A DNA stretch of 64,000 bases from Lentinula raphanica (lineage: Eukaryota > Basidiomycota > Agaricomycetes > Agaricales > Omphalotaceae): the NCBI GenBank assembly GCA_027919835.1, contig JANVFP010000011.1:558001-622000 (forward strand). The letters run 5' to 3'. Positions 1 to 64,000 of this stretch are shown here, piece after piece. The position numbers were made by a program, and so were the translations under genes. Position 1 is the stretch's first letter. Every line of letters begins with the position of its first letter. A model generated the notes under the pieces. It had not been told where the DNA came from. It saw only the letters and a list, made by a program, of their open reading frames with translations, and did no database searches.

Positions 1-743
1 AAGCACAACCGGTTGTTCACTGCCTGTGTATGGGATGATATAGATTCAGTCACATAACGCAAGATGTTGTCGGTGATGCACGGAGGATAGCAGCGATGAC
101 GAAGTATCGCCATTATACAGTGCACGGGGTCTAATAGAGGCGATGTGCCTAAATTAACACTCTCCGCAAGTACCACTTCAATCAGCATACGATCGTCCAT
201 GATATATAACGCATCGAAATCGCGTTGAAAACATGTACCAAAAACTCGGCTTAGTTTTTGAGACGAAATACGGAAGTTACCTGAAATATAATAAACAATA
301 CCTGTTGAAGTCCGACGCTCCTGTACTCCCAAGTTCTGACGAAGTTGATTAGAGTCGTTCACATCCACCGTATCAAAAAAATTGACTATATGTCGTAGAT
401 TGTGTTTAGTATTCAATAAATGGGGCGGGCGCACAATAGGTTCAGTCACCGGATATGAACTCGAAAGAGCACGCTGAACTAAAGGCGTGAACGGTGCCAA
501 GAAACTTGAAGCGACATCGTTGTAAGATTGAGATAAGTTGACGATCCCCAACCGTATTACGCATGTCTGTAAGATACCATCAATAATTGCGGACTTGTTA
601 ACATGAGCACTGCGAATTCCAGGTGTAAGCTGATTGAGTGTGAGGAGACTAAGACGTTCACGGTGACGACCGTTCTCAAATGATGACATCCAGGAAGGTG
701 GACTGCTTGACATTTCAATATACAGCTCAGCGAAGGAAGACAT
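1..743 (-). CDS. Unknown protein, N-terminal part, cut by window edge
   Basis: Reading the minus strand from the ATG at 743-741 gives an uninterrupted frame of about 247 codons that runs off the left edge, so the C-terminus is missing. The protein begins MSSFAELYIEM. It has no signal peptide, obvious membrane segment or catalytic motif. Much of it looks helical, with scattered His and Asn. I do not recognise the family. The chosen start is the first ATG of the open frame. A TTTCAGGT at about 285-278 (minus strand) could be a splice acceptor, so a small in-frame intron is possible, but the frame stays open through it. The length of the open frame is the main argument that this is a gene. Confidence 0.6.
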   Translation of the reverse strand, partial: MSSFAELYIEMSSSPPSWMSSFENGRHRERLSLLTLNQLTPGIRSAHVNKSAIIDGILQTCVIRLGIVNLSQSYNDVASSFLAPFTPLVQRALSSSYPVTEPIVRPPHLLNTKHNLRHIVNFFDTVDVNDSNQLRQNLGVQERRTSTGIVYYISGNFRISSQKLSRVFGTCFQRDFDALYIMDDRMLIEVVLAESVNLGTSPLLDPVHCIMAILRHRCYPPCITDNILRYVTESISSHTQAVNNRLC

Positions 744-1675
744 TCTGCGACAAAGACCAAGTGTCAACACGAAGGCGACAAATACGGTGTCAAACAATAA
801 CTACGCACATTGATTTATATATGTCGAAATAAAACCCGACAACTCGGACGACCGCAGTAAGTCACTCACACAATACCTCGGCGAAATTGACACAAATGCA
901 GGGAAAAAGAAACGGTGAATAACAACCGGACAGCGTGCAGTGACCTGATTGCAGATGAGATTGTGTTCGCAAATTGGAGACGACGTTCAAGTTCTATACA
1001 TGGAACACAGTCCAGGAATTAATGACGCCGGGTGCGGGTGAATGTTGAAAATGACGGTGTTTGACTCAGTCCAATCAACGATGTGGGAATGTCGAACGAA
1101 TCGGCCCGGGGATTAGTAAGCCAAAAAAAAATTGCGTTTACCGCATACAAGGCCCTACTCTCCGTTTCACTTCGAGTCGGGGATCTCTTTCTCACCAATG
1201 ATTAATGACCTCCAATGACCACCTCTTCTTAATTATCTCCGTCACTGGTCGAGATGAACCATCCTAAGCAGGCATAGCTGAAAACTTTGGCCACACGTTC
1301 AAAAGGAATACCCTTTATCTCGAAAGCTTGAACCTAACCGTTGTGGTCCTTCTCGATGACTAGTATCATGGAACGTCGAACGCCATCAAGTAACGAATCG
1401 ACACCACTCTTCTATTGCTACTGTGTGTCGCGTTCCAAGTCAGAGTCAGACGTTAAATAGTTATCTAGATTTACGCCTCTCCACCACCTCTTGAGACTCG
1501 AACCAGTAACTTCGTGACGGTCTGAATCGCTTGTAGGGGGTTCAAGATAATCTCCATCTAAGTACTCGTTCGTCAAGACAAAATCCGCCAGCGCAATCCC
1601 GAAATCATGAATGTGGTGAAATTCGACTCAAGACGAGTAGGACGGACTCTGGAAATGAAAGGGAAGCAAATAAAC
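744..1675. other. Intergenic, no gene seen
   Basis: Stops are frequent in all frames and no conserved motif or RNA gene is visible. It holds the upstream region of the minus-strand gene at 743 and the downstream region of the trypsin-fold gene that ends at 1676. Confidence 0.5.
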
Positions 1676-3620
1676 CTAGTTCTGAGCAGGATCGTCAAAG
1701 AACAGGACAGCGTTGGGGAACTCAGTTTTGATGACATCCCAGAGCCATTCCATGGGATTACCATAGATAATTTCAGACAAGTCAGCCGACCCAGCACCAC
1801 CAGTGAGCTGAGCAACAACATCGTTGTCGATGCCAACGATAGCCGCTCCAGAGTCGCCGAAACTCGCGAACAAACCAGAATCATTGTCATACGAGTACAC
1901 GGCGGCCTGAACGGAGTCATGGTGGCCATAAAGGCTATACCGACGCTCGTAGGACTCGAAGCCATTGAGACGACCGATGGTGGTGAGCGTTGAGGGGCCG
2001 CGCTTGATGACGAATCGCGTGGGGTCGCCGTTGATGTCCTGGCTGTTGGGCTCCCTGATCTTGGAGGCTGAAAGAACGTCCTTGAGCTGATAGAGGCGGT
2101 CTATGGGGTAGTCGAACTCGGAGGGCATGTCCAACTGAGGGCGAAGCAGTCTCATGAACTTGCCCGGCTCAATCTCTGTCCCTAGAATCTAATTGGTTCA
2201 AACTCTGAAAAGAAGTTTGGTCGGATAGATGAATACTACGCACCTAGGTCGATCACATTGCCCTGAAAGTTTGGCATAAACTTGCGCTTGTCCAACTTGA
2301 TGACACACACATCCTGGGTGTAGCCATGAGGGGGATTGAGACCAGTGAGAGGTGGGGACCAGACGACATGGCCGATGACCCTGTTGTTGACCTCAACCCA
2401 CTTCGTCTTCAACGTCACATAGAAACGCTTGAGTGACAAGATAGTCGCCTTGGTGTCGTCCAGCTTCTGCTGATACTTGACCAAGTCCTCTGCGGCTTGT
2501 TGATTGCCATCAGTGGCCTTGGCCGTGTAGGACCTGACGTTCTTCTCCAAGACATCAAGGGAGTTATTGAGAGTCCCAATAGACGCTTTGATAGACGCAA
2601 GAAGGTCATCAAACGCTCTGTCGCCCATGAGGATGACGTTCTTCTTTGGAAGAGCTGGGTCGTAGCGATAGAGTTCGTTCCCTTCCGTCTCAGGGAAGAG
2701 TACGTGGCGCGCAGTGACACCGTAGAGATCATCATTGATCTTAAAGTAGAAACCTAGGGTGCCCTGCATGTGTCGGGTCTTCATGCCGGCAATGGGGAGG
2801 CTGAGCGGAGTGGTAAGCCAGTCAATGACACTCTTGAGTGGGTGAAAGTCATTGACCGGGGCATAAAGGATGGGACGAGTGAGAGGTTGAGCTACTGACT
2901 CGCGGAAGGCGACGTCAATGTCATCGATGTTGTGCTCCTTGAGGAGATTAAGTATGTCCTGAGCAGAGTTGAAAGCAGCGTCACCGTTGGTGCTGTCGGG
3001 AAGGACACCGATCCAGATGGTTACAGAACTGGTGACAGTCTCACCGCGGCCGTCTTCAGTGGGCTCTTCCCAGCGGAAGCGAACGAGATCAATGGATGTG
3101 AACTTGATCTGTTTGTCATCGAGGAGTTGAACTGTCTTGGAACGAATGTCAGTCCGTATATGTACTTGCTACGCTCGAGAGAAGTTCGGACGAACCTGAT
3201 CACGGATCTTGGACCACAGATTGTCCTTGGCAAGTTTGACGTGCTCATGAACGGTGAGGAGCTGCATTGGTCGAACCTCTTGGAATGGCCCAGACGGGAG
3301 TGGGAAGACATCAGTCGAGGATCTGTAGATGAGTTTGGGCCCGAGCTTTCTTTTGCCACGGATGCCGTGAAAGTAGAGGTAAGCCTCAAGCTTGGGGACA
3401 CCGTGGACAGAGGAGTCAGTCGATATAATGCTGCAGGCGTCGTCGCTGGCCAAAAGGCTGAAATCGTCATAGGATGCAGAACTACTGGAGTCGGACGAGG
3501 GAAGGTTGTGACACAGTCGGTCGAAGGCATCACTGAATACGAAGGATTTCCAGTCGATGGCTAGATGAGAGTACGATGTCAGTATGAGAGTTGGAATAAG
3601 GTGTGAAGGGACTCACTCAT
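1676..3620 (-). CDS. Trypsin-fold serine protease-like protein, multi-exon
   Basis: The hand-spliced model starts with a four-base exon (ATGA, 3620-3617), then a GTGAGT intron to 3561. Exon 2 starts at 3560, the next intron is 2243-2182, and the last exon is 2181-1676. One further intron near 3150-3210 is certain, because the frame changes there, but its ends are not resolved. The protein contains TARHVLF (catalytic His), QDVCVIKLD (catalytic Asp) and GDSGAAIV (nucleophile Ser), which is the full chymotrypsin-like triad in the right order. His and Asp are about 131 residues apart, far more than the usual 40-50; the insert is a Lys/Asp-rich, probably helical segment. No signal peptide is visible, so an intracellular role is more likely than a secreted digestive enzyme. 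Substrate and pathway are unknown. Confidence 0.72.
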
Positions 3621-4224
3621 GGCAAGGAAAGTAGCAGACGAAGTGCTACAGTGTCGGAAGAACAGATAGGGGTTAACGTTAACCGTTAGGTGAAGAAGAA
3701 GAAAAGATATCGTGGGAATCAAATGAAGGTTCGCTCTCTTCTTCTCGTGAATGAACCCAACGCGCTCGTAGATCTCCGCGAGCTCGAGGCCCCAGAAAGA
3801 ATCATCAACTTTACGACCCATGGACAGCTCTGGTCTCCTCTGCAATCCTCTTTTCCAAATCTCTCTCCTTTCTTTTGCTCCTACAACACGATGTTCAAGG
3901 ACTCAGAGAAGGTGGTTTAATTACGATGCGTGCGTCATGTTGCAGTTCCTCAAGGTAGACTCAGCTTCCTTCTCTTTATCTATCTCTCCCTTGTTTTCTC
4001 ACTAATCACTCTTTACTATTAGCTCAGACTGTTGTCAATTGACCGTACCAGACCACACCTCATTCGCAACGTTATCTTCATCAAATCCAGTCAGCTACAT
4101 CGTTTGTTGTCATCATCATAGTGGATCCAGATTCACCACATCGACTGCATTGACGTACAGCCGTCGTCTTATCATAAAATATCATAAGCTTTGGTTAACA
4201 AACCGGCGGTTGAGATCACAGAGG
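3621..4224. other. Upstream region of the trypsin-fold gene, no further gene
   Basis: Short frames only. The stretch probably holds the promoter of the minus-strand gene starting at 3620. I see no conserved coding motif. Confidence 0.45.
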
Positions 4225-4500
4225 CGTTAAACTCTGTTAAACACTATATATCACTAATGAATATGTACTATGTACTATGAATACTAAAAGTATCGAAGAT
4301 GTTACAGAAATGTTAAACTGTGGTAAATGGTGTTTAACAGCTCGTTACACAGATGGTAAAAAGGTTGGCTGGTATTGGTAGTGGACACTGTTAAACAGAG
4401 GTGAACGGTGTTCAACAGGTGTTAAGCAGGTCATTAACAGAGTGTTAGATGGCAACACTTGGTAAAATTTGAGATGGTGTTGAACAGGTGTTGAACGAGA
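4225..4500. repeat. Degenerate GTTAAAC / GTGTTGAACAG short-repeat block
   Basis: Within about 275 bp there are many near-copies of GTTAAAC and of GGTGTTnAACAG, in both orientations and with irregular spacing, for example around 4230, 4310, 4330, 4390, 4410 and 4475. The block lies directly 3' of the transposase-like fragment that ends at 4503. It could be a subterminal repeat array of a decayed DNA transposon. I see no ends or target duplication that would define such an element. Confidence 0.5.
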
Positions 4501-4502
4501 CT

Positions 4503-5011
4503 TTACCTAGAAGCACCTATCAGCCCTGCATCTGTTTCAGCCGCCCTTCGAACCTGCTCTAGAACTGCAGCATCATCCTGAGCCTGTACCTCCGACCGTA
4601 TCCGTGATATCGTATCTGCAAAGATCGCACAGGTTCTAGGATCCTCGACGTTGTTGCTCTTGTTCGAAAACAATACATCTTCTTCGATTGGTGTGAAGGA
4701 ACACAGTGAGTATGTCTTCTTACACTCATCCAGCAGTTGGGCGTACATCACCGCTTGACGACGGGCATACGCAGCATGGCCAACAGACCAGCTGGTGTGA
4801 GCAGAACCTATGGGGGCCTCTTTGAGCCCGGCCTTCTTCATCCACTCTGTGCTCATGCGGGAAAAAGCACGAATACAGTTCCGAAATTCCGCTTGTACCT
4901 TCTCGCAGACCTCACGCCAACGTTCCATGTCTTCTTTAGCTCTGAACCATTGAATTCGGTCACCTAGACTGTGCATTAGTACGTGCGGTGGACAAATCGA
5001 GCAGGCAGCCT
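4503..5011 (-). pseudogene. C-terminal tail of a KDZ-type transposase (probable fragment)
   Basis: The minus-strand frame runs from an acceptor-like AAGTAG near 5012 through CSICPPHVLMHSLGDR and an amphipathic, Trp/Arg-rich segment (WREVCEKVQAEFRN) to YARRQAVMYAQLLDECKK and a stop at 4503. The pattern of a helical Trp/Arg segment followed by a YA-R-QA-MY motif resembles the ends of KDZ (Kyakuja-Dileera-Zisupton) transposases as I remember them from Agaricomycetes. None of the catalytic core or the cysteine cluster expected upstream is present; the gypsy insertion begins 600 bp upstream. I therefore treat it as a remnant. A small independent gene starting at the ATG at 4976 is the alternative. 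Confidence 0.4.
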
Positions 5012-5124
5012 ACTTTCTTCTTCATACTCTGCTGAATCTCCCGACATTACATGTACACCAAAGGTCAATTTTGAGGACCAGATCCATCCGTCTGCCTTCT
5101 TCGTCTGCCCTTTTTCATCACCTT

Positions 5125-5612
5125 TCAAAAGTTTCGCTTGTCTCTGTTTAGGGCCTGTCCACAGTTCAGTCTTGAGTCAATCAATGATGATGATCTGTAA
5201 GTTGGATCGGTAGACGAACCTCGTTTGCGACGGGGCATCTGAGTCCCAGCTGTTCCGCCATCTCCCTTGTGCTCCTCAGCAACATTGTCATCAGAAATGG
5301 TGTTGCCATCCTCTTTGATAACAGGCAGTATAGGAAATGAGAACAATTGGCCATCCGTCCTCCGCGAATCGCCCAACTTCCGAGCTTGGAATGTGTTTCG
5401 ATGAAAGGTATCAGGTAGAGTCATTGGTCGGATATCATCGCTGCCAGCATAGTTGAGGTGGATGAGTGCTTGCCGTACTCGATTGAAGTCCGCAATGCAG
5501 CAGTCCCGTTCCTTTTCGATACGTTTGAGTTGAAGGGAAGAGCGTGTGTTAGCCTTCACACCTCGGCTGTCCTGTTTATCGAGCTGGGTTACAGAGAAGG
5601 CCTTCGTTGCGG
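5125..5612 (-). pseudogene. Fragment of an uncharacterised transposon-associated protein, cut by the gypsy LTR
   Basis: An open minus-strand frame with a charged helical segment (KRIEKERDCCIADFNRVRQ) is followed by LPDTFHRNT, a LGDSRRTDG motif and a low-complexity basic tail. The frame continues upstream into the LTR that starts at 5613, so the true 5' part has been displaced or lost. I remember the LGDSRRTDG pattern from uncharacterised Agaricomycete proteins but cannot name a family. It lies directly upstream, on the same strand, of the KDZ-like tail, so both may be pieces of one decayed gene cluster. Confidence 0.4.
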
Positions 5613-7305
5613 TAACGAGGCTATGAAGGGTGCAATTTAATGCTTCGTTGGATAGATCTAATGACCTAGTGACTTTATCACTGAACACTGATCACCAATA
5701 TACTTCTTATGTCGTTTGTCAAATGTATTTAAGCGAGGTGTGGGGCGTTGTCAGAGATTCCGCACGATCTTATACCTTAGAACGAACTGGTAGTCTTAAA
5801 AGATCTACTGGATCCGCAATACAGGTCAACAGAGCGAAGTGACACGGAAGTACAGATCTTTTGATCTGGACTCGAAGGGGGTGAGTGATCCACTCAAAGG
5901 GTTTACAAGGAACGAGAGAACTCGTATAGATCAGACTTTATGACCACACAAATACTATCAGAACCAGGTTGAAGATCTACTGATCGCCGATCACAGAAAA
6001 CCTTCACAGCTCGTATGGATCACCGATCACCACACGTCTGCTTGAACAGAGCCACCGAAACTCTGAACGCTCACTTGGAACAACCGAGAACCAAGCCCTC
6101 TGTATCTCCACGATAGGAGTCTACCTTCGATTCCAATCTAGCTGAGACTTTATCAACTGACAAGATATCGGGCCTAACGAGATGAGAATTTCACAACCAC
6201 TTTCGAAGACCGCCCGGCTTACAAAGCCTTTACTCCTCACGTATGAGAGCAAAGGTTAGCTAGTCAGAGAAACTGGGCACAAAACCTGAACTATATTTTT
6301 GTAGGCTACATCCTTAAGTACTTCTACGAATAGATCTGTAGCCAATTTACTATTTTATGGAATGGATCTATAGATTTGAGAGAACGGAGTCCGAGATCTG
6401 ATACAAATAAGGAAAGATAGGACGAGAAACGATACAAACACCAGAGAAACAGAGAGTAAAAAGGATAAAAACAAGTAAAATGTCCATTTCTGGTGGTCCT
6501 TCGTCGAGATCTAGTTGCCTGACCTTCGAATCCGGACCTGGTCTGTGCGTCCATCCACATGCTGGTGGTTAAAGGGCACGGATAAGCTCCTGCACAGGTA
6601 ACTCAAACGTTTCCTCATTTGATTCTGCTATGTGAATGGTTGTATGCCTCTCCAACTGAATGGGAGTACATATAAAGGGGGGAAACCTGTCCCAATAGGT
6701 TCGTTTGGCTTCTAGCTTTCCAACGATATGCATATATCGAATAGATCCAGAGGTTTGACAATGGTGAAGTCGAAAGATCTACCCTTGCAACACTCCTGGT
6801 CAAAGCTGTACATCTCAGGCGTCTATTTCCCATTTAGGAAACGTCCACATGTAACTGGGATGATACACTTTGGTTGTTTCTCCGTTTAGTCACATTCCTG
6901 CGACCTGATCCATCCCGAAACTCGATCTAAGTGAACAGATCTGTTGAGTCTGGGCCTTGAATAATCCATCCCCACTGGTAATACGAATAGATCTATTGGT
7001 TCTAAGCTCGTCTCGGTGCAGTATCATACTCAGTTGGCCGTTAGGCATTGAAAACTAAGTTGATAATCCCTTGATAGCTCATATCAGAGGTGGCTTTGTC
7101 TTGAAGGACTCCCCGACCAAGGGACTCGAGTGTGAACTCTTATTATTCGTCAGGATGTGTTTTCCTGTCTGGATCTGACGTCCTGGCATTAACATGATAC
7201 AAGTTTGACTGTCAGCTCGGGCTCACTACAGTCCTTTAGTACTCTACAAGGCTCTAATCGTTAAAATTAGGCCATTGCATGCCTGCACGCAAAATGGGCG
7301 TATTA
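5613..7305 (-). repeat. Left LTR of the gypsy element (3' LTR in element sense)
   Basis: This 1,693-bp repeat starts TAACGAGGC and ends GGGCGTATTA on the plus strand, and matches 28315-30038. Differences are mainly single bases in homopolymers, except for a clearly diverged block at about 5945-6000. It holds about ten AGATCT palindromes. A TATAAAGG lies on the plus strand near 6669-6676, oriented towards the antisense gene at 7782. Confidence 0.92.
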
Positions 7306-7306
7306 T

Positions 7307-7321
7307 CTCCCCCAAACTAAA
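7307..7321 (-). other. Polypurine tract beside the left LTR
   Basis: On the minus strand TTTAGTTTGGGGGAG is followed by A and then the LTR start TAATACGCC, the position expected for the plus-strand primer of an LTR retrotransposon. The same 15 bases recur at 11142-11156 and 13397-13411. Directly beyond it (plus strand) is a potential hairpin, GACCG-TCCC-CGGTC. Confidence 0.8.
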
Positions 7322-7781
7322 GATCTGACCGTCCCCGGTCATCTGGTTGGGTAGACAGGCTCGTACCTCCCTTAGGAGTGTGGAACTGCAACTGATCCGA
7401 GCTTTTGGATTGATCTCCTCGATATCCCAATGGTATTCCCACTCATTAACGCTATAGATCTGTTCGGTTGCCTCGGGATCAACTGATGATAATTAAACCC
7501 GCGGCTAACTCGATAGAAGCGCTTAATTTCCGAGTGTGATTATCAAGAGATCTAATCACAACATCCTGCAACTTCACAAAGTTCATTTCTTTGACCTTTG
7601 TAAGTATTACAATTCTTCCTACTATTCTTAGAATTTTCCCAGTGGCTTATTACGTCCTGGGAAGTTCTTAAGAACCGTGGATAAAAGGCTGCCGGACTTC
7701 GAAATTTTTCTCTAAGTCCGCTTTCTTTCTAACTTCCACTCCAACATCGTCACTCAACTGATCCTTTCCTCGACTATCGCT

Positions 7782-10426
7782 ATGTCGTCTCGCAAGGCTG
7801 GATCCTCCTCGACTCACAAGCAGTACGCCGTTCGAGAGCTTCGCAGCAAGGCCTCTACAGTCGAAGAGGTCAAATTCAACACACATCTTAGGGCTCGGGA
7901 CAGTCTCACTTCCAAGAAGCCTGCACTGTTCCTCCCGGCCTCCAGACACGAATGTGACATTCTCCGCCAAGCCTGGCCTTCATACAACAACTCCTTCGAC
8001 TCCGCCTTCGCGCTGAAGCTTTATTCTGACCCCGATTCTACCGCGTTGCCCAGTGCTCCTTCTTCTGACCAAAAGACTAAAGTACCCGACACTTTCTATC
8101 CTGATCTACTTGTTCAATTCGTAGAGGACTTCGAAAAGGGCGCGGTTTGTCGCGAAGAAGGGCATCTGTTATATTACGCGCTCACTTTGGTGCAAGACGC
8201 GTTGGCAGACGTGATAGATGGGCCCAAGGCCAAGGCTAAGGACGCCCTACTATCACTGCTTAGGAACCCAACGATAACTAATGCCTTGGTAAGCAGCATA
8301 AGCCCTTGTCAAGGTCCTTTTTCTGACGCGTAACAGGGATATTACCGCCTCTTCTGGCATAAGACGCGATCCTGTCCGTTATTCGCCCTTCGGTTCATCT
8401 GCCTCTTTTGCGACTTCTGCGAGAAGCTTCTGACCAAGGCCGAGTATACGTCCAGAGTCTACAACGAAGATACCCGACGAGGAGTTGGCGTCAACAAGAC
8501 TTTGCGCACGAAAATTCGAGTAAGTATCGATTTCTCGTTACTCGGTTTCGTCTACCTGCTAACACCGAGGTAGTCCCTCAAAGGTCCTTCCCACAGCGTT
8601 GCCTCGCTGGCCATCCCGCTCCCGCTAGACCCATCAACGTTCGAGGGACAGCTGCTAATCACTGTCGCTCAAGCTGGCTCTGCGGATAAGGTTCTCCGGC
8701 ACCCAGTGACCAACAAGATTCTCCTGCCGGATCCCAGTGGTGTCGTCGACCTTCCTCCTGCTAGTCCTCTTCTCAATGCGTGGGAGGACGAAGACTTTAG
8801 CAATGACGGTCCTGCGTCCCCGGTCGATGAGAACGAAGGTCCCGCATCCCCGGTACCGAATCTCGACGAGTACGATGACGGCGAGACCGAGGTTTCAGAG
8901 GACATTGAAGTAGAGGACATTTTCAAGGCTCCTAAAGGAAAAGGGAAAGCTAAGGCGTCCATGGGTACGCGTTTGGCTCTTTTCCTGTCAAGCTTATGCT
9001 AACTCCTCCCTTCCTTTCCAGAGACTCCCGTTCGTCGAAGCCCTCGAGTCAGACCTTCCAAGGCTTCGTCTGCCAAGGTAGGCCCTCCTGTTGCCAGCAG
9101 ACCTGTTCCCAAGCCATCGAAACGCGAGCGGGATACTTCCTCTCCTGTCGCGGATGTGGTATGTGCCTTCGTCACGTCTTGACCTTGCTTCGTTGCTAAC
9201 GATCCCTTTTCCCTTAGGAAATGCAAGAACCGTTGCCTAAGAAGGCCAAAACGTCCACCGCTTCCGTCAAGACTACCAAGGAGTCTCCGCCTCCTCCAGT
9301 TGCAGATACCGCTGCTATTAGGACCTCCAAGAGTTCCAAAGCATCGGTAGCAACGCAAGATGTGACGATGGAGCCTGAGGTTCAACTGGACCATAACGAT
9401 CTCGACACTACGACTCATCATTCCCTCTTCCTGACGAATCCCAACTTCCAAATTAAGACCGCGTTCGCAGATCTTGTAGAGCAAGATTCGGGTGTCAAAC
9501 GTCGGCCTGAGATGCAAATCCTCCGCTCTTCACCGTGGACGATCGACGACGAGCTTAAGCAGCTGGGCGCCTTCCTGACCGTAGGTGGAGTCACTTTTTC
9601 ACTGGACAACCTAGGCCGCTTCGGTCACCTTGTCTCGCGCCGTCTGGTGCATGATGATTCCGACATGGCTGTTTCCGATCCCGACTTAGCTCCCTCCCTT
9701 GACTGCATCTCGTGCCAGGTTCGCGGTCTCACCTGTACAGCGGGTTCGCGTCTCGGGGGCCCTTGTCAGGGATGTACACAGTCACACCGCACCTGTCCGA
9801 GCGCACTTCACTTGGAGTTGCAGTCAGATCTGTTGCAGGAGCTCCCCAAAGCGGTACAGTCGCTTCCAGGCAGTAAGTCGTTTTTGGCTTTTTCAGGTCC
9901 ATGGCACTAACTCTAATTTGTCCCATCGTTGTTAGGTTATTCCTTGGCCCTTGCCCGTTTCCAGGCGGGCTTGGATCGTTACTTCCGTGCCCAGGAATTG
10001 GCTCAAGACATGTTCAATTTGGCCGGCTACAACCTTGCCCATCTGGTCCGCGACCTCAAGGTTGCTGGACTGGATGCCAACGTGGTGCTTACAGCCTGGG
10101 CCAAGGAACACCCAAACGACAAACTGAGCTATGATGATGCGACCCTATTGGCCACGTTCTTCAACTGGAACTCGTCATGCAACCTCTCCGCGTATTTCGA
10201 GAAACCTGAGGAGATCGATAAGTTTCAGCACTTCCTGAAGGAGCACAAGCTCGAATCTTCCTCGGATCCTTCTACGTCGAGCGAAGCCGTATCCGCACCA
10301 GTCGAGTCTCCAGCTGTAGAGCCAACGAAAACGTATTCAGCCATGCATGCCTCCAACTGGGACCCTGAGGCTACTGCAAAGCCCGATGAATCCACCACCC
10401 CAATCCCTGACGAGCAGAAACCCTGA
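7782..10426 (+). CDS. Antisense gene 1 of the gypsy element: 787-aa protein with a Zn(II)2Cys6-like cluster
   Basis: Six exons splice cleanly at GT-AG borders: 7782-8288, 8337-8519, 8574-8964, 9022-9158, 9218-9872 and 9936-10426. They sum to 2,364 bases, an exact multiple of three, giving 787 residues. The protein has an N-terminal globular part, a CLFCDFC pair, an acidic/Pro-Ser-rich middle, and near residues 560-590 the spacing C-x2-C-x6-C-x9-C-x2-C-x6-C, which fits the Gal4-type binuclear zinc cluster. A helical C-terminal region follows. A TATA-like GATAAAAGG lies about 100 bp upstream of the ATG. It lies inside the LTR element but on the strand opposite gag-pol. Preserved splicing and frame argue against decay. 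A nucleic-acid-binding or regulatory role is inference; I do not recognise the whole protein. Confidence 0.8.
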
Positions 10427-11141
10427 ATAATCCTAGGTTTCTGTCTCGGATCTGTTGAGGAACATGGTTTCGTTGGGATGGATCCGTTCGATGGTGCGCT
10501 TTCTTGGACACGACCCTTTCTATTAGTACATATCTCGAATCGCGGACTTATCTACAGACCCATCGTTTTACTACATACGGACTAAACATCATCAAATCTT
10601 TACTTCGTAGCCTATGTAACATTTCTTTGAGGTCTTTTCAACATATCTTGGTACATTTTACAGACACTTAGGTAGTACCTTAGTAGTCTGGTCCAATGCA
10701 TGGCCTTAGTGCCAATTTGATCTTGAATCCTCGTGTGAAATTCTTCATAAGTCCACTAAGTTAACAAACATTACTTGATCTGTCCTCAGTAGTGTAGAAC
10801 TAAAGTAAGCTCTAATAAAGTCTTTGAAATGCGAATTTCGTGACCTTACTGAGCCTCTTTGTAAGAGAAATGGACAGATCTGGAGTATCCCTTGTTACAG
10901 GGTCCCTAGATCTGTGAGTATATGCGGAAAACACGAGTAGATCTATTCGTTCTTTCGTGCCTTTCGCTTATAAAAATGTTGGTGGTCACTGCCCTAAGGT
11001 CTCTTAATCCTTTGGGCAACTAATGTGAGCTACGTCGGCCTCAGATCTAATGCTATACATGTTACCCACATGCTTGTTTCACTTAGATCACTGACTTCGT
11101 AAAATTTTAAATTTTTGAAAATTTTCGAAACACAGTGTCCC
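10427..11141. other. Spacer between the two antisense genes
   Basis: AT-rich, with no reading frame of note. It contains several AGATCT palindromes, including copies near 10877, 10905, 10938 and 11042. It presumably holds the 3' UTR of antisense gene 1. Confidence 0.5.
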
Positions 11142-11156
11142 CTCCCCCAAACTAAA
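11142..11156 (-). repeat. Second copy of the PPT-like motif
   Basis: The 15-base string CTCCCCCAAACTAAA (plus strand) is identical to the polypurine-tract copy at 7307-7321. On the plus strand it is followed by a hairpin, CAGCAG-TCC-CTGCTG, in the place where the first copy has GACCG-TCCC-CGGTC. It lies 86 bp upstream of antisense gene 2. Confidence 0.85.
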
Positions 11157-11173
11157 AGCTCAGCAGTCCCTGC

Positions 11174-11204
11174 TGACTCAGTCAAGGAAAGTTTTCGTAT
11201 AAAA
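11174..11204 (+). promoter_or_regulatory. Promoter of antisense gene 2: TGACTCA site and TATAAAA box
   Basis: TGACTCA at 11174-11180, a Gcn4/AP-1-type bZIP site, is followed 17 bases later by TATAAAA at 11198-11204. The ATG is at 11243, about 40 bp beyond the TATA box. Compact spacing and correct order suggest a real core promoter; factor binding is inferred. Confidence 0.5.
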
Positions 11205-11242
11205 CAGCACTGATCTGAGTAGATCCAACTCCCAAACAAAAT

Positions 11243-13221
11243 ATGGCGCCCAACCACGAATTTTCCAACATTCCCCTTCGTTTGGAGTCCGAGCTTGAGG
11301 ACTGGGCTGATGATGCAGCACACTGGGTCAAGGTACTATGTCAAGATCGTACCCTAGGATTCAGTGCTGCTATCAATCAACAAGGATCCATCAAGCTTCA
11401 GACTTCGACGAGAAAAGCGATCATGGCTGATGTAAAATCTGCCTATGAACACATTGTATGTATTTCATGACTAGATCTGTTCATTATCAGTCTTTGACGA
11501 CTTTTCCAGTCCCTTAAGGTGTCGAAGGAGGCTGCCAGTCTCAACACTTCGTACATGCAACAGTACGAGGCCTTGAGTGAGGCCTTGATCGGCATCATGG
11601 CCTTCTCCGAGATCGCAGAGGAGGCCGGCAGACTCTACCCCAACGTCAAGAATGAGGGTGGACAAGACTCCAGGATGGAGCTGTTCCTCGATGAGCTCGT
11701 CAAGATCCGTCGTTCCGCCACACGAGCCAAAATGCAGAAGGCCGAAGCCGCTGCAAAGGAAGTCAAAAACTCGACTCCAGGAGTAAGTATTGCTTCGAGT
11801 AACTTTGTCCCTTCGATAGATCTGATCAATTTTCAAAGACCAAAGGCAAGGAATCGTCCAAGGCCAGAGAAAAGACCGTGGAACGTGCTTCAGTCGAGCC
11901 CATTGACGCTGAACAGAAGTTCATGGAAGAAATTGTGAGTAGATCTGTTCGTCGAGTCGATCCGAAGTACTGATCCATCGAGTTAGGAAGCAGATCTCGC
12001 CGCCGCCGAAGCTGAAGACGAGGCTGCTGCACGTAAGGCCCGTCCCAAGGGAACTACTGCCTTCCTTCGTCGTCAACAGGCAAGTCCAGGCTGTGATGGC
12101 ATTGCAGCCTACGCCATTCTTGCTTATCGAGCCGAACGTCGTGCTAAGTTGTATCGAAAGGGCACTCCCGTCAAAGTAGCTGACCAAGATAGCCCTGTAC
12201 GTCGTTCCACTTGATAGATCTAACGGTTTCTGATGAAGATCTTCAGATGGAGGACGTTGCAGGTGAAGAAGAGGCGTCTCCCAAGGCTAAGTCTAAGTCC
12301 AAGTCCAAAAAGAAGTCTAAGGTCGTCGAGGAGACTCCTGAGCCAATGGCTGACCCGGATATCATCGTAAGTACCTTTAGATCTACTCAAACGAATAGAT
12401 CTGACGATTCTTTAGATGGAAGAGGAACCCAAACCCAAGGCTAAGGCCAAGGGGACAAACGCTGAGGAGGAGACTACGAAGGCTTCCAAGGGCAAGGGAA
12501 AACGAAAGCGACAGGACCAAGACGTGGGGGCAGCAGGATCCGCTGAGACTTCAGTGAACCCTGAGCCTTACTCAACCACTGCTGGACCTGAGACTATCGT
12601 TCAGCCCCTGGCGACCGGAGAGGAACGGACCAAGAGGACCAAGGTCTACCTAGATCTGGCCGATACTTGTAAGTACCTCGAGTCATTTCCAACAGATCTT
12701 CTCTTCTTTTCGCTCTATTATTTATCACAGAGCAGCAAGGATCACTAGATCTATTGCTTTAGCATGTTGTCTTGCGTTTGAACTGTCTCTAGGACGTGGT
12801 ATCTGAGCTAATCATCTTCACAGGCGACCCTGGAGATTCCGAAAACTGGGACCTCGTCCGTCTCCTTCAAGATATCACTCATAGCCACGCCGCTGAGTAC
12901 AGCAACTATACCGAGGCACAGTTCAATGCCTTGGTTAACTTCCATCAGAATCAGCTTTTCGACTGTTCCATCAAAGCTAGGTTTTACGCTCGACGTGGGT
13001 TGGCAAGTCAGGCCATTATCGACAACGCCTGGAAGGCTTTCCGTATGAAACAGCCCCTGAACGTCGACGACGACAGCAATCCTCGCGAGGAAGTGGTTGT
13101 CGTTCCTTCCTACACACCCTACACTCGTCCCCTTATGATGCCACCCAGGGGTGATCCACAAGGTGATAGAGAACAGCTAGCACGCCTAGATCCTTCGCTT
13201 CCTCCACATTCCGCGCCTTAG
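11243..13221 (+). CDS. Antisense gene 2 of the gypsy element: multi-exon, Lys/Glu-rich protein
   Basis: Well-supported exons are 11243-11455, 11510-11782, 11839-11934, 11987-12196, 12247-12366 and 12416-12668, each joined in phase by GT-AG introns. A final coding block runs to the TAA at 13221, from about 12793. The last junction does not keep frame with any acceptor I could find, so either an intron is missed or a base is wrong. The protein has a helical N-terminus, a middle very rich in Lys, Ala and Glu (repeated KAKSKSK-type tracts), and a globular C-terminal part of about 140 residues containing FTGDPGDSENWDLV. Most introns contain an AGATCT palindrome. I do not recognise the family. Lys-rich tracts suggest nuclear location or nucleic-acid contact, but this is weak inference. 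Confidence 0.65.
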
Positions 13222-13396
13222 GTAGACGTCTGAAGTAGTTGAAACACCAGATCCATTCGTTCCCGTTGTCCTGGTACCTATTTTTATACCTGATATGCAG
13301 TCAAGTAACGTATTAGGTAGTTTTTGAGGTAATTCAGTCGATGACCAACTTCCTCGAGCATGTTGAGATAGAATTTTCGAAAGATCAATGACCGGA

Positions 13397-13411
13397 CTCC
13401 CCCAAACTAAA
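13397..13411 (-). repeat. Third copy of the PPT-like motif, at the integrase 3' end
   Basis: The same 15 bases as at 7307-7321 and 11142-11156. It lies 19 bp downstream (element sense) of the integrase stop at 13430, where a polypurine tract would normally sit in an element without extra genes. It is followed on the plus strand by AGATCTG, as in the LTR-proximal copy. Confidence 0.85.
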
Positions 13412-13429
13412 TAGATCTGTTGGTCTAAC

Positions 13430-16077
13430 TCAGTTTGATGAGGAGATCCTTTGACTACGACGTGGGCCTGTCTCAGAATTGTCATCCTCAGGCGCTTCAT
13501 CACTAGAACCGGACTCTGCAGCCTTCGGATCCGAAGGATCCTTATCCTTTTCAGCTGAAGTGTCGAATGCGACATCAGGATCCTCAGATATGTTGATCTT
13601 AGGGATTGCTCCGAATACTAGATCCTCAACATTATCAGGGGTATCCTCGTCATCATCGACCATGGCTTCCAGTTGTTCTGGACTCAGATCTATCAGGTCA
13701 TGGATGTTCTGGGGCAGATCTATTGGTTCGAAACGAGCATGATGAGGCATTACCCTGAATGCACCGACTTTGTCTTTCAGTACGGTACCATCCATTTCAG
13801 CAATGATATAAGATCCTCCTCGTGTTCGTCTGATCACAACCATAGGTCCACGGTAACGACTATACATTTTTCGATCCAAATTCTTCTCGATGGTGGTGTT
13901 CCTGATCTGTACCAAGGTCCCTGGTTTGAAATCCCAGTCCTTGATGGTATATCGGAACTTGTCTTCGAAGATCCTAAGATCTCGACGCTTATTAGCATCA
14001 ATCCTGGATCTCATGTTCTCAATGAAGGAACGGTGTTTGGAAAGGGCCTGAGCACGATAACCCAGCAACTCTTCCCGAGAGAGGATTCGATTTGGTGGAT
14101 TGACCAAATAGGTAGATTCGACGATATCAAAAGGTAGTAACGGTTCTGCACCAGTTACAACAAAATAGGGGGAGCACCCGAGACCCCTCCTAGGAGTGAC
14201 TCGATCTGCCCATAACATCGGCTTCAGGAAGTAGAACCATTTGCTCAGATCTCCGGCACAAGTCTTTGCTAAGGCCTGTCTCAGATCATAATGAGCACGC
14301 TCAATCTTTCCATTGGCTTGAGAGTTATACGGGGAAATCTTAATTCCTCGGATCCCATACTTTTGTTCCAACCATTTCAGCATAAGCTTCATTTGGGGTG
14401 CATTATCCGAAACAACTTCCTCAGGACATCCCCATCGACAGATAATGTCATCAAAGAACCATTCAGCTATAGATCTGGCATTTTCCACTCTTAAGGCTCT
14501 CGCCTCAGACCAGGATGAAAGTGAATCTCGACCATGCACTATGTACTTACACCCATTACTAGATGGAGTCATGAACATGGTGTCAATATGTACCTTCTGA
14601 AACAGGGAAGGGGTATAAGTAACCGTTGGAGGGATTCTAATGAGAGCCCTCTGTCAATCCTGACAGGCTTGGCACGATTTAACATACCACTCCACGTCTT
14701 TGTCCAGATCTGGCCACCAAAACCTCTTTTCCAAGAAGTCCTTCGTTGCAAAGACACCTTTGTGACCAAGGGCATCATGTGCACTGTTCAGAAGAGCCAT
14801 TCGTCGATCAGGATCCACGACTACACGAGGCTGATCTGACGATAACTTCCTATGGTACAATCGACCTTCGGCATCAATGGAGAAGGGAATTACTTTCCTA
14901 TCCATCTCTAACCGTTGTTTCTTGTCCAATTTCCCGAAACATTCTGCATCAGGGTTTTTCAGCCACTCCAAGATCTCTGGCAACTGCTTGTCCAAACGAT
15001 TTCCTCCATCAGATCTGTGGGAATCCGGATATGATTGATCTGGTCCCCAGACTGCATTGTCAGGAATCGTGGTATATTGCAGATACTGAGAAACTGGTTG
15101 CATCCCATGCATAAGCAGATGGTCCTTTCGTAGTTTATGCTCAAGATCTTCTTCTCTGGCAAGTTCTAGATCTTCCTCAAAATCTGGGCAATAGATTCCT
15201 AGGAGATAACCATGCCTTGGATCTATATGATCTTTAAACGAATCAAAGGGAAATGGATCGTCGGCATCATCTGCTTTCAGAAACCTGATGTTGTTGGAGT
15301 CATCCTCGTCCAGATCATCTTCACTGGTCGACTTTCCGCGAGGAGTTGTCCAACCACCAGGTGGTCTTCGAGATAAGCCATCAGGTCCATGTGTCACACC
15401 TTTGACATGTACCAAATCGAAATGGAATTTACGGATTGCCTCAATCCAACGATTAATGGTTGCATTTGGGCCACTACTGGGGTTTTCAAGCATTCCCTGT
15501 ATGTAGCTCGCATCAGTTTCCACTATCAGTTGTCGGCATCCATAAAGAAGATAATGGGTGGACTCCAAAGCAAGTTTCAGACCATAAAGTTCACGTTTAG
15601 ACTGTGAAAAACGGGCTTCCCGTTCCACGTAGGGAATAGATCCAAAGTAATTGTAATAGATCTTTTCAGGGTCGTTAGGATCTACTTGATAAATGTAAAA
15701 TCCTGTTCCCATCCAGGAGCTATCGACTGATAGATGTGTTTCCCAATCATAAACAATGACTCTAAGGGCTGGTGCATTTCGCACTCCTTCCTTTAGTAGT
15801 TCCATAGCAAGATCCTGCTCCTCAGACCACTCAAACGGTACATTTGCTGTCAATTTAGTCAAGGGGGCAGCTTTCTTGGAATAGTTGTGAATGAACATTT
15901 GAAGCTGGCCAACAGTCCCCAGAAAAGCTCTCACATGTGTTCGAGTTTCGCATTTAGGCCAAGTTAGGACCGTAGTAGCGATCTTATCATCTGGTTTCTG
16001 TCCTTCATAGGCACAACGATGTCCAACCACTGTGGTTTCCTCACAACAAACGAAAGCTTTAGGTCCTGAGAAGGTAC
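13430..16077 (-). pseudogene. Gypsy pol, 3' half: end of RT, RNase H, integrase
   Basis: Starting at the Ngaro insertion point, the minus-strand frame gives the end of the RT connection domain (TFSGPKAFVCCEETTVVGHRC, split here only by position), RNase H (LSVDSSWMGTGFYIYQ, then RELYGLKLALES, then DGLSRRPPG) and the integrase HHCC finger (HDALGHKG ... SCQACQD). The DDE core has D in VHIDTMF, D in SDNAPQM and E in NGKIERAH. A GPMVVIRR segment and an acidic tail end at 13430. A TGA at 14656-14654 interrupts the frame between the HHCC finger and the core, where related elements usually carry Arg; CGA to TGA at a CpG is a likely cause. The catalytic residues themselves are intact. Confidence 0.92.
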
Positions 16078-17185
16078 TCGACATGAAGGCGGATTCCAAG
16101 GGTAGGGAGCCTTTCTGCAGGCCTCTGCAAACAACAGATCATCTCCCAGTAATTATAGTGCACTATTCATCACAACAGGTATGTACATGAAGGTCTTCAC
16201 CTTCATCATACCTAATGTGTACATGAATACACTTAATTGCTGGCTACCTCTCAAGTGCTCTTGCCACTATACTGTGTACGCATACAGAGCTCTATTGTCC
16301 CTACAAGTTGTCCACTATAACCCTATGATGATACTCACTCACTCTGTGTTGAGTTATTCATATTTTTTCAGAATGCTTTAATAAAGCTTTTGAAATATTT
16401 TCTATTCTACACAAAGCATTCCTGGATCAAACCTATAGGTGTCTTAGATGGAAATATACAGTTTGATGTCCTCTTCAAGATGCAAATAATTTTGAAGGCA
16501 TTTGGTCTAGTGGTTCTCCTGCAATCCTCATTTTAAAATGCACACTCAAAACACTTGTGTGTTATTTCATTCCCAGAGCCTCTATATCACTTAGCACCAT
16601 GCCTAGACTCATCACATGGATTCCTGGACATATTTCGGACATTTCCAGCGCTTATAGGGCGCCTGGATCATCAGCTGATAGCTGTACATGATCCCATCTT
16701 CACATGCATCAGGCAATTGATTATGGGGCTGTTTTAAATTGATGTGGCTGTTACAGGTGCCAGAGGTCTGAGCAGAGGCCTGTAAAAGCGAGTTGAAACA
16801 TCAATTTTTGATCTCCCATTCTTCCTTTCCTTCCCCCACCATCTCTGACCTGGGTGAGGCTGCCTGCATGTTCCCTAGCTCTTTCTGAGCTCTGATTTCA
16901 CTGTCCAGTACATTCCTACATCTGTACAGACTACAGGCCTTCCAGAGGTGTCTCAGATACAGGAATCTGGTATGAAATTTCGCATTTTTCACCATCAAGA
17001 CACTGAACAGATACCAAAGCACATCCAGACAGATCTAAGGTGATCAGACACTCTAGGAGTTGATTCCTTTGTTAGATCTTGGGTTTTTGGTGTCTCAGTG
17101 CGCTCTGATCATGTCTGATAAGCCTCTACATAGTACTGACTCTTATCTACATAGATCTAACCTTGATCTGCCTGTTTTTCCTTCA
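16078..17185 (+). repeat. Ngaro split direct repeat A1
   Basis: This 1,108-bp repeat starts TCGACATGAAGG and matches A2 (22055-23161) almost perfectly; the only difference I noticed is one extra T near 16368. The Gag ATG follows at 17230. Confidence 0.93.
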
Positions 17186-17229
17186 ATCTCCTGCTCTCTC
17201 TGAGCACCATCTTCATCTCAACAATCTAT

Positions 17230-18996
17230 ATGGCTCCTCATCACTCTGAATCATCAGATCCTCATGCTTTCCATGCTTCTACACCCTCCAAGTCAAAATC
17301 TAGTCAGATCCAGCATGATCAGACCTCATCCAAGCCATTCCAACACATCAATTTTGCTCAAGCTCTTCCCAAACTTTCATCCAGCAAGACCAGAGCTAAT
17401 CAGACTGCATCCCAGGCCTCTAGACCACTCATTCTTGATCATGTTCTTCTCCCTCCTTCATCTGACCAGATCAGGCCAGACCAGGCCAGATCAAAGTCAC
17501 TCTCTTCTTCTCTCAAGTCCTCTAACAAGCATTCTGACTCCCAGATCACACCCAGCTTACCTTCCCAGTACTCCAAGGGCACCTCTAGCTCCTCTAGGCA
17601 GTCTGAAACCCATGTTCACTTCAGGTCTGTTTCTCCTCACTCCCAGAATGTTCCATCCTCCTCTGCTGCTCCTCACTTGTCACCCTCTCTCTCCCTTGCT
17701 GACAGGCTCTCTGATGACCCTGTGCAGGCTCTGGAGTTTGAGACAGTTGGTGAACAAGCCAGGGCTCTTCAGGAGGTTGTTGAACAGTTCAGAAATGAGG
17801 AGATCAATGCTATGGATGCCTTTAGGGCTGTTAGAGATCTCTCTTTCAATGATGCTGTTATATCCCAAGACTATGTGTCTCAGATCATGGATATCCAGAG
17901 AGAGACTAATAAGTTTAAGAGAGATCAGAGAGCTAAGCTCAAAGGGAAGAAGACTGCTGTCTCAGCAGATCAGAATGATGTCTCTCATGAAGAAGCTGTC
18001 AATGAAGCTGCCTGGGCTAGCATGCAGACTCAGATTCAGGATCTGGATGATGAGCAAGCCCAGCTTGAATCTGGTGCTTCTCCTCAAGATCCAGAGCCTA
18101 TTCTACAGGCTGGGAGAGATGCCTTGGCTAGACTTCTTGCCTCTCCTGTCAAACCTGCTTCAACTGCTTCAATGCTTCCTGCTGCACTTCTTGAAGCTGC
18201 TCCTCACTTGGCACATCTATCAGGCCCCTCATCTCTTCCTGCTCATGTGCAGAAAACTTGGGAACTCAAGAACCTCTTTGCTGCTGAAAGCAATCTTGAC
18301 CCAGTTGTATCTCTACTTGCTGCTCAACCTTTCTCTGATCCTCTCCCTGTCTCTTTGCTTCGCCTCATTGTCAAGGATCGCTTCGTGGACTTTGATAAAG
18401 TCTATGCTGCACTGGTCAGCTTTTCCTCATCTACCTATGATGATAGCAGAGATTTTGGGTCAGAATACAAGCTGGTTCGTAAGGATCAAGTTCTCAAGTC
18501 TATGCCTGTCACTTCTGAGTCTCAATGGCTCCGAGTTTTTGATGCATGGACTGCTCCTTTGCTCAAGGTTTATCCACATCGCAAAGATGAGCTGGAGACA
18601 TACAAAGCACAAATTATGGAGTATTTCAGATCCTCACCTTATGATCCATCTGTGGCTATCAGGGTTGATAAAGAAGCTAGGCAGAAAGCTGCCAACACTC
18701 CATTTGACCTGGGCAATCCAGAGAGCTTCCACACTCTTCTTCTCAAAGAGTTGTTATCTGCTAGAAAGAGGCCTTCTGGTGGTAGCCAATCTTCTTCCTC
18801 ATCCAGCTCAAAGCGTCGTGACACACCTTGCATCCTTTGGAATGAGAAGAGGTGTTCAGAGCCCTGTCCTAATAACAGGAAGCATGGCTACTGCAGTGAG
18901 TGTGGAGAACAGCACAGAGCCATTGACAATCAGTCCTGCTATGACCAGCTCCAGAAGCGTCGCAGAGAGAGTAGAAAGCGCTCTTCAAGGGCCTAA
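17230..18996 (+). CDS. Ngaro Gag-like protein with C-terminal Cys/His motif
   Basis: A single frame of 588 residues starts at the first ATG after A1. The first third is Ser/Pro/His-rich and disordered. The middle is helical (EFETVGEQARALQEVVEQF). The last 60 residues contain a Cys/His cluster (CILWNEKRCSEPCPNN ... HGYCSECGEQHRA) and a basic tail RRRESRKRSSRA, consistent with nucleic-acid binding. Its position upstream of RT and the metal-binding end match the first ORF of Ngaro elements. The RT frame is +1 relative to this frame, and the +1 frame is also open through almost the entire gene. No stop or frameshift interrupts it. Confidence 0.85.
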   Translation: MAPHHSESSDPHAFHASTPSKSKSSQIQHDQTSSKPFQHINFAQALPKLSSSKTRANQTASQASRPLILDHVLLPPSSDQIRPDQARSKSLSSSLKSSNKHSDSQITPSLPSQYSKGTSSSSRQSETHVHFRSVSPHSQNVPSSSAAPHLSPSLSLADRLSDDPVQALEFETVGEQARALQEVVEQFRNEEINAMDAFRAVRDLSFNDAVISQDYVSQIMDIQRETNKFKRDQRAKLKGKKTAVSADQNDVSHEEAVNEAAWASMQTQIQDLDDEQAQLESGASPQDPEPILQAGRDALARLLASPVKPASTASMLPAALLEAAPHLAHLSGPSSLPAHVQKTWELKNLFAAESNLDPVVSLLAAQPFSDPLPVSLLRLIVKDRFVDFDKVYAALVSFSSSTYDDSRDFGSEYKLVRKDQVLKSMPVTSESQWLRVFDAWTAPLLKVYPHRKDELETYKAQIMEYFRSSPYDPSVAIRVDKEARQKAANTPFDLGNPESFHTLLLKELLSARKRPSGGSQSSSSSSSKRRDTPCILWNEKRCSEPCPNNRKHGYCSECGEQHRAIDNQSCYDQLQKRRRESRKRSSRA

Positions 18997-19126
18997 ATCT
19001 CTGGCTGGTACAAAGCATTTATTGGATACATCTGAATCTACTTCTAATCCACGTTTTAGACGTGGTTATTTATGGTCTTCTACTAGTTCTTCTTGTAACA
19101 TCATTCCTCCCAGTATCACATCTACT

Positions 19127-20854
19127 ATGACTGCACCTCCTCTACCTTCACCTCCTGAACATCTCTTGAATAATCCCCAAATTTTTGCTACTCTACAATC
19201 TATGTCTGGTTACATCAAAGTTGAAACTCCATTCAATGTGGATCGTTTGGAACTCCTCTTATCTTCTCATCCTAACCAACCTTTTGTTGCTTCTGTTATT
19301 CGTTCATTGAGAGAAGGGTTCTGGCCTTTCTATGAAGCAGAATGGGAAGAGGAATGCAGACAAAAAGTTAATAACTATGTAACTGAACCAGTAGACATTG
19401 CAGCACTTAGAGCTCACAGAGATCAGGAGGTAGCTGCTGGAAGGTGGTCAGAAGCACTACCAGAAGATTTTGTACTATTGCCTGGCATGAAAGTTTCCCC
19501 TATGTTTGTAGTCTGGCAGAAGGGGAAAGCTAGAGTTGTCATGGATCAAACTGCATCAGGTCTCAATGATGGTATTCCTAGAGAGGAGGCCAAAGTGAAA
19601 TATGATGATATGCACACCTTTGGTCAGGTGCTCAATGATGTTATCAAAGAGCACCCTAATGAGGAGCTTGTGCTATTCAAGAGTGATGTGGCTAAAGCCT
19701 TCCTCAATCTCCCTGCTCATCCTCTCTGGCAACTTTGTCAAGTTGTTTCTGTTGATGGAAGATTTCACATTGTTAGGAGACTGGTCTTTGGGACTAGAAC
19801 CTCTCCTCGCTGTTGGTGCTCTGTGTCTGCACTGCTCTGTTGGTTTGGGACTGAGAAGCTAGGAATCCCTAATCTACATGTTTACATGGATGACTTCTTT
19901 GGCTGGGACTTCAAGAGGAATCTAATCACCTTTCATGGCAAGAAATATCCCAAGAGACAAGTACAGCTTCTAGTCTTTTGGGACATGATTGATTGCCCTT
20001 ATGAAGATAGAAAACAAGACTGGGGAGTCTGGCTTTTGATCATAGGCTTCTTAACAGATATCATGAAAGGCTCTATCTCTTTGACTCAGGAATCCATAGA
20101 TGGACTTGTAGAAGCTATTCATACATTCCTCTCATCTCCCAATCGCAAAGCTGCACTCAGAGACTGGCAGCATCTAGCAGGTTCTCTAAACTGGTCACTT
20201 AATGTTCTTCCATGGGCTAGACCTGCTCTTACAGAAATGTATCGCAAAATGAGTGGGAAAACACTTCAATTTCGTCACATCCCTATCAATGGTGAAGTGC
20301 ATAGAGACCTGACCTGGTTCTCTGATATGCTCAAGTCTGCCATTGGGATACAATTTGTAGATGCTCAAACATGGAGTGATAGTGAAGCAGACTTTGTGAG
20401 CTGGACTGATGCAAGCAACATAGGCCTATCCTTTGTCTATGCCAGTAATGGCTTTTGTTATCAGGTGCATCCAACTCCTGGCAGCCCCATTGTAGACATC
20501 TTCTTCAGAGAGCTGCTAGCTATTTTATCTGGCCTACATCACATTGCTTCCAAGCCTAGTCCACCCAAGAGAGTCCTATTCTTCTCTGATAGTTTGGACT
20601 CTGTCCAAGTTCTCAGTTCTCTTGCAGTCAAAGAATCATCACATAACTCCATCCTCCTTGCTATTGCAGGTATAGTTCTCAAAACTGGTATTGACATCAG
20701 AGTTCGTCATATTCCTGGCAAAGACAACATTAAGGCAGATCTTCTGTCTAGACTTCTACTGGATGACTTCAAGCTCCAGTTTCCCTCCTACCGCGTCCGC
20801 ACTTTTGAGCCTCCAAGAGAGCTACTGCCGGCGCGATGGAGAGAGTCCTTTTAG
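19127..20854 (+). CDS. Ngaro reverse transcriptase / RNase H
   Basis: From the ATG at 19127 the frame encodes 575 residues. RT motifs include KSDVAKAFLNLP (first catalytic Asp) and VYMDDFFGW (YMDD active site). RNase H follows with SWTDASNIG, FFRELLAIL, FFSDSLDS and HIPGKDNIKADLLSR, giving the Asp-Glu-Asp-Asp set. The RNase H/RT order and YMDD fit DIRS-like elements. The frame is open upstream to 17264, overlapping gag in the +1 frame, so expression could use internal initiation, splicing or frameshifting. I chose the first ATG after the gag stop (18996). It overlaps the recombinase ORF by 19 bases. Confidence 0.93.
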   Translation: MTAPPLPSPPEHLLNNPQIFATLQSMSGYIKVETPFNVDRLELLLSSHPNQPFVASVIRSLREGFWPFYEAEWEEECRQKVNNYVTEPVDIAALRAHRDQEVAAGRWSEALPEDFVLLPGMKVSPMFVVWQKGKARVVMDQTASGLNDGIPREEAKVKYDDMHTFGQVLNDVIKEHPNEELVLFKSDVAKAFLNLPAHPLWQLCQVVSVDGRFHIVRRLVFGTRTSPRCWCSVSALLCWFGTEKLGIPNLHVYMDDFFGWDFKRNLITFHGKKYPKRQVQLLVFWDMIDCPYEDRKQDWGVWLLIIGFLTDIMKGSISLTQESIDGLVEAIHTFLSSPNRKAALRDWQHLAGSLNWSLNVLPWARPALTEMYRKMSGKTLQFRHIPINGEVHRDLTWFSDMLKSAIGIQFVDAQTWSDSEADFVSWTDASNIGLSFVYASNGFCYQVHPTPGSPIVDIFFRELLAILSGLHHIASKPSPPKRVLFFSDSLDSVQVLSSLAVKESSHNSILLAIAGIVLKTGIDIRVRHIPGKDNIKADLLSRLLLDDFKLQFPSYRVRTFEPPRELLPARWRESF

Positions 20855-21843
20855 AGGCCATGGGTGAGCAGAGGAAGAGACAAGGTCACTCTGCTCACCC
20901 TCCTATGGACTTGAACAAGTTAGATGATTTGGTATTATTCCTTCAAGCCCATGCCATTGAGAAGTCTACCAAACAGAACTATACTACAGGTGCTAAAGAT
21001 TATATCAGGTTCTGCACCTCTCATAATCTGGATCTGGATCCCACCCCATCCACACTCTCCAGATACATTGCCTACACATCCAGACATATTGCCTCTGGAC
21101 CCAAATATCTCTCTGGTGCTCGTCACTTTCTCAAACAACTCTATCCTCACTTTGATGAATCTCGTGCTCATCCTCTGGTTCAAGCTACAATCAGAGGCTC
21201 CAAGAAAGTTAGAGCTGACCCAGTCAAGAGGAAGCCTCCTCTTCAAATTTCTCATATCCAACTCTTCTATGACTCTCGTCATCTCTCCTATGATGATCTT
21301 CTGTTTGCTACTCTATCAAGTTGTGGCTTCTATGGTTGTCACCGCATTGGTGAACTCACTGTTCCTAATCAGTATGACTTGCGTGACTGGCGTAAGGTGA
21401 TCAAGCGTGCTTCTCTCAAGTTTGAGAATGGCAGAGCTGGTTATCATTTGCCTTATCACAAAAGTGATCCTTTCTATCATGGAACAGATATTCTCCAAAG
21501 TCATCAAGCAGTGGCTAGTCCTGTGTCTCTACTGAAGGAATACTGTGCTATCAGAGACAAACTACATGGAGCCAGGCCTGCATTGTTCCTCTGTGAGGAT
21601 GGGACACTCCCCACTAGATCCTGGTTTGAATCCAGGTTCTTTGCTTATGTTGGTAGGGAGTTTGGTGGACATTCACTAAGAGCTGGTGGTGCAACTTTTT
21701 ATGCCAGACTTGGACTTTCAGAATCTGTGATAATGGCTTTAGGACGTTGGTCTTCTTCAGCTTGGAAAATATATATCAGAGACAATCCTACAGTAAGGGC
21801 AGAATTACAGCTAGCTTCTCTCAAACAAGCCCAAAAATCTTGA
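20836..21843 (+). CDS. Ngaro tyrosine recombinase
   Basis: A 335-residue protein. The N-terminal half is a SAM-like core-binding domain (NYTTGAKDYIRFC ... ARHFLKQLYPHF). The catalytic half has CHRIGELTV (first Arg), a Lys-rich beta segment, GGHSLRAGGATFYA (HxxR), GRWSSSAWKIYIR (Trp in the second His position and the nucleophilic Tyr). All active-site residues are present, so it is predicted to cut and join DNA through a 3'-phosphotyrosine link, inserting the circular cDNA. The ATG at 20836 lies inside the end of the RT frame, so translation may be coupled or depend on a separate transcript. Confidence 0.93.
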   Translation: MERVLLEAMGEQRKRQGHSAHPPMDLNKLDDLVLFLQAHAIEKSTKQNYTTGAKDYIRFCTSHNLDLDPTPSTLSRYIAYTSRHIASGPKYLSGARHFLKQLYPHFDESRAHPLVQATIRGSKKVRADPVKRKPPLQISHIQLFYDSRHLSYDDLLFATLSSCGFYGCHRIGELTVPNQYDLRDWRKVIKRASLKFENGRAGYHLPYHKSDPFYHGTDILQSHQAVASPVSLLKEYCAIRDKLHGARPALFLCEDGTLPTRSWFESRFFAYVGREFGGHSLRAGGATFYARLGLSESVIMALGRWSSSAWKIYIRDNPTVRAELQLASLKQAQKS

Positions 21844-21961
21844 AACTGTACTATAGTACTTTTGTAACATCATCCTATCTGATATACAACCATTTACCTC
21901 GCGTCTCATTCACATTTTCTTTCACCACCATCCACCCCTCAACAACATTTCATAGCAATTA

Positions 21962-22054
21962 TAGCCCTCCATGATCCGCTTTGAATGTTATGGGCTTTGG
22001 CCCAGTGTTGGCTAACTTTAACTTCCTGTCCCACCTGAGTGCAAAAGGCAGAGG
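21962..22054 (+). repeat. Ngaro split direct repeat B1
   Basis: A 93-bp copy starting TAGCCCTCC and ending GCAGAGG, directly abutting A2. The junction GCAGAGG-TCGAC-ATGAAGG equals the joint expected in a circular intermediate. Confidence 0.92.
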
Positions 22055-23161
22055 TCGACATGAAGGCGGATTCCAAGGGTAGGGAGCCTTTCTGCAGGCC
22101 TCTGCAAACAACAGATCATCTCCCAGTAATTATAGTGCACTATTCATCACAACAGGTATGTACATGAAGGTCTTCACCTTCATCATACCTAATGTGTACA
22201 TGAATACACTTAATTGCTGGCTACCTCTCAAGTGCTCTTGCCACTATACTGTGTACGCATACAGAGCTCTATTGTCCCTACAAGTTGTCCACTATAACCC
22301 TATGATGATACTCACTCACTCTGTGTTGAGTTATTCATATTTTTCAGAATGCTTTAATAAAGCTTTTGAAATATTTTCTATTCTACACAAAGCATTCCTG
22401 GATCAAACCTATAGGTGTCTTAGATGGAAATATACAGTTTGATGTCCTCTTCAAGATGCAAATAATTTTGAAGGCATTTGGTCTAGTGGTTCTCCTGCAA
22501 TCCTCATTTTAAAATGCACACTCAAAACACTTGTGTGTTATTTCATTCCCAGAGCCTCTATATCACTTAGCACCATGCCTAGACTCATCACATGGATTCC
22601 TGGACATATTTCGGACATTTCCAGCGCTTATAGGGCGCCTGGATCATCAGCTGATAGCTGTACATGATCCCATCTTCACATGCATCAGGCAATTGATTAT
22701 GGGGCTGTTTTAAATTGATGTGGCTGTTACAGGTGCCAGAGGTCTGAGCAGAGGCCTGTAAAAGCGAGTTGAAACATCAATTTTTGATCTCCCATTCTTC
22801 CTTTCCTTCCCCCACCATCTCTGACCTGGGTGAGGCTGCCTGCATGTTCCCTAGCTCTTTCTGAGCTCTGATTTCACTGTCCAGTACATTCCTACATCTG
22901 TACAGACTACAGGCCTTCCAGAGGTGTCTCAGATACAGGAATCTGGTATGAAATTTCGCATTTTTCACCATCAAGACACTGAACAGATACCAAAGCACAT
23001 CCAGACAGATCTAAGGTGATCAGACACTCTAGGAGTTGATTCCTTTGTTAGATCTTGGGTTTTTGGTGTCTCAGTGCGCTCTGATCATGTCTGATAAGCC
23101 TCTACATAGTACTGACTCTTATCTACATAGATCTAACCTTGATCTGCCTGTTTTTCCTTCA
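22055..23161 (+). repeat. Ngaro split direct repeat A2
   Basis: A 1,107-bp near-identical copy of A1. It is followed by about 95 bp of unique sequence before B2. Confidence 0.93.
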
Positions 23162-23255
23162 CCCTCCCTCCTCTCCCTCATATCATGTATGTTCTCATTG
23201 TTTGTAAATATGTAGTTGTATGTAGCTACATCCTTACCTATCCTGTACCATTATG

Positions 23256-23348
23256 TAGCCCTCCATGATCCGCTTTGAATGTTATGGGCTTTGGCCCAGT
23301 GTTGGCTAACTTTAACTTCCTGTCCCACCTGAGTGCAAAAGGCAGAGG
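23256..23348 (+). repeat. Ngaro split direct repeat B2
   Basis: Second 93-bp B copy. Its final GCAGAGG marks the right end of the Ngaro element; gypsy RT sequence starts at the next base. Confidence 0.92.
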
Positions 23349-24860
23349 CTCCAGCGTGCTTCATTCGTTGGATGATCCGATTCACGTTTTGAAGATGTTC
23401 CCATACGAATCGACGGATCTGTGGGTTTTCCGGAATGGTTTCATATCCACCACCTGGTAACTCGTATCGACTCTCGGGTCCTCGCACAGGTACATCATCA
23501 ATGTAAGGAATAGTATATTCAGGAATTTCGTCTCGTAACAAGTAAGTTACATCGTCATGGAAGATTGGTACCGAGTTGGTCCATCCCATAGGCAATTTGA
23601 CGAGACGATGTGGTCCATAAGGAGTTTGGAAAGTGGTGAGATCCCTAGATCCGACGTCTATATGTCTCTCATCGTAGCCCACAAAGATATCCAAGATCCC
23701 TCCACATGCTCTGCCTGCAAAGTGTCTAGCAATGTCCGCAGTAGCTGGGGGAACCCCGGAGTGCCGTATAGTAACCTTATTCAAAGGCTCCAGACTGTGC
23801 ACCAATCTTAGGCTTGTTCCATCCTTTTTCACCACACAGAACCATTTAGATCTGTAGCTTGCACTCGATGGTTCGTAAACTCCTGCAAGGATCTTATCCT
23901 TGATTATCTTACAAACCTTAGGAAAGATTCCTGGAGGCACGGGAATGTTTTTCTCGACCCAGGGTTCGTGAGGTATAACCGGAATCTTTACTGGAGGGAA
24001 GAAATCCTCTCTGAAAGTTCCACCTTCGGACTGATCCCAGGCAAAACCCATTTCCTGAACCTTCATCAGATGATGAACGAGTTTTCGTTCCTCATTTGTT
24101 AAGAATCCTTCTGGATGGTTCTTGTCAATAATCTCCTTACGCTCTTGCGTGTATCGGACTCCCGGAGTGAATTCAGGTGGATGAGTCGGCAGATCTGGCA
24201 ATCCTTCCAAAGGATCTCCAAAGATATGACGACGAACCCTAAATTCCTCCGGAAGTTCAGCCTTAACCGGGCGTACTTTCAACGCAACAGGCTTATATTT
24301 ACGAGAACCGAAGACAGAGACATTTGAATATGATGACATTGGGTCACTATATGCGCCTATATGCTGTTCAAATGTTCCATTCTTTTGTTCCCACGATCGA
24401 ACTCGTTCCCGGGCACTCCTCAAGTCGTAGGACTGGGAATTATCCGGTTGATCTGGACTTACATAGTCCAGATCTGAAGTGTAATCACTTGGCCGGGACA
24501 ACCCATGAACGTCTCTCGTCAGACTTTTAGCTTTAATAGACTGATAAAAGGACTGTTCAAGTTGTTCCACGTCCGGATCAGTTCGAAATCCTTCCTTCCA
24601 AGGATTGATCACACGATCTTGTTGATGGTCCACACCTTTGTTTAGGTATAGATCTATGGTTTCAGCGACTTCAGGAAGTGAATCCCTAAACGAGGGTTGG
24701 CTATAATTAACATATAGTTCAGCCAATTCTTCGTCTCGGAACACTCCTTCTTTCACTTTGGTTGACTCAATGACTACTTCTTCACCTAAAGGATCCCAAT
24801 ACCCACTCACAGCGATTTCCACCTCTCCCTGATCGCTACTCAGATCACAGAGGTTATCTA
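23349..24860 (-). pseudogene. Gypsy pol, reverse transcriptase N-terminal two thirds
   Basis: The minus-strand frame begins in the -1 register at the AAATTTT heptamer (24867-24861) and runs to the Ngaro insertion. It has a long linker, then the RT entry motif (PPGIFPKVCKIIKDKI), SSASYRSKWFCVVKKDG, a finger/palm region, FQTPYGPHRLVKLPMGWTN and the catalytic YIDD in TIPYIDDVPVRGP. It stops abruptly after RMKHAGA/G, where 7,271 bp of Ngaro separates it from the rest of RT at 16077. The frame itself has no stop, so the interruption is the only visible lesion in this part. Confidence 0.92.
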
Positions 24861-25315
24861 AAAATTTGGTTCAGCAGTTTTCTCCTCTTCTTCGGTACTG
24901 GTCTCCTGATTTGGATCTGGAGTCTCTGTCCGAGTCTGAGCATACTTCTGCTTATCCAACTGCCGTTTTTGAGCTTTAGGACTTTGTCCTCTCGGACTAG
25001 TACCTATGGTGTATTGCTTTCCAGTGTTCGGATCTGTTATGGTTAACTCTTGGTCACCAGATCCAAACGTATGGATGACACTTTCTGTCAGTACATCGAA
25101 AGGTCTACCCAACAGAATTTCGAAGGGTGCCTTTTCCTGCACATGGCATTGTAGATACAGTGTTATGGGTCCAAATCGGAATGGTACGTTCCTGGACAGT
25201 CCTTTGGTACGGGCCAGACCTCCATGCACATTCTGCATTTGGATGGTCACTTTCGGATCCCAACCTAGTCCTAATCCTAAGGCAACACACATATCGATAG
25301 CAACAATCTGAGACC
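24858..25315 (-). pseudogene. Gypsy retropepsin-type protease
   Basis: The minus-strand frame from just after the DSG active-site triplet continues SQIVAIDMCVALGLG, has a hydrophobic core and the LLGRPF motif typical of Ty3/gypsy proteases (EILLGRPFDVLTES), then a Gln/Glu-rich tail ending at the TAG at 24860-24858. The active-site Asp and the following residues lie in different frames because one base is missing at 25313-25316 (read as DSG with the next codon shortened). This would kill the enzyme unless it is a sequencing error. Confidence 0.85.
24861..24867 (-). promoter_or_regulatory. Candidate -1 frameshift site AAATTTT before TAG
   Basis: In the protease frame the sequence reads CCA AAT TTT TAG. 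AAATTTT fits X-XXY-YYZ, and a -1 slip leads straight into the RT frame, which is closed by a TGA just upstream. The alternative is a missing T in the T run. Confidence 0.5.
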
Positions 25316-26346
25316 AGAGTCTAATACACTCTCGATGTCTAGATCATCTCGATTATTCACAACTGGCCACACAGATCTTAAGCCATTTCCCATAGTGGCT
25401 ACTATAGTCATATCACGACGGGAATCATTTTCATCAACATCATGAAGAAAAGCTACCACCGGATCCAACTGAACATAATCCCCTGCCTTCATGCCATCTC
25501 GATCCTCGAGTATTTTCTCAAAGATCAATCCTTCTGACAGACTGAGGTCTTCCACGGCAATGAACTGTTGCATCTCCATCCCTGTTCTCGGGATTTCCTC
25601 GACACTAGGTTCAACATCATGGGCCTCATTAACAAAGGACTTGATTCGTTCTTGTGGACGCACTTGGCGGTTTTTCATCTTCCTCATCATGATCTGCCTG
25701 ACTTTGCCTGACAATTGGAATGCCTCAGCAGCCGTCAATGTGATCATTTGACGAGAAATCCGATCAGCTAATTCTTCTTCAAGGCCTGGAATGAATAACT
25801 CATTCCTGAGCCAAAATTTGGGTCCCTTCAAAGGTCCTTTAGATTCAGTGACCTTCTCCGGTTTGGATTTTGGTTGATTTCGAGGTATGGGTGACACTTC
25901 CCTGGGTGGGACATGATCAAAAGGTCGATGTGTTTCGTCAGATCTAGAGGGTGAGGGCTCCCTGAAACGCACTTTGCGAGTGGTCTCACTAGTTTCCTCA
26001 ACTAATTCTACTTCAGAATCAGAATCCTCTTTATCCGATTTCTCTTCGACACTAACAGATCTCGACTTCCCTAGTGAGGTATCCCCTGATGAATGATTGG
26101 ATCTGTTCGATTTTCCGTTCAGATCTTTCGAATTGGATGGTTCAGGAGCAGATTTGGATTGATTGGCAACATTTTTAAAATTTGGGTGATTTCGATCTAC
26201 GGGTATGTGCACTCCATCAAAACGTTTTGTCTTAGTAGGAGGCACAGTTTTCAATGAACGGGGCTTAGGTTCATCCTCATGAGTCGTGTCCTTCAGCTGG
26301 GATCTTGTTTTCCGTCCCTTGCTCGACTCAATCATCGGATCCTCTA
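25277..26346 (-). pseudogene. Gypsy gag-protease linker ORF ending in the protease active site
   Basis: This 350-codon minus-strand frame opens directly after the GGGAAAC heptamer. It begins with a basic, Ser/Pro/Glu-rich linker, then a folded region (FIPGLEEELADRISRQM ... LTAAEAFQLSGKVRQIMM), and ends with VLDSG, the start of the retropepsin active site. It then runs out of frame to a stop at 25277. A start ATG exists at 26335, but position and frame suggest it is expressed as a gag extension. Confidence 0.82.
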
Positions 26347-26952
26347 GTTTCCCGACTCATTACTGTACACCGTTGCAACATTGTTGCTAGATCTCCCCTG
26401 GGAAGATTCAACTACGTTGGCAAGGTACAACCAAGTAGGATCCCCCAACTGATCTGCATAATCCTCTTCATCGGGGATTAGATCATTGTATAACGTCGCC
26501 AAAACAGGCCAATTCTTGCTCTGAGCATATTTGACGGTCTTTTGGTATCGAGTTTCCGGACCAAAGTTATTTGGTAACGGAGATCCATCTTTCAGCTTAA
26601 GACGTTTGGATCCTTGAGACTCCGGCATCACCCAGCCTTTCCCAAGGAGTTCCATGAACAAAGGACAGTTACTCATCATATGATCTGGTCCTCGACACAA
26701 GAAACACGTTCGATCCGGCATTCCTTGGCCTGGAGGGGGATTTACATTAAGGATCCCTCGACCCTGCCCACTGGTTCCGGGATTACTACTACCAGAAAAG
26801 CCAGGTCTGGGCTGGGGTCGCATTCCAGCATCCGATTTTCCTGCCCTGACATCATTGAGCAACTGCTGCAACGACGTCAGTTCATCCTGAAAACGCGTCT
26901 TAAGATTCCCCATTTCTTTGAGCATCAACGACGATTTGTCCACATTTTCCAC
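26344..26952 (-). pseudogene. Gypsy Gag, C-terminal part with zinc knuckle
   Basis: The frame contains a coiled-coil segment (EMGNLKTRFQDELTSLQQLL), a Gly/Pro-rich stretch and the CCHC knuckle CFLCRGPDHMMSNC (C-x2-C-x4-H-x4-C), which binds RNA during packaging. It ends at TAG 26346-26344. It is one base out of register with the upstream Gag frame; the switch lies between about 26990 and 26925. No slippery heptamer is evident there, so a real or apparent single-base deletion is the simplest reading. Confidence 0.85.
26347..26353 (-). promoter_or_regulatory. Candidate -1 frameshift site GGGAAAC before TAG
   Basis: In the gag frame the codons are TCG GGA AAC TAG. GGGAAAC is a perfect X-XXY-YYZ slippery heptamer and a -1 slip enters the linker/protease frame. 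A missing G in the G run would give the same picture. Confidence 0.5.
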
Positions 26953-28220
26953 AAAGGCACGTTCATGGTCCTCGCCTGTTCCTGCTTAACACTAGATCTA
27001 GTGTCTGTAGCAAAGAAACGGGTCAGATCTGGTGTTTCCTCCTTAGCAGCTGCTGGGGTAACCACCGGAATATAGATCCCTCCCCTAGAGTTGGTCTCTG
27101 CATTCAGGACAGCTCCATCCGTTCCAGTAAAGGTCTGGTATAGTGATTCGAGAGGGGGCTGCCTAGCCACAGCCTCTGCAGCACTTTTCCATTCCGAGAA
27201 CGTATATGGATCATCCGTACGTCGTTTCGCAAGTTTCGAGTTGGGGACCTGATGCTGAACTCGTTTCGAGACAGCTTTTCTCAGGTTTCCATCGAATGCT
27301 GATAGAAAGACCGACACCAATTCATGGTTTCCAATCGCCGGAGGCGGTTTCAACAACTTATTGGCCTCGACTTCGAACAACATGCAATAGATCAACAGCT
27401 CAGATCCATCCTCGACTCTCAATGGTCGAAACCTCTGAACCAATTCCAGCATAGCTTTCTTGGAACCCAGGGGTTTGCCAAAGATAGACGGGAACCACTC
27501 AATCATGGCTCGAAGGAATTGATCTGCATCTTCCTTTCCCTCCTCCGCTCCAGGGAGATGCTCTAAGGCTTGCTTCGTCTGGAGGGTCATCCATCCAAAG
27601 ATCCTTTGCATCTTCACCTTCTCAGAGGTCACACCCGTGGCTTGGAACGTCGTTAGACAGAACCTCATCCATTCAGGCATTTGGATTGGATCAGCTAGAT
27701 CCAAGATCATAGCCGTTTTATGAGTGGCAGGGAACTTCGCATTGTTGTATTCCCCTTGCTCTTCAGGAGACAACGCAGGAGGTCCCAACAGTTTGAGGAT
27801 ATCCACTGGAGCCTCATTTGCACCTTGTGCATTTTGGTCATTTTGTGTAGTACTCATCGTTATATTTGGTATTCTGTTCCCAAACACGATACGTTGCAAG
27901 TCAAAAGAAATAGAGTTTGGTAATGTAGGATTCAAACTAGTCAAATCGACTGGTTCAGCAGTAACTGCCTGACGTCTACTGCTTCCTTGCACTACACCAG
28001 ATCTGTTCGTTCTTGGAACTTCAGAAGCAGATCTAGCAGCAGTCCCGTTATCTGGATTGCTCTTTGCTCGTCCGAGGTTCTTCGGATCGTAGACAGGAAC
28101 CGTAGGCTTCTTTGTAACACGTTTTCTTTTATCCGGGGCTTGCACCTCTGGATCAAAGTAATCTAAAGAACCTGCGTTCTTCGACGTCCGAGACTCCCTT
28201 GGAGCTATTTTTAAGATCAA
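26925..28220 (-). pseudogene. Gypsy Gag, N-terminal and capsid part
   Basis: The open minus-strand frame is 431 codons long. The first ATG is at 27857 (MSTTQNDQNAQ); the frame is open upstream to 28220 without an ATG, so the start is uncertain. The body is a helical capsid-like domain (MILDLADPIQMPEWMRFCL, FGWMTLQTKQALEHLPG, EWFPSIFGKPLGSKKAMLE) typical of basidiomycete gypsy Gag. It loses frame near 26990, beyond which the zinc-knuckle part continues in another register. Confidence 0.85.
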
Positions 28221-28293
28221 ACAAAGTTCGACCTAAGGCAATGGTTTGAGAAATCGATAGATCTCTCGAGTTCGTTCCAAAATATAGATTCCA

Positions 28294-28312
28294 CCCCTCG
28301 CGGTGGGCTCCA
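28294..28312 (-). other. Primer-binding site of the gypsy element
   Basis: On the minus strand, two bases after the LTR end (CTCGTTA-TC), TGGAGCCCACCGCGAGGGG begins with the TGG expected to pair with a tRNA 3' CCA end. I could not assign the tRNA species. Confidence 0.7.
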
Positions 28313-28314
28313 GA

Positions 28315-30038
28315 TAACGAGGCTATGAAGGGTGCAATTTAATGCTTCGTTGGATAGATCTAATGACTAGTGACTTTATCACTGAACACTGATCACCAAT
28401 ATACTTCTTATGTCGTTTGTCAAATGTATTTAAGCGAGGTGTGGGGCGTTGTCAGAGATTCCGCACGATCTTATACCTTAGAACGAAACTGGTAGTCTTA
28501 AAAGATCTACTGGATCCGCAATACAGGTCAACAGAGCGAAGTGACACGGAAGTACAGATCTTTGATCTGGACTCGAAGGGGTGAGTGATCCACTCAAAGG
28601 GTTACAAGGAACGAGAAACTCGTATAGATCAGACTTTATGACCACACTAATATATGATACCAGGTATCAGAATATATCAGGCCAGGTGTGGAAGATCTGA
28701 ACTGATATCGTCCCTGGATCTACTGCGAGAAGAAATACCTTCACAGCTCGTATGGATCACCGATCCACCACACGTCTGCTTGAACAGAGCCACCGAAACT
28801 CTGAACGCTCACTTGGAACAACCGAGAACCAAGCCCTCTGTATCTCCACGATAGGAGTCTACCTTCGATTCCCATCTAGCTGAGACTTTATCAACTGACA
28901 AGATATCGGGCCCTAACGAGATGAGAATTTCACAACCACTTTCGAAGACCGCCCGGCTTACAAAGCCTTTACTCCTCACGTATGAGAGCAAAGGTTAGCT
29001 AGTCAGAGAAACTGGGCACAAAACCTGAACTATATTTTTGTAGGCTACATCCTTAAGTACTTCTACGAATAGATCTGTAGCCAATTTACTATTTTATGGA
29101 ATGATCTATAGATTTGAGAGAACGGAGTCCGAGATCTGATACAAATAAGGAAAGATAGGACGAGAAACGATACAAACACCAGAGAAACAGAGAGTAAAAA
29201 GGATAAAAACAAGTAAAATGTCCATTTCTGGTGGTCCTTCGTCGAGATCTAGTTGCCTGACCTTCGAATCCGGACCTGGTCTGTGCGTCCATCCACATGC
29301 TGGTGGTTAAAGGGCACGGATAAGCTCCTGCACAGGTAACTCAAACGTTTCCTCATTTGATTCTGCTATGTGAATGGTTGTATGCCTCTCCAACTGAATG
29401 GGAGTACATATAAAGGGGGGAAACCTGTCCCAATAGGTTCGTTTGGCTTCTAGCTTTCCAACGATATGCATATATCGAATAGATCCAGAGGTTTGACAAT
29501 GGTGAAGTCGAAAGATCTACCCTTGCAACACTCCTGGTCAAAGCTGTACATCTCAGGCGTCTATTTCCCATTTAGGAAACGTCCACATGTAACTGGGATG
29601 ATACACTTTGGTTGTTTCTCCGTTTAGTCACATTCCTGCGACCTGATCCATCCCGAAACTCGATCTAAGTGAACAGATCTGTTGAGTCTGGGCCTTGAAT
29701 AATCCATCCCCACTGGTAATACGAATAGATCTATTGGTTCTAAGCTCGTCTCGGTGCAGTATCATACTCAGTTGGCCGTTAGGCATTGAAAACTAAGTTG
29801 ATAATCCCTTGATAGCTCATATCAGAGGTGGCTTTGTCTTGAAGGACTCCCCGACCAAGGGACTCGAGTGTGAACTCTTATTATTCGTCAGGATGTGTTT
29901 TCCTGTCTGGATCTGACGTCCTGGCATTAACATGATACAAGTTTGACTGTCAGCTCGGGCTCACTACAGTCCTTTAGTACTCTACAAGGCTCTAATCGTT
30001 AAAATTAGGCCATTGCATGCCTGCACGCAAAATGGGCG
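28315..30038 (-). repeat. Right LTR of the gypsy element (5' LTR in element sense), split by hAT
   Basis: It matches 5613-7305 and has its last five bases (TATTA) displaced to 33732-33736 by the hAT insertion. Compared with the left LTR it shows several one-base homopolymer differences. A block at about 28645-28735 is different in sequence and length, although the flanks are almost identical. Confidence 0.92.
30031..30038 (+). repeat. hAT target-site duplication, left copy
   Basis: AATGGGCG directly before the element; the identical octamer lies at 33724-33731. Eight bases is the standard hAT duplication length, and the octamer also occurs uninterrupted in the left LTR (7293-7300). Confidence 0.93.
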
Positions 30039-33000
30039 TAGTGAATGGCGCGGGTCCGCCGGGTTGAGCCGGGTCCCGGGTCGGGTGGCATCTACGGGTC
30101 GGGTCGGCTTCGAGTATTGGGACCCGGCACCCGAGCGGCAGACCCGGCCTCTCAAATCGGCTTAGTGACATCCCGAACCTCAGACCTTGAAACCAAACGT
30201 GTTATTATGTACAATAGTAGCTACGGTTGACAGTTCATTACAAATTAATCAATAGTGGACAGTATTTCGGTGAAAAAGTAAATGAGAATTCGAGTTGCAC
30301 CGACTCTTGCAAAAAATCATGTCTAAGCGAGCCGCCGGAACGACCGTCGCAAAGAAAACAAAAAAGAAAGCGAGGCGAAGCAGAAGGGAATCGACCGAGG
30401 AAGAGGAAGGTAACGAAGAGTCGGCGGCTAGCAATGGAGAGAGCGATGGAGAAGTAGTCGATGTAACAGAACAGGCAAAAGCGGCGAAGGAAGCTGCTGA
30501 AGCACAGATAAGTCAGTACATTATCGATGAAAAACCAGACCAAGACTCACCTGAATTATAGAAAAAGACCTCACAAAGCGCAAGTCGCCGGTATATGCTT
30601 TCTTTGATGCCGAGCCCCAGATTGAGTACGGAAAGAGTGACACACCAGATTATCTGGTGTATCGTTGTACGAAGTGCGGTGAAAAGCTTCGGCAAGGCTT
30701 AAAAACAGGCGATAGAGGGTCAACGGGTGAGCAGAGATAATATCCTTCGATGAATGAATACACTCACCTGTATTCAAGGTAACATGAGAGATCATGTAAA
30801 AAAATGCTGGGGAGAGGAGGCTCTTGCGGCTATTAAGGAAACGACACTAGATCAGGCACGAAAAGCAGTTAGAGACCTATCGAAAGGAAAACAGAGCACA
30901 CTCACCGCAGTGGTCGTCTCTGTGCGCTCTTGGTTCAAATCCTTTTCAACACGGCCGCCTGCCAAAGAGAAAATTCGGTGCGTTGATGTTTTGTCCAAAC
31001 CCGGCTGGTTTTGATATACTCCATAGCGTAGTAACTGCGCGTTGGGCTGCAGAGTCGGCGCGTCCCTTTCGCATCGTGAGCGATCGTTGCTACAAATGGC
31101 TCCAAAAGGAGGGTCGGCCAAACCAATACGTGCCGAGTAAGGAGACAGTAGGAAGAGACGTGAAGATCCTATACGCGGCATCCAAGGACTACCTGGTAAA
31201 AGAGTTTCAGGTAAACAAATCAACGTTCGTGAGGAGACAAAGCAAAACTCACCGCTCATGCTAGGAGTATGAATACTTGATACCGATCGAACTCGATTGT
31301 TGGTCCTCCCCTAATCACAGGGCCTTCATGAGTATAATTGCTCACGTCCTCCGCAAGGAGAAGGAGGATGGACCAGAAGCACTCACCGAAATACTACTCA
31401 ACTTCGTGGAGCTACCGTGCTCGCACTCAGGTGAGAATATGGCAAAAACCGTCGCAAAAACACTAGAGGAGTATAACCTACAAGGAAAAGTCAGTTACCT
31501 TTTGAATGTTGATATATTGGCTATATCTTACGCACCGTAGCTTCTGTCCGTAACCTGCGACAACGCATCTGCCAACACCGCAATGCTCGAAGACCTTGCG
31601 TTGCACCTGCGAGATTTCCTTGGCAAGAAAATGCACGTGCGGTGCTTTGCCCATACGATTAACCTAACAGCGAAGGGGGTCCTCCGTCCGTTTGAAGCAG
31701 GAAGGAGGGTAGTTGAAGAGGATGTTCCACAAGAGGACGGAGCGAGAGAAGAGCTTATTGCTGAGATGGACGACCTGGTGGAGAGGGGTGGGGTAGATAA
31801 TGACGATGAAGAAGGCTTTGTCGACGTTCTGAATGAACTAACAACTGCGGAAAGAAATGAATGGCAACACGAGGTGCTGCCGGTCAAATCGGCATTGTTC
31901 AAGGTATGTTTATTTGACAAATCTCTCTCACATTCTACTGACCCTGAATATGTTCTCTCTCCTCCGATTCCCACCACATCACAATCCTGCACGGCCGACT
32001 TCACCGATTCCCACCTCGGTCTCAAACTCCCACTTCCTCCCACTCTCTCTCTCTCATCGTCTCTCTCATCGTCTCTTTCATCATACCTTCCACCAGACTC
32101 GTAAAGTCTCATTCAAAATCATTCACTCAACAACTCTTCTACTACCCAGGTGGCGGGAACAGGTGGCCGGCACCGAATTCGAAGGCCAAGTACTTCCTCG
32201 CGATGTGGCAACCCGATGGAACTCGACGTTTGATATGTTGGCAGCGTTCCTTCGAATGAGGGAGCCTGTTAACGAATTCTTGGATCGCTCCTCCAACGGC
32301 CTAGCCGAGTATGCTCTTGATGACGAGGAGTGGAAGGCAATTGAGGGTTTGGTCTCTGTATTGAGGGTATGTGTACATACGTCCATCTTTCAGCTAAATC
32401 CTGATGTTCTTGTGTAGATCCTGAAGGATGCGACAAACTTCTTCTCGACGCATACGCCTAGCGTTGCTACGGTTATACCTGCGATGGATATTATCGACCG
32501 GTCTTTTGCCTCAGGGATCGTCAACAATCAGGCTCTATCTGTCCCTGTCCGGCATGCTCTCTCTCTTGGCAAGAGGACTTTGAACAAGTATTATGAGCTC
32601 ACCGACGAGTCTTATATATACCGAATGGCCATTAGTATGTATCATTAATATTCAATATCTTTTATTCATGTGACTGACCGCGGTTGCAGTCCTCCATCCA
32701 AAGCACAAACTCAAATACTTCAACGAAGCAGAATGGCCTCAGGCATGGATTGACGCAGCGGTAGCACTCACACGCGAAACTTGGGAACAGACCTTCAAAC
32801 CAAACGAGCAACAGCCTCTCGATGACGACGCTCATGTGCCAGAGGTGCGTGGTCCTTCGTCTTTCTCACCTCCCACCCGCTGACTCTCTGTTCTCTTTAG
32901 CAACCAGCTGCACAAACGACGACGAATCTATTCTACTCACTGATAGCTAATCAAGCAGCTGCCTCGGCATCCAACGACACGGATGAGCTCGAACGCTATC

Positions 33001-33723
33001 TTGCCGACAGTTGCGTCCCGTGTCCGGACCCTCTACAATGGTGGTTAATGAATCGAAAGGTGTACCCGAATCTTGCGAAGCTTGCTCTATCTATCCATTG
33101 CATACCAGGTGTGTGTTTTATCTATTACAACTTGAATCTTTAATTGACTCGTTCTTTGTTTAGCATCCTCGGTTGGGGTTGAACGATCTTTTTCGCGCGG
33201 CCGCATTCTCATCTCTCACCTCCGGAACCGCCTTCGCGCCAACACAATCCAAGCACTCATGTGCTTTGGTGATTGGTCGCGTAGGGATTTGTTTTCCAAT
33301 GAACAGTTAGTGGGTTTTCTCCTTGCTGGTAACGGTGACGGTGACGACTCGGACAATGAGGCGTTTGTAGACGACGAAGAAATCTGAACACGTAGCCTTG
33401 GCCCTCATCTATACTGTAGTGTACCATGTATTATCTTGACCGGCTAATAGTAGCTATATTTTTTGTTACCATGAGGTCTCGCATTCACCAGCAGATGCCC
33501 AGCCCCTCCATAGGCAAGGCTCTGCTGGCTGTGGTGCTAGCTGCACCCTACTCGTGTCAAACCCGACTGAAACCCGACTGAAACCCGACTGAAACCCGAC
33601 CACTCAAAACCCGCAACCCGGCATAGTCGGGTACCCGTACCCGGGCTCTCGGGTTCGGGTGTCTGCCGGGTCCCGGGTCGGGTCAGCCTCAGAGGCACCC
33701 GACCCGACCCGAGACACACACTA
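30039..33723 (+). mobile_element. hAT DNA transposon
   Basis: A 3,685-bp element starts TAGTGAATGG and ends CACACACTA, giving short inverted termini TAGTG. A perfect 8-bp duplication (AATGGGCG) flanks it. About 120 bp at each end is packed with GGGTCGGGT / ACCCGAC motifs, and ACTGAAACCCG is tandemly repeated near 33565-33600; these are likely subterminal transposase-binding sites. It encodes a full hAT transposase with BED finger, catalytic core and C-terminal dimerisation domain. It landed 5 bp from the outer end of the gypsy LTR. Confidence 0.95.
30319..33387 (+). CDS. hAT transposase (BED finger, RNase H-like core, hAT dimerisation)
   Basis: This multi-exon gene runs on the plus strand from ATG 30319 (MSKRAAGTTVAKK) to TGA 33385-33387. 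In order it has a Lys-rich N-terminus, a BED-type zinc finger (VYRCTKCGEKLRQG ... MRDHVKKCWG), LDCWSSPNHRAFMSII and VTCDNASANTAML (catalytic RNase H-like segments), VRCFAHTINLTAKG, VATRWNSTFDML, then the dimerisation domain (WWLMNRKVYPNLAKLALSI ... SSVGVERSFSRG). Introns are short and GT-AG; one near 31907-32150 is enlarged by a CT-rich microsatellite. Reading through known hAT motifs finds no internal stop, so the protein may be functional. Exact borders of the middle exons were not all resolved. Confidence 0.9.
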
Positions 33724-33731
33724 AATGGGCG
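33724..33731 (+). repeat. hAT target-site duplication, right copy
   Basis: AATGGGCG, identical to 30031-30038, followed by the final TATTA of the gypsy LTR. Confidence 0.93.
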
Positions 33732-34268
33732 TATTAGCGCGGCCATACTGCCGTGGAGGAGATGGAATACGTCGTCAAGGATTTTGTCAAGAAAGCAGGT
33801 AAAGAGGGTGGACGGGCAATGCTCTCTGAGGTAAGAACCCAAATTCGCTAGTTTCATTGGCATGGACTAACACAAATCCTGGAGCTTGAGAAAGGTGCTG
33901 AAAGCGCGAAGACTCACGACACACAGTCGGCTACCAGAATCGTTGGTAGAGAGCTGAATCGTCGTGTTCGGAAGATGAACGAGCAAAGGATGAAAGAGTT
34001 TGAAGAGGCCAGTCGTCGAGTGCAAGAAGGGTTGACGACAGAACGTGAGAGTGTTGATCAATGCTGGTGTGAGAACGAATCTTAGCTAATCAGTTCAACT
34101 CTCTTCCAGTTACACCACTCGCGCTCATCCCAGAATTTGATGAATCCTCTCGTGCCGGTCGCGGACTCCAGAACGATATGACTGGAAGTCTTCTCTGCCC
34201 AGGTGAAATTGACTGGAACGACACCAAGTAAGTTAGTTATCTTTGTCCATTCTCCACAAAACTCACTA

Positions 34269-34813
34269 CACTACGCCACCAGCCAGATATATCGGTTGAA
34301 AAAGGTATAGGGAAAGGGTTTACCAATTATTATATTTTGCAGTTCATTTTCGGCTCAAATAAAGTTGAATATCTCTTTTGGGATAGGATTTGAAAACAAT
34401 CACCTTTTCTAGTCAAAATCCCATATGGGTTTTGTTTTGGGAATATGTCACTTATTCCTGTACAAAAGAAACTCTTTTGCAACTATTATATCACATAAAT
34501 AAAGGATTGCATACTGCACCCTTTTCTGAACAATTATACTAAAGATAAAGGTTGCCTTTATCGGCCGAGTTTGGTTTCGGAATTCATTATTTGATTCGAG
34601 TAGAATTAATTAAAATATTTCTAGGAAAAACAAAACGGCCAATGAACGGGAGATGAGTGGGAGATGAGCAGAAGATGAGCGGGAAATGACCAGACGAGTG
34701 GCTCCCGATTGACTGGCTATGAGCTCGTTATAATCTTGCCCTCCTTGGGCAACACCGATTATGGGACTATAATCGGGCATGATCTTCCCAAACTCACAAA
34801 AAACTCATCACTT
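34269..34813 (+). repeat. CACTA left terminal inverted repeat
   Basis: 545 bp, inverse of 56210-56754, with about five substitutions and no indel seen. It contains a perfect small palindrome (CCGATTAT ... ATAATCGG) near 34755-34777 and a tandem decamer array at 34648-34690. Confidence 0.94.
34648..34690 (+). repeat. Subterminal tandem decamers (GGGAGATGAG-type) in the left TIR
   Basis: Four imperfect 10-bp units (GGGAGATGAG, TGGGAGATGAG, CAGAAGATGAG, CGGGAAATGAC) lie in a row, mirrored in the right TIR. Such arrays are typical binding sites for CACTA accessory or transposase proteins. Confidence 0.6.
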
Positions 34814-36215
34814 TTCAAATTGAGTCAACACCATACATTTTCAAGAGAGCTACAGCGTGAAGACAAAATAAATACTTGATTTGATACGCTGCTGGATTAC
34901 ATTGAATGCAAAAAGTACGATATGCAGAAAGGTAACACCGAATGCAATTCCCGCGAACCAACCCTCATACGCAAGGAAAGGATAATGGCAGTAGAGCCCG
35001 AAGACCGCACTGAGCCGAGGGCGGTTCGGACAGAGGGGTGTGTGCACAGTACAGAACCTAGCACGTATATCGATGAAAAGTGGTGCCAGTTCTGGCGCAC
35101 ACGGCGGACTCACTTCCGGAAGCCACCAAACAGCCCCGAATTTTTCCGAGAAGACAAGGAGCATAGGCTGGCAAGTTGGCGCTCGAAAAGGCCTTCGTGA
35201 AGAAAAGGAGGTGCGTCAGCCTGGATTGATTCGATGAGAAGAGACCGAGGAGGACGAGCGTAAGTTCAGCGAGAAGAAAAGTTGACACTCGAAAAGGCCT
35301 TCGTGAAGAGAAGAAGGTGCGTTGGCCTGCCGTTGATTCATTGAGATCTTTCGCAATGGAGCTAAGTTTTCGTGATAACACTGATCAATCAAAAAATCAG
35401 TTGCGAGCGGACAGATGAATCCGGAAAACCTTCATACATATACTATATTGTCCAGCAGCGATCCCGTCTGTGAGCAAAGCTCATCTCCATACAGCAAATA
35501 GTCCTTCAAGAGCTCTGTGAGCCCCATTACCCAATTAAAGCGAGGCTACGTACGACTTGAAAAAGGAATGAGCTTGAGTACTTCGTTTGCCAGAAAATCG
35601 GAGAAATAGCGAGAGTCGGAAACATGGCGGTCAGAAACAATACTAGGTTGAAGCCAAACAGAAAGGATTTTGGTAAAGGTCTTCACAGCCAGCAAAGCCT
35701 CGCCTAGATGAGAGGCTGGGCGTTTGCTAGCTGCCAGTAGTGAAGGTGGCTTCGAGACTTTGTTGGAACTTTGGAGAAAACGAGAGCTCGATGAATCGGA
35801 ATCACGAACTTCAGTTGTGATTGCGTAAGCCTTCGATTTCTCTCACGAATTCATGCGTGCATGCATGTTATGCATGTCCCTATACATCCCCGCCCATTGC
35901 GCTCGTTCCGTCCGATCTCCTTGTACTCACAAAGAGTCTTTCCTGGCGAATCTCGTACTATATTTCTTTGTATTTCCTTGGCAGCAAATAGATCAAAGGC
36001 GATCGATGTATTCTCAACTCCCCTTTGTGCTTCATCCTCGTGCACCGGATATCCCTTTCCCTTGTCTCCAAATTCTTAAAAGCAGCTTGCCCTTCGTTCC
36101 ATCCGAACTCATCCCCCTGCTATATCTGCCAATTCTTTCTGCCATTGCAATCCAAGTAATTCTCAAGTATGTGTAGGCTATAATCTTTGAACCATAGTCT
36201 AACCAAGCTTTTAGC
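34814..36215. other. Non-coding stretch inside the CACTA element, with one tandem duplication
   Basis: No convincing gene. At 35181-35345 a segment containing CTCGAAAAGGCCTTCGTGAAG is present twice, about 105 bp apart, with partial decay. The last 350 bp probably hold the promoter and 5' UTR of the RING gene; CATGCATG-type alternations occur near 35850-35875. Confidence 0.45.
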
Positions 36216-37166
36216 ATGCCTGCTACCTCCTCGTCTCGACAAATTACGGAAGCGCGTGCCTCAGCGACTAGCTCTCCTTACCGTAGCCGTCTCATCACCT
36301 ACAGCAAGAAGGACCAACGAACTAGGAGCCGTCGTACTTTGTCCGGTTCGAGTTCTGACGAGCCAATGCTCATCTCCGATAGCGACGACGATTTTCAGGT
36401 ATGCCACTTCAAGGTTCCACATCATCAGATACATGCTTATTTGTATTCTAGCTTGTCACAAAAGATACCGTTCCAAAGGGGAAGGGGAAGGGAAAAGCGA
36501 AGATGGCTACGCCAGAGATTCTTTCAGACGATGATGTTGTTTTTATTAGCGGTCCTGCCAAAGTAAGTGTTAGCCAGTAGTAAAAAAATGGCTTCTAATG
36601 TGTGCCCCTTAGGCAAGCTCTAGTCGTCTGTCGAACGTCCAAGAAAAGGACACCGGCAAAAATCAATCCCAGGTGCGCTTTCTGCTTAGGTTCTGCCCTT
36701 CCACCCAATTACTAAAGTGTACCATCATTCAGAACGTTTTCGAGCTGATGTTCACAGACTATTTGCGCAAACAAGAGGAGCATCTGAGCTGCTCTATCTG
36801 TATGGAAATTGTGAACAACCCGCATGTGTACGTCGTACTTATTCTCCCTTACAACGCTTACTGATATATGTTGCTAGCTTGTGGTGTGGCCATTTCTTCT
36901 GCGCCCAGTGCCTGACTGGACACGCTAAAGCTCTTGTCAAGAAACACGATAACCCTAGATGCCCTACTTGTCGCACGATTCACGGTCGTTTCAAACCCGC
37001 CGAATCATATGTTCTACGAGAGCAAACACATGATCTACGACAGGCCCTCTATCTTCCTCAGCCTGAACGCGGAACCTTAGTATGGCCCAATTCTTTCAAA
37101 CCTACCGAGAGCGATCGCGATGCACCTCTTCCATTTCGAATCCGTCCTACAGATACCTTGTATTGA
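36216..37166 (+). CDS. RING-finger protein, probable E3 ubiquitin ligase (CACTA cargo)
   Basis: Five exons: 36216-36398, 36453-36562, 36613-36672, 36733-36827 and 36878-37166. The first half is Ser/Arg-rich with acidic patches (SDSDDDF, LSDDDVVFISG). The second half has a C3HC4 RING: CSICMEIVNN, then CGHFFCAQCL, then CPTCR. RING domains of this spacing recruit ubiquitin-charged E2 enzymes. The acidic segments could be SUMO-interaction motifs, making a SUMO-targeted ligase possible, but this is inference. Exon 2 is one base short of keeping frame, at a G-rich run near 36478-36490, so a base is missing either in the genome or in the assembly. It is the first gene inside the left TIR. Confidence 0.75.
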
Positions 37167-37379
37167 CCTCATATAATACTGAATTCTCAAAGACTAGCTG
37201 CCAGCTCACTTATAGTCCTGAATATCTCAACAACACTTTAGTACCATATGCTTTGCTTTACCTTTCACACAACTACCTTACCTCTTAAACTCAACTTTGA
37301 ATCAAGCACAAGTCGTATCAATAAATTGTTCCTCTACATATCGATCTACAAGCATCCTTATCATCGGGAGTGACCACTA

Positions 37380-40300
37380 CTAATCAACCTGCATTGGATC
37401 CGTCTGAGAACCGCCCTCATTTGGCGTTGCGGAAGATCCCGCATCGTTTCGCGTTGCAGTGGGATCATATCCTTTGAAACTGACTCGTTGAAAAGGGTAT
37501 TCTGCCAGCTTAAGCTCCATCAGTTCGTGAGGGAAAAGAGGTGCAAGAAAATCTTCGCGAAAGAATTCTCGAGGGAGATCAGTTGGGGGAGACCTATGGC
37601 TGAGCTTGTTCGAACGGACCCTAGGAATGCGCCCAGCACCTGCTCGATGAAAGATCAACTTTTCGAGAGCAGGAGCTGTGTCCATGAGCTTGAATAGATC
37701 ATCAAGATCTGGATGGCGCCAATAAAGGTGAAGGACAACTTTGACGTTCTGCTTCACCTTGATACCTTCCACCTCCACTTCCCTAGTGTCATCTTCTTCA
37801 TCGGACATGCCGTTATCGCCCAGGATCTCCGTCACGTTGAGTCCATAAGACCAAAAGTCTACTCCAGACTGGTCTCCACGCTCTCGACAAACTCCAAGCA
37901 TGATTGTTGCCACGTCAGCACGGGATGTTCGCTTCTACATGGGGAGGAAGAAATTATTATAAGCCATATTTGAAAGAACAAAAACTTGGATTACGCACCA
38001 CATGAAGAATGCTCCTGTTGGCGCTACGCTTTTTCCGTTTGTCGTGACTCAAAGCAATACGCATAATTCGAGCCTCGTTAGTTTCGCCGGGCTTTGGGCG
38101 CGCCTCAATTATATCTTTGTAGATGCGGTAAAGTCGATCAGAGAACAACTTGTCCCACTCAATGGGTCCTTTTCCAAAGCGACCGTCTTTGCAACTGCTG
38201 GAAATTTCATGCGCTTTCAGGGCGAATTTGTGGGCTAGCGCGCGGTTCCAGGGAGACGCCTTCATTGACTTGACATCAGCAGCAAATTTGTCGATTCGTG
38301 TATTGCGGAGTTTTGGTGCATTTTCTATTGGATCCCGAATGAAATCTTCTATCTTCTCGAGTTTGATTCCATCTCGAGCAAATATTGCCCAAATGTACCG
38401 AACGTTGAAGGCTTCCTTGAACAAGTCTCGAGCGAGCGCCTGAATGACGAGTGAATCGAGCTGTGAAGGATTCAAAGACATCAGCACTCACATTGATAAC
38501 GTTTTTGACGGTCCTTTTGCCCGGTTTGCTTGGTCCCGAGTTCTGCCAACGTTTCTGCACCTGGCTAACATCACTGGGCTCGTCATCATTATCCAGAGGC
38601 ACCCTTGATTCTTCATCAGAACCATTATCGTCGTCATCATCAGACTCATTAGCTGAGGTTCTGTTCCTGCTTGCCGGACCAGTTTCTTTCTGCTTTCCTT
38701 TATCTCGGGTAGACTAGAAAGATATTGACTGTTTGGGCCTCGAGTGTCTTTCTTAGAATCACATTCACGTACCGGTCCTGGTTTACTGAAACTAGCAGCG
38801 CCCGAGCCATTATGACCTCCCTCAATGTCGCCGTCTTGATCTGAGTCATCGTCTAAGTAAGTATCGCGCCGTCTGTTTTCCTAAGAGAATTAGATTTGTC
38901 AGACGATTCACTTTCTACAAAACAGAGAGATTCAATTGTACCTCTGCAGCATAATTGGAACGCCGATCTTTATCCCATGGCTTCAAACGTTTCTTCGAAC
39001 CCTGAAGCAGTCATCAACATTGAGTCTTATGTGTTCCTTCTAGTACTCACATCGAGCCCGTTCGAAAAGTCGGGCAGTCGCCATTGTGGATAGTTCGCAC
39101 GGACACGGTTCAATTCTGCCTGTACTGGCGCTCTTGCTAGCGTACGGCCCAGACCTCCAACTGACCTGATATCATGTATAATGTCTCCGTTCAAAGGACG
39201 TGCAGTTGTAGAGCTGTTGGGAGTTGAAGTATCTTTTTGGGAATGAGAATTTGTCATCGGCGGCGATGGGTGTTGAGTGCTGTGAGTCGAAGCTGAGCCT
39301 GAACTTGAAGCTGAAGATGGAACAGCATTTGGTGTAGCTGATGCCCGAAGAGCCTGTATGAAGATGGCAGATAGGATGAGAAAAGAGGTTGGCCGACATA
39401 CCTGAATTTCGCGTTCTAGCCTCCGAATTTTAAGGCCTTTTTCGAGATTATCCTCTTGCAGAATAGCAACTTTTTCCGGAACAGGGATATCTGGAGCGTT
39501 CTTTGCGCCGGTCAGTGAAAAGTTTGCTATGTAACTGAAAGTGCTCGAACTTACTGCAGTGCGCTTATTCTGATGTCGATTGAGCAATAGACTTGTGACG
39601 ATAGAACACACACTTACTTTCAGATCTTTGATCAGAGTTTCCAGGGTTTCTTTTTCATCTTGAAGCTTCTTGATATCTTGAAGTTTCTCCCTCAGTTGAC
39701 GATTGAAGCCTTCTGATTCTTCGGAAGAGCCACGTTTGATAGCCTGCATATAGAATTGTGAGTTAGCAATAGTAAGAATAGTAAGTACAGTGCTTATGTG
39801 GGTGATAGTAGCTGACCTGAAGTTCCTCTTGCACTTTAGATAGTTCTCCTTTGGCGTCATTTAATTGTGATTCCGTGGTTTCATGAGTTTTCTAAATCAC
39901 GTTAGATTGAGCCATCGCTCGGATACAAATGAAGATACCTTTAAGCTTTCATATCGCCCAGACAAAACATCGAATCGTGGCTAGACATGACAAAATTAGC
40001 ATCTGATTGCGGTATAACTCATGAACGTTTACCCTTGCTATCCAGTTGTCTTCTTGAAGCGTCTGATCCACCCATAGCGCGTCAACATAAGAACATTAAC
40101 CAGAATCGAGTATGATTCAACCCGCCTTCAATTTGCTTATCTCATTCAGCAATTGGCTACTTTTCTGCTCTGCGTCGCGGCACAACTTGTCCTTCTCATC
40201 GGAAACACGTCGGTAGGTCTAGATACAACCGTTCAGTAAAAGAATCAAGGAAACATTAGCCGTTTTATGCGACCTGCAACTGGCCAACTGATTTCTCAAG

Positions 40301-43300
40301 TTCGTCTTGACGTTGCGCAGATTCTCTTTGCAGGATCTCCTTCTCCGTCTATGTATGATCGATCAGCGCAAAACGCCAAGAAATGACTAGCTTCACTAAC
40401 CTTCGAGTTTTCAACCAGTTTCTGAAGTTCATCTTGACGCTGCTTGAATTGTCGAAGCAAGGAGTCCTTTTCTGTAATGCTCTTCTGGGCAGTTTCCAGT
40501 TCGCCTTGACGTTGCGCTGCTTCTCTTTGCAGGATCTTCTTCTCCGTCTATGTTTGATCGATCAGCGCGAAACGCCAAGAAATGACTAGCTTCACTAACC
40601 TTCGAGTTTTCAACCAGTTTCTGAAGTTCATCTTGACGCTGCTTGAATTGTCGAAGCAAGGAGTCCTTTTCCGTAATGCTCTTCTGGGCAGTTTCCAGTT
40701 CGCCTTGACGTTGCGCTGCTTCTCTTTGCAGGATCTCCTTCTCCGTCTATGTATGATCGATCAGCGCGAAACGCCAAGAAATGACTACACTAACCTTCGA
40801 TTTTTCAACCAGTTTCTGAAGTTCATCTTGACGCTGCTTGAATTGTCGAAGCAAGGAGTCCTTTTCCGTAATGCTCTTCTGGGCAGTTTCCAGTTCGCCT
40901 TGACGTTGCGCTGCTTCTCTTTGCAGGATCTCCTTCTCCGTCTATGTATGATCGATCAGCGCGAAACGCCAAGAAATGACTCGGTTCACTAACGTTCGAT
41001 TTTTCAACCAATTTCTGAAGTTCATCTTGACGCTGCTTGAATTGTTGAAGCAAGGAGTCCTTTTCCGAAATGCTCTTCTGGGCAGTTTCCAGTTCGCTTG
41101 AGCCTTGAGCACGAATTCGCTCCAAGTCCTTGTCGTCGGTGTCCGACTTTCTCTGTGAACATAAAAATCTTGACGACAAATCGAATAGGAATGAACGTCG
41201 ATCTCATACCTGCAATTTTTCAATTCTCTCGTGTTGTTGAGTTATGTTCTCAGAAAGTTGGGCATTGATGCTGAGAGTGTCCTGAACCTGGTCTTGCAAA
41301 GTAGTGATTTTGTCCTGGAAGGACGTTCAAGATCAAAAAGGGAAACGTGTGATGATATAGTGCCGTATAAAAATCTTGACGACAAATCAAATAGGAATGA
41401 ACGTCGAGCTCATACCTGCAATTTTTCAATTCTCTCGTGTTGTTGAGTTATGTTCTCAGAAAGTTGTGCATTGATGCTGAGAGTGTCCTGAACCTGGTCT
41501 TGTAAAGTAGTGATTTCGTCCTGGAAGGACGTTCAAGATCAAAAAGGGAAACGTGTGATGATATAGTGCCGTACCTCAAAACCAGTAATCTCTCCCTTCC
41601 GCTGCTTTAGTTCTTCTACGAGCCGATTCTTTTCTTCTAACTCATCAGTTACCTGTTTCTGTAAGTCACGAGTTGTATTTTGTGAGACTGAATAATTCTC
41701 TTTCAGCGTCGAGACTTCCTTCTGCAGAAGCTCGTTTTGCGTCTGGCTTTCCTCGAGCTTGGTATTCTGATGGTTGGGTGATATCAGTAATGACACTATC
41801 AGACACGACGGAGGATCTATTTACGAGGTATACTTCATTTGCAACAGTAGAATCATCCAGAAGTTTTTGTAACTTGGCGATCTCTTCATCCTTCTGTTGC
41901 TACAGAGCAAAAATCGCCTCAAATATCTCTTCGCACGGAGATAAGAAGACGGCTTACAAGATGTGATTGATTTGCGCTGGTGGATTCGCAGAGTGTCTGT
42001 TGTACTTTCGCAAACTCCTCCTCTTTTCGCTGCTACAAGTTGACAGTCAATTTGATAACTTTGATAAGCCAATGGACGCTTAGGGACTCACAAATTGTGT
42101 TGCATTCAAGCGAGCATCGTCGTCCAGTCTGCGCTGCAGTTCTTCGAGTGCAACGTCCTTCTGCTGCTGAACACTAGAAATGAACATGAAGTAAGGATGA
42201 ACGTGGACTACCTCCTACCGAAGCAAGCTGGTAAGACTGTTCTTGCTTAGCCGAATCTTCCTCTAGCTGGTGATGCTTGAGCTAGTACATTGCGGAAGAT
42301 TCAGGTTAGTTGCCTTGAATATGAGAAGGAGTGACGAACCTGTAAGTTAGCGTAATCTTCCTTAAGTAGGCCGAGATCGCTCATTAACTGTGTATTGGCT
42401 TCCTCCAGTTTATTCTTTTCGGTATCTGCTTGTTCGGTGATCTGATTCATTTCCAGCTGCATCCCTTCGAGATCTTCAAACAATTCTGTCTTTGTTGCAC
42501 GAAGTTCCGAAGCTTCTTCTTCAACGCGTTTGAAATCAATCGAGAGCCGAGTGAGCTTGTCCTGTATTTCATTTTTCTCGCCCTCGATAGCCTTCTTCTC
42601 GTCCTCAATAGTGTTCTTCTCTCCCCCAACAACTATGATCCTCTGCTGCAAAGACGCATTTTCGGTTCGCAATTGCTCTAAGTCGCTAGAGAGTCGAGTA
42701 GCATTGGCATCAAGCTCCATCTTCTTCTCCTCGATGGCCTTCTTCTCGATATCATTAGCCGCAATGCTCTCCTGCAAAGAGGCGCGTTCATTTTGCAACT
42801 TCTCCTGAGAATTCTGAAGGAAACATCAAATAAATGGCCTGGATTGCTGCGGGGCATAATCACATTGCAAAGGACACTGACCTTTAAACTTTTGTTCGTG
42901 AGAGAGAGTGTTTCGTTGCATTGTTTCAGCGAGTTGACCTGGGTGGTAAGCTCGTGGCATTCTGCCTAGTGTTACAAGTAAATGGTGATTCAAGAGAGAA
43001 GCTCTCGAGACATACCTCTAATATTTCGATTGTTTTTTCCCTGTCCGCGATGGTTTTTTCGTACGTCTTTCCCCAGTAAATATAGAGCATTAGTACTATA
43101 ACAAGAAATCTGACTTAATTACCTACCTTTGTATTGTCAGACGAGCGTCCGACATTCTCTATCAATTTTGCCGGAGTGTTTCTCAAATTCGTTACATCCA
43201 ATTCGAGTTTCGCTACTTGAGCCTGCAATTTCGTGACGTTGGAAGACCCAACAGTGATATCCGCATTGAGCTGATGAATTCTTCGGTCCTTCTTCAAAAG

Positions 43301-43772
43301 CTCATCCTCGAGTTCGCCGATTCTGTCGTGTTCCTTTCGTTTACGAGGCGGGTTGAGTGAGCCAAATAAAGATGGAATACGGAAATTGGTGCTACTAGCT
43401 GCGGCCTCCGACTGTAGTTGGCACCTGAATGTTGTAACACTTCGAATGAATGATCCTACATACATCAATTTCCATACCCTGCAATAATGATTGAGCAGAA
43501 GCCATATCCTGAGGTAGGTGTAGGTTTAGAGCTAGAAAAATATGGATTATTACCCAAGGACATACCTTGTCACTTGATAATGAGCCGCGTATCGTTTGCA
43601 CTGAACTTTGCATTGATACATCTGACTTTGAAATGAGTATAGGATTAGTATTGAGAGTGTAAGCTTGAGATTCAAGGAGAACGATACATACACTGGACGC
43701 TATCATGATTCTATTAGTTGAGGTATAAATATCCATTGCGTTGTCGGTTTCCAACTCTCCTTCCGCTTCCAT
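37380..43772 (-). CDS. Very long coiled-coil protein with a C-terminal domain shared with the neighbouring gene
   Basis: The minus-strand, many-exon gene begins at ATG 43772 (MEAEGELETDNAMD) and ends at TAG 37382-37380. Exons between about 43500 and 39400 encode almost continuous heptad-like coiled coil (for example EEKNRLVEELKQRKGEI and LQQRIIVVGGEKNTIEDEK), including tandemly duplicated exons at 40291-41150. A Ser/Thr/Pro-rich linker and an acidic region follow. After a GTGAGT intron near 38495-38465 comes a globular C-terminal domain: LDSLVIQALARDLFKEAF, SPWNRALAHKFALKAHE, LFSDRLYRIYKDI, then ILGDNGMSDEEDD and REFFREDFLAPLFP. That domain matches the divergent gene at 44066-45073. Function unknown; the architecture suggests a filament- or scaffold-forming protein. 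Not all exon borders are resolved, but frames and GT-AG sites support one gene. Confidence 0.7.
40291..41150 (-). repeat. Tandem duplication of a coiled-coil exon with its intron (about 199 bp, about four copies)
   Basis: Landmark TATGTATGATCGATCAGCGC recurs near 40350, 40549, 40748 and 40943, that is at 199, 199 and 195 bp. Each unit carries one exon encoding LQKLVE ... ETAQKSI ... LLRQFKQRQDE and one short intron. Copies are highly similar, with the last more diverged. Confidence 0.88.
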
Positions 43773-44065
43773 GATGGCGGAACACAAAGAAAAAAAGTTA
43801 TTAAAACGTGTATAGGTGGGAAATTGCCCAGAGATCGGTCCGGAAACCGGAATGACTGTTCAGTAACTAGTGTTCAGAATCACCGGCACCGTTTTCAGTT
43901 CTAACCGCTTCAGTTTCGAAACCGAGTGAGTCTTGTATCAGCTCTCCGCCTCGACCACCCTGCTCATTTTCGTCTTCGGTCAGCTCATGTATGTGCTGAT
44001 CACGATCGATATTAAATCTTAATTGGCTAATTTTCTTTTCGCTGCTTTGTGTCAGGCCATACACC

Positions 44066-45073
44066 GATGCAGAAGTTCGCCGACATGCCAATGTTCGTAA
44101 ATCACTCAGCTTTGACTATTAACTAGGCCCACTCTGACCGCATACACCCAGCAACTTATACGAAAGTTGATCAAGGACTATCTACAGATCACCGACGATT
44201 GGCGAGATTTTACTGTCGCTGCTGAAGACCTGGGGTATTTTCTTGCAGATCCTCATTCTCATACTCCTGAACTCAAATCGGGCATGAAACTGGATACCAG
44301 TGCTTCGATGGCTGGCGATATGCGACGTTCTCCTTGGAATCAAACGACTGCCCTTGTTCTAGCTGCCAAAGCTTTACAGCTTGCCGCTGACAAGTCTGAT
44401 TATTACGGAGGCAAAACTGAACGCGAGTGGCAAGAACTGATCAACTCCCGGCTATACCGAATTTTCTTAGATGTTGCGAAGGCAAAACAAGGGACTCGGG
44501 ATCATGAGTATGAAGCAAAGAAACAGCAGAGCAGACAACGAAGGCTCCGGCAATACGTGCGTATCTTCCCATGTTTACTACAACCTTGGCTCATCAACAT
44601 ATATAATACTAAAAAAACAGACGTACGAACGCCGATTACAAATTGCTACCGCGATGATTACAACCATGGAGAATCTCGACAACGAGGAGGAGTACTTGCG
44701 CTGGTCTGAAATACTCTATTCCCTTGATCAGTTGGGCGTCGCTGGTACCTCTGACAGTGAAGAAGTACTGGATACTCAAGGGCGGCAGGGTGTGGTTGTT
44801 TATGAGCCAAACTTCCGACATGCCTGGTTCAGAACGCTCTTTCACGAAGTTGATAGAGTTCCTCAAACCGCGTCTTACTTGTTCCGCAAAGTGGGGCGCA
44901 AACGACTTCCCAGAATATGTGGAAATGAGCGGGTTGAGCGGGCACCTCCAGCAAACCTTCCTTCGTCCTACTACCGACCTGAGTATTTGGAGAAGATGAA
45001 GAAAGGCTTTACTCCAACAGTCAGTCCTACGAATACAGATCGACCACTACCCAGGTCTGTTAACTCGATTTGA
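44066..45073 (+). CDS. Relative of the C-terminal domain of the long coiled-coil protein
   Basis: The main coding part runs from about 44128 (LTAYTQQLIRKLIKDYLQI) to TGA 45071-45073, with an intron 44557-44620. The 5' end is uncertain; ATG 44066 with an intron ending near 44127 is one option, but the phase could not be settled. The protein matches the end of the gene at 37380-43772: SPWN, a LINSRLYRIFLDV counterpart of LFSDRLYRIYKDI, LGVAGTSDSEE versus LGDNGMSDEE, and LPSSYYRPEYL versus LPREFFREDFL. I remember similar proteins with a GMSSDE-type motif as numerous in Agaricomycetes, without an assigned function. The two genes are head to head, separated by fewer than 400 bp. Confidence 0.7.
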
Positions 45074-45408
45074 TCATCATTTCAACTACAACTCATCATA
45101 GTCACAGTCTTCCGAATCTCGGAATGTTACTCGCTGTTCATGAAGAACATAACACACCGGCTTAGACTCGTTTATACTCGAAATCTTGGTTAGTGAAATT
45201 CAGGTGTCATTATTTGTCTGAGCAAATGAAGATTAGAGATTATCTACATCATCTATGGTATACTTAGGCGAATACAAATCTTTATAGAAACGTATACATA
45301 GGACGGAAGTGGCGACGGTTAACAATCGGATTGAGCTTTTCCGTGAGTCTGATAAGTAAGCACTGTGAGTTAGAAATCGTCATCAACAGTGGTTAGACAT
45401 GCATCAAC

Positions 45409-45890
45409 TCACCTTTTGACCGCTCGATCCGCCGCTCTATCTTCTATTCCACTCTGCAGGTTACGGATAGAAACATTTGTTCCACAAGCAACCAGCAGAA
45501 CGTCGCCATGAATCGCCTTCCCGCCAATGTTCTGAATCGTGGTATTCACCGGAAGTCGTCGGTGCCTCTTGAAAAAGACAAGGAATGTGAAATTCCTTTG
45601 GCCATATCGTATCTTCACAACGGTGTCATGAATATATGGCTGGATGCGTTGGCCAGACAAAAGGGGCGAGGCGTAGACAAAGCGGTCATCTGCTGGCCGT
45701 TGTGTGTTGTGTCGAACCCGTGCCATAACGGCTTTGGGAACCGTCAGATTCGCAGGATAGAGGCGGGCTCGAATCTTCTTAGTAATTGTCTATGACGTCG
45801 GTCCGGGAATCAGTTCCTCATCATCTTTGCAGGTTGACTCATACTTACATGACGCTCCGAGACGGAACTTGCAATGTGGTGCATCCCCAT
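45409..45890 (-). CDS. Small basic protein of unknown function (CACTA cargo)
   Basis: Two exons, 45890-45849 (MGMHHIASSVSERH) and 45789-45409, joined at GTAAGT/CATAG, give 140 residues. Motifs include FLVFFKRHRRLPVN and LLVACGTNVSIRNL; the chain is Arg-rich and probably a compact beta/alpha fold. A GTGAGT overlaps the stop, so an extra 3' exon extending to about 45235 is possible. I have seen similar KRH-LPVN proteins in mushroom genomes but know no function. It is divergently transcribed from the coiled-coil gene at 46094, about 200 bp away. Confidence 0.65.
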
Positions 45891-46093
45891 CGTGGCAGAC
45901 AGTGTTAGAGACTGGGTTGAGTGGCAAAGGATATGCGTAGGAGGGAACTGGGATGTGAAGGCCTTGCGATGAGTCCGAATCTTTTATACCGTGAGTTTGA
46001 AAGGGCCCCTTTGTGCGATGAATGATTTGACGTGTCCTTTGTATTTCCAGCTCTATACTTCACCTTCCTTAACTCCTTTCTTTTTTCCTACCA

Positions 46094-48037
46094 TGTCTTT
46101 TAGACGAGGACCGAGCCTGGTCAGCGATTATGCGGTACGGTGAACTCCATGACCTTACCATTTCCAGCATTGACTGTACGAACAGAAAGCTCGTCGAATT
46201 GCTCAATTATCCCGACAAGTAAATGATCTTCAAAAAGAGTTGAACGCGAAGGACCAAGAACTAACCTGGCGAGACCAGCAACTGTCTCTGAAAGACCAAC
46301 AGTTGAATGATGCAGAAACGGAGCTAGATGAATTGATGGTGAGTTTCCCCATCTACGGACGCTATCTATCACTCTTTCTTTCTCTTCTCGTAGAACTCCG
46401 AATCTCAGCGAATCCAAGCTCTCGAAAACGAAAGAAGACAAAACTATATCGACAAGACTCAAGCGGAGATTAAGGCAGAGAGATATCAACGTCGTCTCAA
46501 ACACTCCGAGATCCAGGTAGAAGAATTGCAGCGATCACTGACCGAAACGTCTTGTGGCAAGTCCGAAGTGGAACTGAGAGCAGAAAAACTACAGCACCGT
46601 GTCGAAGAGCTCGAGGCGAACATAAAGGAACTTCAACGTCGCTCGATGGCGGAGAAATGCAAGAGTGGCACTGAGCCAATGCCTGTCATACCTGCCAACG
46701 AAGTAATCTTTACAGGTAGCGGTAGCGCGGAACAAGTGTGTTTCGCCTACTTTCTCGTTAATCTGGTCTCGCTCATCTAGTCCAAGTCTCATACAGCAGT
46801 CTCTGAAAACACGCCACTCGGAATCTTCCAGTCGATAGCAGATAGCGCAACAATTCCTACTGAAGCCAAGGTAAACGTTTCCACATATGCTTCTTGTCGC
46901 ACTCACTGATCGTTCTATCTCCCTCTCTCTTCTGTTCAGCTCCTTCCTTACGTTGAAAGCGATTTGCAGTCGACAGATGTCCGTTCGATACCCGCTGGAA
47001 TCTTCCAAACGATGGAACGTGGTGCAATAACTACTCAACTCGAGGTATTTATTTCCTTGAAGCCTGCCTCTCAGTTACACGCGCTCATCCCACCATCCTT
47101 TACTCAGCTGTCTCCTGATCCTGAAGATATTTTGCAGTCGACATTTTCGCTCTCGCTCTCTCAACTCCTTCCTGATTATGACGGAAATATCGCTCATTCG
47201 GTACCCTTTGAAAACGCTCAGACAATGGAACGTAGTGCATCATCTACGGCTCAACTCGAGGTATCCATTTCCTCATTTCCCTTCTGGTGACCTGTCCTCA
47301 TTTCTCTCATTCGTTGAGATCCTTCCCTATAACGAAGCAAGTTCGCAGTGGATTGTTCCTCGTTCAACTATGCTCGGGAACTCCCAGATATGGGAACATA
47401 GTGCGAGTACTACCACTCAACCCGGGGTATGTTTCCTCGTCTTCATCCCAGTCACTTGTGCTCATGCCCGCACTCATACCCTCAGCCCCTTCTCTATCCT
47501 GAAGATGCCCTGCAATCAACGATCGCTCGTTCTTGGTTCCCTGCTGCATTCGATTACGTCAATGTGGATCTGGGCGAAGATTTCACTTGTACCCTTCAGA
47601 GTTGGATTCAACTGGAGCGCATGAAAGACTGGGTATCGTCCCAAAAAGGAATCGGATGTAAGAACCGCCCTAAGGAACTCACTCGCTGGATTACGAATGG
47701 AAGGTACGATCGACGCGGAAATGAACCTCGATTTGAAAGGGATGAATTGGCGAATTTTGGGAAAGCGTTCGTAAATTGGTGGACCAGCTTGAAGCAAACG
47801 ACTTCCGAGCCCAAAAGAGGAGGTTCGGGCAGAAGAGGGAATGGATGGGGCACGCTCAACACGAGCGGGAAGAATGGATGGTTTAGTATCATTGTTTGCC
47901 TCAAATGGTGGGGGATGGGACTTGGAGAGCACAGACAGCAAGTTCTAGGCAATGATTGGCATCAATCAGTCAATGAAGTACGCATTACCTTGAACGACCT
48001 CATTGACTTTGTTGCAAGCTCAGCAAAGAGTCACTAA
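46094..48037 (+). CDS. Coiled-coil protein with a Trp-rich C-terminal domain (CACTA cargo)
   Basis: Multi-exon gene from ATG 46094 (MSFRRGPSLVSDYA) to TAA at 48037. The N-terminal third is coiled coil (QVNDLQKELNAKDQELTWRD, then EEVEELEAN-type heptads up to about 46660). A variable middle contains three or four related short exons, each with a PYxE / IPxxIFQTMERGA-like or MERSASSTAQLE segment. The C-terminal 150 residues form a distinct domain: TRWITNGRYDRRG, FGKAFVNWWTSL, GWGTLNTSGKNGWFSI and LKWWGMGL. The Trp spacing of this last domain is familiar from uncharacterised Agaricomycete proteins that also end near a coiled coil. Function unknown. Some middle exon borders are approximate. Confidence 0.7.
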
Positions 48038-48125
48038 TTGTATCTGCTGTAATGTGTATGTTGAATGCGCCTTAATCGATAATTCCTTGAACGATAGCTA
48101 TTGACGCAAGCACGAATCCTTCTCG

Positions 48126-51100
48126 ATGAAAGTAAGTCAATTTTGCTCCAATAATCGGGAGATGATCGGCCCGAACACAGAGCTTTCTTGCACTACGACC
48201 ACGAGTCCACGACTGTCCACGAAGTTGCCTTCGAATGTCATGTCATCTTACCAAGATCTTTTGGAAGGACTTAAGCATGAAAAGCCATCAGCATCCTCCA
48301 TCTCAGCGTATCGAGACCTCTTGACCAAGTTTGAAGATACACGATCGTCTACTCCAACCTCTCTTCAACCCAAAATACCATGGTCCAACGATCTGAAGGG
48401 AAATACAGCCTCCCAATATCAGAGCTTACTGGCTGGATCATCGGAATCGGAATCTTCGGACTATGATTTAAGGGTTATGGCTGCGGGGCTATCATCAAAC
48501 AGGCTACACGATACAACCCGAAACCCCTCTTTGGAAACATCGTTTGAGAAGTTTCAGGCCGAGATCACCAAAGAAACTGTGAGTTTGTTATTTGCACGCC
48601 TAGGGTGTTCACGACGCTAAGATACTCTCAGGTGAGAAGTATGTTGAATAGCGCGAGCGAGGTCAACTCGGCGGAAAAAGACTCACTCGAGTCATTACTC
48701 GTACCCGGTTCCGACGGTCGCCTGCAGCTCGGTGCATCTAAGAGGAATGTCAAAACAACACGAGCGTTGGTCACAGTGTCGAGTCTTAAAGATGTTGCTC
48801 TCGATTTACAACACAGACTACGAAATCTCTCCTTCTCCCAACCTCCGGCAGATATACAGTGTGTTCTTGGCATTGTAGAAGATAGTGCCGAAACGCTTCG
48901 CTCTCAGGCTCAATCTATTGGAAATGTTGGAGCCTCCGAAAAAGCTGCGGAGGTTCTGGGAATCTTAGATTCCATGGAGGAATCGGTTCGACTATGGAGG
49001 CAGGAATATCCAGATACTACCCCAGTGAAGATTGACAACAGTGAGCTTCTATTGAAATGGTTGCACTTATGATCTGGGTACTCAAGATGAGATACAGGAA
49101 AATACTTCGTGAATCCTGGTGATGATAAGAACACTCCGACCCTTATTGCATACTGCCTCGCTCTAGTTTCGCGCGTCTTCGAACAGACCGCACAGCGGGG
49201 AGCTACCTTCGTACTCAAGATGATGAAGATGTTCGGCTACTCCCTCGCCACCTTAGGTGGGAGAAGCCTGAACGCTCAGCAGGAAGCCGCGCTTGCCTCG
49301 ATTCCGGAGTCCATTGAAAGATTAGAGAAGAAATTCAATCTTGATATCGAAGGCGTTCCTTATGCTGTATGCCCTGAATGCAGTTGCACATATTCCCCTT
49401 CTTATCCAAACGGCTCTTCGTCCCCCACATATCCCAGCACTTGTTTGGAAAAAAAGGCTCGTTCAGCACCACCCTGTGGTGCATCGCTCCTGTCGTATGG
49501 CAAACCCATCAAAGTCTTCGAGTACTATCCTTTTTTTGACTGGTTTGGAAAGTTTATCGCACTTCCTGGAATTGAAGAGTACGGAGATAGGTTCTGCGAT
49601 GCTATCGATAGCCATGAAACGGTCCCTGTCAACAAAGTCAGTGCTGCAGATGGTCGGTTCGTCTTCGAATTTCGCGGAGCAGATGACCGTTTATTTGTCC
49701 GAGATCGCCAAGACGAAGGACGATGGTTCTTCATCCTCAACGCTGATTTTTTCAATGTGGAAGGGAACCGCATTCGTGGAAAGGCATCCTCTACTGGTAT
49801 GCTAGCGATGACCTGTCTGAATCTCCCTTTGGAGATCAGAAACGACCACGCCTACATTTACATCCCCGGCATCATCCAAGGTCCCCAAGAACCTAAAGCA
49901 GAAGATGCTGAACACCGACATTACCTCAAACCACTCATTGATGATCTATTGGTGGGATACACACGCGGAGTCCGGCCTTATGCTACTCATCGCACTCAAG
50001 GGGACAGCTCCTTTTACGGCCGCGTATTTCGATTTTGTCTCGCTGCAATCATCATGGACTTCAAAGCTGCACGACCTCACCTGGGCCTTTTAGACATAAC
50101 CTCACATCACACCTGCTGTGGTTGTGATTGTTGGCATACATCCTGTTTGGGCCGGACTGACTACGAGAATTGGAGACGGATGGATGACGAATTTCTGAGG
50201 AAGGGCGCAAAGCTATGGCGAAATGTTGAAGATGTCAAAGACCGGGGGCCTATCGAAGATCTTTATGGCACCCGTGACTCGGCGCTGTGGCGCCTCCCTT
50301 ATTGGAAACCGTCGAGTCAATGTATTGTCGATCCCATGCACACAATATTCCTCATTCTCCTTCAACGCTACTTTCGAGATATCCTCGGGCTGGATAATCC
50401 TGATGACTCTAACAGGAAGCCCAAGAAACCACGGTTCAAATTCGCATTCTATCACAGTTTCGTACCTCCTCCACCTTTGATGTCTCTTGCAACAAACGGC
50501 CAAGGAGGAAAACGAGGTGTTTGGGCCAAGATCGGATATCAATCTCAACCCACAGATGAGAACTCACTGTCGCTCCTTGAATGGCCGCTCCTCGATAAAG
50601 AAGCCCATGCGTGCCGTCTTACCAGGCTTCAAGCATTACAGGTTGAAATCGAAAAGGATAGGCGTGCTCTGCAAGCGGTCTTCACCATATTGAATGAGCT
50701 GTCAGACAAAATGCCCGAGGCGGAGACAGATGTGAAGAAATGGTTTTCAAGAGTCCAAAAGCACAGATGGAGTGCACTTCTTTTTGTCTGTGATAACCTT
50801 GCGCTATTCTCTGGCCATGGACAACCTAACCTTCAGACCGCTCAACAAATATCCATGAAAGACATCAACAAGAGTGAGCTCGCCAATCTGCTATTGAACT
50901 GGGTGCGTTTCCTCTTCCTGTCATTGTATCACCACGTAACAATTGCTTTCAGCGTCTTCATGGTATTCAGGAAACTCAACGTTTCATTTGGCCTTACTTT
51001 ACGCCCATCAACAAAGAATTCCCAGTTACTCCATGGGCTCCCCCTGATCCTCCCACCGGTGATGATCATTCCAACACAGACTACCGACATCTCACACCTA

Positions 51101-52698
51101 AGGAACGTCAGGAACTCATGGAGGATCTCGCTGGCTCTATGAACTATCACTCTGCAGCTAGTATCGGTAACATCCATCGTCTTCTTCAGCAGCCTTTGAT
51201 ACGAGGTCAAGAAGATGATCTGCGTAATGCCCTTATGCATTCAAGTGGGGACGCACTAGCCTACGTCTGTACAGATATTCAGCGACTCCCGGCGCATCGA
51301 TTTGCCAAAGATGACATGGTGAATCAGCTAATTATATGGGTGCGTATGCCCTTTTGCCATAAAAGTTACTGAATTCTCAATACCTCACAGAGATTGGAAA
51401 AACCCCTTGACCCAATGGTTGCTCTGAAGGTGGACTCCTCCGCCCTTCTCAAACGAATTCAGAAGATAGTGCGTGAAGCAATAACGCCTTCATGGATGGC
51501 AAACCCGCCTGCAGATGTGGGACTTGCAAAAGCAGGAACACTAAAGGCCGATCACTGGCGTAGGCTGTTCGCCGTTCATGTACCATTGGCTGTCCTGAGT
51601 CTGTGGCGAGAGAGTTCTCCGTTGGCCTCTCCTGATGCTCAGCGTATGACTTCTGTGGTGGAGACCACGATGTACCTGAGTTGCGCCTCCTTAGTCATGA
51701 CCAAGCGTAGTCTCAGTTTGGAACGGCGCAATCTTTTCCGTCGCCTTCTCCGTCTGCATGTTCTTGGACTCAGGCAAGACTTCCCGGGATGGATTTTCCC
51801 TAGCCACCATCTCGCTTTTCACATTTTCGATGGCATGGAAAATTTCGGTGGTGTCAGGAATTGCTGGGGTTTTCCTTTCGAGCTGACGATTGGAAAGCTT
51901 CAACGTATTCCTAATAACCACATATCGGGTACGTCACTGGATCCTCTCGGCATTGAACTTTTGCAAACAGTTTTCTTAGGTCAATTCGAACGGACAATGC
52001 TTCATTCATTTTGCAAAGGCGCCACCTTCCGTCAATGGCTTATGCGGTCTGACGCTCCGCCGATTCTCCGTTACTGCCTCGAACTTGTGGATACCGCTTA
52101 CAACTACCGTCGTACACCGAACGTCCCTTCGAACACTCCTTCGACCGCTCCTTTTGATTCTTCATCTACAGTGGATGTTGCCGATACGCTTGAATCTGTA
52201 TCACTTACAACTGCATTTGTTGGCTATAATCTTGGTTCACCAGACTCAAAACATAAAATTCCCTCCCCTCCTATTCTCACAAAGCTTCTGGGACAAGAAC
52301 CGTTTGAATGCTATTCTCGAGTTCCTGGATCAAAAGGGGATTACACTATTCCAAAGCAGGGTGCATTAGGGAACAGTTATATTTGCTTTCAATCTCAAGG
52401 CAGATATCAACCTGGACAGCGATGGAAGGCCGGTCAAATTCAACATATCTTTAGGCGAACCCCCTCCGGTCCACTTCAAGTCACTATCCATAGCAGTCAG
52501 GCTTCCCATGTAGCTCAGCCGTTCTCCGATTTCTTTGAACATGGTTTTGAAGCTGCTTTGTTTTCGACGGAGTTTTCGGGCGATCTTGAAGTGTTGAATT
52601 TCGACCAGATCGCTGCGCACAGTGCTCGGTGGAACCTCAGCGATGATTTAGTGGCAGTTGTCAACTTGAGTATGGTCAGTGATTCAAAACGAACATAA
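48126..52698 (+). CDS. Tnp2/Plavaka-like CACTA transposase
   Basis: Large spliced gene on the plus strand. The N-terminal exons (48126-49043) are Ser-rich and helical. The core (about 49098-50900) carries VCPECSCTY (Cys pair), FEYYPFFDWFGKFIALPG, ILNADFFNVEGNRIRGK, TCLNLPLEIR, HHTCCGCDCWHTSCLGRTDYENW and VDPMHTIFLILLQ, all in the order of fungal Tnp2/Plavaka transposases. Two introns follow (about 50901-50951 and 51339-51390). The C-terminal part contains FGGVRNCWGFPFELTIGKLQRI, ending at TAA 52698. It should bind the subterminal repeats and cut at the CACTA ends. I see no internal stop, so it could be active. The exact start is uncertain because GTAAGT overlaps the ATG at 48126; ATG 48162 or an upstream exon are alternatives. 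Confidence 0.88.
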
Positions 52699-52878
52699 AA
52701 ACGTTGCATTTCTGAGTAATCTCCTTAGGATTGATATTCGGTATGAGGTCGGACGCTGACATAGATGCTTGTACGTGCGCAATAGTATTGAAATGTAGTT
52801 GGTTTGACAAGAGGGACATCAATTGAGCACATCAACTACATTTATAGAGCTAGAGCATATAACAAAGGAAATGAAGAC

Positions 52879-53828
52879 TTATTTGTTTCGAGAGCTGCGC
52901 GTACGAGCGGGAGAAGCAGTTTCGGTGGCAGGACGAGCTTCTGCTGCTATCTTCTCCAGCCTCTCTTTCTTGAGAACAGTTTTACGATATTTTAAGTGAT
53001 TACGAATGAAATCATCGATCACCCAGAGACCGCGGTATTCCTTCAGAAAGTCGAATTTTTCGACTGCCTGCAATTCATGTGGTCAACATTGGGAGTGATA
53101 CAGTGAGCTAAACAGAACGTACTTGAATCCGGACCTTCTTCACGCTTTCCAACCCCTGGTCACTCATTGGAGCAGTGCAATCTAGGTGTTTCTCGACAAG
53201 TTCATTGATGAAGAGCTACAACAGCATTAATTCAAAGCCTACGTGCAGGAAATAGTCAAAGAACATACCTTGACCTTGTCATACTTCTTCTTGGGCCAGC
53301 CAAGAACAGGGTACAGGGAGTATCCTCCGCGGTTTGGCCTTCCTACCTCACCAGGAGGCTTAGGTATTAAAAGATCGTCCTCGGAATCTTCCTCAAAGAC
53401 AAGAGCAGGTGGACCGCGTTCGCGTTTCGGTGATCGAGAGGAAGTGCTCTCCACGCCAGTGACCTGCACATTGCCACTGGTATGGAGTGGGTTGCTATCG
53501 ACGTGAGCAGATGACCTTCGCATTGGTTTAATGCTATTCGATGGGCGGTGAGTGGTTGGGGCACTGCGTTCGATATCGCTGTCAAACTCTGGTGAAGGTT
53601 GATGAGGGCCAAAGCGAGGCAAGTGTGCGCGTTCGTGACTGGAGTCGTATTCGAATTCACTATTGAAACTAGGCAGAGAACGAAGGGATGAAGTGCGCAG
53701 AGACACAGCTGGAGGAGTGCGACGATGTCGAGGAGGGCTAGGTGAAACGCGATAAGACTCTCTTTGGGTACGCTGAGGACCAGATGAAGGCGAGACACTC
53801 GTTGCATCGGCCAGAGTGGGAAAGCGCA
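52879..53828 (-). CDS. Uncharacterised protein with an IPKPPGEVGRP motif (CACTA cargo)
   Basis: Three minus-strand exons: 53828-53269, about 53216-53123 and 53070-52879. From ATG 53828 (MRFPTLADATSVSPS) comes a long disordered Ser/Pro/Arg-rich region, an acidic patch (FEEDSEDDLLIPKP), then the conserved part: PPGEVGRPNRGGYSLYPVLGW, KVKLFINELVEKHLD, KVRIQAVEKFDFLKEY, GLWVIDDFIRNHLKYRK. A basic tail follows. An upstream in-frame ATG at 53997 is possible, but the extension looks non-coding. I remember this conserved part as recurrent in Agaricomycete genomes, without a name or function. The helical DDFIRNHLKY end could contact DNA or protein. The gene is divergent from the one at 54179. Confidence 0.7.
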
Positions 53829-54178
53829 TCTCTTCGTGGTCAGAGCAGAGAGGGCGAAGATCGAAGTTGGTGTAGATGTTCATGAGGGAAACGAGGAGTT
53901 GGAACTTGGAATGCATGACATTGGAATATATAAGGAACGACTGCCCTTTGAGAGTCATTTGCGTTGTTAAAACAAGGGTGAACGTTGAAAGGCTCATTCC
54001 TAAACGGAGTATGATCGGGAGAAGAATGTACGGACTTGTACGGACCGGACCGGTTCTTTGTCTGTCGAAAAAAACAAACCCAGAACAAACCCTTCTTTCT
54101 TTTTTCTTTATCCTTGAACGGTTCTAACATAATCTTTCATATTCTTAAGTCGCTTCCACTCAAGAAATTCGCCGGATT

Positions 54179-56035
54179 ATGCACTCTGAATATCACCAAC
54201 TCTCCAGGTTGACAGGTCCACGAGACGCTGTTCTTTCTCTTGCCTTTTCAGCTAAGGCGAAATTCTTGTCCGCTGCAGGTATGTCTTCTTGGTCTCTATT
54301 CTGCCGCTCCTTGACACTCACATCCTTCTCAGGCTACAGTGGGGTTTTTGTGTGGGACTTGTCTACTTCTACATCAGTATCGACGCCTCTTCCTCATATG
54401 TTGTTCGCCCCACAAAACCCGAGATATGTCATAACCGCCTCGGCTTGGATTTATTTTCAAAAAACGAAACGGCACGTTCTAATCATAGGCTCTATGAGAG
54501 GTGATGTTCTGCTGTGGGAGTGGACTGAGGAAACCAAAGTACGTTCATTCATTCTGTATGATCTTTCGCCGAACTGACGCTAGTATGAAGGCCTTCAACC
54601 TTCTCTACAGAGTTACTCCCATAAACGACTCTCCGGACGAGATCTTGTCGATCGATGTACATGAACAAGATGTCGCGTCAGGTCGAATAGGAAGAGTCGT
54701 TGCTTCGACCGCCAATCGCCTTGTTAGCGTGTGGACTTTAACTTCCTCTGGAGAGTTCTCTAAAGTATTTACTATCACCCTGGACGACACCCTGAAACCA
54801 AAAACCGTACGTATGTGCAAGACGACGCGGGACATTTTTGTCTTTCCATTATATGGCGGCGAAATGTAAGCTGCCTGCTCTCAGCATATTCTTGTCTACT
54901 CATTTCTAACATTATCATTTCTCCAGCATCCGGCTGGACTACAAAACAGGTTCAGTGAAGAGCCGTAAATCTCCTGCTCCTGGAAGAATGTGAGTTTAGA
55001 ACAACGTTCGCGGCTCTTTGATGGATCTTTGATTTCCTAGGGGTTCGGTCGCGTTGAACCATGCAAGCGATCAATTTGTCGCCTATACTGGGAAGAACTT
55101 CCAACTATATCGTCTCGGTAACTTGGAAATACTGAAGAACTTCACCGCTGAAGCCCCTGCAGTTCTCTACCCTAAGCAAGTCGTGTTCGGGGAGTCAGAG
55201 CGAGTTATAGTCGGAGGGACTGATCGTGGTTGCGCTCTTGTATACGATGTAGAAAGCGAGAGAATTATACAATCGCTTAGATATCCAGCTGGATCTCTTG
55301 TTCAACCGGTATCGGTATGTCTTGTTTCCTTCTCTCTGTGTCGAGTTCGCTGACGAGTCTGATAGACTTGCACCCTTCCAGGGCGACATTTAGTTGCCAT
55401 TGCAGGTTCTACTCAAGAACAGCCCGCAGATGTCGTCCTCTTTGAAAAGCTCGTTGCTCAGGCCGCTACTCAATCCTCTCTTTCATCTTCAGAAGATCCT
55501 GATGTTATCAATACCGTCGATACGCCTGGTCTCAATGACCAGCCTGTGCTCATTGGTTTCTACATCCCCAAGAGAGTTTGGAAACGGTTATGGATCGCCT
55601 CTTCACTTCTCTGCCTATGCATGGCGTTGTATCTGGCAGTCCCTAACAATCTAGCTCAGGTGAGTCTTTCTTCACTTTTCTCCTGCATCTTGGATCCTGA
55701 GCATATATTCACAGATCTCCACTTCTTTTTGGCATAGCGCTTCTCAGTTGGCAACCGAGTCCAAAAATCCGATTAATAAACCGCCGTCCGCTTTCAAACC
55801 TCAGGAGCCGTACGTCATACAAACAACGGTGTATATTGAGAGAGCTGCTCTGGAGACTCCGAATACTGTTCACAAGAAGGCCTATATTGAACGAAGTTCT
55901 TCGGATGGTCCGGATGCCGTTCAGAAAAAGGTTTCTGCCAAAGGAATGTACAAAGATGGCAGTGGCTGGAAGGGGCAGGCGCATGTTAGCCAAAATGGTT
56001 TGCAAGAAATTGTTAGGCAAGTAGGTGGAGCTTAG
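54179..56035 (+). CDS. WD40-like protein with one C-terminal membrane segment (CACTA cargo)
   Basis: Multi-exon plus-strand gene from ATG 54179 (MHSEYHQLSRLTGPRDAVL) to TAG 56033-56035. Clear exon ends are 54278, 54333-54538 and a continuation from about 54596. WD40-type repeats are visible: AVLSLAFSAKAKFLSAAG ... GVFVWDL, VLIIGSMRGDVLLWEW, RLVSVWTL, QLYRLGNLEIL, VIVGGTDRGCALVYDV. Near the end, KRVWKRLWIASSLLCLCMAL forms a basic-flanked single membrane helix, followed by a lumenal or cytosolic tail with two YIER motifs. A beta-propeller plus tail anchor suggests a membrane-bound scaffold. Similarity to Sec12-type WD40 membrane proteins is superficial and not claimed. Confidence 0.7.
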
Positions 56036-56209
56036 ATTTGCATTCGTAGTGTACTCCTGCGTAAATGTGCTTTTGGGCCTCGTAGTAATGTGTTTCGAGA
56101 CGTGAATCGATCCAGTCCTACTGTAAAAATCGGAGAAAGTGCAAGTCGGCCGTTGGGACCAAATCGGGGTATGATCCGTGCGCAATTAGTAAGGCTCAAC
56201 GCTTTCAAG

Positions 56210-56754
56210 AAGTGATGAGTTTTTTATGAGTTTGGGAAGATCATGCCCGATTATAGTCCCATAATCGGTGTTGCCCAAGGAGGGCAAGATTATAACGAGC
56301 TCATAGCCAGTCAATCGGGAGCCACTCGTCTGGTCATTTCCCGCTCATCTTCTGCTCATCTCCCACTCATCTCCTGTTCATTGGCCGTTTTGTTTTTCCT
56401 AGAAATATTTTAATTAATTCTACTCGAATCAAATAATGAATTCCGAAACCAAACTCAGCCGATAAAGGCAACCTTTATCTTTAGTGTAATTGTTCAGAAA
56501 AGGGTGCATTATGCAATCCTTTATTTATGTGATATAATAGTTGCAAAAGAGTTTCTTTTGTACAGGAATAAGTGACATATTCCCAAAACAAAACCCATAT
56601 GGGATTTTGACTAGAAAAGGTGATTGTTTTCAAATCCTATCCCAAAAGAGATATTCAACTTTATTTGAGCCGAAAATGAACTGCAAAATATAATAATTGG
56701 TAAACCCTTTCCCTATACCTTTTTCAACCGATATATCTGGCTGGTGGCGTAGTG
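56210..56754 (-). repeat. CACTA right terminal inverted repeat
   Basis: Inverse of 34269-34813, ending GGCGTAGTG and followed by the CTA duplication at 56755-56757. Confidence 0.94.
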
Positions 56755-57493
56755 CTACCAGTACTTGTTCCAGTATCCGCGCAGCTGTCAAGCGCATGGA
56801 TCCCGACTACGATTTCGCTAGCTCTGCTCATTCTCGCTGCTTCTATAAAGATGAGAAGTTCAATCCTGATCTACCCGACGAAGGATACCTTCAAAGCTAC
56901 CTACTGTTGCAGGTATGTCGCCCATTATCAGCACCGCTACTCTTAATTTCATGCTATAACTCTAGGTCTATCGGACCATATATACATCGCCTTCGTCAGC
57001 AAATGAACAGTCCGAGGACGTTGAGAATCTTCCACCTGCGAACAAGAAGCAGGCTTCCAACAGCCATCGCGCTCATGTTGCCAATATCATTCATTTATCG
57101 GAAGTCACTGGCAGATCCATCGCCTATGCGGCCGTACATGTGAGTATCGTCCAGGGACCTGATTGTGAACTAATAGTTCTTCCATAGCTTCACCTTGCAC
57201 TAACGGATGCTTCACGCTGGGTTCACTCTTATGACGGCTACAACTATCAAGACCTCTGGAACTTCATCGTTGACTTCTTTGAGGACCCGATTGACGACGA
57301 GGCGGCAAAGCAGGCCAAAGATTTGCTCAAATGGTGGACCGAGTACGTGTCACTCTTTCTCTTCCTTGTGTTCTCAACTGACGATTCATCTAGCCGTATC
57401 TTCACTGGAACGGGCTCCGCTTCAAACAGCCGTGGAACGAAGATGATGTCTCGCCGTCAGGCAGTCGCCAAGACTCTCCAATCCCAGTCTTGA

Positions 57494-58392
57494 ATGCGTG
57501 CATTGTCCGATGCCGTTTTGTATCTATTACCATGCTTGTGACATCTTCGGTAGCACGACCATGTATTTCTTGGCTTGCGACAAATTCCAATGCGTTGATA
57601 TCCTTCTGCTCTGCATATATAAGATCATAAGCTGCATATAGAAAATATCAAGTGAGCTACTGCCTTGAGAAAAGCAACCGATGTACATGACATTAGATAG
57701 CACTACGGTACTCTGCTATTCTTCTACTTAGGCCATGATATTCTGGCAAGAACATCTTAATATTATGCAGTGCATATACTATCGTAGCTGAACTATAGTG
57801 AGATATAAGACATACAGGACATCCTACCGAAATTATGACCTGGTTATAATCATTGTGAAATTGGTGGTGGGGTACATGGCGCTATTCAACACTATAGTAA
57901 GACTATAATGTCCCGGTCTCGTTACAACAGCCATATCCCCTATAACGTATTGCATACCGTCGTGAGGTTTCCGCCAATTTACTGATGTAGCTTCATTACT
58001 GGTTTGAGTCACAACAGTGACCGTTGTTATTCATGTATGCTACTGTATGAGAAATCAGATCTTCAGACTTTATCAACTCGCATCGAGTGCAAGTACAGGC
58101 CGCATTATGGAATTGCTCCAGAAATATCCGAAGTTCATCAGTATCCAGTGCCGCAGTAGGCATATTGTGGGCTGCATTGTTTCATGCAAGAAGTGATTCC
58201 AGGAGATATGACTGTCTCGAGTTGGCCTGAATTTCCTCGAGCCTGAGATGGTCGGAGCATCGAGCGACGAGCGCTAGCTTATGGTCGACTCGGCGTCAAA
58301 CCTAAAAAGCAATGAACATCGCCCAGGACATACGGGCGTCTATTACTACACAACTCTTAACAGCTCTTCCCGAGCTCTCCCCGTAACTCACG
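57494..58392. other. Intergenic, no gene seen
   Basis: About 900 bp between the DUF6698-type gene and akr1, AT-rich, with stops in all frames. It should hold the akr1 promoter. No RNA gene or repeat was recognised. Confidence 0.5.
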
Positions 58393-60778
58393 ATGCCTTC
58401 GACGCCTGGCACACCTAGTGGCAAATCAGCTCCGGTAACAGCAATGAGCGAAACACAAACAGTCATGCAAGAAGAGCCAGAAACCATCTTCCTTGCTGCC
58501 CAACGTGGAGACCTCACATTATTACAATCCTTGTTCGCCCAGGGTGCCAAGGCTACCGACCGAGATTCTCAAAACATCACCGCTCTCCACTGGGCTTCCA
58601 TCAACGCGCATCTACATATATGTAGAGAGTTGCTTGAGCGAGGTGCAGAAGTAGATGCTCGAGGAGGCGATTTGAACGCTACCCCGATGCAGTGGGCTGC
58701 TCGGAATGGTTACCTCTATGTGGTGAAATTGCTCCTTGAGTGGGGAGCAGATCCGACTCTCACCGATGGCCAAGGATACAACACCCTTCATCTCATCACC
58801 CATTCGTCCGCAGTCATGCCTCTGCTCTATCTGTTACAGCAACGGAAAGTGGATGTCGATTCGGTGGACCTTCAAGGCCACACGGCTCTGATGTGGGCGG
58901 CATACCAAGGCGACGCTGTATCCGTGGACGTCCTACTGAAGCACGGTGCAGATGTATCGACGAAGGACGAGGGTGGTCTCACTCCTTTACACTGGGCTGT
59001 CGTTAGGGGCAACAAAACTGTCATCAAGAAGCTGTTGCAGAGCGGTGCAGATGTCTCTGCAAAGGACTCGGGCGGTCGAACTCCCAGGGACATGGCCATC
59101 GAGCTCAAGAGCATTGGACCATGGAAACGTGCGTTGGAAGAAGGCGGATGGGACGAATACGGTGTGCCTCGAACTCCCGTGTTCAGTAATCCGAAATACA
59201 ACTCCATCGCTATATTCGTCCTTCCTACCCCTCTGCTCATCCTCGTCTTCAACACTATCGCGGTATCCTGGCTTCCTTGGTACACTTCCTTAATTCTCGC
59301 TGCTGCTGAGTGTTTTGCCGCGGGACACATTCTCACACGTGTGCTGCTAGGACGAAAACCTCAAGCGGAGAGTCCCTTTTTTGCTGGTATCATTTTCGCC
59401 TCTCTTCTCATTGTGGTCTGGTGCTGGGCTACGACTCTTACGAACGTTCACGATCATCCGACTGCTCATCTTGTTTTCATCGTATCTGCTTCTCTATGTC
59501 TTTACAATTTTTGGCGTGCTGTATGCCTGGATCCCGGATTCGTTCCCAATCGTTTGATGGACTCTGTTGAAACGCTTGCCAGTGAAGGTAGGTTGAACGG
59601 TCAAACGTTCTGTGTTAGCTGTATGGTGTGTTGTCTCCATCTCTCTTCCTACCCAATCATTCTAATCGCTTCCTCTCTAGGCACGCAAGCCTTTGCGCTC
59701 CAAACATTGTCGTATATGCAACAGATGCACGGCAAGACATGACCACCATTGCCCTTGGATTTGGAATTGTGGTTTGTTTCTCAATCTTTGTATGCTGCGG
59801 TTGGAATCAATGATGTTTTTGCAGTCGGAGCCAATAATCACCGTCAATTCGTCCTTTTCCTTTTGAACCTTGTTATCGGAATCATCACTTTCATCTATCT
59901 CACCTATCAATGTAAACTTTCCAGCGACGACTGAATTTCTCTTGACTAATTCATCTTCCTCAGATTTCATCGATACTCCAAAAATGATATCTTCTCCTAC
60001 ATGTCCTCTCCCAGATATAATCTGCCCAATTCTCGCGACAAAATCCAATATCTTCCTTGCCACCACCGCTCTTTGGTCTGCTATTCAGCTCACCTGGACA
60101 ACCATTCTCCTCGGTGCCCAATTCTGGCAAATCGCCCGACAAATGACTTCCCTTGAAGTCAGCAACCTGGGCCGGTATGGGTTCATGGGCGGACGTGGTG
60201 TGATCGGAGTCGGCCAAATGGGAGCACCACAAAATCCGCATGCTAACGCTGATAACGTCGATTCGCCACGTTCTGCATCAGCGTCTCTAGAAGCTGGGCT
60301 TGGACTTCATTCTCATCACTCTCCAAATCACCCTCAAAGTCTACGTGGCTCAGGCGGACTTCTCACACTTCCCTGCCGTATATGTTCAGTCTGCGCTTCC
60401 TGTCCTGGAGCCTCCTTCCTCCTTCGTATCACCGGACTCGATCGGTTCACCGCCCGTGGAGGTGCGGCTAGAGGGTTGGCTGTGGCAGGAGCGCCTCAAA
60501 ACCCCTTCGACCTCGGGTTTTACCTCAACTGCATGGACTTCTGGGGAATGGGCAAGGAAGTGGGAGTCCGATGGGAGGCGTGTTATGATATTCCCGAGGG
60601 AGGGTTCAAAAAAGCCCGAGAGGAGAGGCTGCTTGCGGAGAGAGGACGGAGCGGGGAGAGAGGTGAGATGGAACCGGGGAGTAATAGGAAGGGTGGTAGG
60701 AGGTTTTGGCGGAGAGTGTTTTCGATGCGTTTGGGGAGGTCGACGCCTTATGAATATGAGCCGTTGGCGCAGGTATAG
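58393..60778 (+). CDS. akr1: Ankyrin-repeat DHHC palmitoyltransferase, AKR1 type
   Basis: Four exons, 58393-59625, 59681-59771, 59825-59911 and 59964-60778, sum to 2,226 bases and give 741 residues. Residues 30-250 hold about six ankyrin repeats ([77 protein letters not shown]). Several membrane segments follow. The catalytic Cys-rich domain is split over exons 1-3: [50 protein letters not shown]. The DHHC cysteine carries the fatty acid before transfer to substrate cysteines at Golgi or endosomal membranes; yeast Akr1 modifies Yck2. More membrane helices and a basic cytosolic tail complete the family layout. No lesion was seen. This is the only clear housekeeping gene in the window. Confidence 0.95.
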
Positions 60779-60904
60779 AATGTACAGACTTTCTATTCAT
60801 GTAGTTAGCCACCGACGACGTTGTAACCTAGTGTAATGTGCAAAAAAGACACGTTCCAAGATTCCTTACAAAAAAAGTAGACAAAACCAAACTTTTCCTA
60901 TACC

Positions 60905-61010
60905 ATGCTCCCTGCAAGGCTCGAACTTGCGACCTCGAGATTACAGTCATGTAATGACCTCATACTGAATGTATGAGACTCGCGCTCTAGCCAACTGAGC
61001 CAAGGAAGCA
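60905..61010 (-). tRNA. tRNA-Met (CAT), elongator type, with a 30-nt intron
   Basis: On the minus strand, acceptor halves TGCTTCC (61010-61004) and GGGAGCA (60911-60905) pair over seven positions including one G-T. The A box region reads TTGGCTCAGTTGGC and the B box GGTTCGA-like AAGTTCGAGCC. The anticodon loop CTCATAA contains CAT and is interrupted after position 37 by about 30 nt, the canonical intron site. The D-arm, CTCATAATC loop and GAGGTC resemble elongator rather than initiator tRNA-Met. Confidence 0.93.
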
Positions 61011-64000
61011 CATACCTTTATTGTTGGTGAGTGGTTGTCCTCTTGATCCTCTCTACCATCTGGGTGGTTTTAAACAGGCACAGAAGTTAGAACACAGTAT
61101 ACCGAAGATGCAATACCGCGACTGAAACAACCATTGGGCCTACAAGACAAGATGAAGAACTAGCACTTGTCCAAGTCAATGTGACACCCAGTGGTTCAGA
61201 GCTTCAAGGGTGATAGATTTTGAGGTAGTATAGTAGTAGCAACTGCCTACCATAGTACTTACAGCTACTTACAGTCACCTGCTCGGTAATCGTTTCCAAT
61301 CAATTGGGAGAATGAAAATGACAATTCTCAACACAGTAATGTTCACAATGTACTCATACATACATATTACACAAGCAGGCTCAGACAGACGTATAGCTGG
61401 ATCCACAAGAGGTTACTAGGGGGGAATTTCCGAATGATTGAAGAGGGAGTTGGTGTACTGCAACTCCTGAGTCTCTTCAAGTCTTCCCTTCATACCAAAG
61501 AAGCCTAGGATTCATTGTATGCATCTGCTCTCCGAACAATGTTGCCAAACCTGTCCAGGACATGGACCCTCCAGCAGATAGGTGCATTCGGATCTACCGC
61601 ATTCACTGTGTGCTCCTGATCGCTAGACAAAAAATGAAGATTAAAGACCTTTCTAGAGGTAAGTCCATTCGATTCTTACATGGCAGGATGAGTACAAACG
61701 TTGAAAGTAGCGCCTTGGTTAGTTACAGTACAATTGTGGGAAGCACTACTTCCACAGTCGGGATTGTAGCAATCTCTCTTGGGTTTATATCAACACAAAA
61801 TAACAAGCCCGCCACAGAGACTGTACTCACGGTTGTAGCTCCCTCTACAGAATAAACACATCCGCAAGGACGCAGGTGAATGTAGTAAATAGTAAGACAC
61901 ATTATTTCCTAGCCATATATAACTTCAGTGTTATTTGTATTGGAAGAAAAGGAAGCAGCACACCTCAGTAGATGATGTTCAAAAGTATCGATGAGATAGA
62001 GGACATTACTGGACTTCTGTCATGAATTTATAGACAAATTCTCCTATGCCAGATTGGGGCATTAGAATCATCCATAGAATTGCCACAGATTCAAGTTATG
62101 TGCGGGGGGGCACACAGATCGAATGGTTCAATTCTTTTCACCACATCTCTCTGCATCTTGGGCCTCTTCGAACTCCGCCAGCAAGGTCATGTCAGTCGTG
62201 TTTCTGCAGTATTCAATGAGGTTCCGGAACCGTAGATACCCCAAATTTGCACCCACACTCACTCTTTTCATCAATTCGCCAGCATTGACTGAGTGGGGCT
62301 TGATTCCTCATAGCCTCAGATCCGCATATCCTTGTGGCAGAAATGTTAGCCGCAGCCAAACAGTGATTTCATACTGTCGTGAAAAGTCGCCTTTACCACT
62401 GAGCACTTCATAATGTGAACACTGAAGTACTGATCTTTTACTGCTACCCATCTTGACGGTTGCATCTAGGCAGTGCCACTGACATTTCTTCACTAGTAGC
62501 TTGAGATACTTTGCACTGTTTGTCATGAGTATTGGGGACGGGCCTGACCCTTGGAAGTTGGCATTTGGCTGCCACAGTATTAAGCATCAGATTGGGTCTA
62601 AACCACCGTGCTCACATCCTACCTGATTGATTTGCTTACTATTTAGAAGATCCAGGCAGTTCTAGCAGTGTCCCCGCTGGAGTGAGTCAGTCAATTTGAA
62701 CGGATCCCCGAGTCACCTATCTTGATCATGGTTGTCCGGTATGAGTATTTCTTCTGCTCAGCTCCAGTTACACTAGTAGATACCGCACTGTGCACATAAT
62801 CAGTAATTTCATCGGAATAGTCAACCTGTAAATGGAACTTCATTTTTCGCCCCTGTCGCCCACTGTCGCCCTCCAGATCATGGCAGTATCTGGCAGTATG
62901 CGGCCAAGATAGCCTATAAGTGACTCAGTATTCTAGCGGTATTCAATCATAACCATTGCGGACACACTTTCTGATCTCCAGATCAAGAAGTATTGCGGTT
63001 AGTTGGCTGCGATTGAGTACTTTATATTGACGACCCACCACGTTGAGCCGGACTGGATTATGAATAACCAGATGATAGATTGCTTACAGGAATATGCCTT
63101 AACTTGGAAGTGTAGTCAGTATATTAAGCCGTTCTCATGGCCTACCTATCTTGAGTACGCAAAGTAGCTCGTGGTACTATGCGTCTGTATAGTATAGTCT
63201 TCAACTTGGTTCATTCCCAGATGGATCTGACGGATAAAGTATGTGGGCCGTGGCTGTCCAGAATGACTGCCCAAGTATGACAGCAATTCTGGGACAAAAT
63301 TATTACTTGAACTGACCGAGATTGATCGATATGATGTCACTTCGTTGGTTACCACTTCGACTTTTGTCAGTTCGATTTGACTTGGGTACACGACCGCTGT
63401 TTACCGCACATGGCACAATATTTCTACCTACTGACATCTACTCTACCTTCTTTACATCCTGAAATTCTTCAACTACCCTCATATGGAGCTAATTGAGGTA
63501 GGAACAGGTTGACCGCACATCTGAAACAACCAGCAGAACCTACGAATGAATGCCAGGAAAATGCAAATGGAGACCCAATAAGGAAGGTACCTTGGGGTCA
63601 TGGGGTTACATTCCTAATTGGACGCCCAGTAGCATTTTAGCTAATCATGATAATACAACATGAGAAATGCGCCATCGAACTTGTTATGTAATAACAGTCA
63701 GATCTATGGTTCTACCAGCTGCTGGCAATGTGAATAGCCTCAGCTGGGTTTTGATGTCAACGCCAACACCAACTCTGTCTATCCCTTGGACGTATAAAGC
63801 ATTTCGCCTCTGCATTTCTGCACTCTCTCTCCCATTATTCATCGTCTCTACCTTTCTTAATTCCTCTATAATCGCCCTCCTTTGCCAACCGTAAGTACTG
63901 GACATGTCTCGCTCTTTGCTTCAGCTGTACTGATTCGTACCCTTGCAAAGAATCATGGACCATTCACAATGGTTGCAACAATCGTTACAGGCAATGATAG
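61011..64000. other. About 3 kb without a supportable gene
   Basis: Only short frames without conserved motifs, stops in all frames, and no recognised RNA gene. The largest plus-strand frame (61562-61855) has no supporting feature. A local repetition of CTGTCGCCC and TGGCAGTAT occurs near 62850-62900. The region may be intergenic or decayed transposon sequence. Confidence 0.45.

Follow-up and report, generated by a model that had tools for sequence, protein, structure and literature searches.

The CMCT group is described as having CAC..GTG ends, 3-bp duplications and, in its transposase, C(2)C and H(3-4)H motifs (Kojima 2025, PMC12730594). Plavaka, a related transposase group of various Agaricomycotina, is given ends of TGT..ACA or CATCA..TGATG in the same paper (PMC12730594). 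One or two ORFs are the usual content of a CACTA element according to PMC6431247, which also refers to an enlarged EnSpm in Chondrus crispus, a red alga (Kojima 2013, cited in PMC6431247), and a 20.5-kb CACTA insertion in soybean is presented as putatively autonomous (PMC2613891). Starships are classified by their tyrosine recombinase and hold diverse cargo (PMC13066641). A search of titles and the opening lines of abstracts, with Repbase reports and most subscription journals outside its scope, returned no description of a multi-gene CACTA element in Agaricomycetes.

Lentinula raphanica is a relative of shiitake, and the window analysed here is a 64,000-nucleotide stretch of its genome. A CACTA (EnSpm) element of 22,486 bp occupies positions 34269-56754 of the window, with ends that read CACTACGCC...GGCGTAGTG. 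Comparison of its two terminal inverted repeats, the left one starting with CACTACGCCACCAG (34269-34813, forward strand) and the right one ending with GGCGTAGTG (56210-56754, reverse strand), showed arms of 545 nt each that are 99% complementary, with 5 differences between them. The left arm is directly preceded by CTA (34266-34268), and the right arm is followed by the same sequence at 56755-56757. The CACTA termini, near-identical 545-bp inverted repeats and exact CTA duplication reported in the first-pass annotation were thus borne out. On these structural grounds, the interval is very probably a giant CACTA/EnSpm cut-and-paste DNA transposon, and apparently an autonomous one.

A 16-base end motif was sought throughout the 49-Mb genome with up to 1 mismatch permitted, and all 10 matches obtained were exact; the motif read backwards, used as a control, gave 4 matches. 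Eight of the 10 mark both ends of four full-length elements, while the remaining two are terminal on contigs C46 and C58, which duplicate one element's left edge. The search for other copies of the inverted repeats yielded three further full-length elements and, as each of these has its own 3-bp duplication, the repeat family can be regarded as real beyond chance. Inverted repeats confined to this one site, around single-copy genes, were not what was seen: the repeats recur elsewhere in the genome and the genes are multi-copy.

The element is inserted inside an intron of a DUF6698 gene (Pfam match, E 3.5e-44), the exon upstream of the interrupted intron lying at 34110-34227 (forward strand, 5' edge approximate) and the downstream exons at 56774-57400 (forward strand, extent approximate). 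With the element and one CTA removed, the host intron measures 57 bp (GTAAGT...CAG), and alternative acceptors could make it 45 or 68 bp. On contigs C8 and C39, uninterrupted DUF6698 relatives can be aligned through the site with 81-82% identity, a single CTA and an adjoining gap of 6 bases, in agreement with the clean intron insertion that had been claimed. The assembly held no second haplotype of the insertion site, and as the adjoining ankyrin-gene DNA matches contig C11 alone, none was available for a comparison of presence and absence.

A comparative gene model gave ten genes, the transposase and nine others, where at least seven non-transposase genes had been counted initially. The transposase, gene H (48240-52734, forward strand), has 1372 aa and 8 exons and was assigned from this model and from its conserved motifs. 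D466, D570, C589xxC592, H1120xxxH1124 and E1144 are each conserved in 95% or more of the rows with a residue at the site (22 to 25 of 25 rows), the acidic residues among them including the presumed catalytic ones, and C(2)C and H(3-4)H lie between the second D and the last E, as in the CMCT group. The protein had earlier been described as Tnp2-like; some of its homologues are named as Tnp2 family, and five of them (P0029, P0034, P0058, P0062 and P0063) carry PF02992 as a precomputed domain. In the Pfam search of the protein itself, Transposase_21 reached 20.2 bits with the main exon and 18.8 with the whole protein against a cut-off of 28.6 bits.

Functional clues to the accessory genes come from two domain matches, a clear one to RING and a weak one to WD40. 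Gene A (36216-37166, forward strand) encodes a RING-finger protein of 245 aa in 5 exons (Pfam zf-RING_UBOX, 1.6e-8) and has at least 37 matching rows in the genome, which, judged by eye, all fall on contigs where such elements or gene clusters occur. Gene J (54179-56024, forward strand) is WD40-like, with weak WD40/beta-propeller Pfam matches and one hydrophobic segment near the C-terminus, the hydropathy peak being 1.9-2.1 in all four copies. Genes B and D are paralogues with 28% identity: the former (37377-40088, reverse strand; about 581 aa, first exons uncertain) joins a coiled-coil-like N-terminus to an S domain with an SPWN motif and has 69-73% amino acid identity across the three other elements, and the latter (43987-45073, forward strand; 298 aa, 5' exons uncertain) is an S-domain protein with no Pfam match and 74-76% identity in three elements. 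Profile comparison of the S domain with solved structures gave nothing better than E 0.35, which was taken as chance. The remaining proteins without a Pfam match are those of gene E (45282-45890, reverse strand; 161 aa, 73-81% amino acid identity), gene G (47429-48037, forward strand; 180 aa, 63-70%, at least 35 matching rows in the genome) and gene I (52879-53883, reverse strand; 261 aa, 73-77%). Predicted structures of an S-domain protein and of G had mean pLDDT values of 42 and 44 and were unusable. Gene F (46093-46838, forward strand) encodes a short coiled-coil protein of about 153 aa with 64-72% amino acid identity. Gene C, a long coiled-coil protein (41204-43772, reverse strand), is poorly resolved, as the comparative model retains only 41607-42462, its score is barely above the model threshold, and it can be aligned with the other three elements only in stretches of 42-134 aa.

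When gene order was compared between the four copies, the same ten genes were found in the same order in each. The other three elements are collinear end to end, with 69-77% nucleotide identity over aligned bases; one of the copies, E17, is interrupted by two nested inserts, and mosaic recombination between copies was observed. Across copies, all ten genes gave dN/dS values of 0.07-0.27 (dS 0.27-1.67), computed on gene models that had been chosen partly by coding conservation. Purifying selection of this kind would also fit genes that are useful to the host.

The same gene families, in a different order, were found in larger elements on contigs C22 (37,439 bp), C36 (55,693 bp) and C21 (61,462 bp), which belong to two other inverted-repeat families, have CAC...GTG ends and are flanked by perfect 3-bp duplications. 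CAC..GTG termini in inverted repeats are thus present in the window and in six further elements, with a 3-bp target-site duplication that is CTA here, TGA, TTA and CTA in the three copies, and AGG, ACT and GAA, respectively, in the larger relatives. A cluster at C28:480-548 kb, one of four larger clusters tried, showed no inverted repeats in the 16 kb that were read.

Association with the transposase was also apparent across the genome. Of the 27 transposase loci with at least 39% identity, a boundary set after inspection of the data, 26 have members of at least two out of five accessory families within 25 kb, although the 27 are not all independent, because near-identical pairs (C53/C57 and C54/C59) exist among the transposase loci, and two (C44 and C27:682 kb) are short fragments. 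None of the 15 more distant transposase loci has two or more families within that distance, and 14 have none. At 40 kb the figures were 26 of 27 for the near loci and 2 of 15 for the distant ones, both of the latter lying near an element already counted (on C14 and C28). Conversely, 34 of 49 S, 27 of 32 W, 23 of 31 I, 25 of 34 G and 12 of 15 E loci lie within 30 kb of a transposase, a zone that makes up 4.8% of the genome. Lone loci comprise five of G, two of W, one of I and one of S, and no transposase was detected in at least six of the gene clusters. Outside this genome, homologues of the transposase and the WD40 protein were found on contigs of equal size in 8 cases, from Lentinula species and Dendrothele bispora, and the two genes seem to sit together on a contig in other fungi as well.

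Both counts used roughly a single row for each gene at each place. The 30-kb count took in all 47 transposase and all 66 D rows, 53 of 83 B, 32 of 94 J, 31 of 65 I, 34 of 35 G and 15 of 16 E rows, those outside it being further exons or pieces at counted places. For the 25-kb tally, 42 transposase loci were drawn from the 47 rows, the remaining five being taken as pieces of counted loci; five lone G loci (C1:1800 kb, C13:1315 kb, C35 and two on C50) are omitted from it and leave it unchanged. All genome counts are lower bounds, since the searches score best candidates only.

These results bear directly on the initial proposal of a cargo-carrying element and possible basidiomycete counterpart of Starships. 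On such a reading, captured host-beneficial genes would ride in a CACTA element. The number of non-transposase genes within one mobile unit and the existence of elements of up to 61 kb are as this proposal would have it, but gene content is invariant across the four copies, dN/dS is well below 1, the accessory families recur beside other transposases of the clade, including those of two other inverted-repeat families, and few accessory loci stand alone. Furthermore, searching the ten gene models against Pfam returned no tyrosine recombinase (the Starship captain) and no metabolic or resistance enzyme. With its gene content fixed, linkage clade-wide and the recombinase not found, the proposal was dropped, and we regard it as unlikely.

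A multi-gene core, differing gene order and mosaic recombination are typical of mobile genomes, and speak to that extent for a viral hybrid comparable to Teratorn or Polintons, in which the remains of a virus are joined to a CACTA transposase and perhaps move between cells. Replitron_HUH is matched weakly by gene B, below the cut-off (E 0.026, 15.3 of 28.5 bits). Polintons (Mavericks) carry DNA polymerase B and a retroviral-type integrase, however, and when the ten gene models were searched against Pfam, none of the polymerase, integrase, protease and capsid families rose above its cut-off. IMG/VR was scanned with alignments of the WD40 and S-domain proteins, by a pattern-based approach of limited reach, and no relative of either was confirmed; a viral origin is considered improbable. 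Least probable of all is that a small CACTA element once enclosed a block of host genes by chance and was then duplicated with functionless passengers, since, even though CACTA elements can enclose foreign DNA and the gene set is missing within 25 kb of the 15 more distant transposase loci (entirely so at 14), a single passive capture is disfavoured by the low dN/dS of all ten genes and by the reordering of the same families in other inverted-repeat families.

Because the same ten genes are kept in the same order in four copies, have low dN/dS and are linked with the transposases of the clade, the extra genes seem to belong to the transposon itself, and it is probable that they form the element's own machinery. 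As a whole, we favour with reasonable confidence the reading of this locus as a CACTA transposon within an Agaricomycete clade of giant elements with their own gene set. That set is the transposase, RING, two S-domain proteins, the WD40-membrane protein, I, G and E, to which two coiled-coil genes are added here. Recombination is the best reading of how the clade diversifies. It is somewhat better than an even chance that this is an undescribed clade of giant CACTA elements, of 22 to about 61 kb, which behave as a mobile genome: a core is retained, reordered between families, and exchanged in segments that include the terminal repeats, and several proteins are needed for the elements' own propagation. 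This core would comprise up to seven gene families (transposase, S-domain, WD40-membrane, RING, I, G and E, the last in the closer families of elements), the coiled-coil genes being left outside the count.

Mechanistically, the transposase, of DDE type with C2C and H3H motifs, would bind the terminal inverted repeats, excise the element and reinsert it with a 3-bp stagger, while the accessory proteins would serve the element, most likely in the expression and movement of a very long element in a host that silences transposons. The RING and WD40 proteins, for example, could act via ubiquitin on host silencing or repair factors, although an anti-silencing role for the accessory genes is put forward only tentatively. 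The S, G, E and I proteins might bind element DNA or the transposase, as does TNPA in plant En/Spm, where subterminal short repeats are bound by an accessory protein.

If this reading is correct, multi-gene mobile units in fungi are not confined to the tyrosine-recombinase Starships, and the clade would be one in which a DDE transposon has gathered and retained at least six additional gene families in elements of up to 61 kb, making it the most gene-rich self-serving DDE transposon in fungi known to us. Several unannotated mushroom protein families gain a context, and the question is raised of why a transposon needs a RING protein and a WD40-membrane protein. In Lentinula and its relatives, proteins annotated as "hypothetical" or "WD40-repeat-containing" are in many cases probably products of transposon genes.

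Among known systems, Starships resemble the element in being large fungal mobile units with many genes, but combine a tyrosine recombinase with diverse cargo that varies between copies, whereas here a DDE-type transposase and long terminal inverted repeats accompany a fixed gene set. The ends CACTACG..CGTAGTG differ from those of Plavaka, and the Pfam search of the ten gene models found no TET/JBP dioxygenase gene such as marks the TET-carrying fungal transposons. The soybean CACTA insertion is of similar length but is a plant element, and the enlarged EnSpm of Chondrus crispus is red-algal, smaller and has fewer genes. It is the fungal EnSpm/CACTA elements of the CMCT group whose termini, 3-bp target-site duplication and transposase motifs match those found here, where ten genes are held in 22.5 kb and relatives reach 61 kb.

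The 22,486-bp CACTA element (E11) that a first-pass annotation had placed at window positions 34269-56754 was borne out as real, with arms of 545 nt that are 99% complementary (5 differences), a left end of CACTACGCC, a right end of GGCGTAGTG and a copy of CTA on each flank. Its contig, C11, is part of an assembly of L. raphanica, a relative of shiitake, totalling 49.06 Mb (other contigs are numbered likewise). The insertion, previously read as lying in an intron of another gene, indeed interrupts a gene of the DUF6698 family (Pfam, E 3.5e-44), and removal of E11 together with one CTA restored an intron of 57 bp (GTAAGT...CAG), an ordinary size in these fungi; alternative acceptors gave 45 or 68 bp. 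Uninterrupted DUF6698 genes on C8 and C39 aligned at 81-82% through the insertion point, with a single CTA and an adjoining 6-base gap. These are relatives of the host gene and not alleles, because the DNA of an ankyrin-repeat gene to its right (58387-59739; Pfam Ank_2, 2.3e-36) matched C11 only. Just left of the DUF6698 gene, a hAT C-terminal dimerisation domain (33148-33384; Pfam 4.4e-6) is likely the remnant of another transposon.

A TIR search of the genome for further copies recovered three more full-length elements: E24 (C24:20958-43508; 22,551 bp; target duplication TGA), E17 (C17:277843-307924; 30,082 bp; TTA) and E28 (C28:550958-572834; 21,877 bp; CTA). Two additional TIR matches, at the contig ends of C46 and C58, belonged to a 99.6% copy of the left edge of E24 over 2.8 kb. 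Both contigs stop within the same left TIR, carry the same flank as E24 and are 99.8% identical to each other; they are likely unresolved haplotypes or assembly overlaps. The 16-base end motif (up to one mismatch) had 10 matches in the genome, all at the ends of the four elements or on C46 and C58, and the same motif read backwards, used as a control, had 4. The four elements were collinear from end to end, with pairwise identities of 69-77% over aligned bases. E17 owes its greater length to a pair of nested insertions, one within the transposase gene and the other within gene J (at about 17062-20184 and 24150-28178 of the element). DNA related to the first of these (95% over 1.1 kb) also occurs at both flanks of the 55.7-kb C36 element, forming an inverted pair about 1 kb in size.

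Left and right TIRs were 99% identical in E11, 98% in E28, 68% in E24 and 66% in E17, those of E17 being of two types, the left E28-like (87%) and the right E11-like (82%). At window 37-39 kb, E24, E17 and E28 matched one another at 84-90%, whereas E11 matched them at 68-74%; at 52-57 kb, E11 matched E24 at 79-87%. The best-matching partner switches along the length of the element, and segments, ends included, have been exchanged between copies.

As no annotation was at hand, genes were modelled from coding conservation across the four elements and from splice sites. Ten were obtained, in identical order in all four: A (RING), B, C, D, E, F, G, H (transposase), I and J. They account for 11.5 of the 22.5 kb of E11, the models of B and D being uncertain in their first exons and that of C over most of its length. 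Nine E11 genes each had a blastp match in every other element, those of C spanning only 42-134 residues; in E17, H and J are split by the inserts. The RING gene was modelled in E24 and E17 and detected in E28 by tblastn and the genome search. Relative to E11 (Nei-Gojobori, three comparisons), dN/dS was 0.07-0.27 in all ten genes (dS 0.27-1.67), on which basis all look selectively maintained during divergence of the copies. In E11 the poorly resolved coiled-coil gene region contains direct tandem repeats at 40192-41084 (period about 199 bp, four copies) and 41161-41572 (206 bp, two copies, 98%), perhaps repeated exons.

Among the accessory proteins, J gave weak WD40/beta-propeller Pfam matches and carried a hydrophobic segment near the C-terminus in all four copies, B and D shared a domain, S (28% identity over 287 residues; E 9e-23 or 3e-28 by direction), and C and F looked like coiled coils. 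No Pfam family was matched at E ≤ 1 by D, E, G or I, and predicted structures of the S and G proteins were unusable. The transposase (1372 aa) had a Pfam Transposase_21 match under the cut-off. Residues D466, D570, C589xxC592, H1120xxxH1124 and E1144 were conserved in at least 95% of rows having a residue, across 25 aligned sequences (E11, E24, E28 and 22 of 59 homologues). They agree with the EnSpm-group signature set out in PMC12730594, where such D/C2C/H motifs characterise EnSpm and relatives, and CAC..GTG ends and 3-bp duplications mark EnSpm. The 59 homologues (E ≤ 0.001) came from Lentinula, Dendrothele, Gymnopus, Tetrapyrgos, Schizophyllum and Antrodiella. Three gene models from Lentinula (P0007, P0008, P0017) have a RING protein fused ahead of the transposase, so that the RING gene seems to adjoin it there.

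A whole-genome search with proteins of the RING, S, W (WD40, gene J), I, G and E families and the transposase found the accessory families clustered with transposases. Regions reaching 30 kb to either side of a transposase make up 4.8% of the genome; they contained 34 of the 49 S loci, 27 of the 32 W, 23 of the 31 I, 25 of the 34 G and 12 of the 15 E (locus counts being lower bounds; gene E occupied 15 genomic places). The 37 RING rows fell, by eye, on contigs with such clusters. At a boundary of 39% identity, picked after the data were seen and with coordinates typed by hand, 26 of 27 nearer transposase loci (including near-identical pairs and two short fragments) had at least two of S, W, I, G and E inside 25 kb and 20 had at least three; none of 15 more distant loci had two, and 14 had none. 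Gene order varied among families, I and W being frequently adjacent. The exceptions were lone loci of G (five), W (two), I (one) and S (one), and six accessory clusters in which no transposase of their own was detected (C1:188-209 kb, C7:786-789 kb, C17:1105-1138 kb, C33:65 kb, C47:300 kb and C68:8 kb), possibly decayed or non-autonomous elements. As judged from these distributions, the gene set belongs to the transposase clade.

Whether clusters of this kind are transposons was tested on the outer flanks of four of them. Inverted repeats bounded elements on C22 (37,439 bp; repeats of 532 bp, 81%; ends CACTGCGG..CCGCAGTG; AGG on both flanks), C36 (55,693 bp; 438 bp, 93%; CACTGGAAGG..CCTTCCAGTG; ACT) and C21 (61,462 bp; 473 bp, 85%; CACTGG..CCAGTG; GAA), the TIRs of C21 being of the C36 family. 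Their gene content was taken from search coordinates only, and nested insertions may add to their size. The cluster at C28:480-548 kb had no TIRs in 16 kb of flanking DNA. In other species, eight cases were found of a transposase and a WD40 homologue on contigs of equal size (59 and 50 proteins, sizes distinct within each list), including 19.6, 31.6, 61.9 and 67.5 kb, which we infer to be the same contig. Seven of the eight pairs shared a species name; the 61.9-kb pair carried two, Lentinula aff. detonsa and L. boryana, its WD40 entry representing a cluster found on two contigs. For the Dendrothele bispora pair, the locus numbers differ by 9 (K435DRAFT_688521 and 688530).

E11 bears all the marks of CACTA transposition, and its copies lie at independent sites, have a common gene set and record exchange with one another. 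H would act as a DDE-type cut-and-paste enzyme at the TIRs, leaving a 3-bp duplication, and the accessory proteins would serve the element. A RING and a WD40 protein among them point to action on host proteins via ubiquitin; that this counters silencing is a tentative guess, modelled on the TET/JBP genes of fungal transposons, which are proposed in PMC12730594 to aid escape from silencing. In the literature searched, mostly at title and abstract level, no account of CACTA elements forming a multi-gene clade in mushrooms was found. E11 had been considered a possible basidiomycete counterpart of Starships; Starships, which are tyrosine-recombinase elements, are reported from the basidiomycete Tremella fuciformis (PMC13066641), so that such a counterpart would not be lacking. 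Closest in kind to E11 is the enlarged EnSpm described from Chondrus crispus, 16-20 kb long with 4-5 ORFs (PMC6431247).
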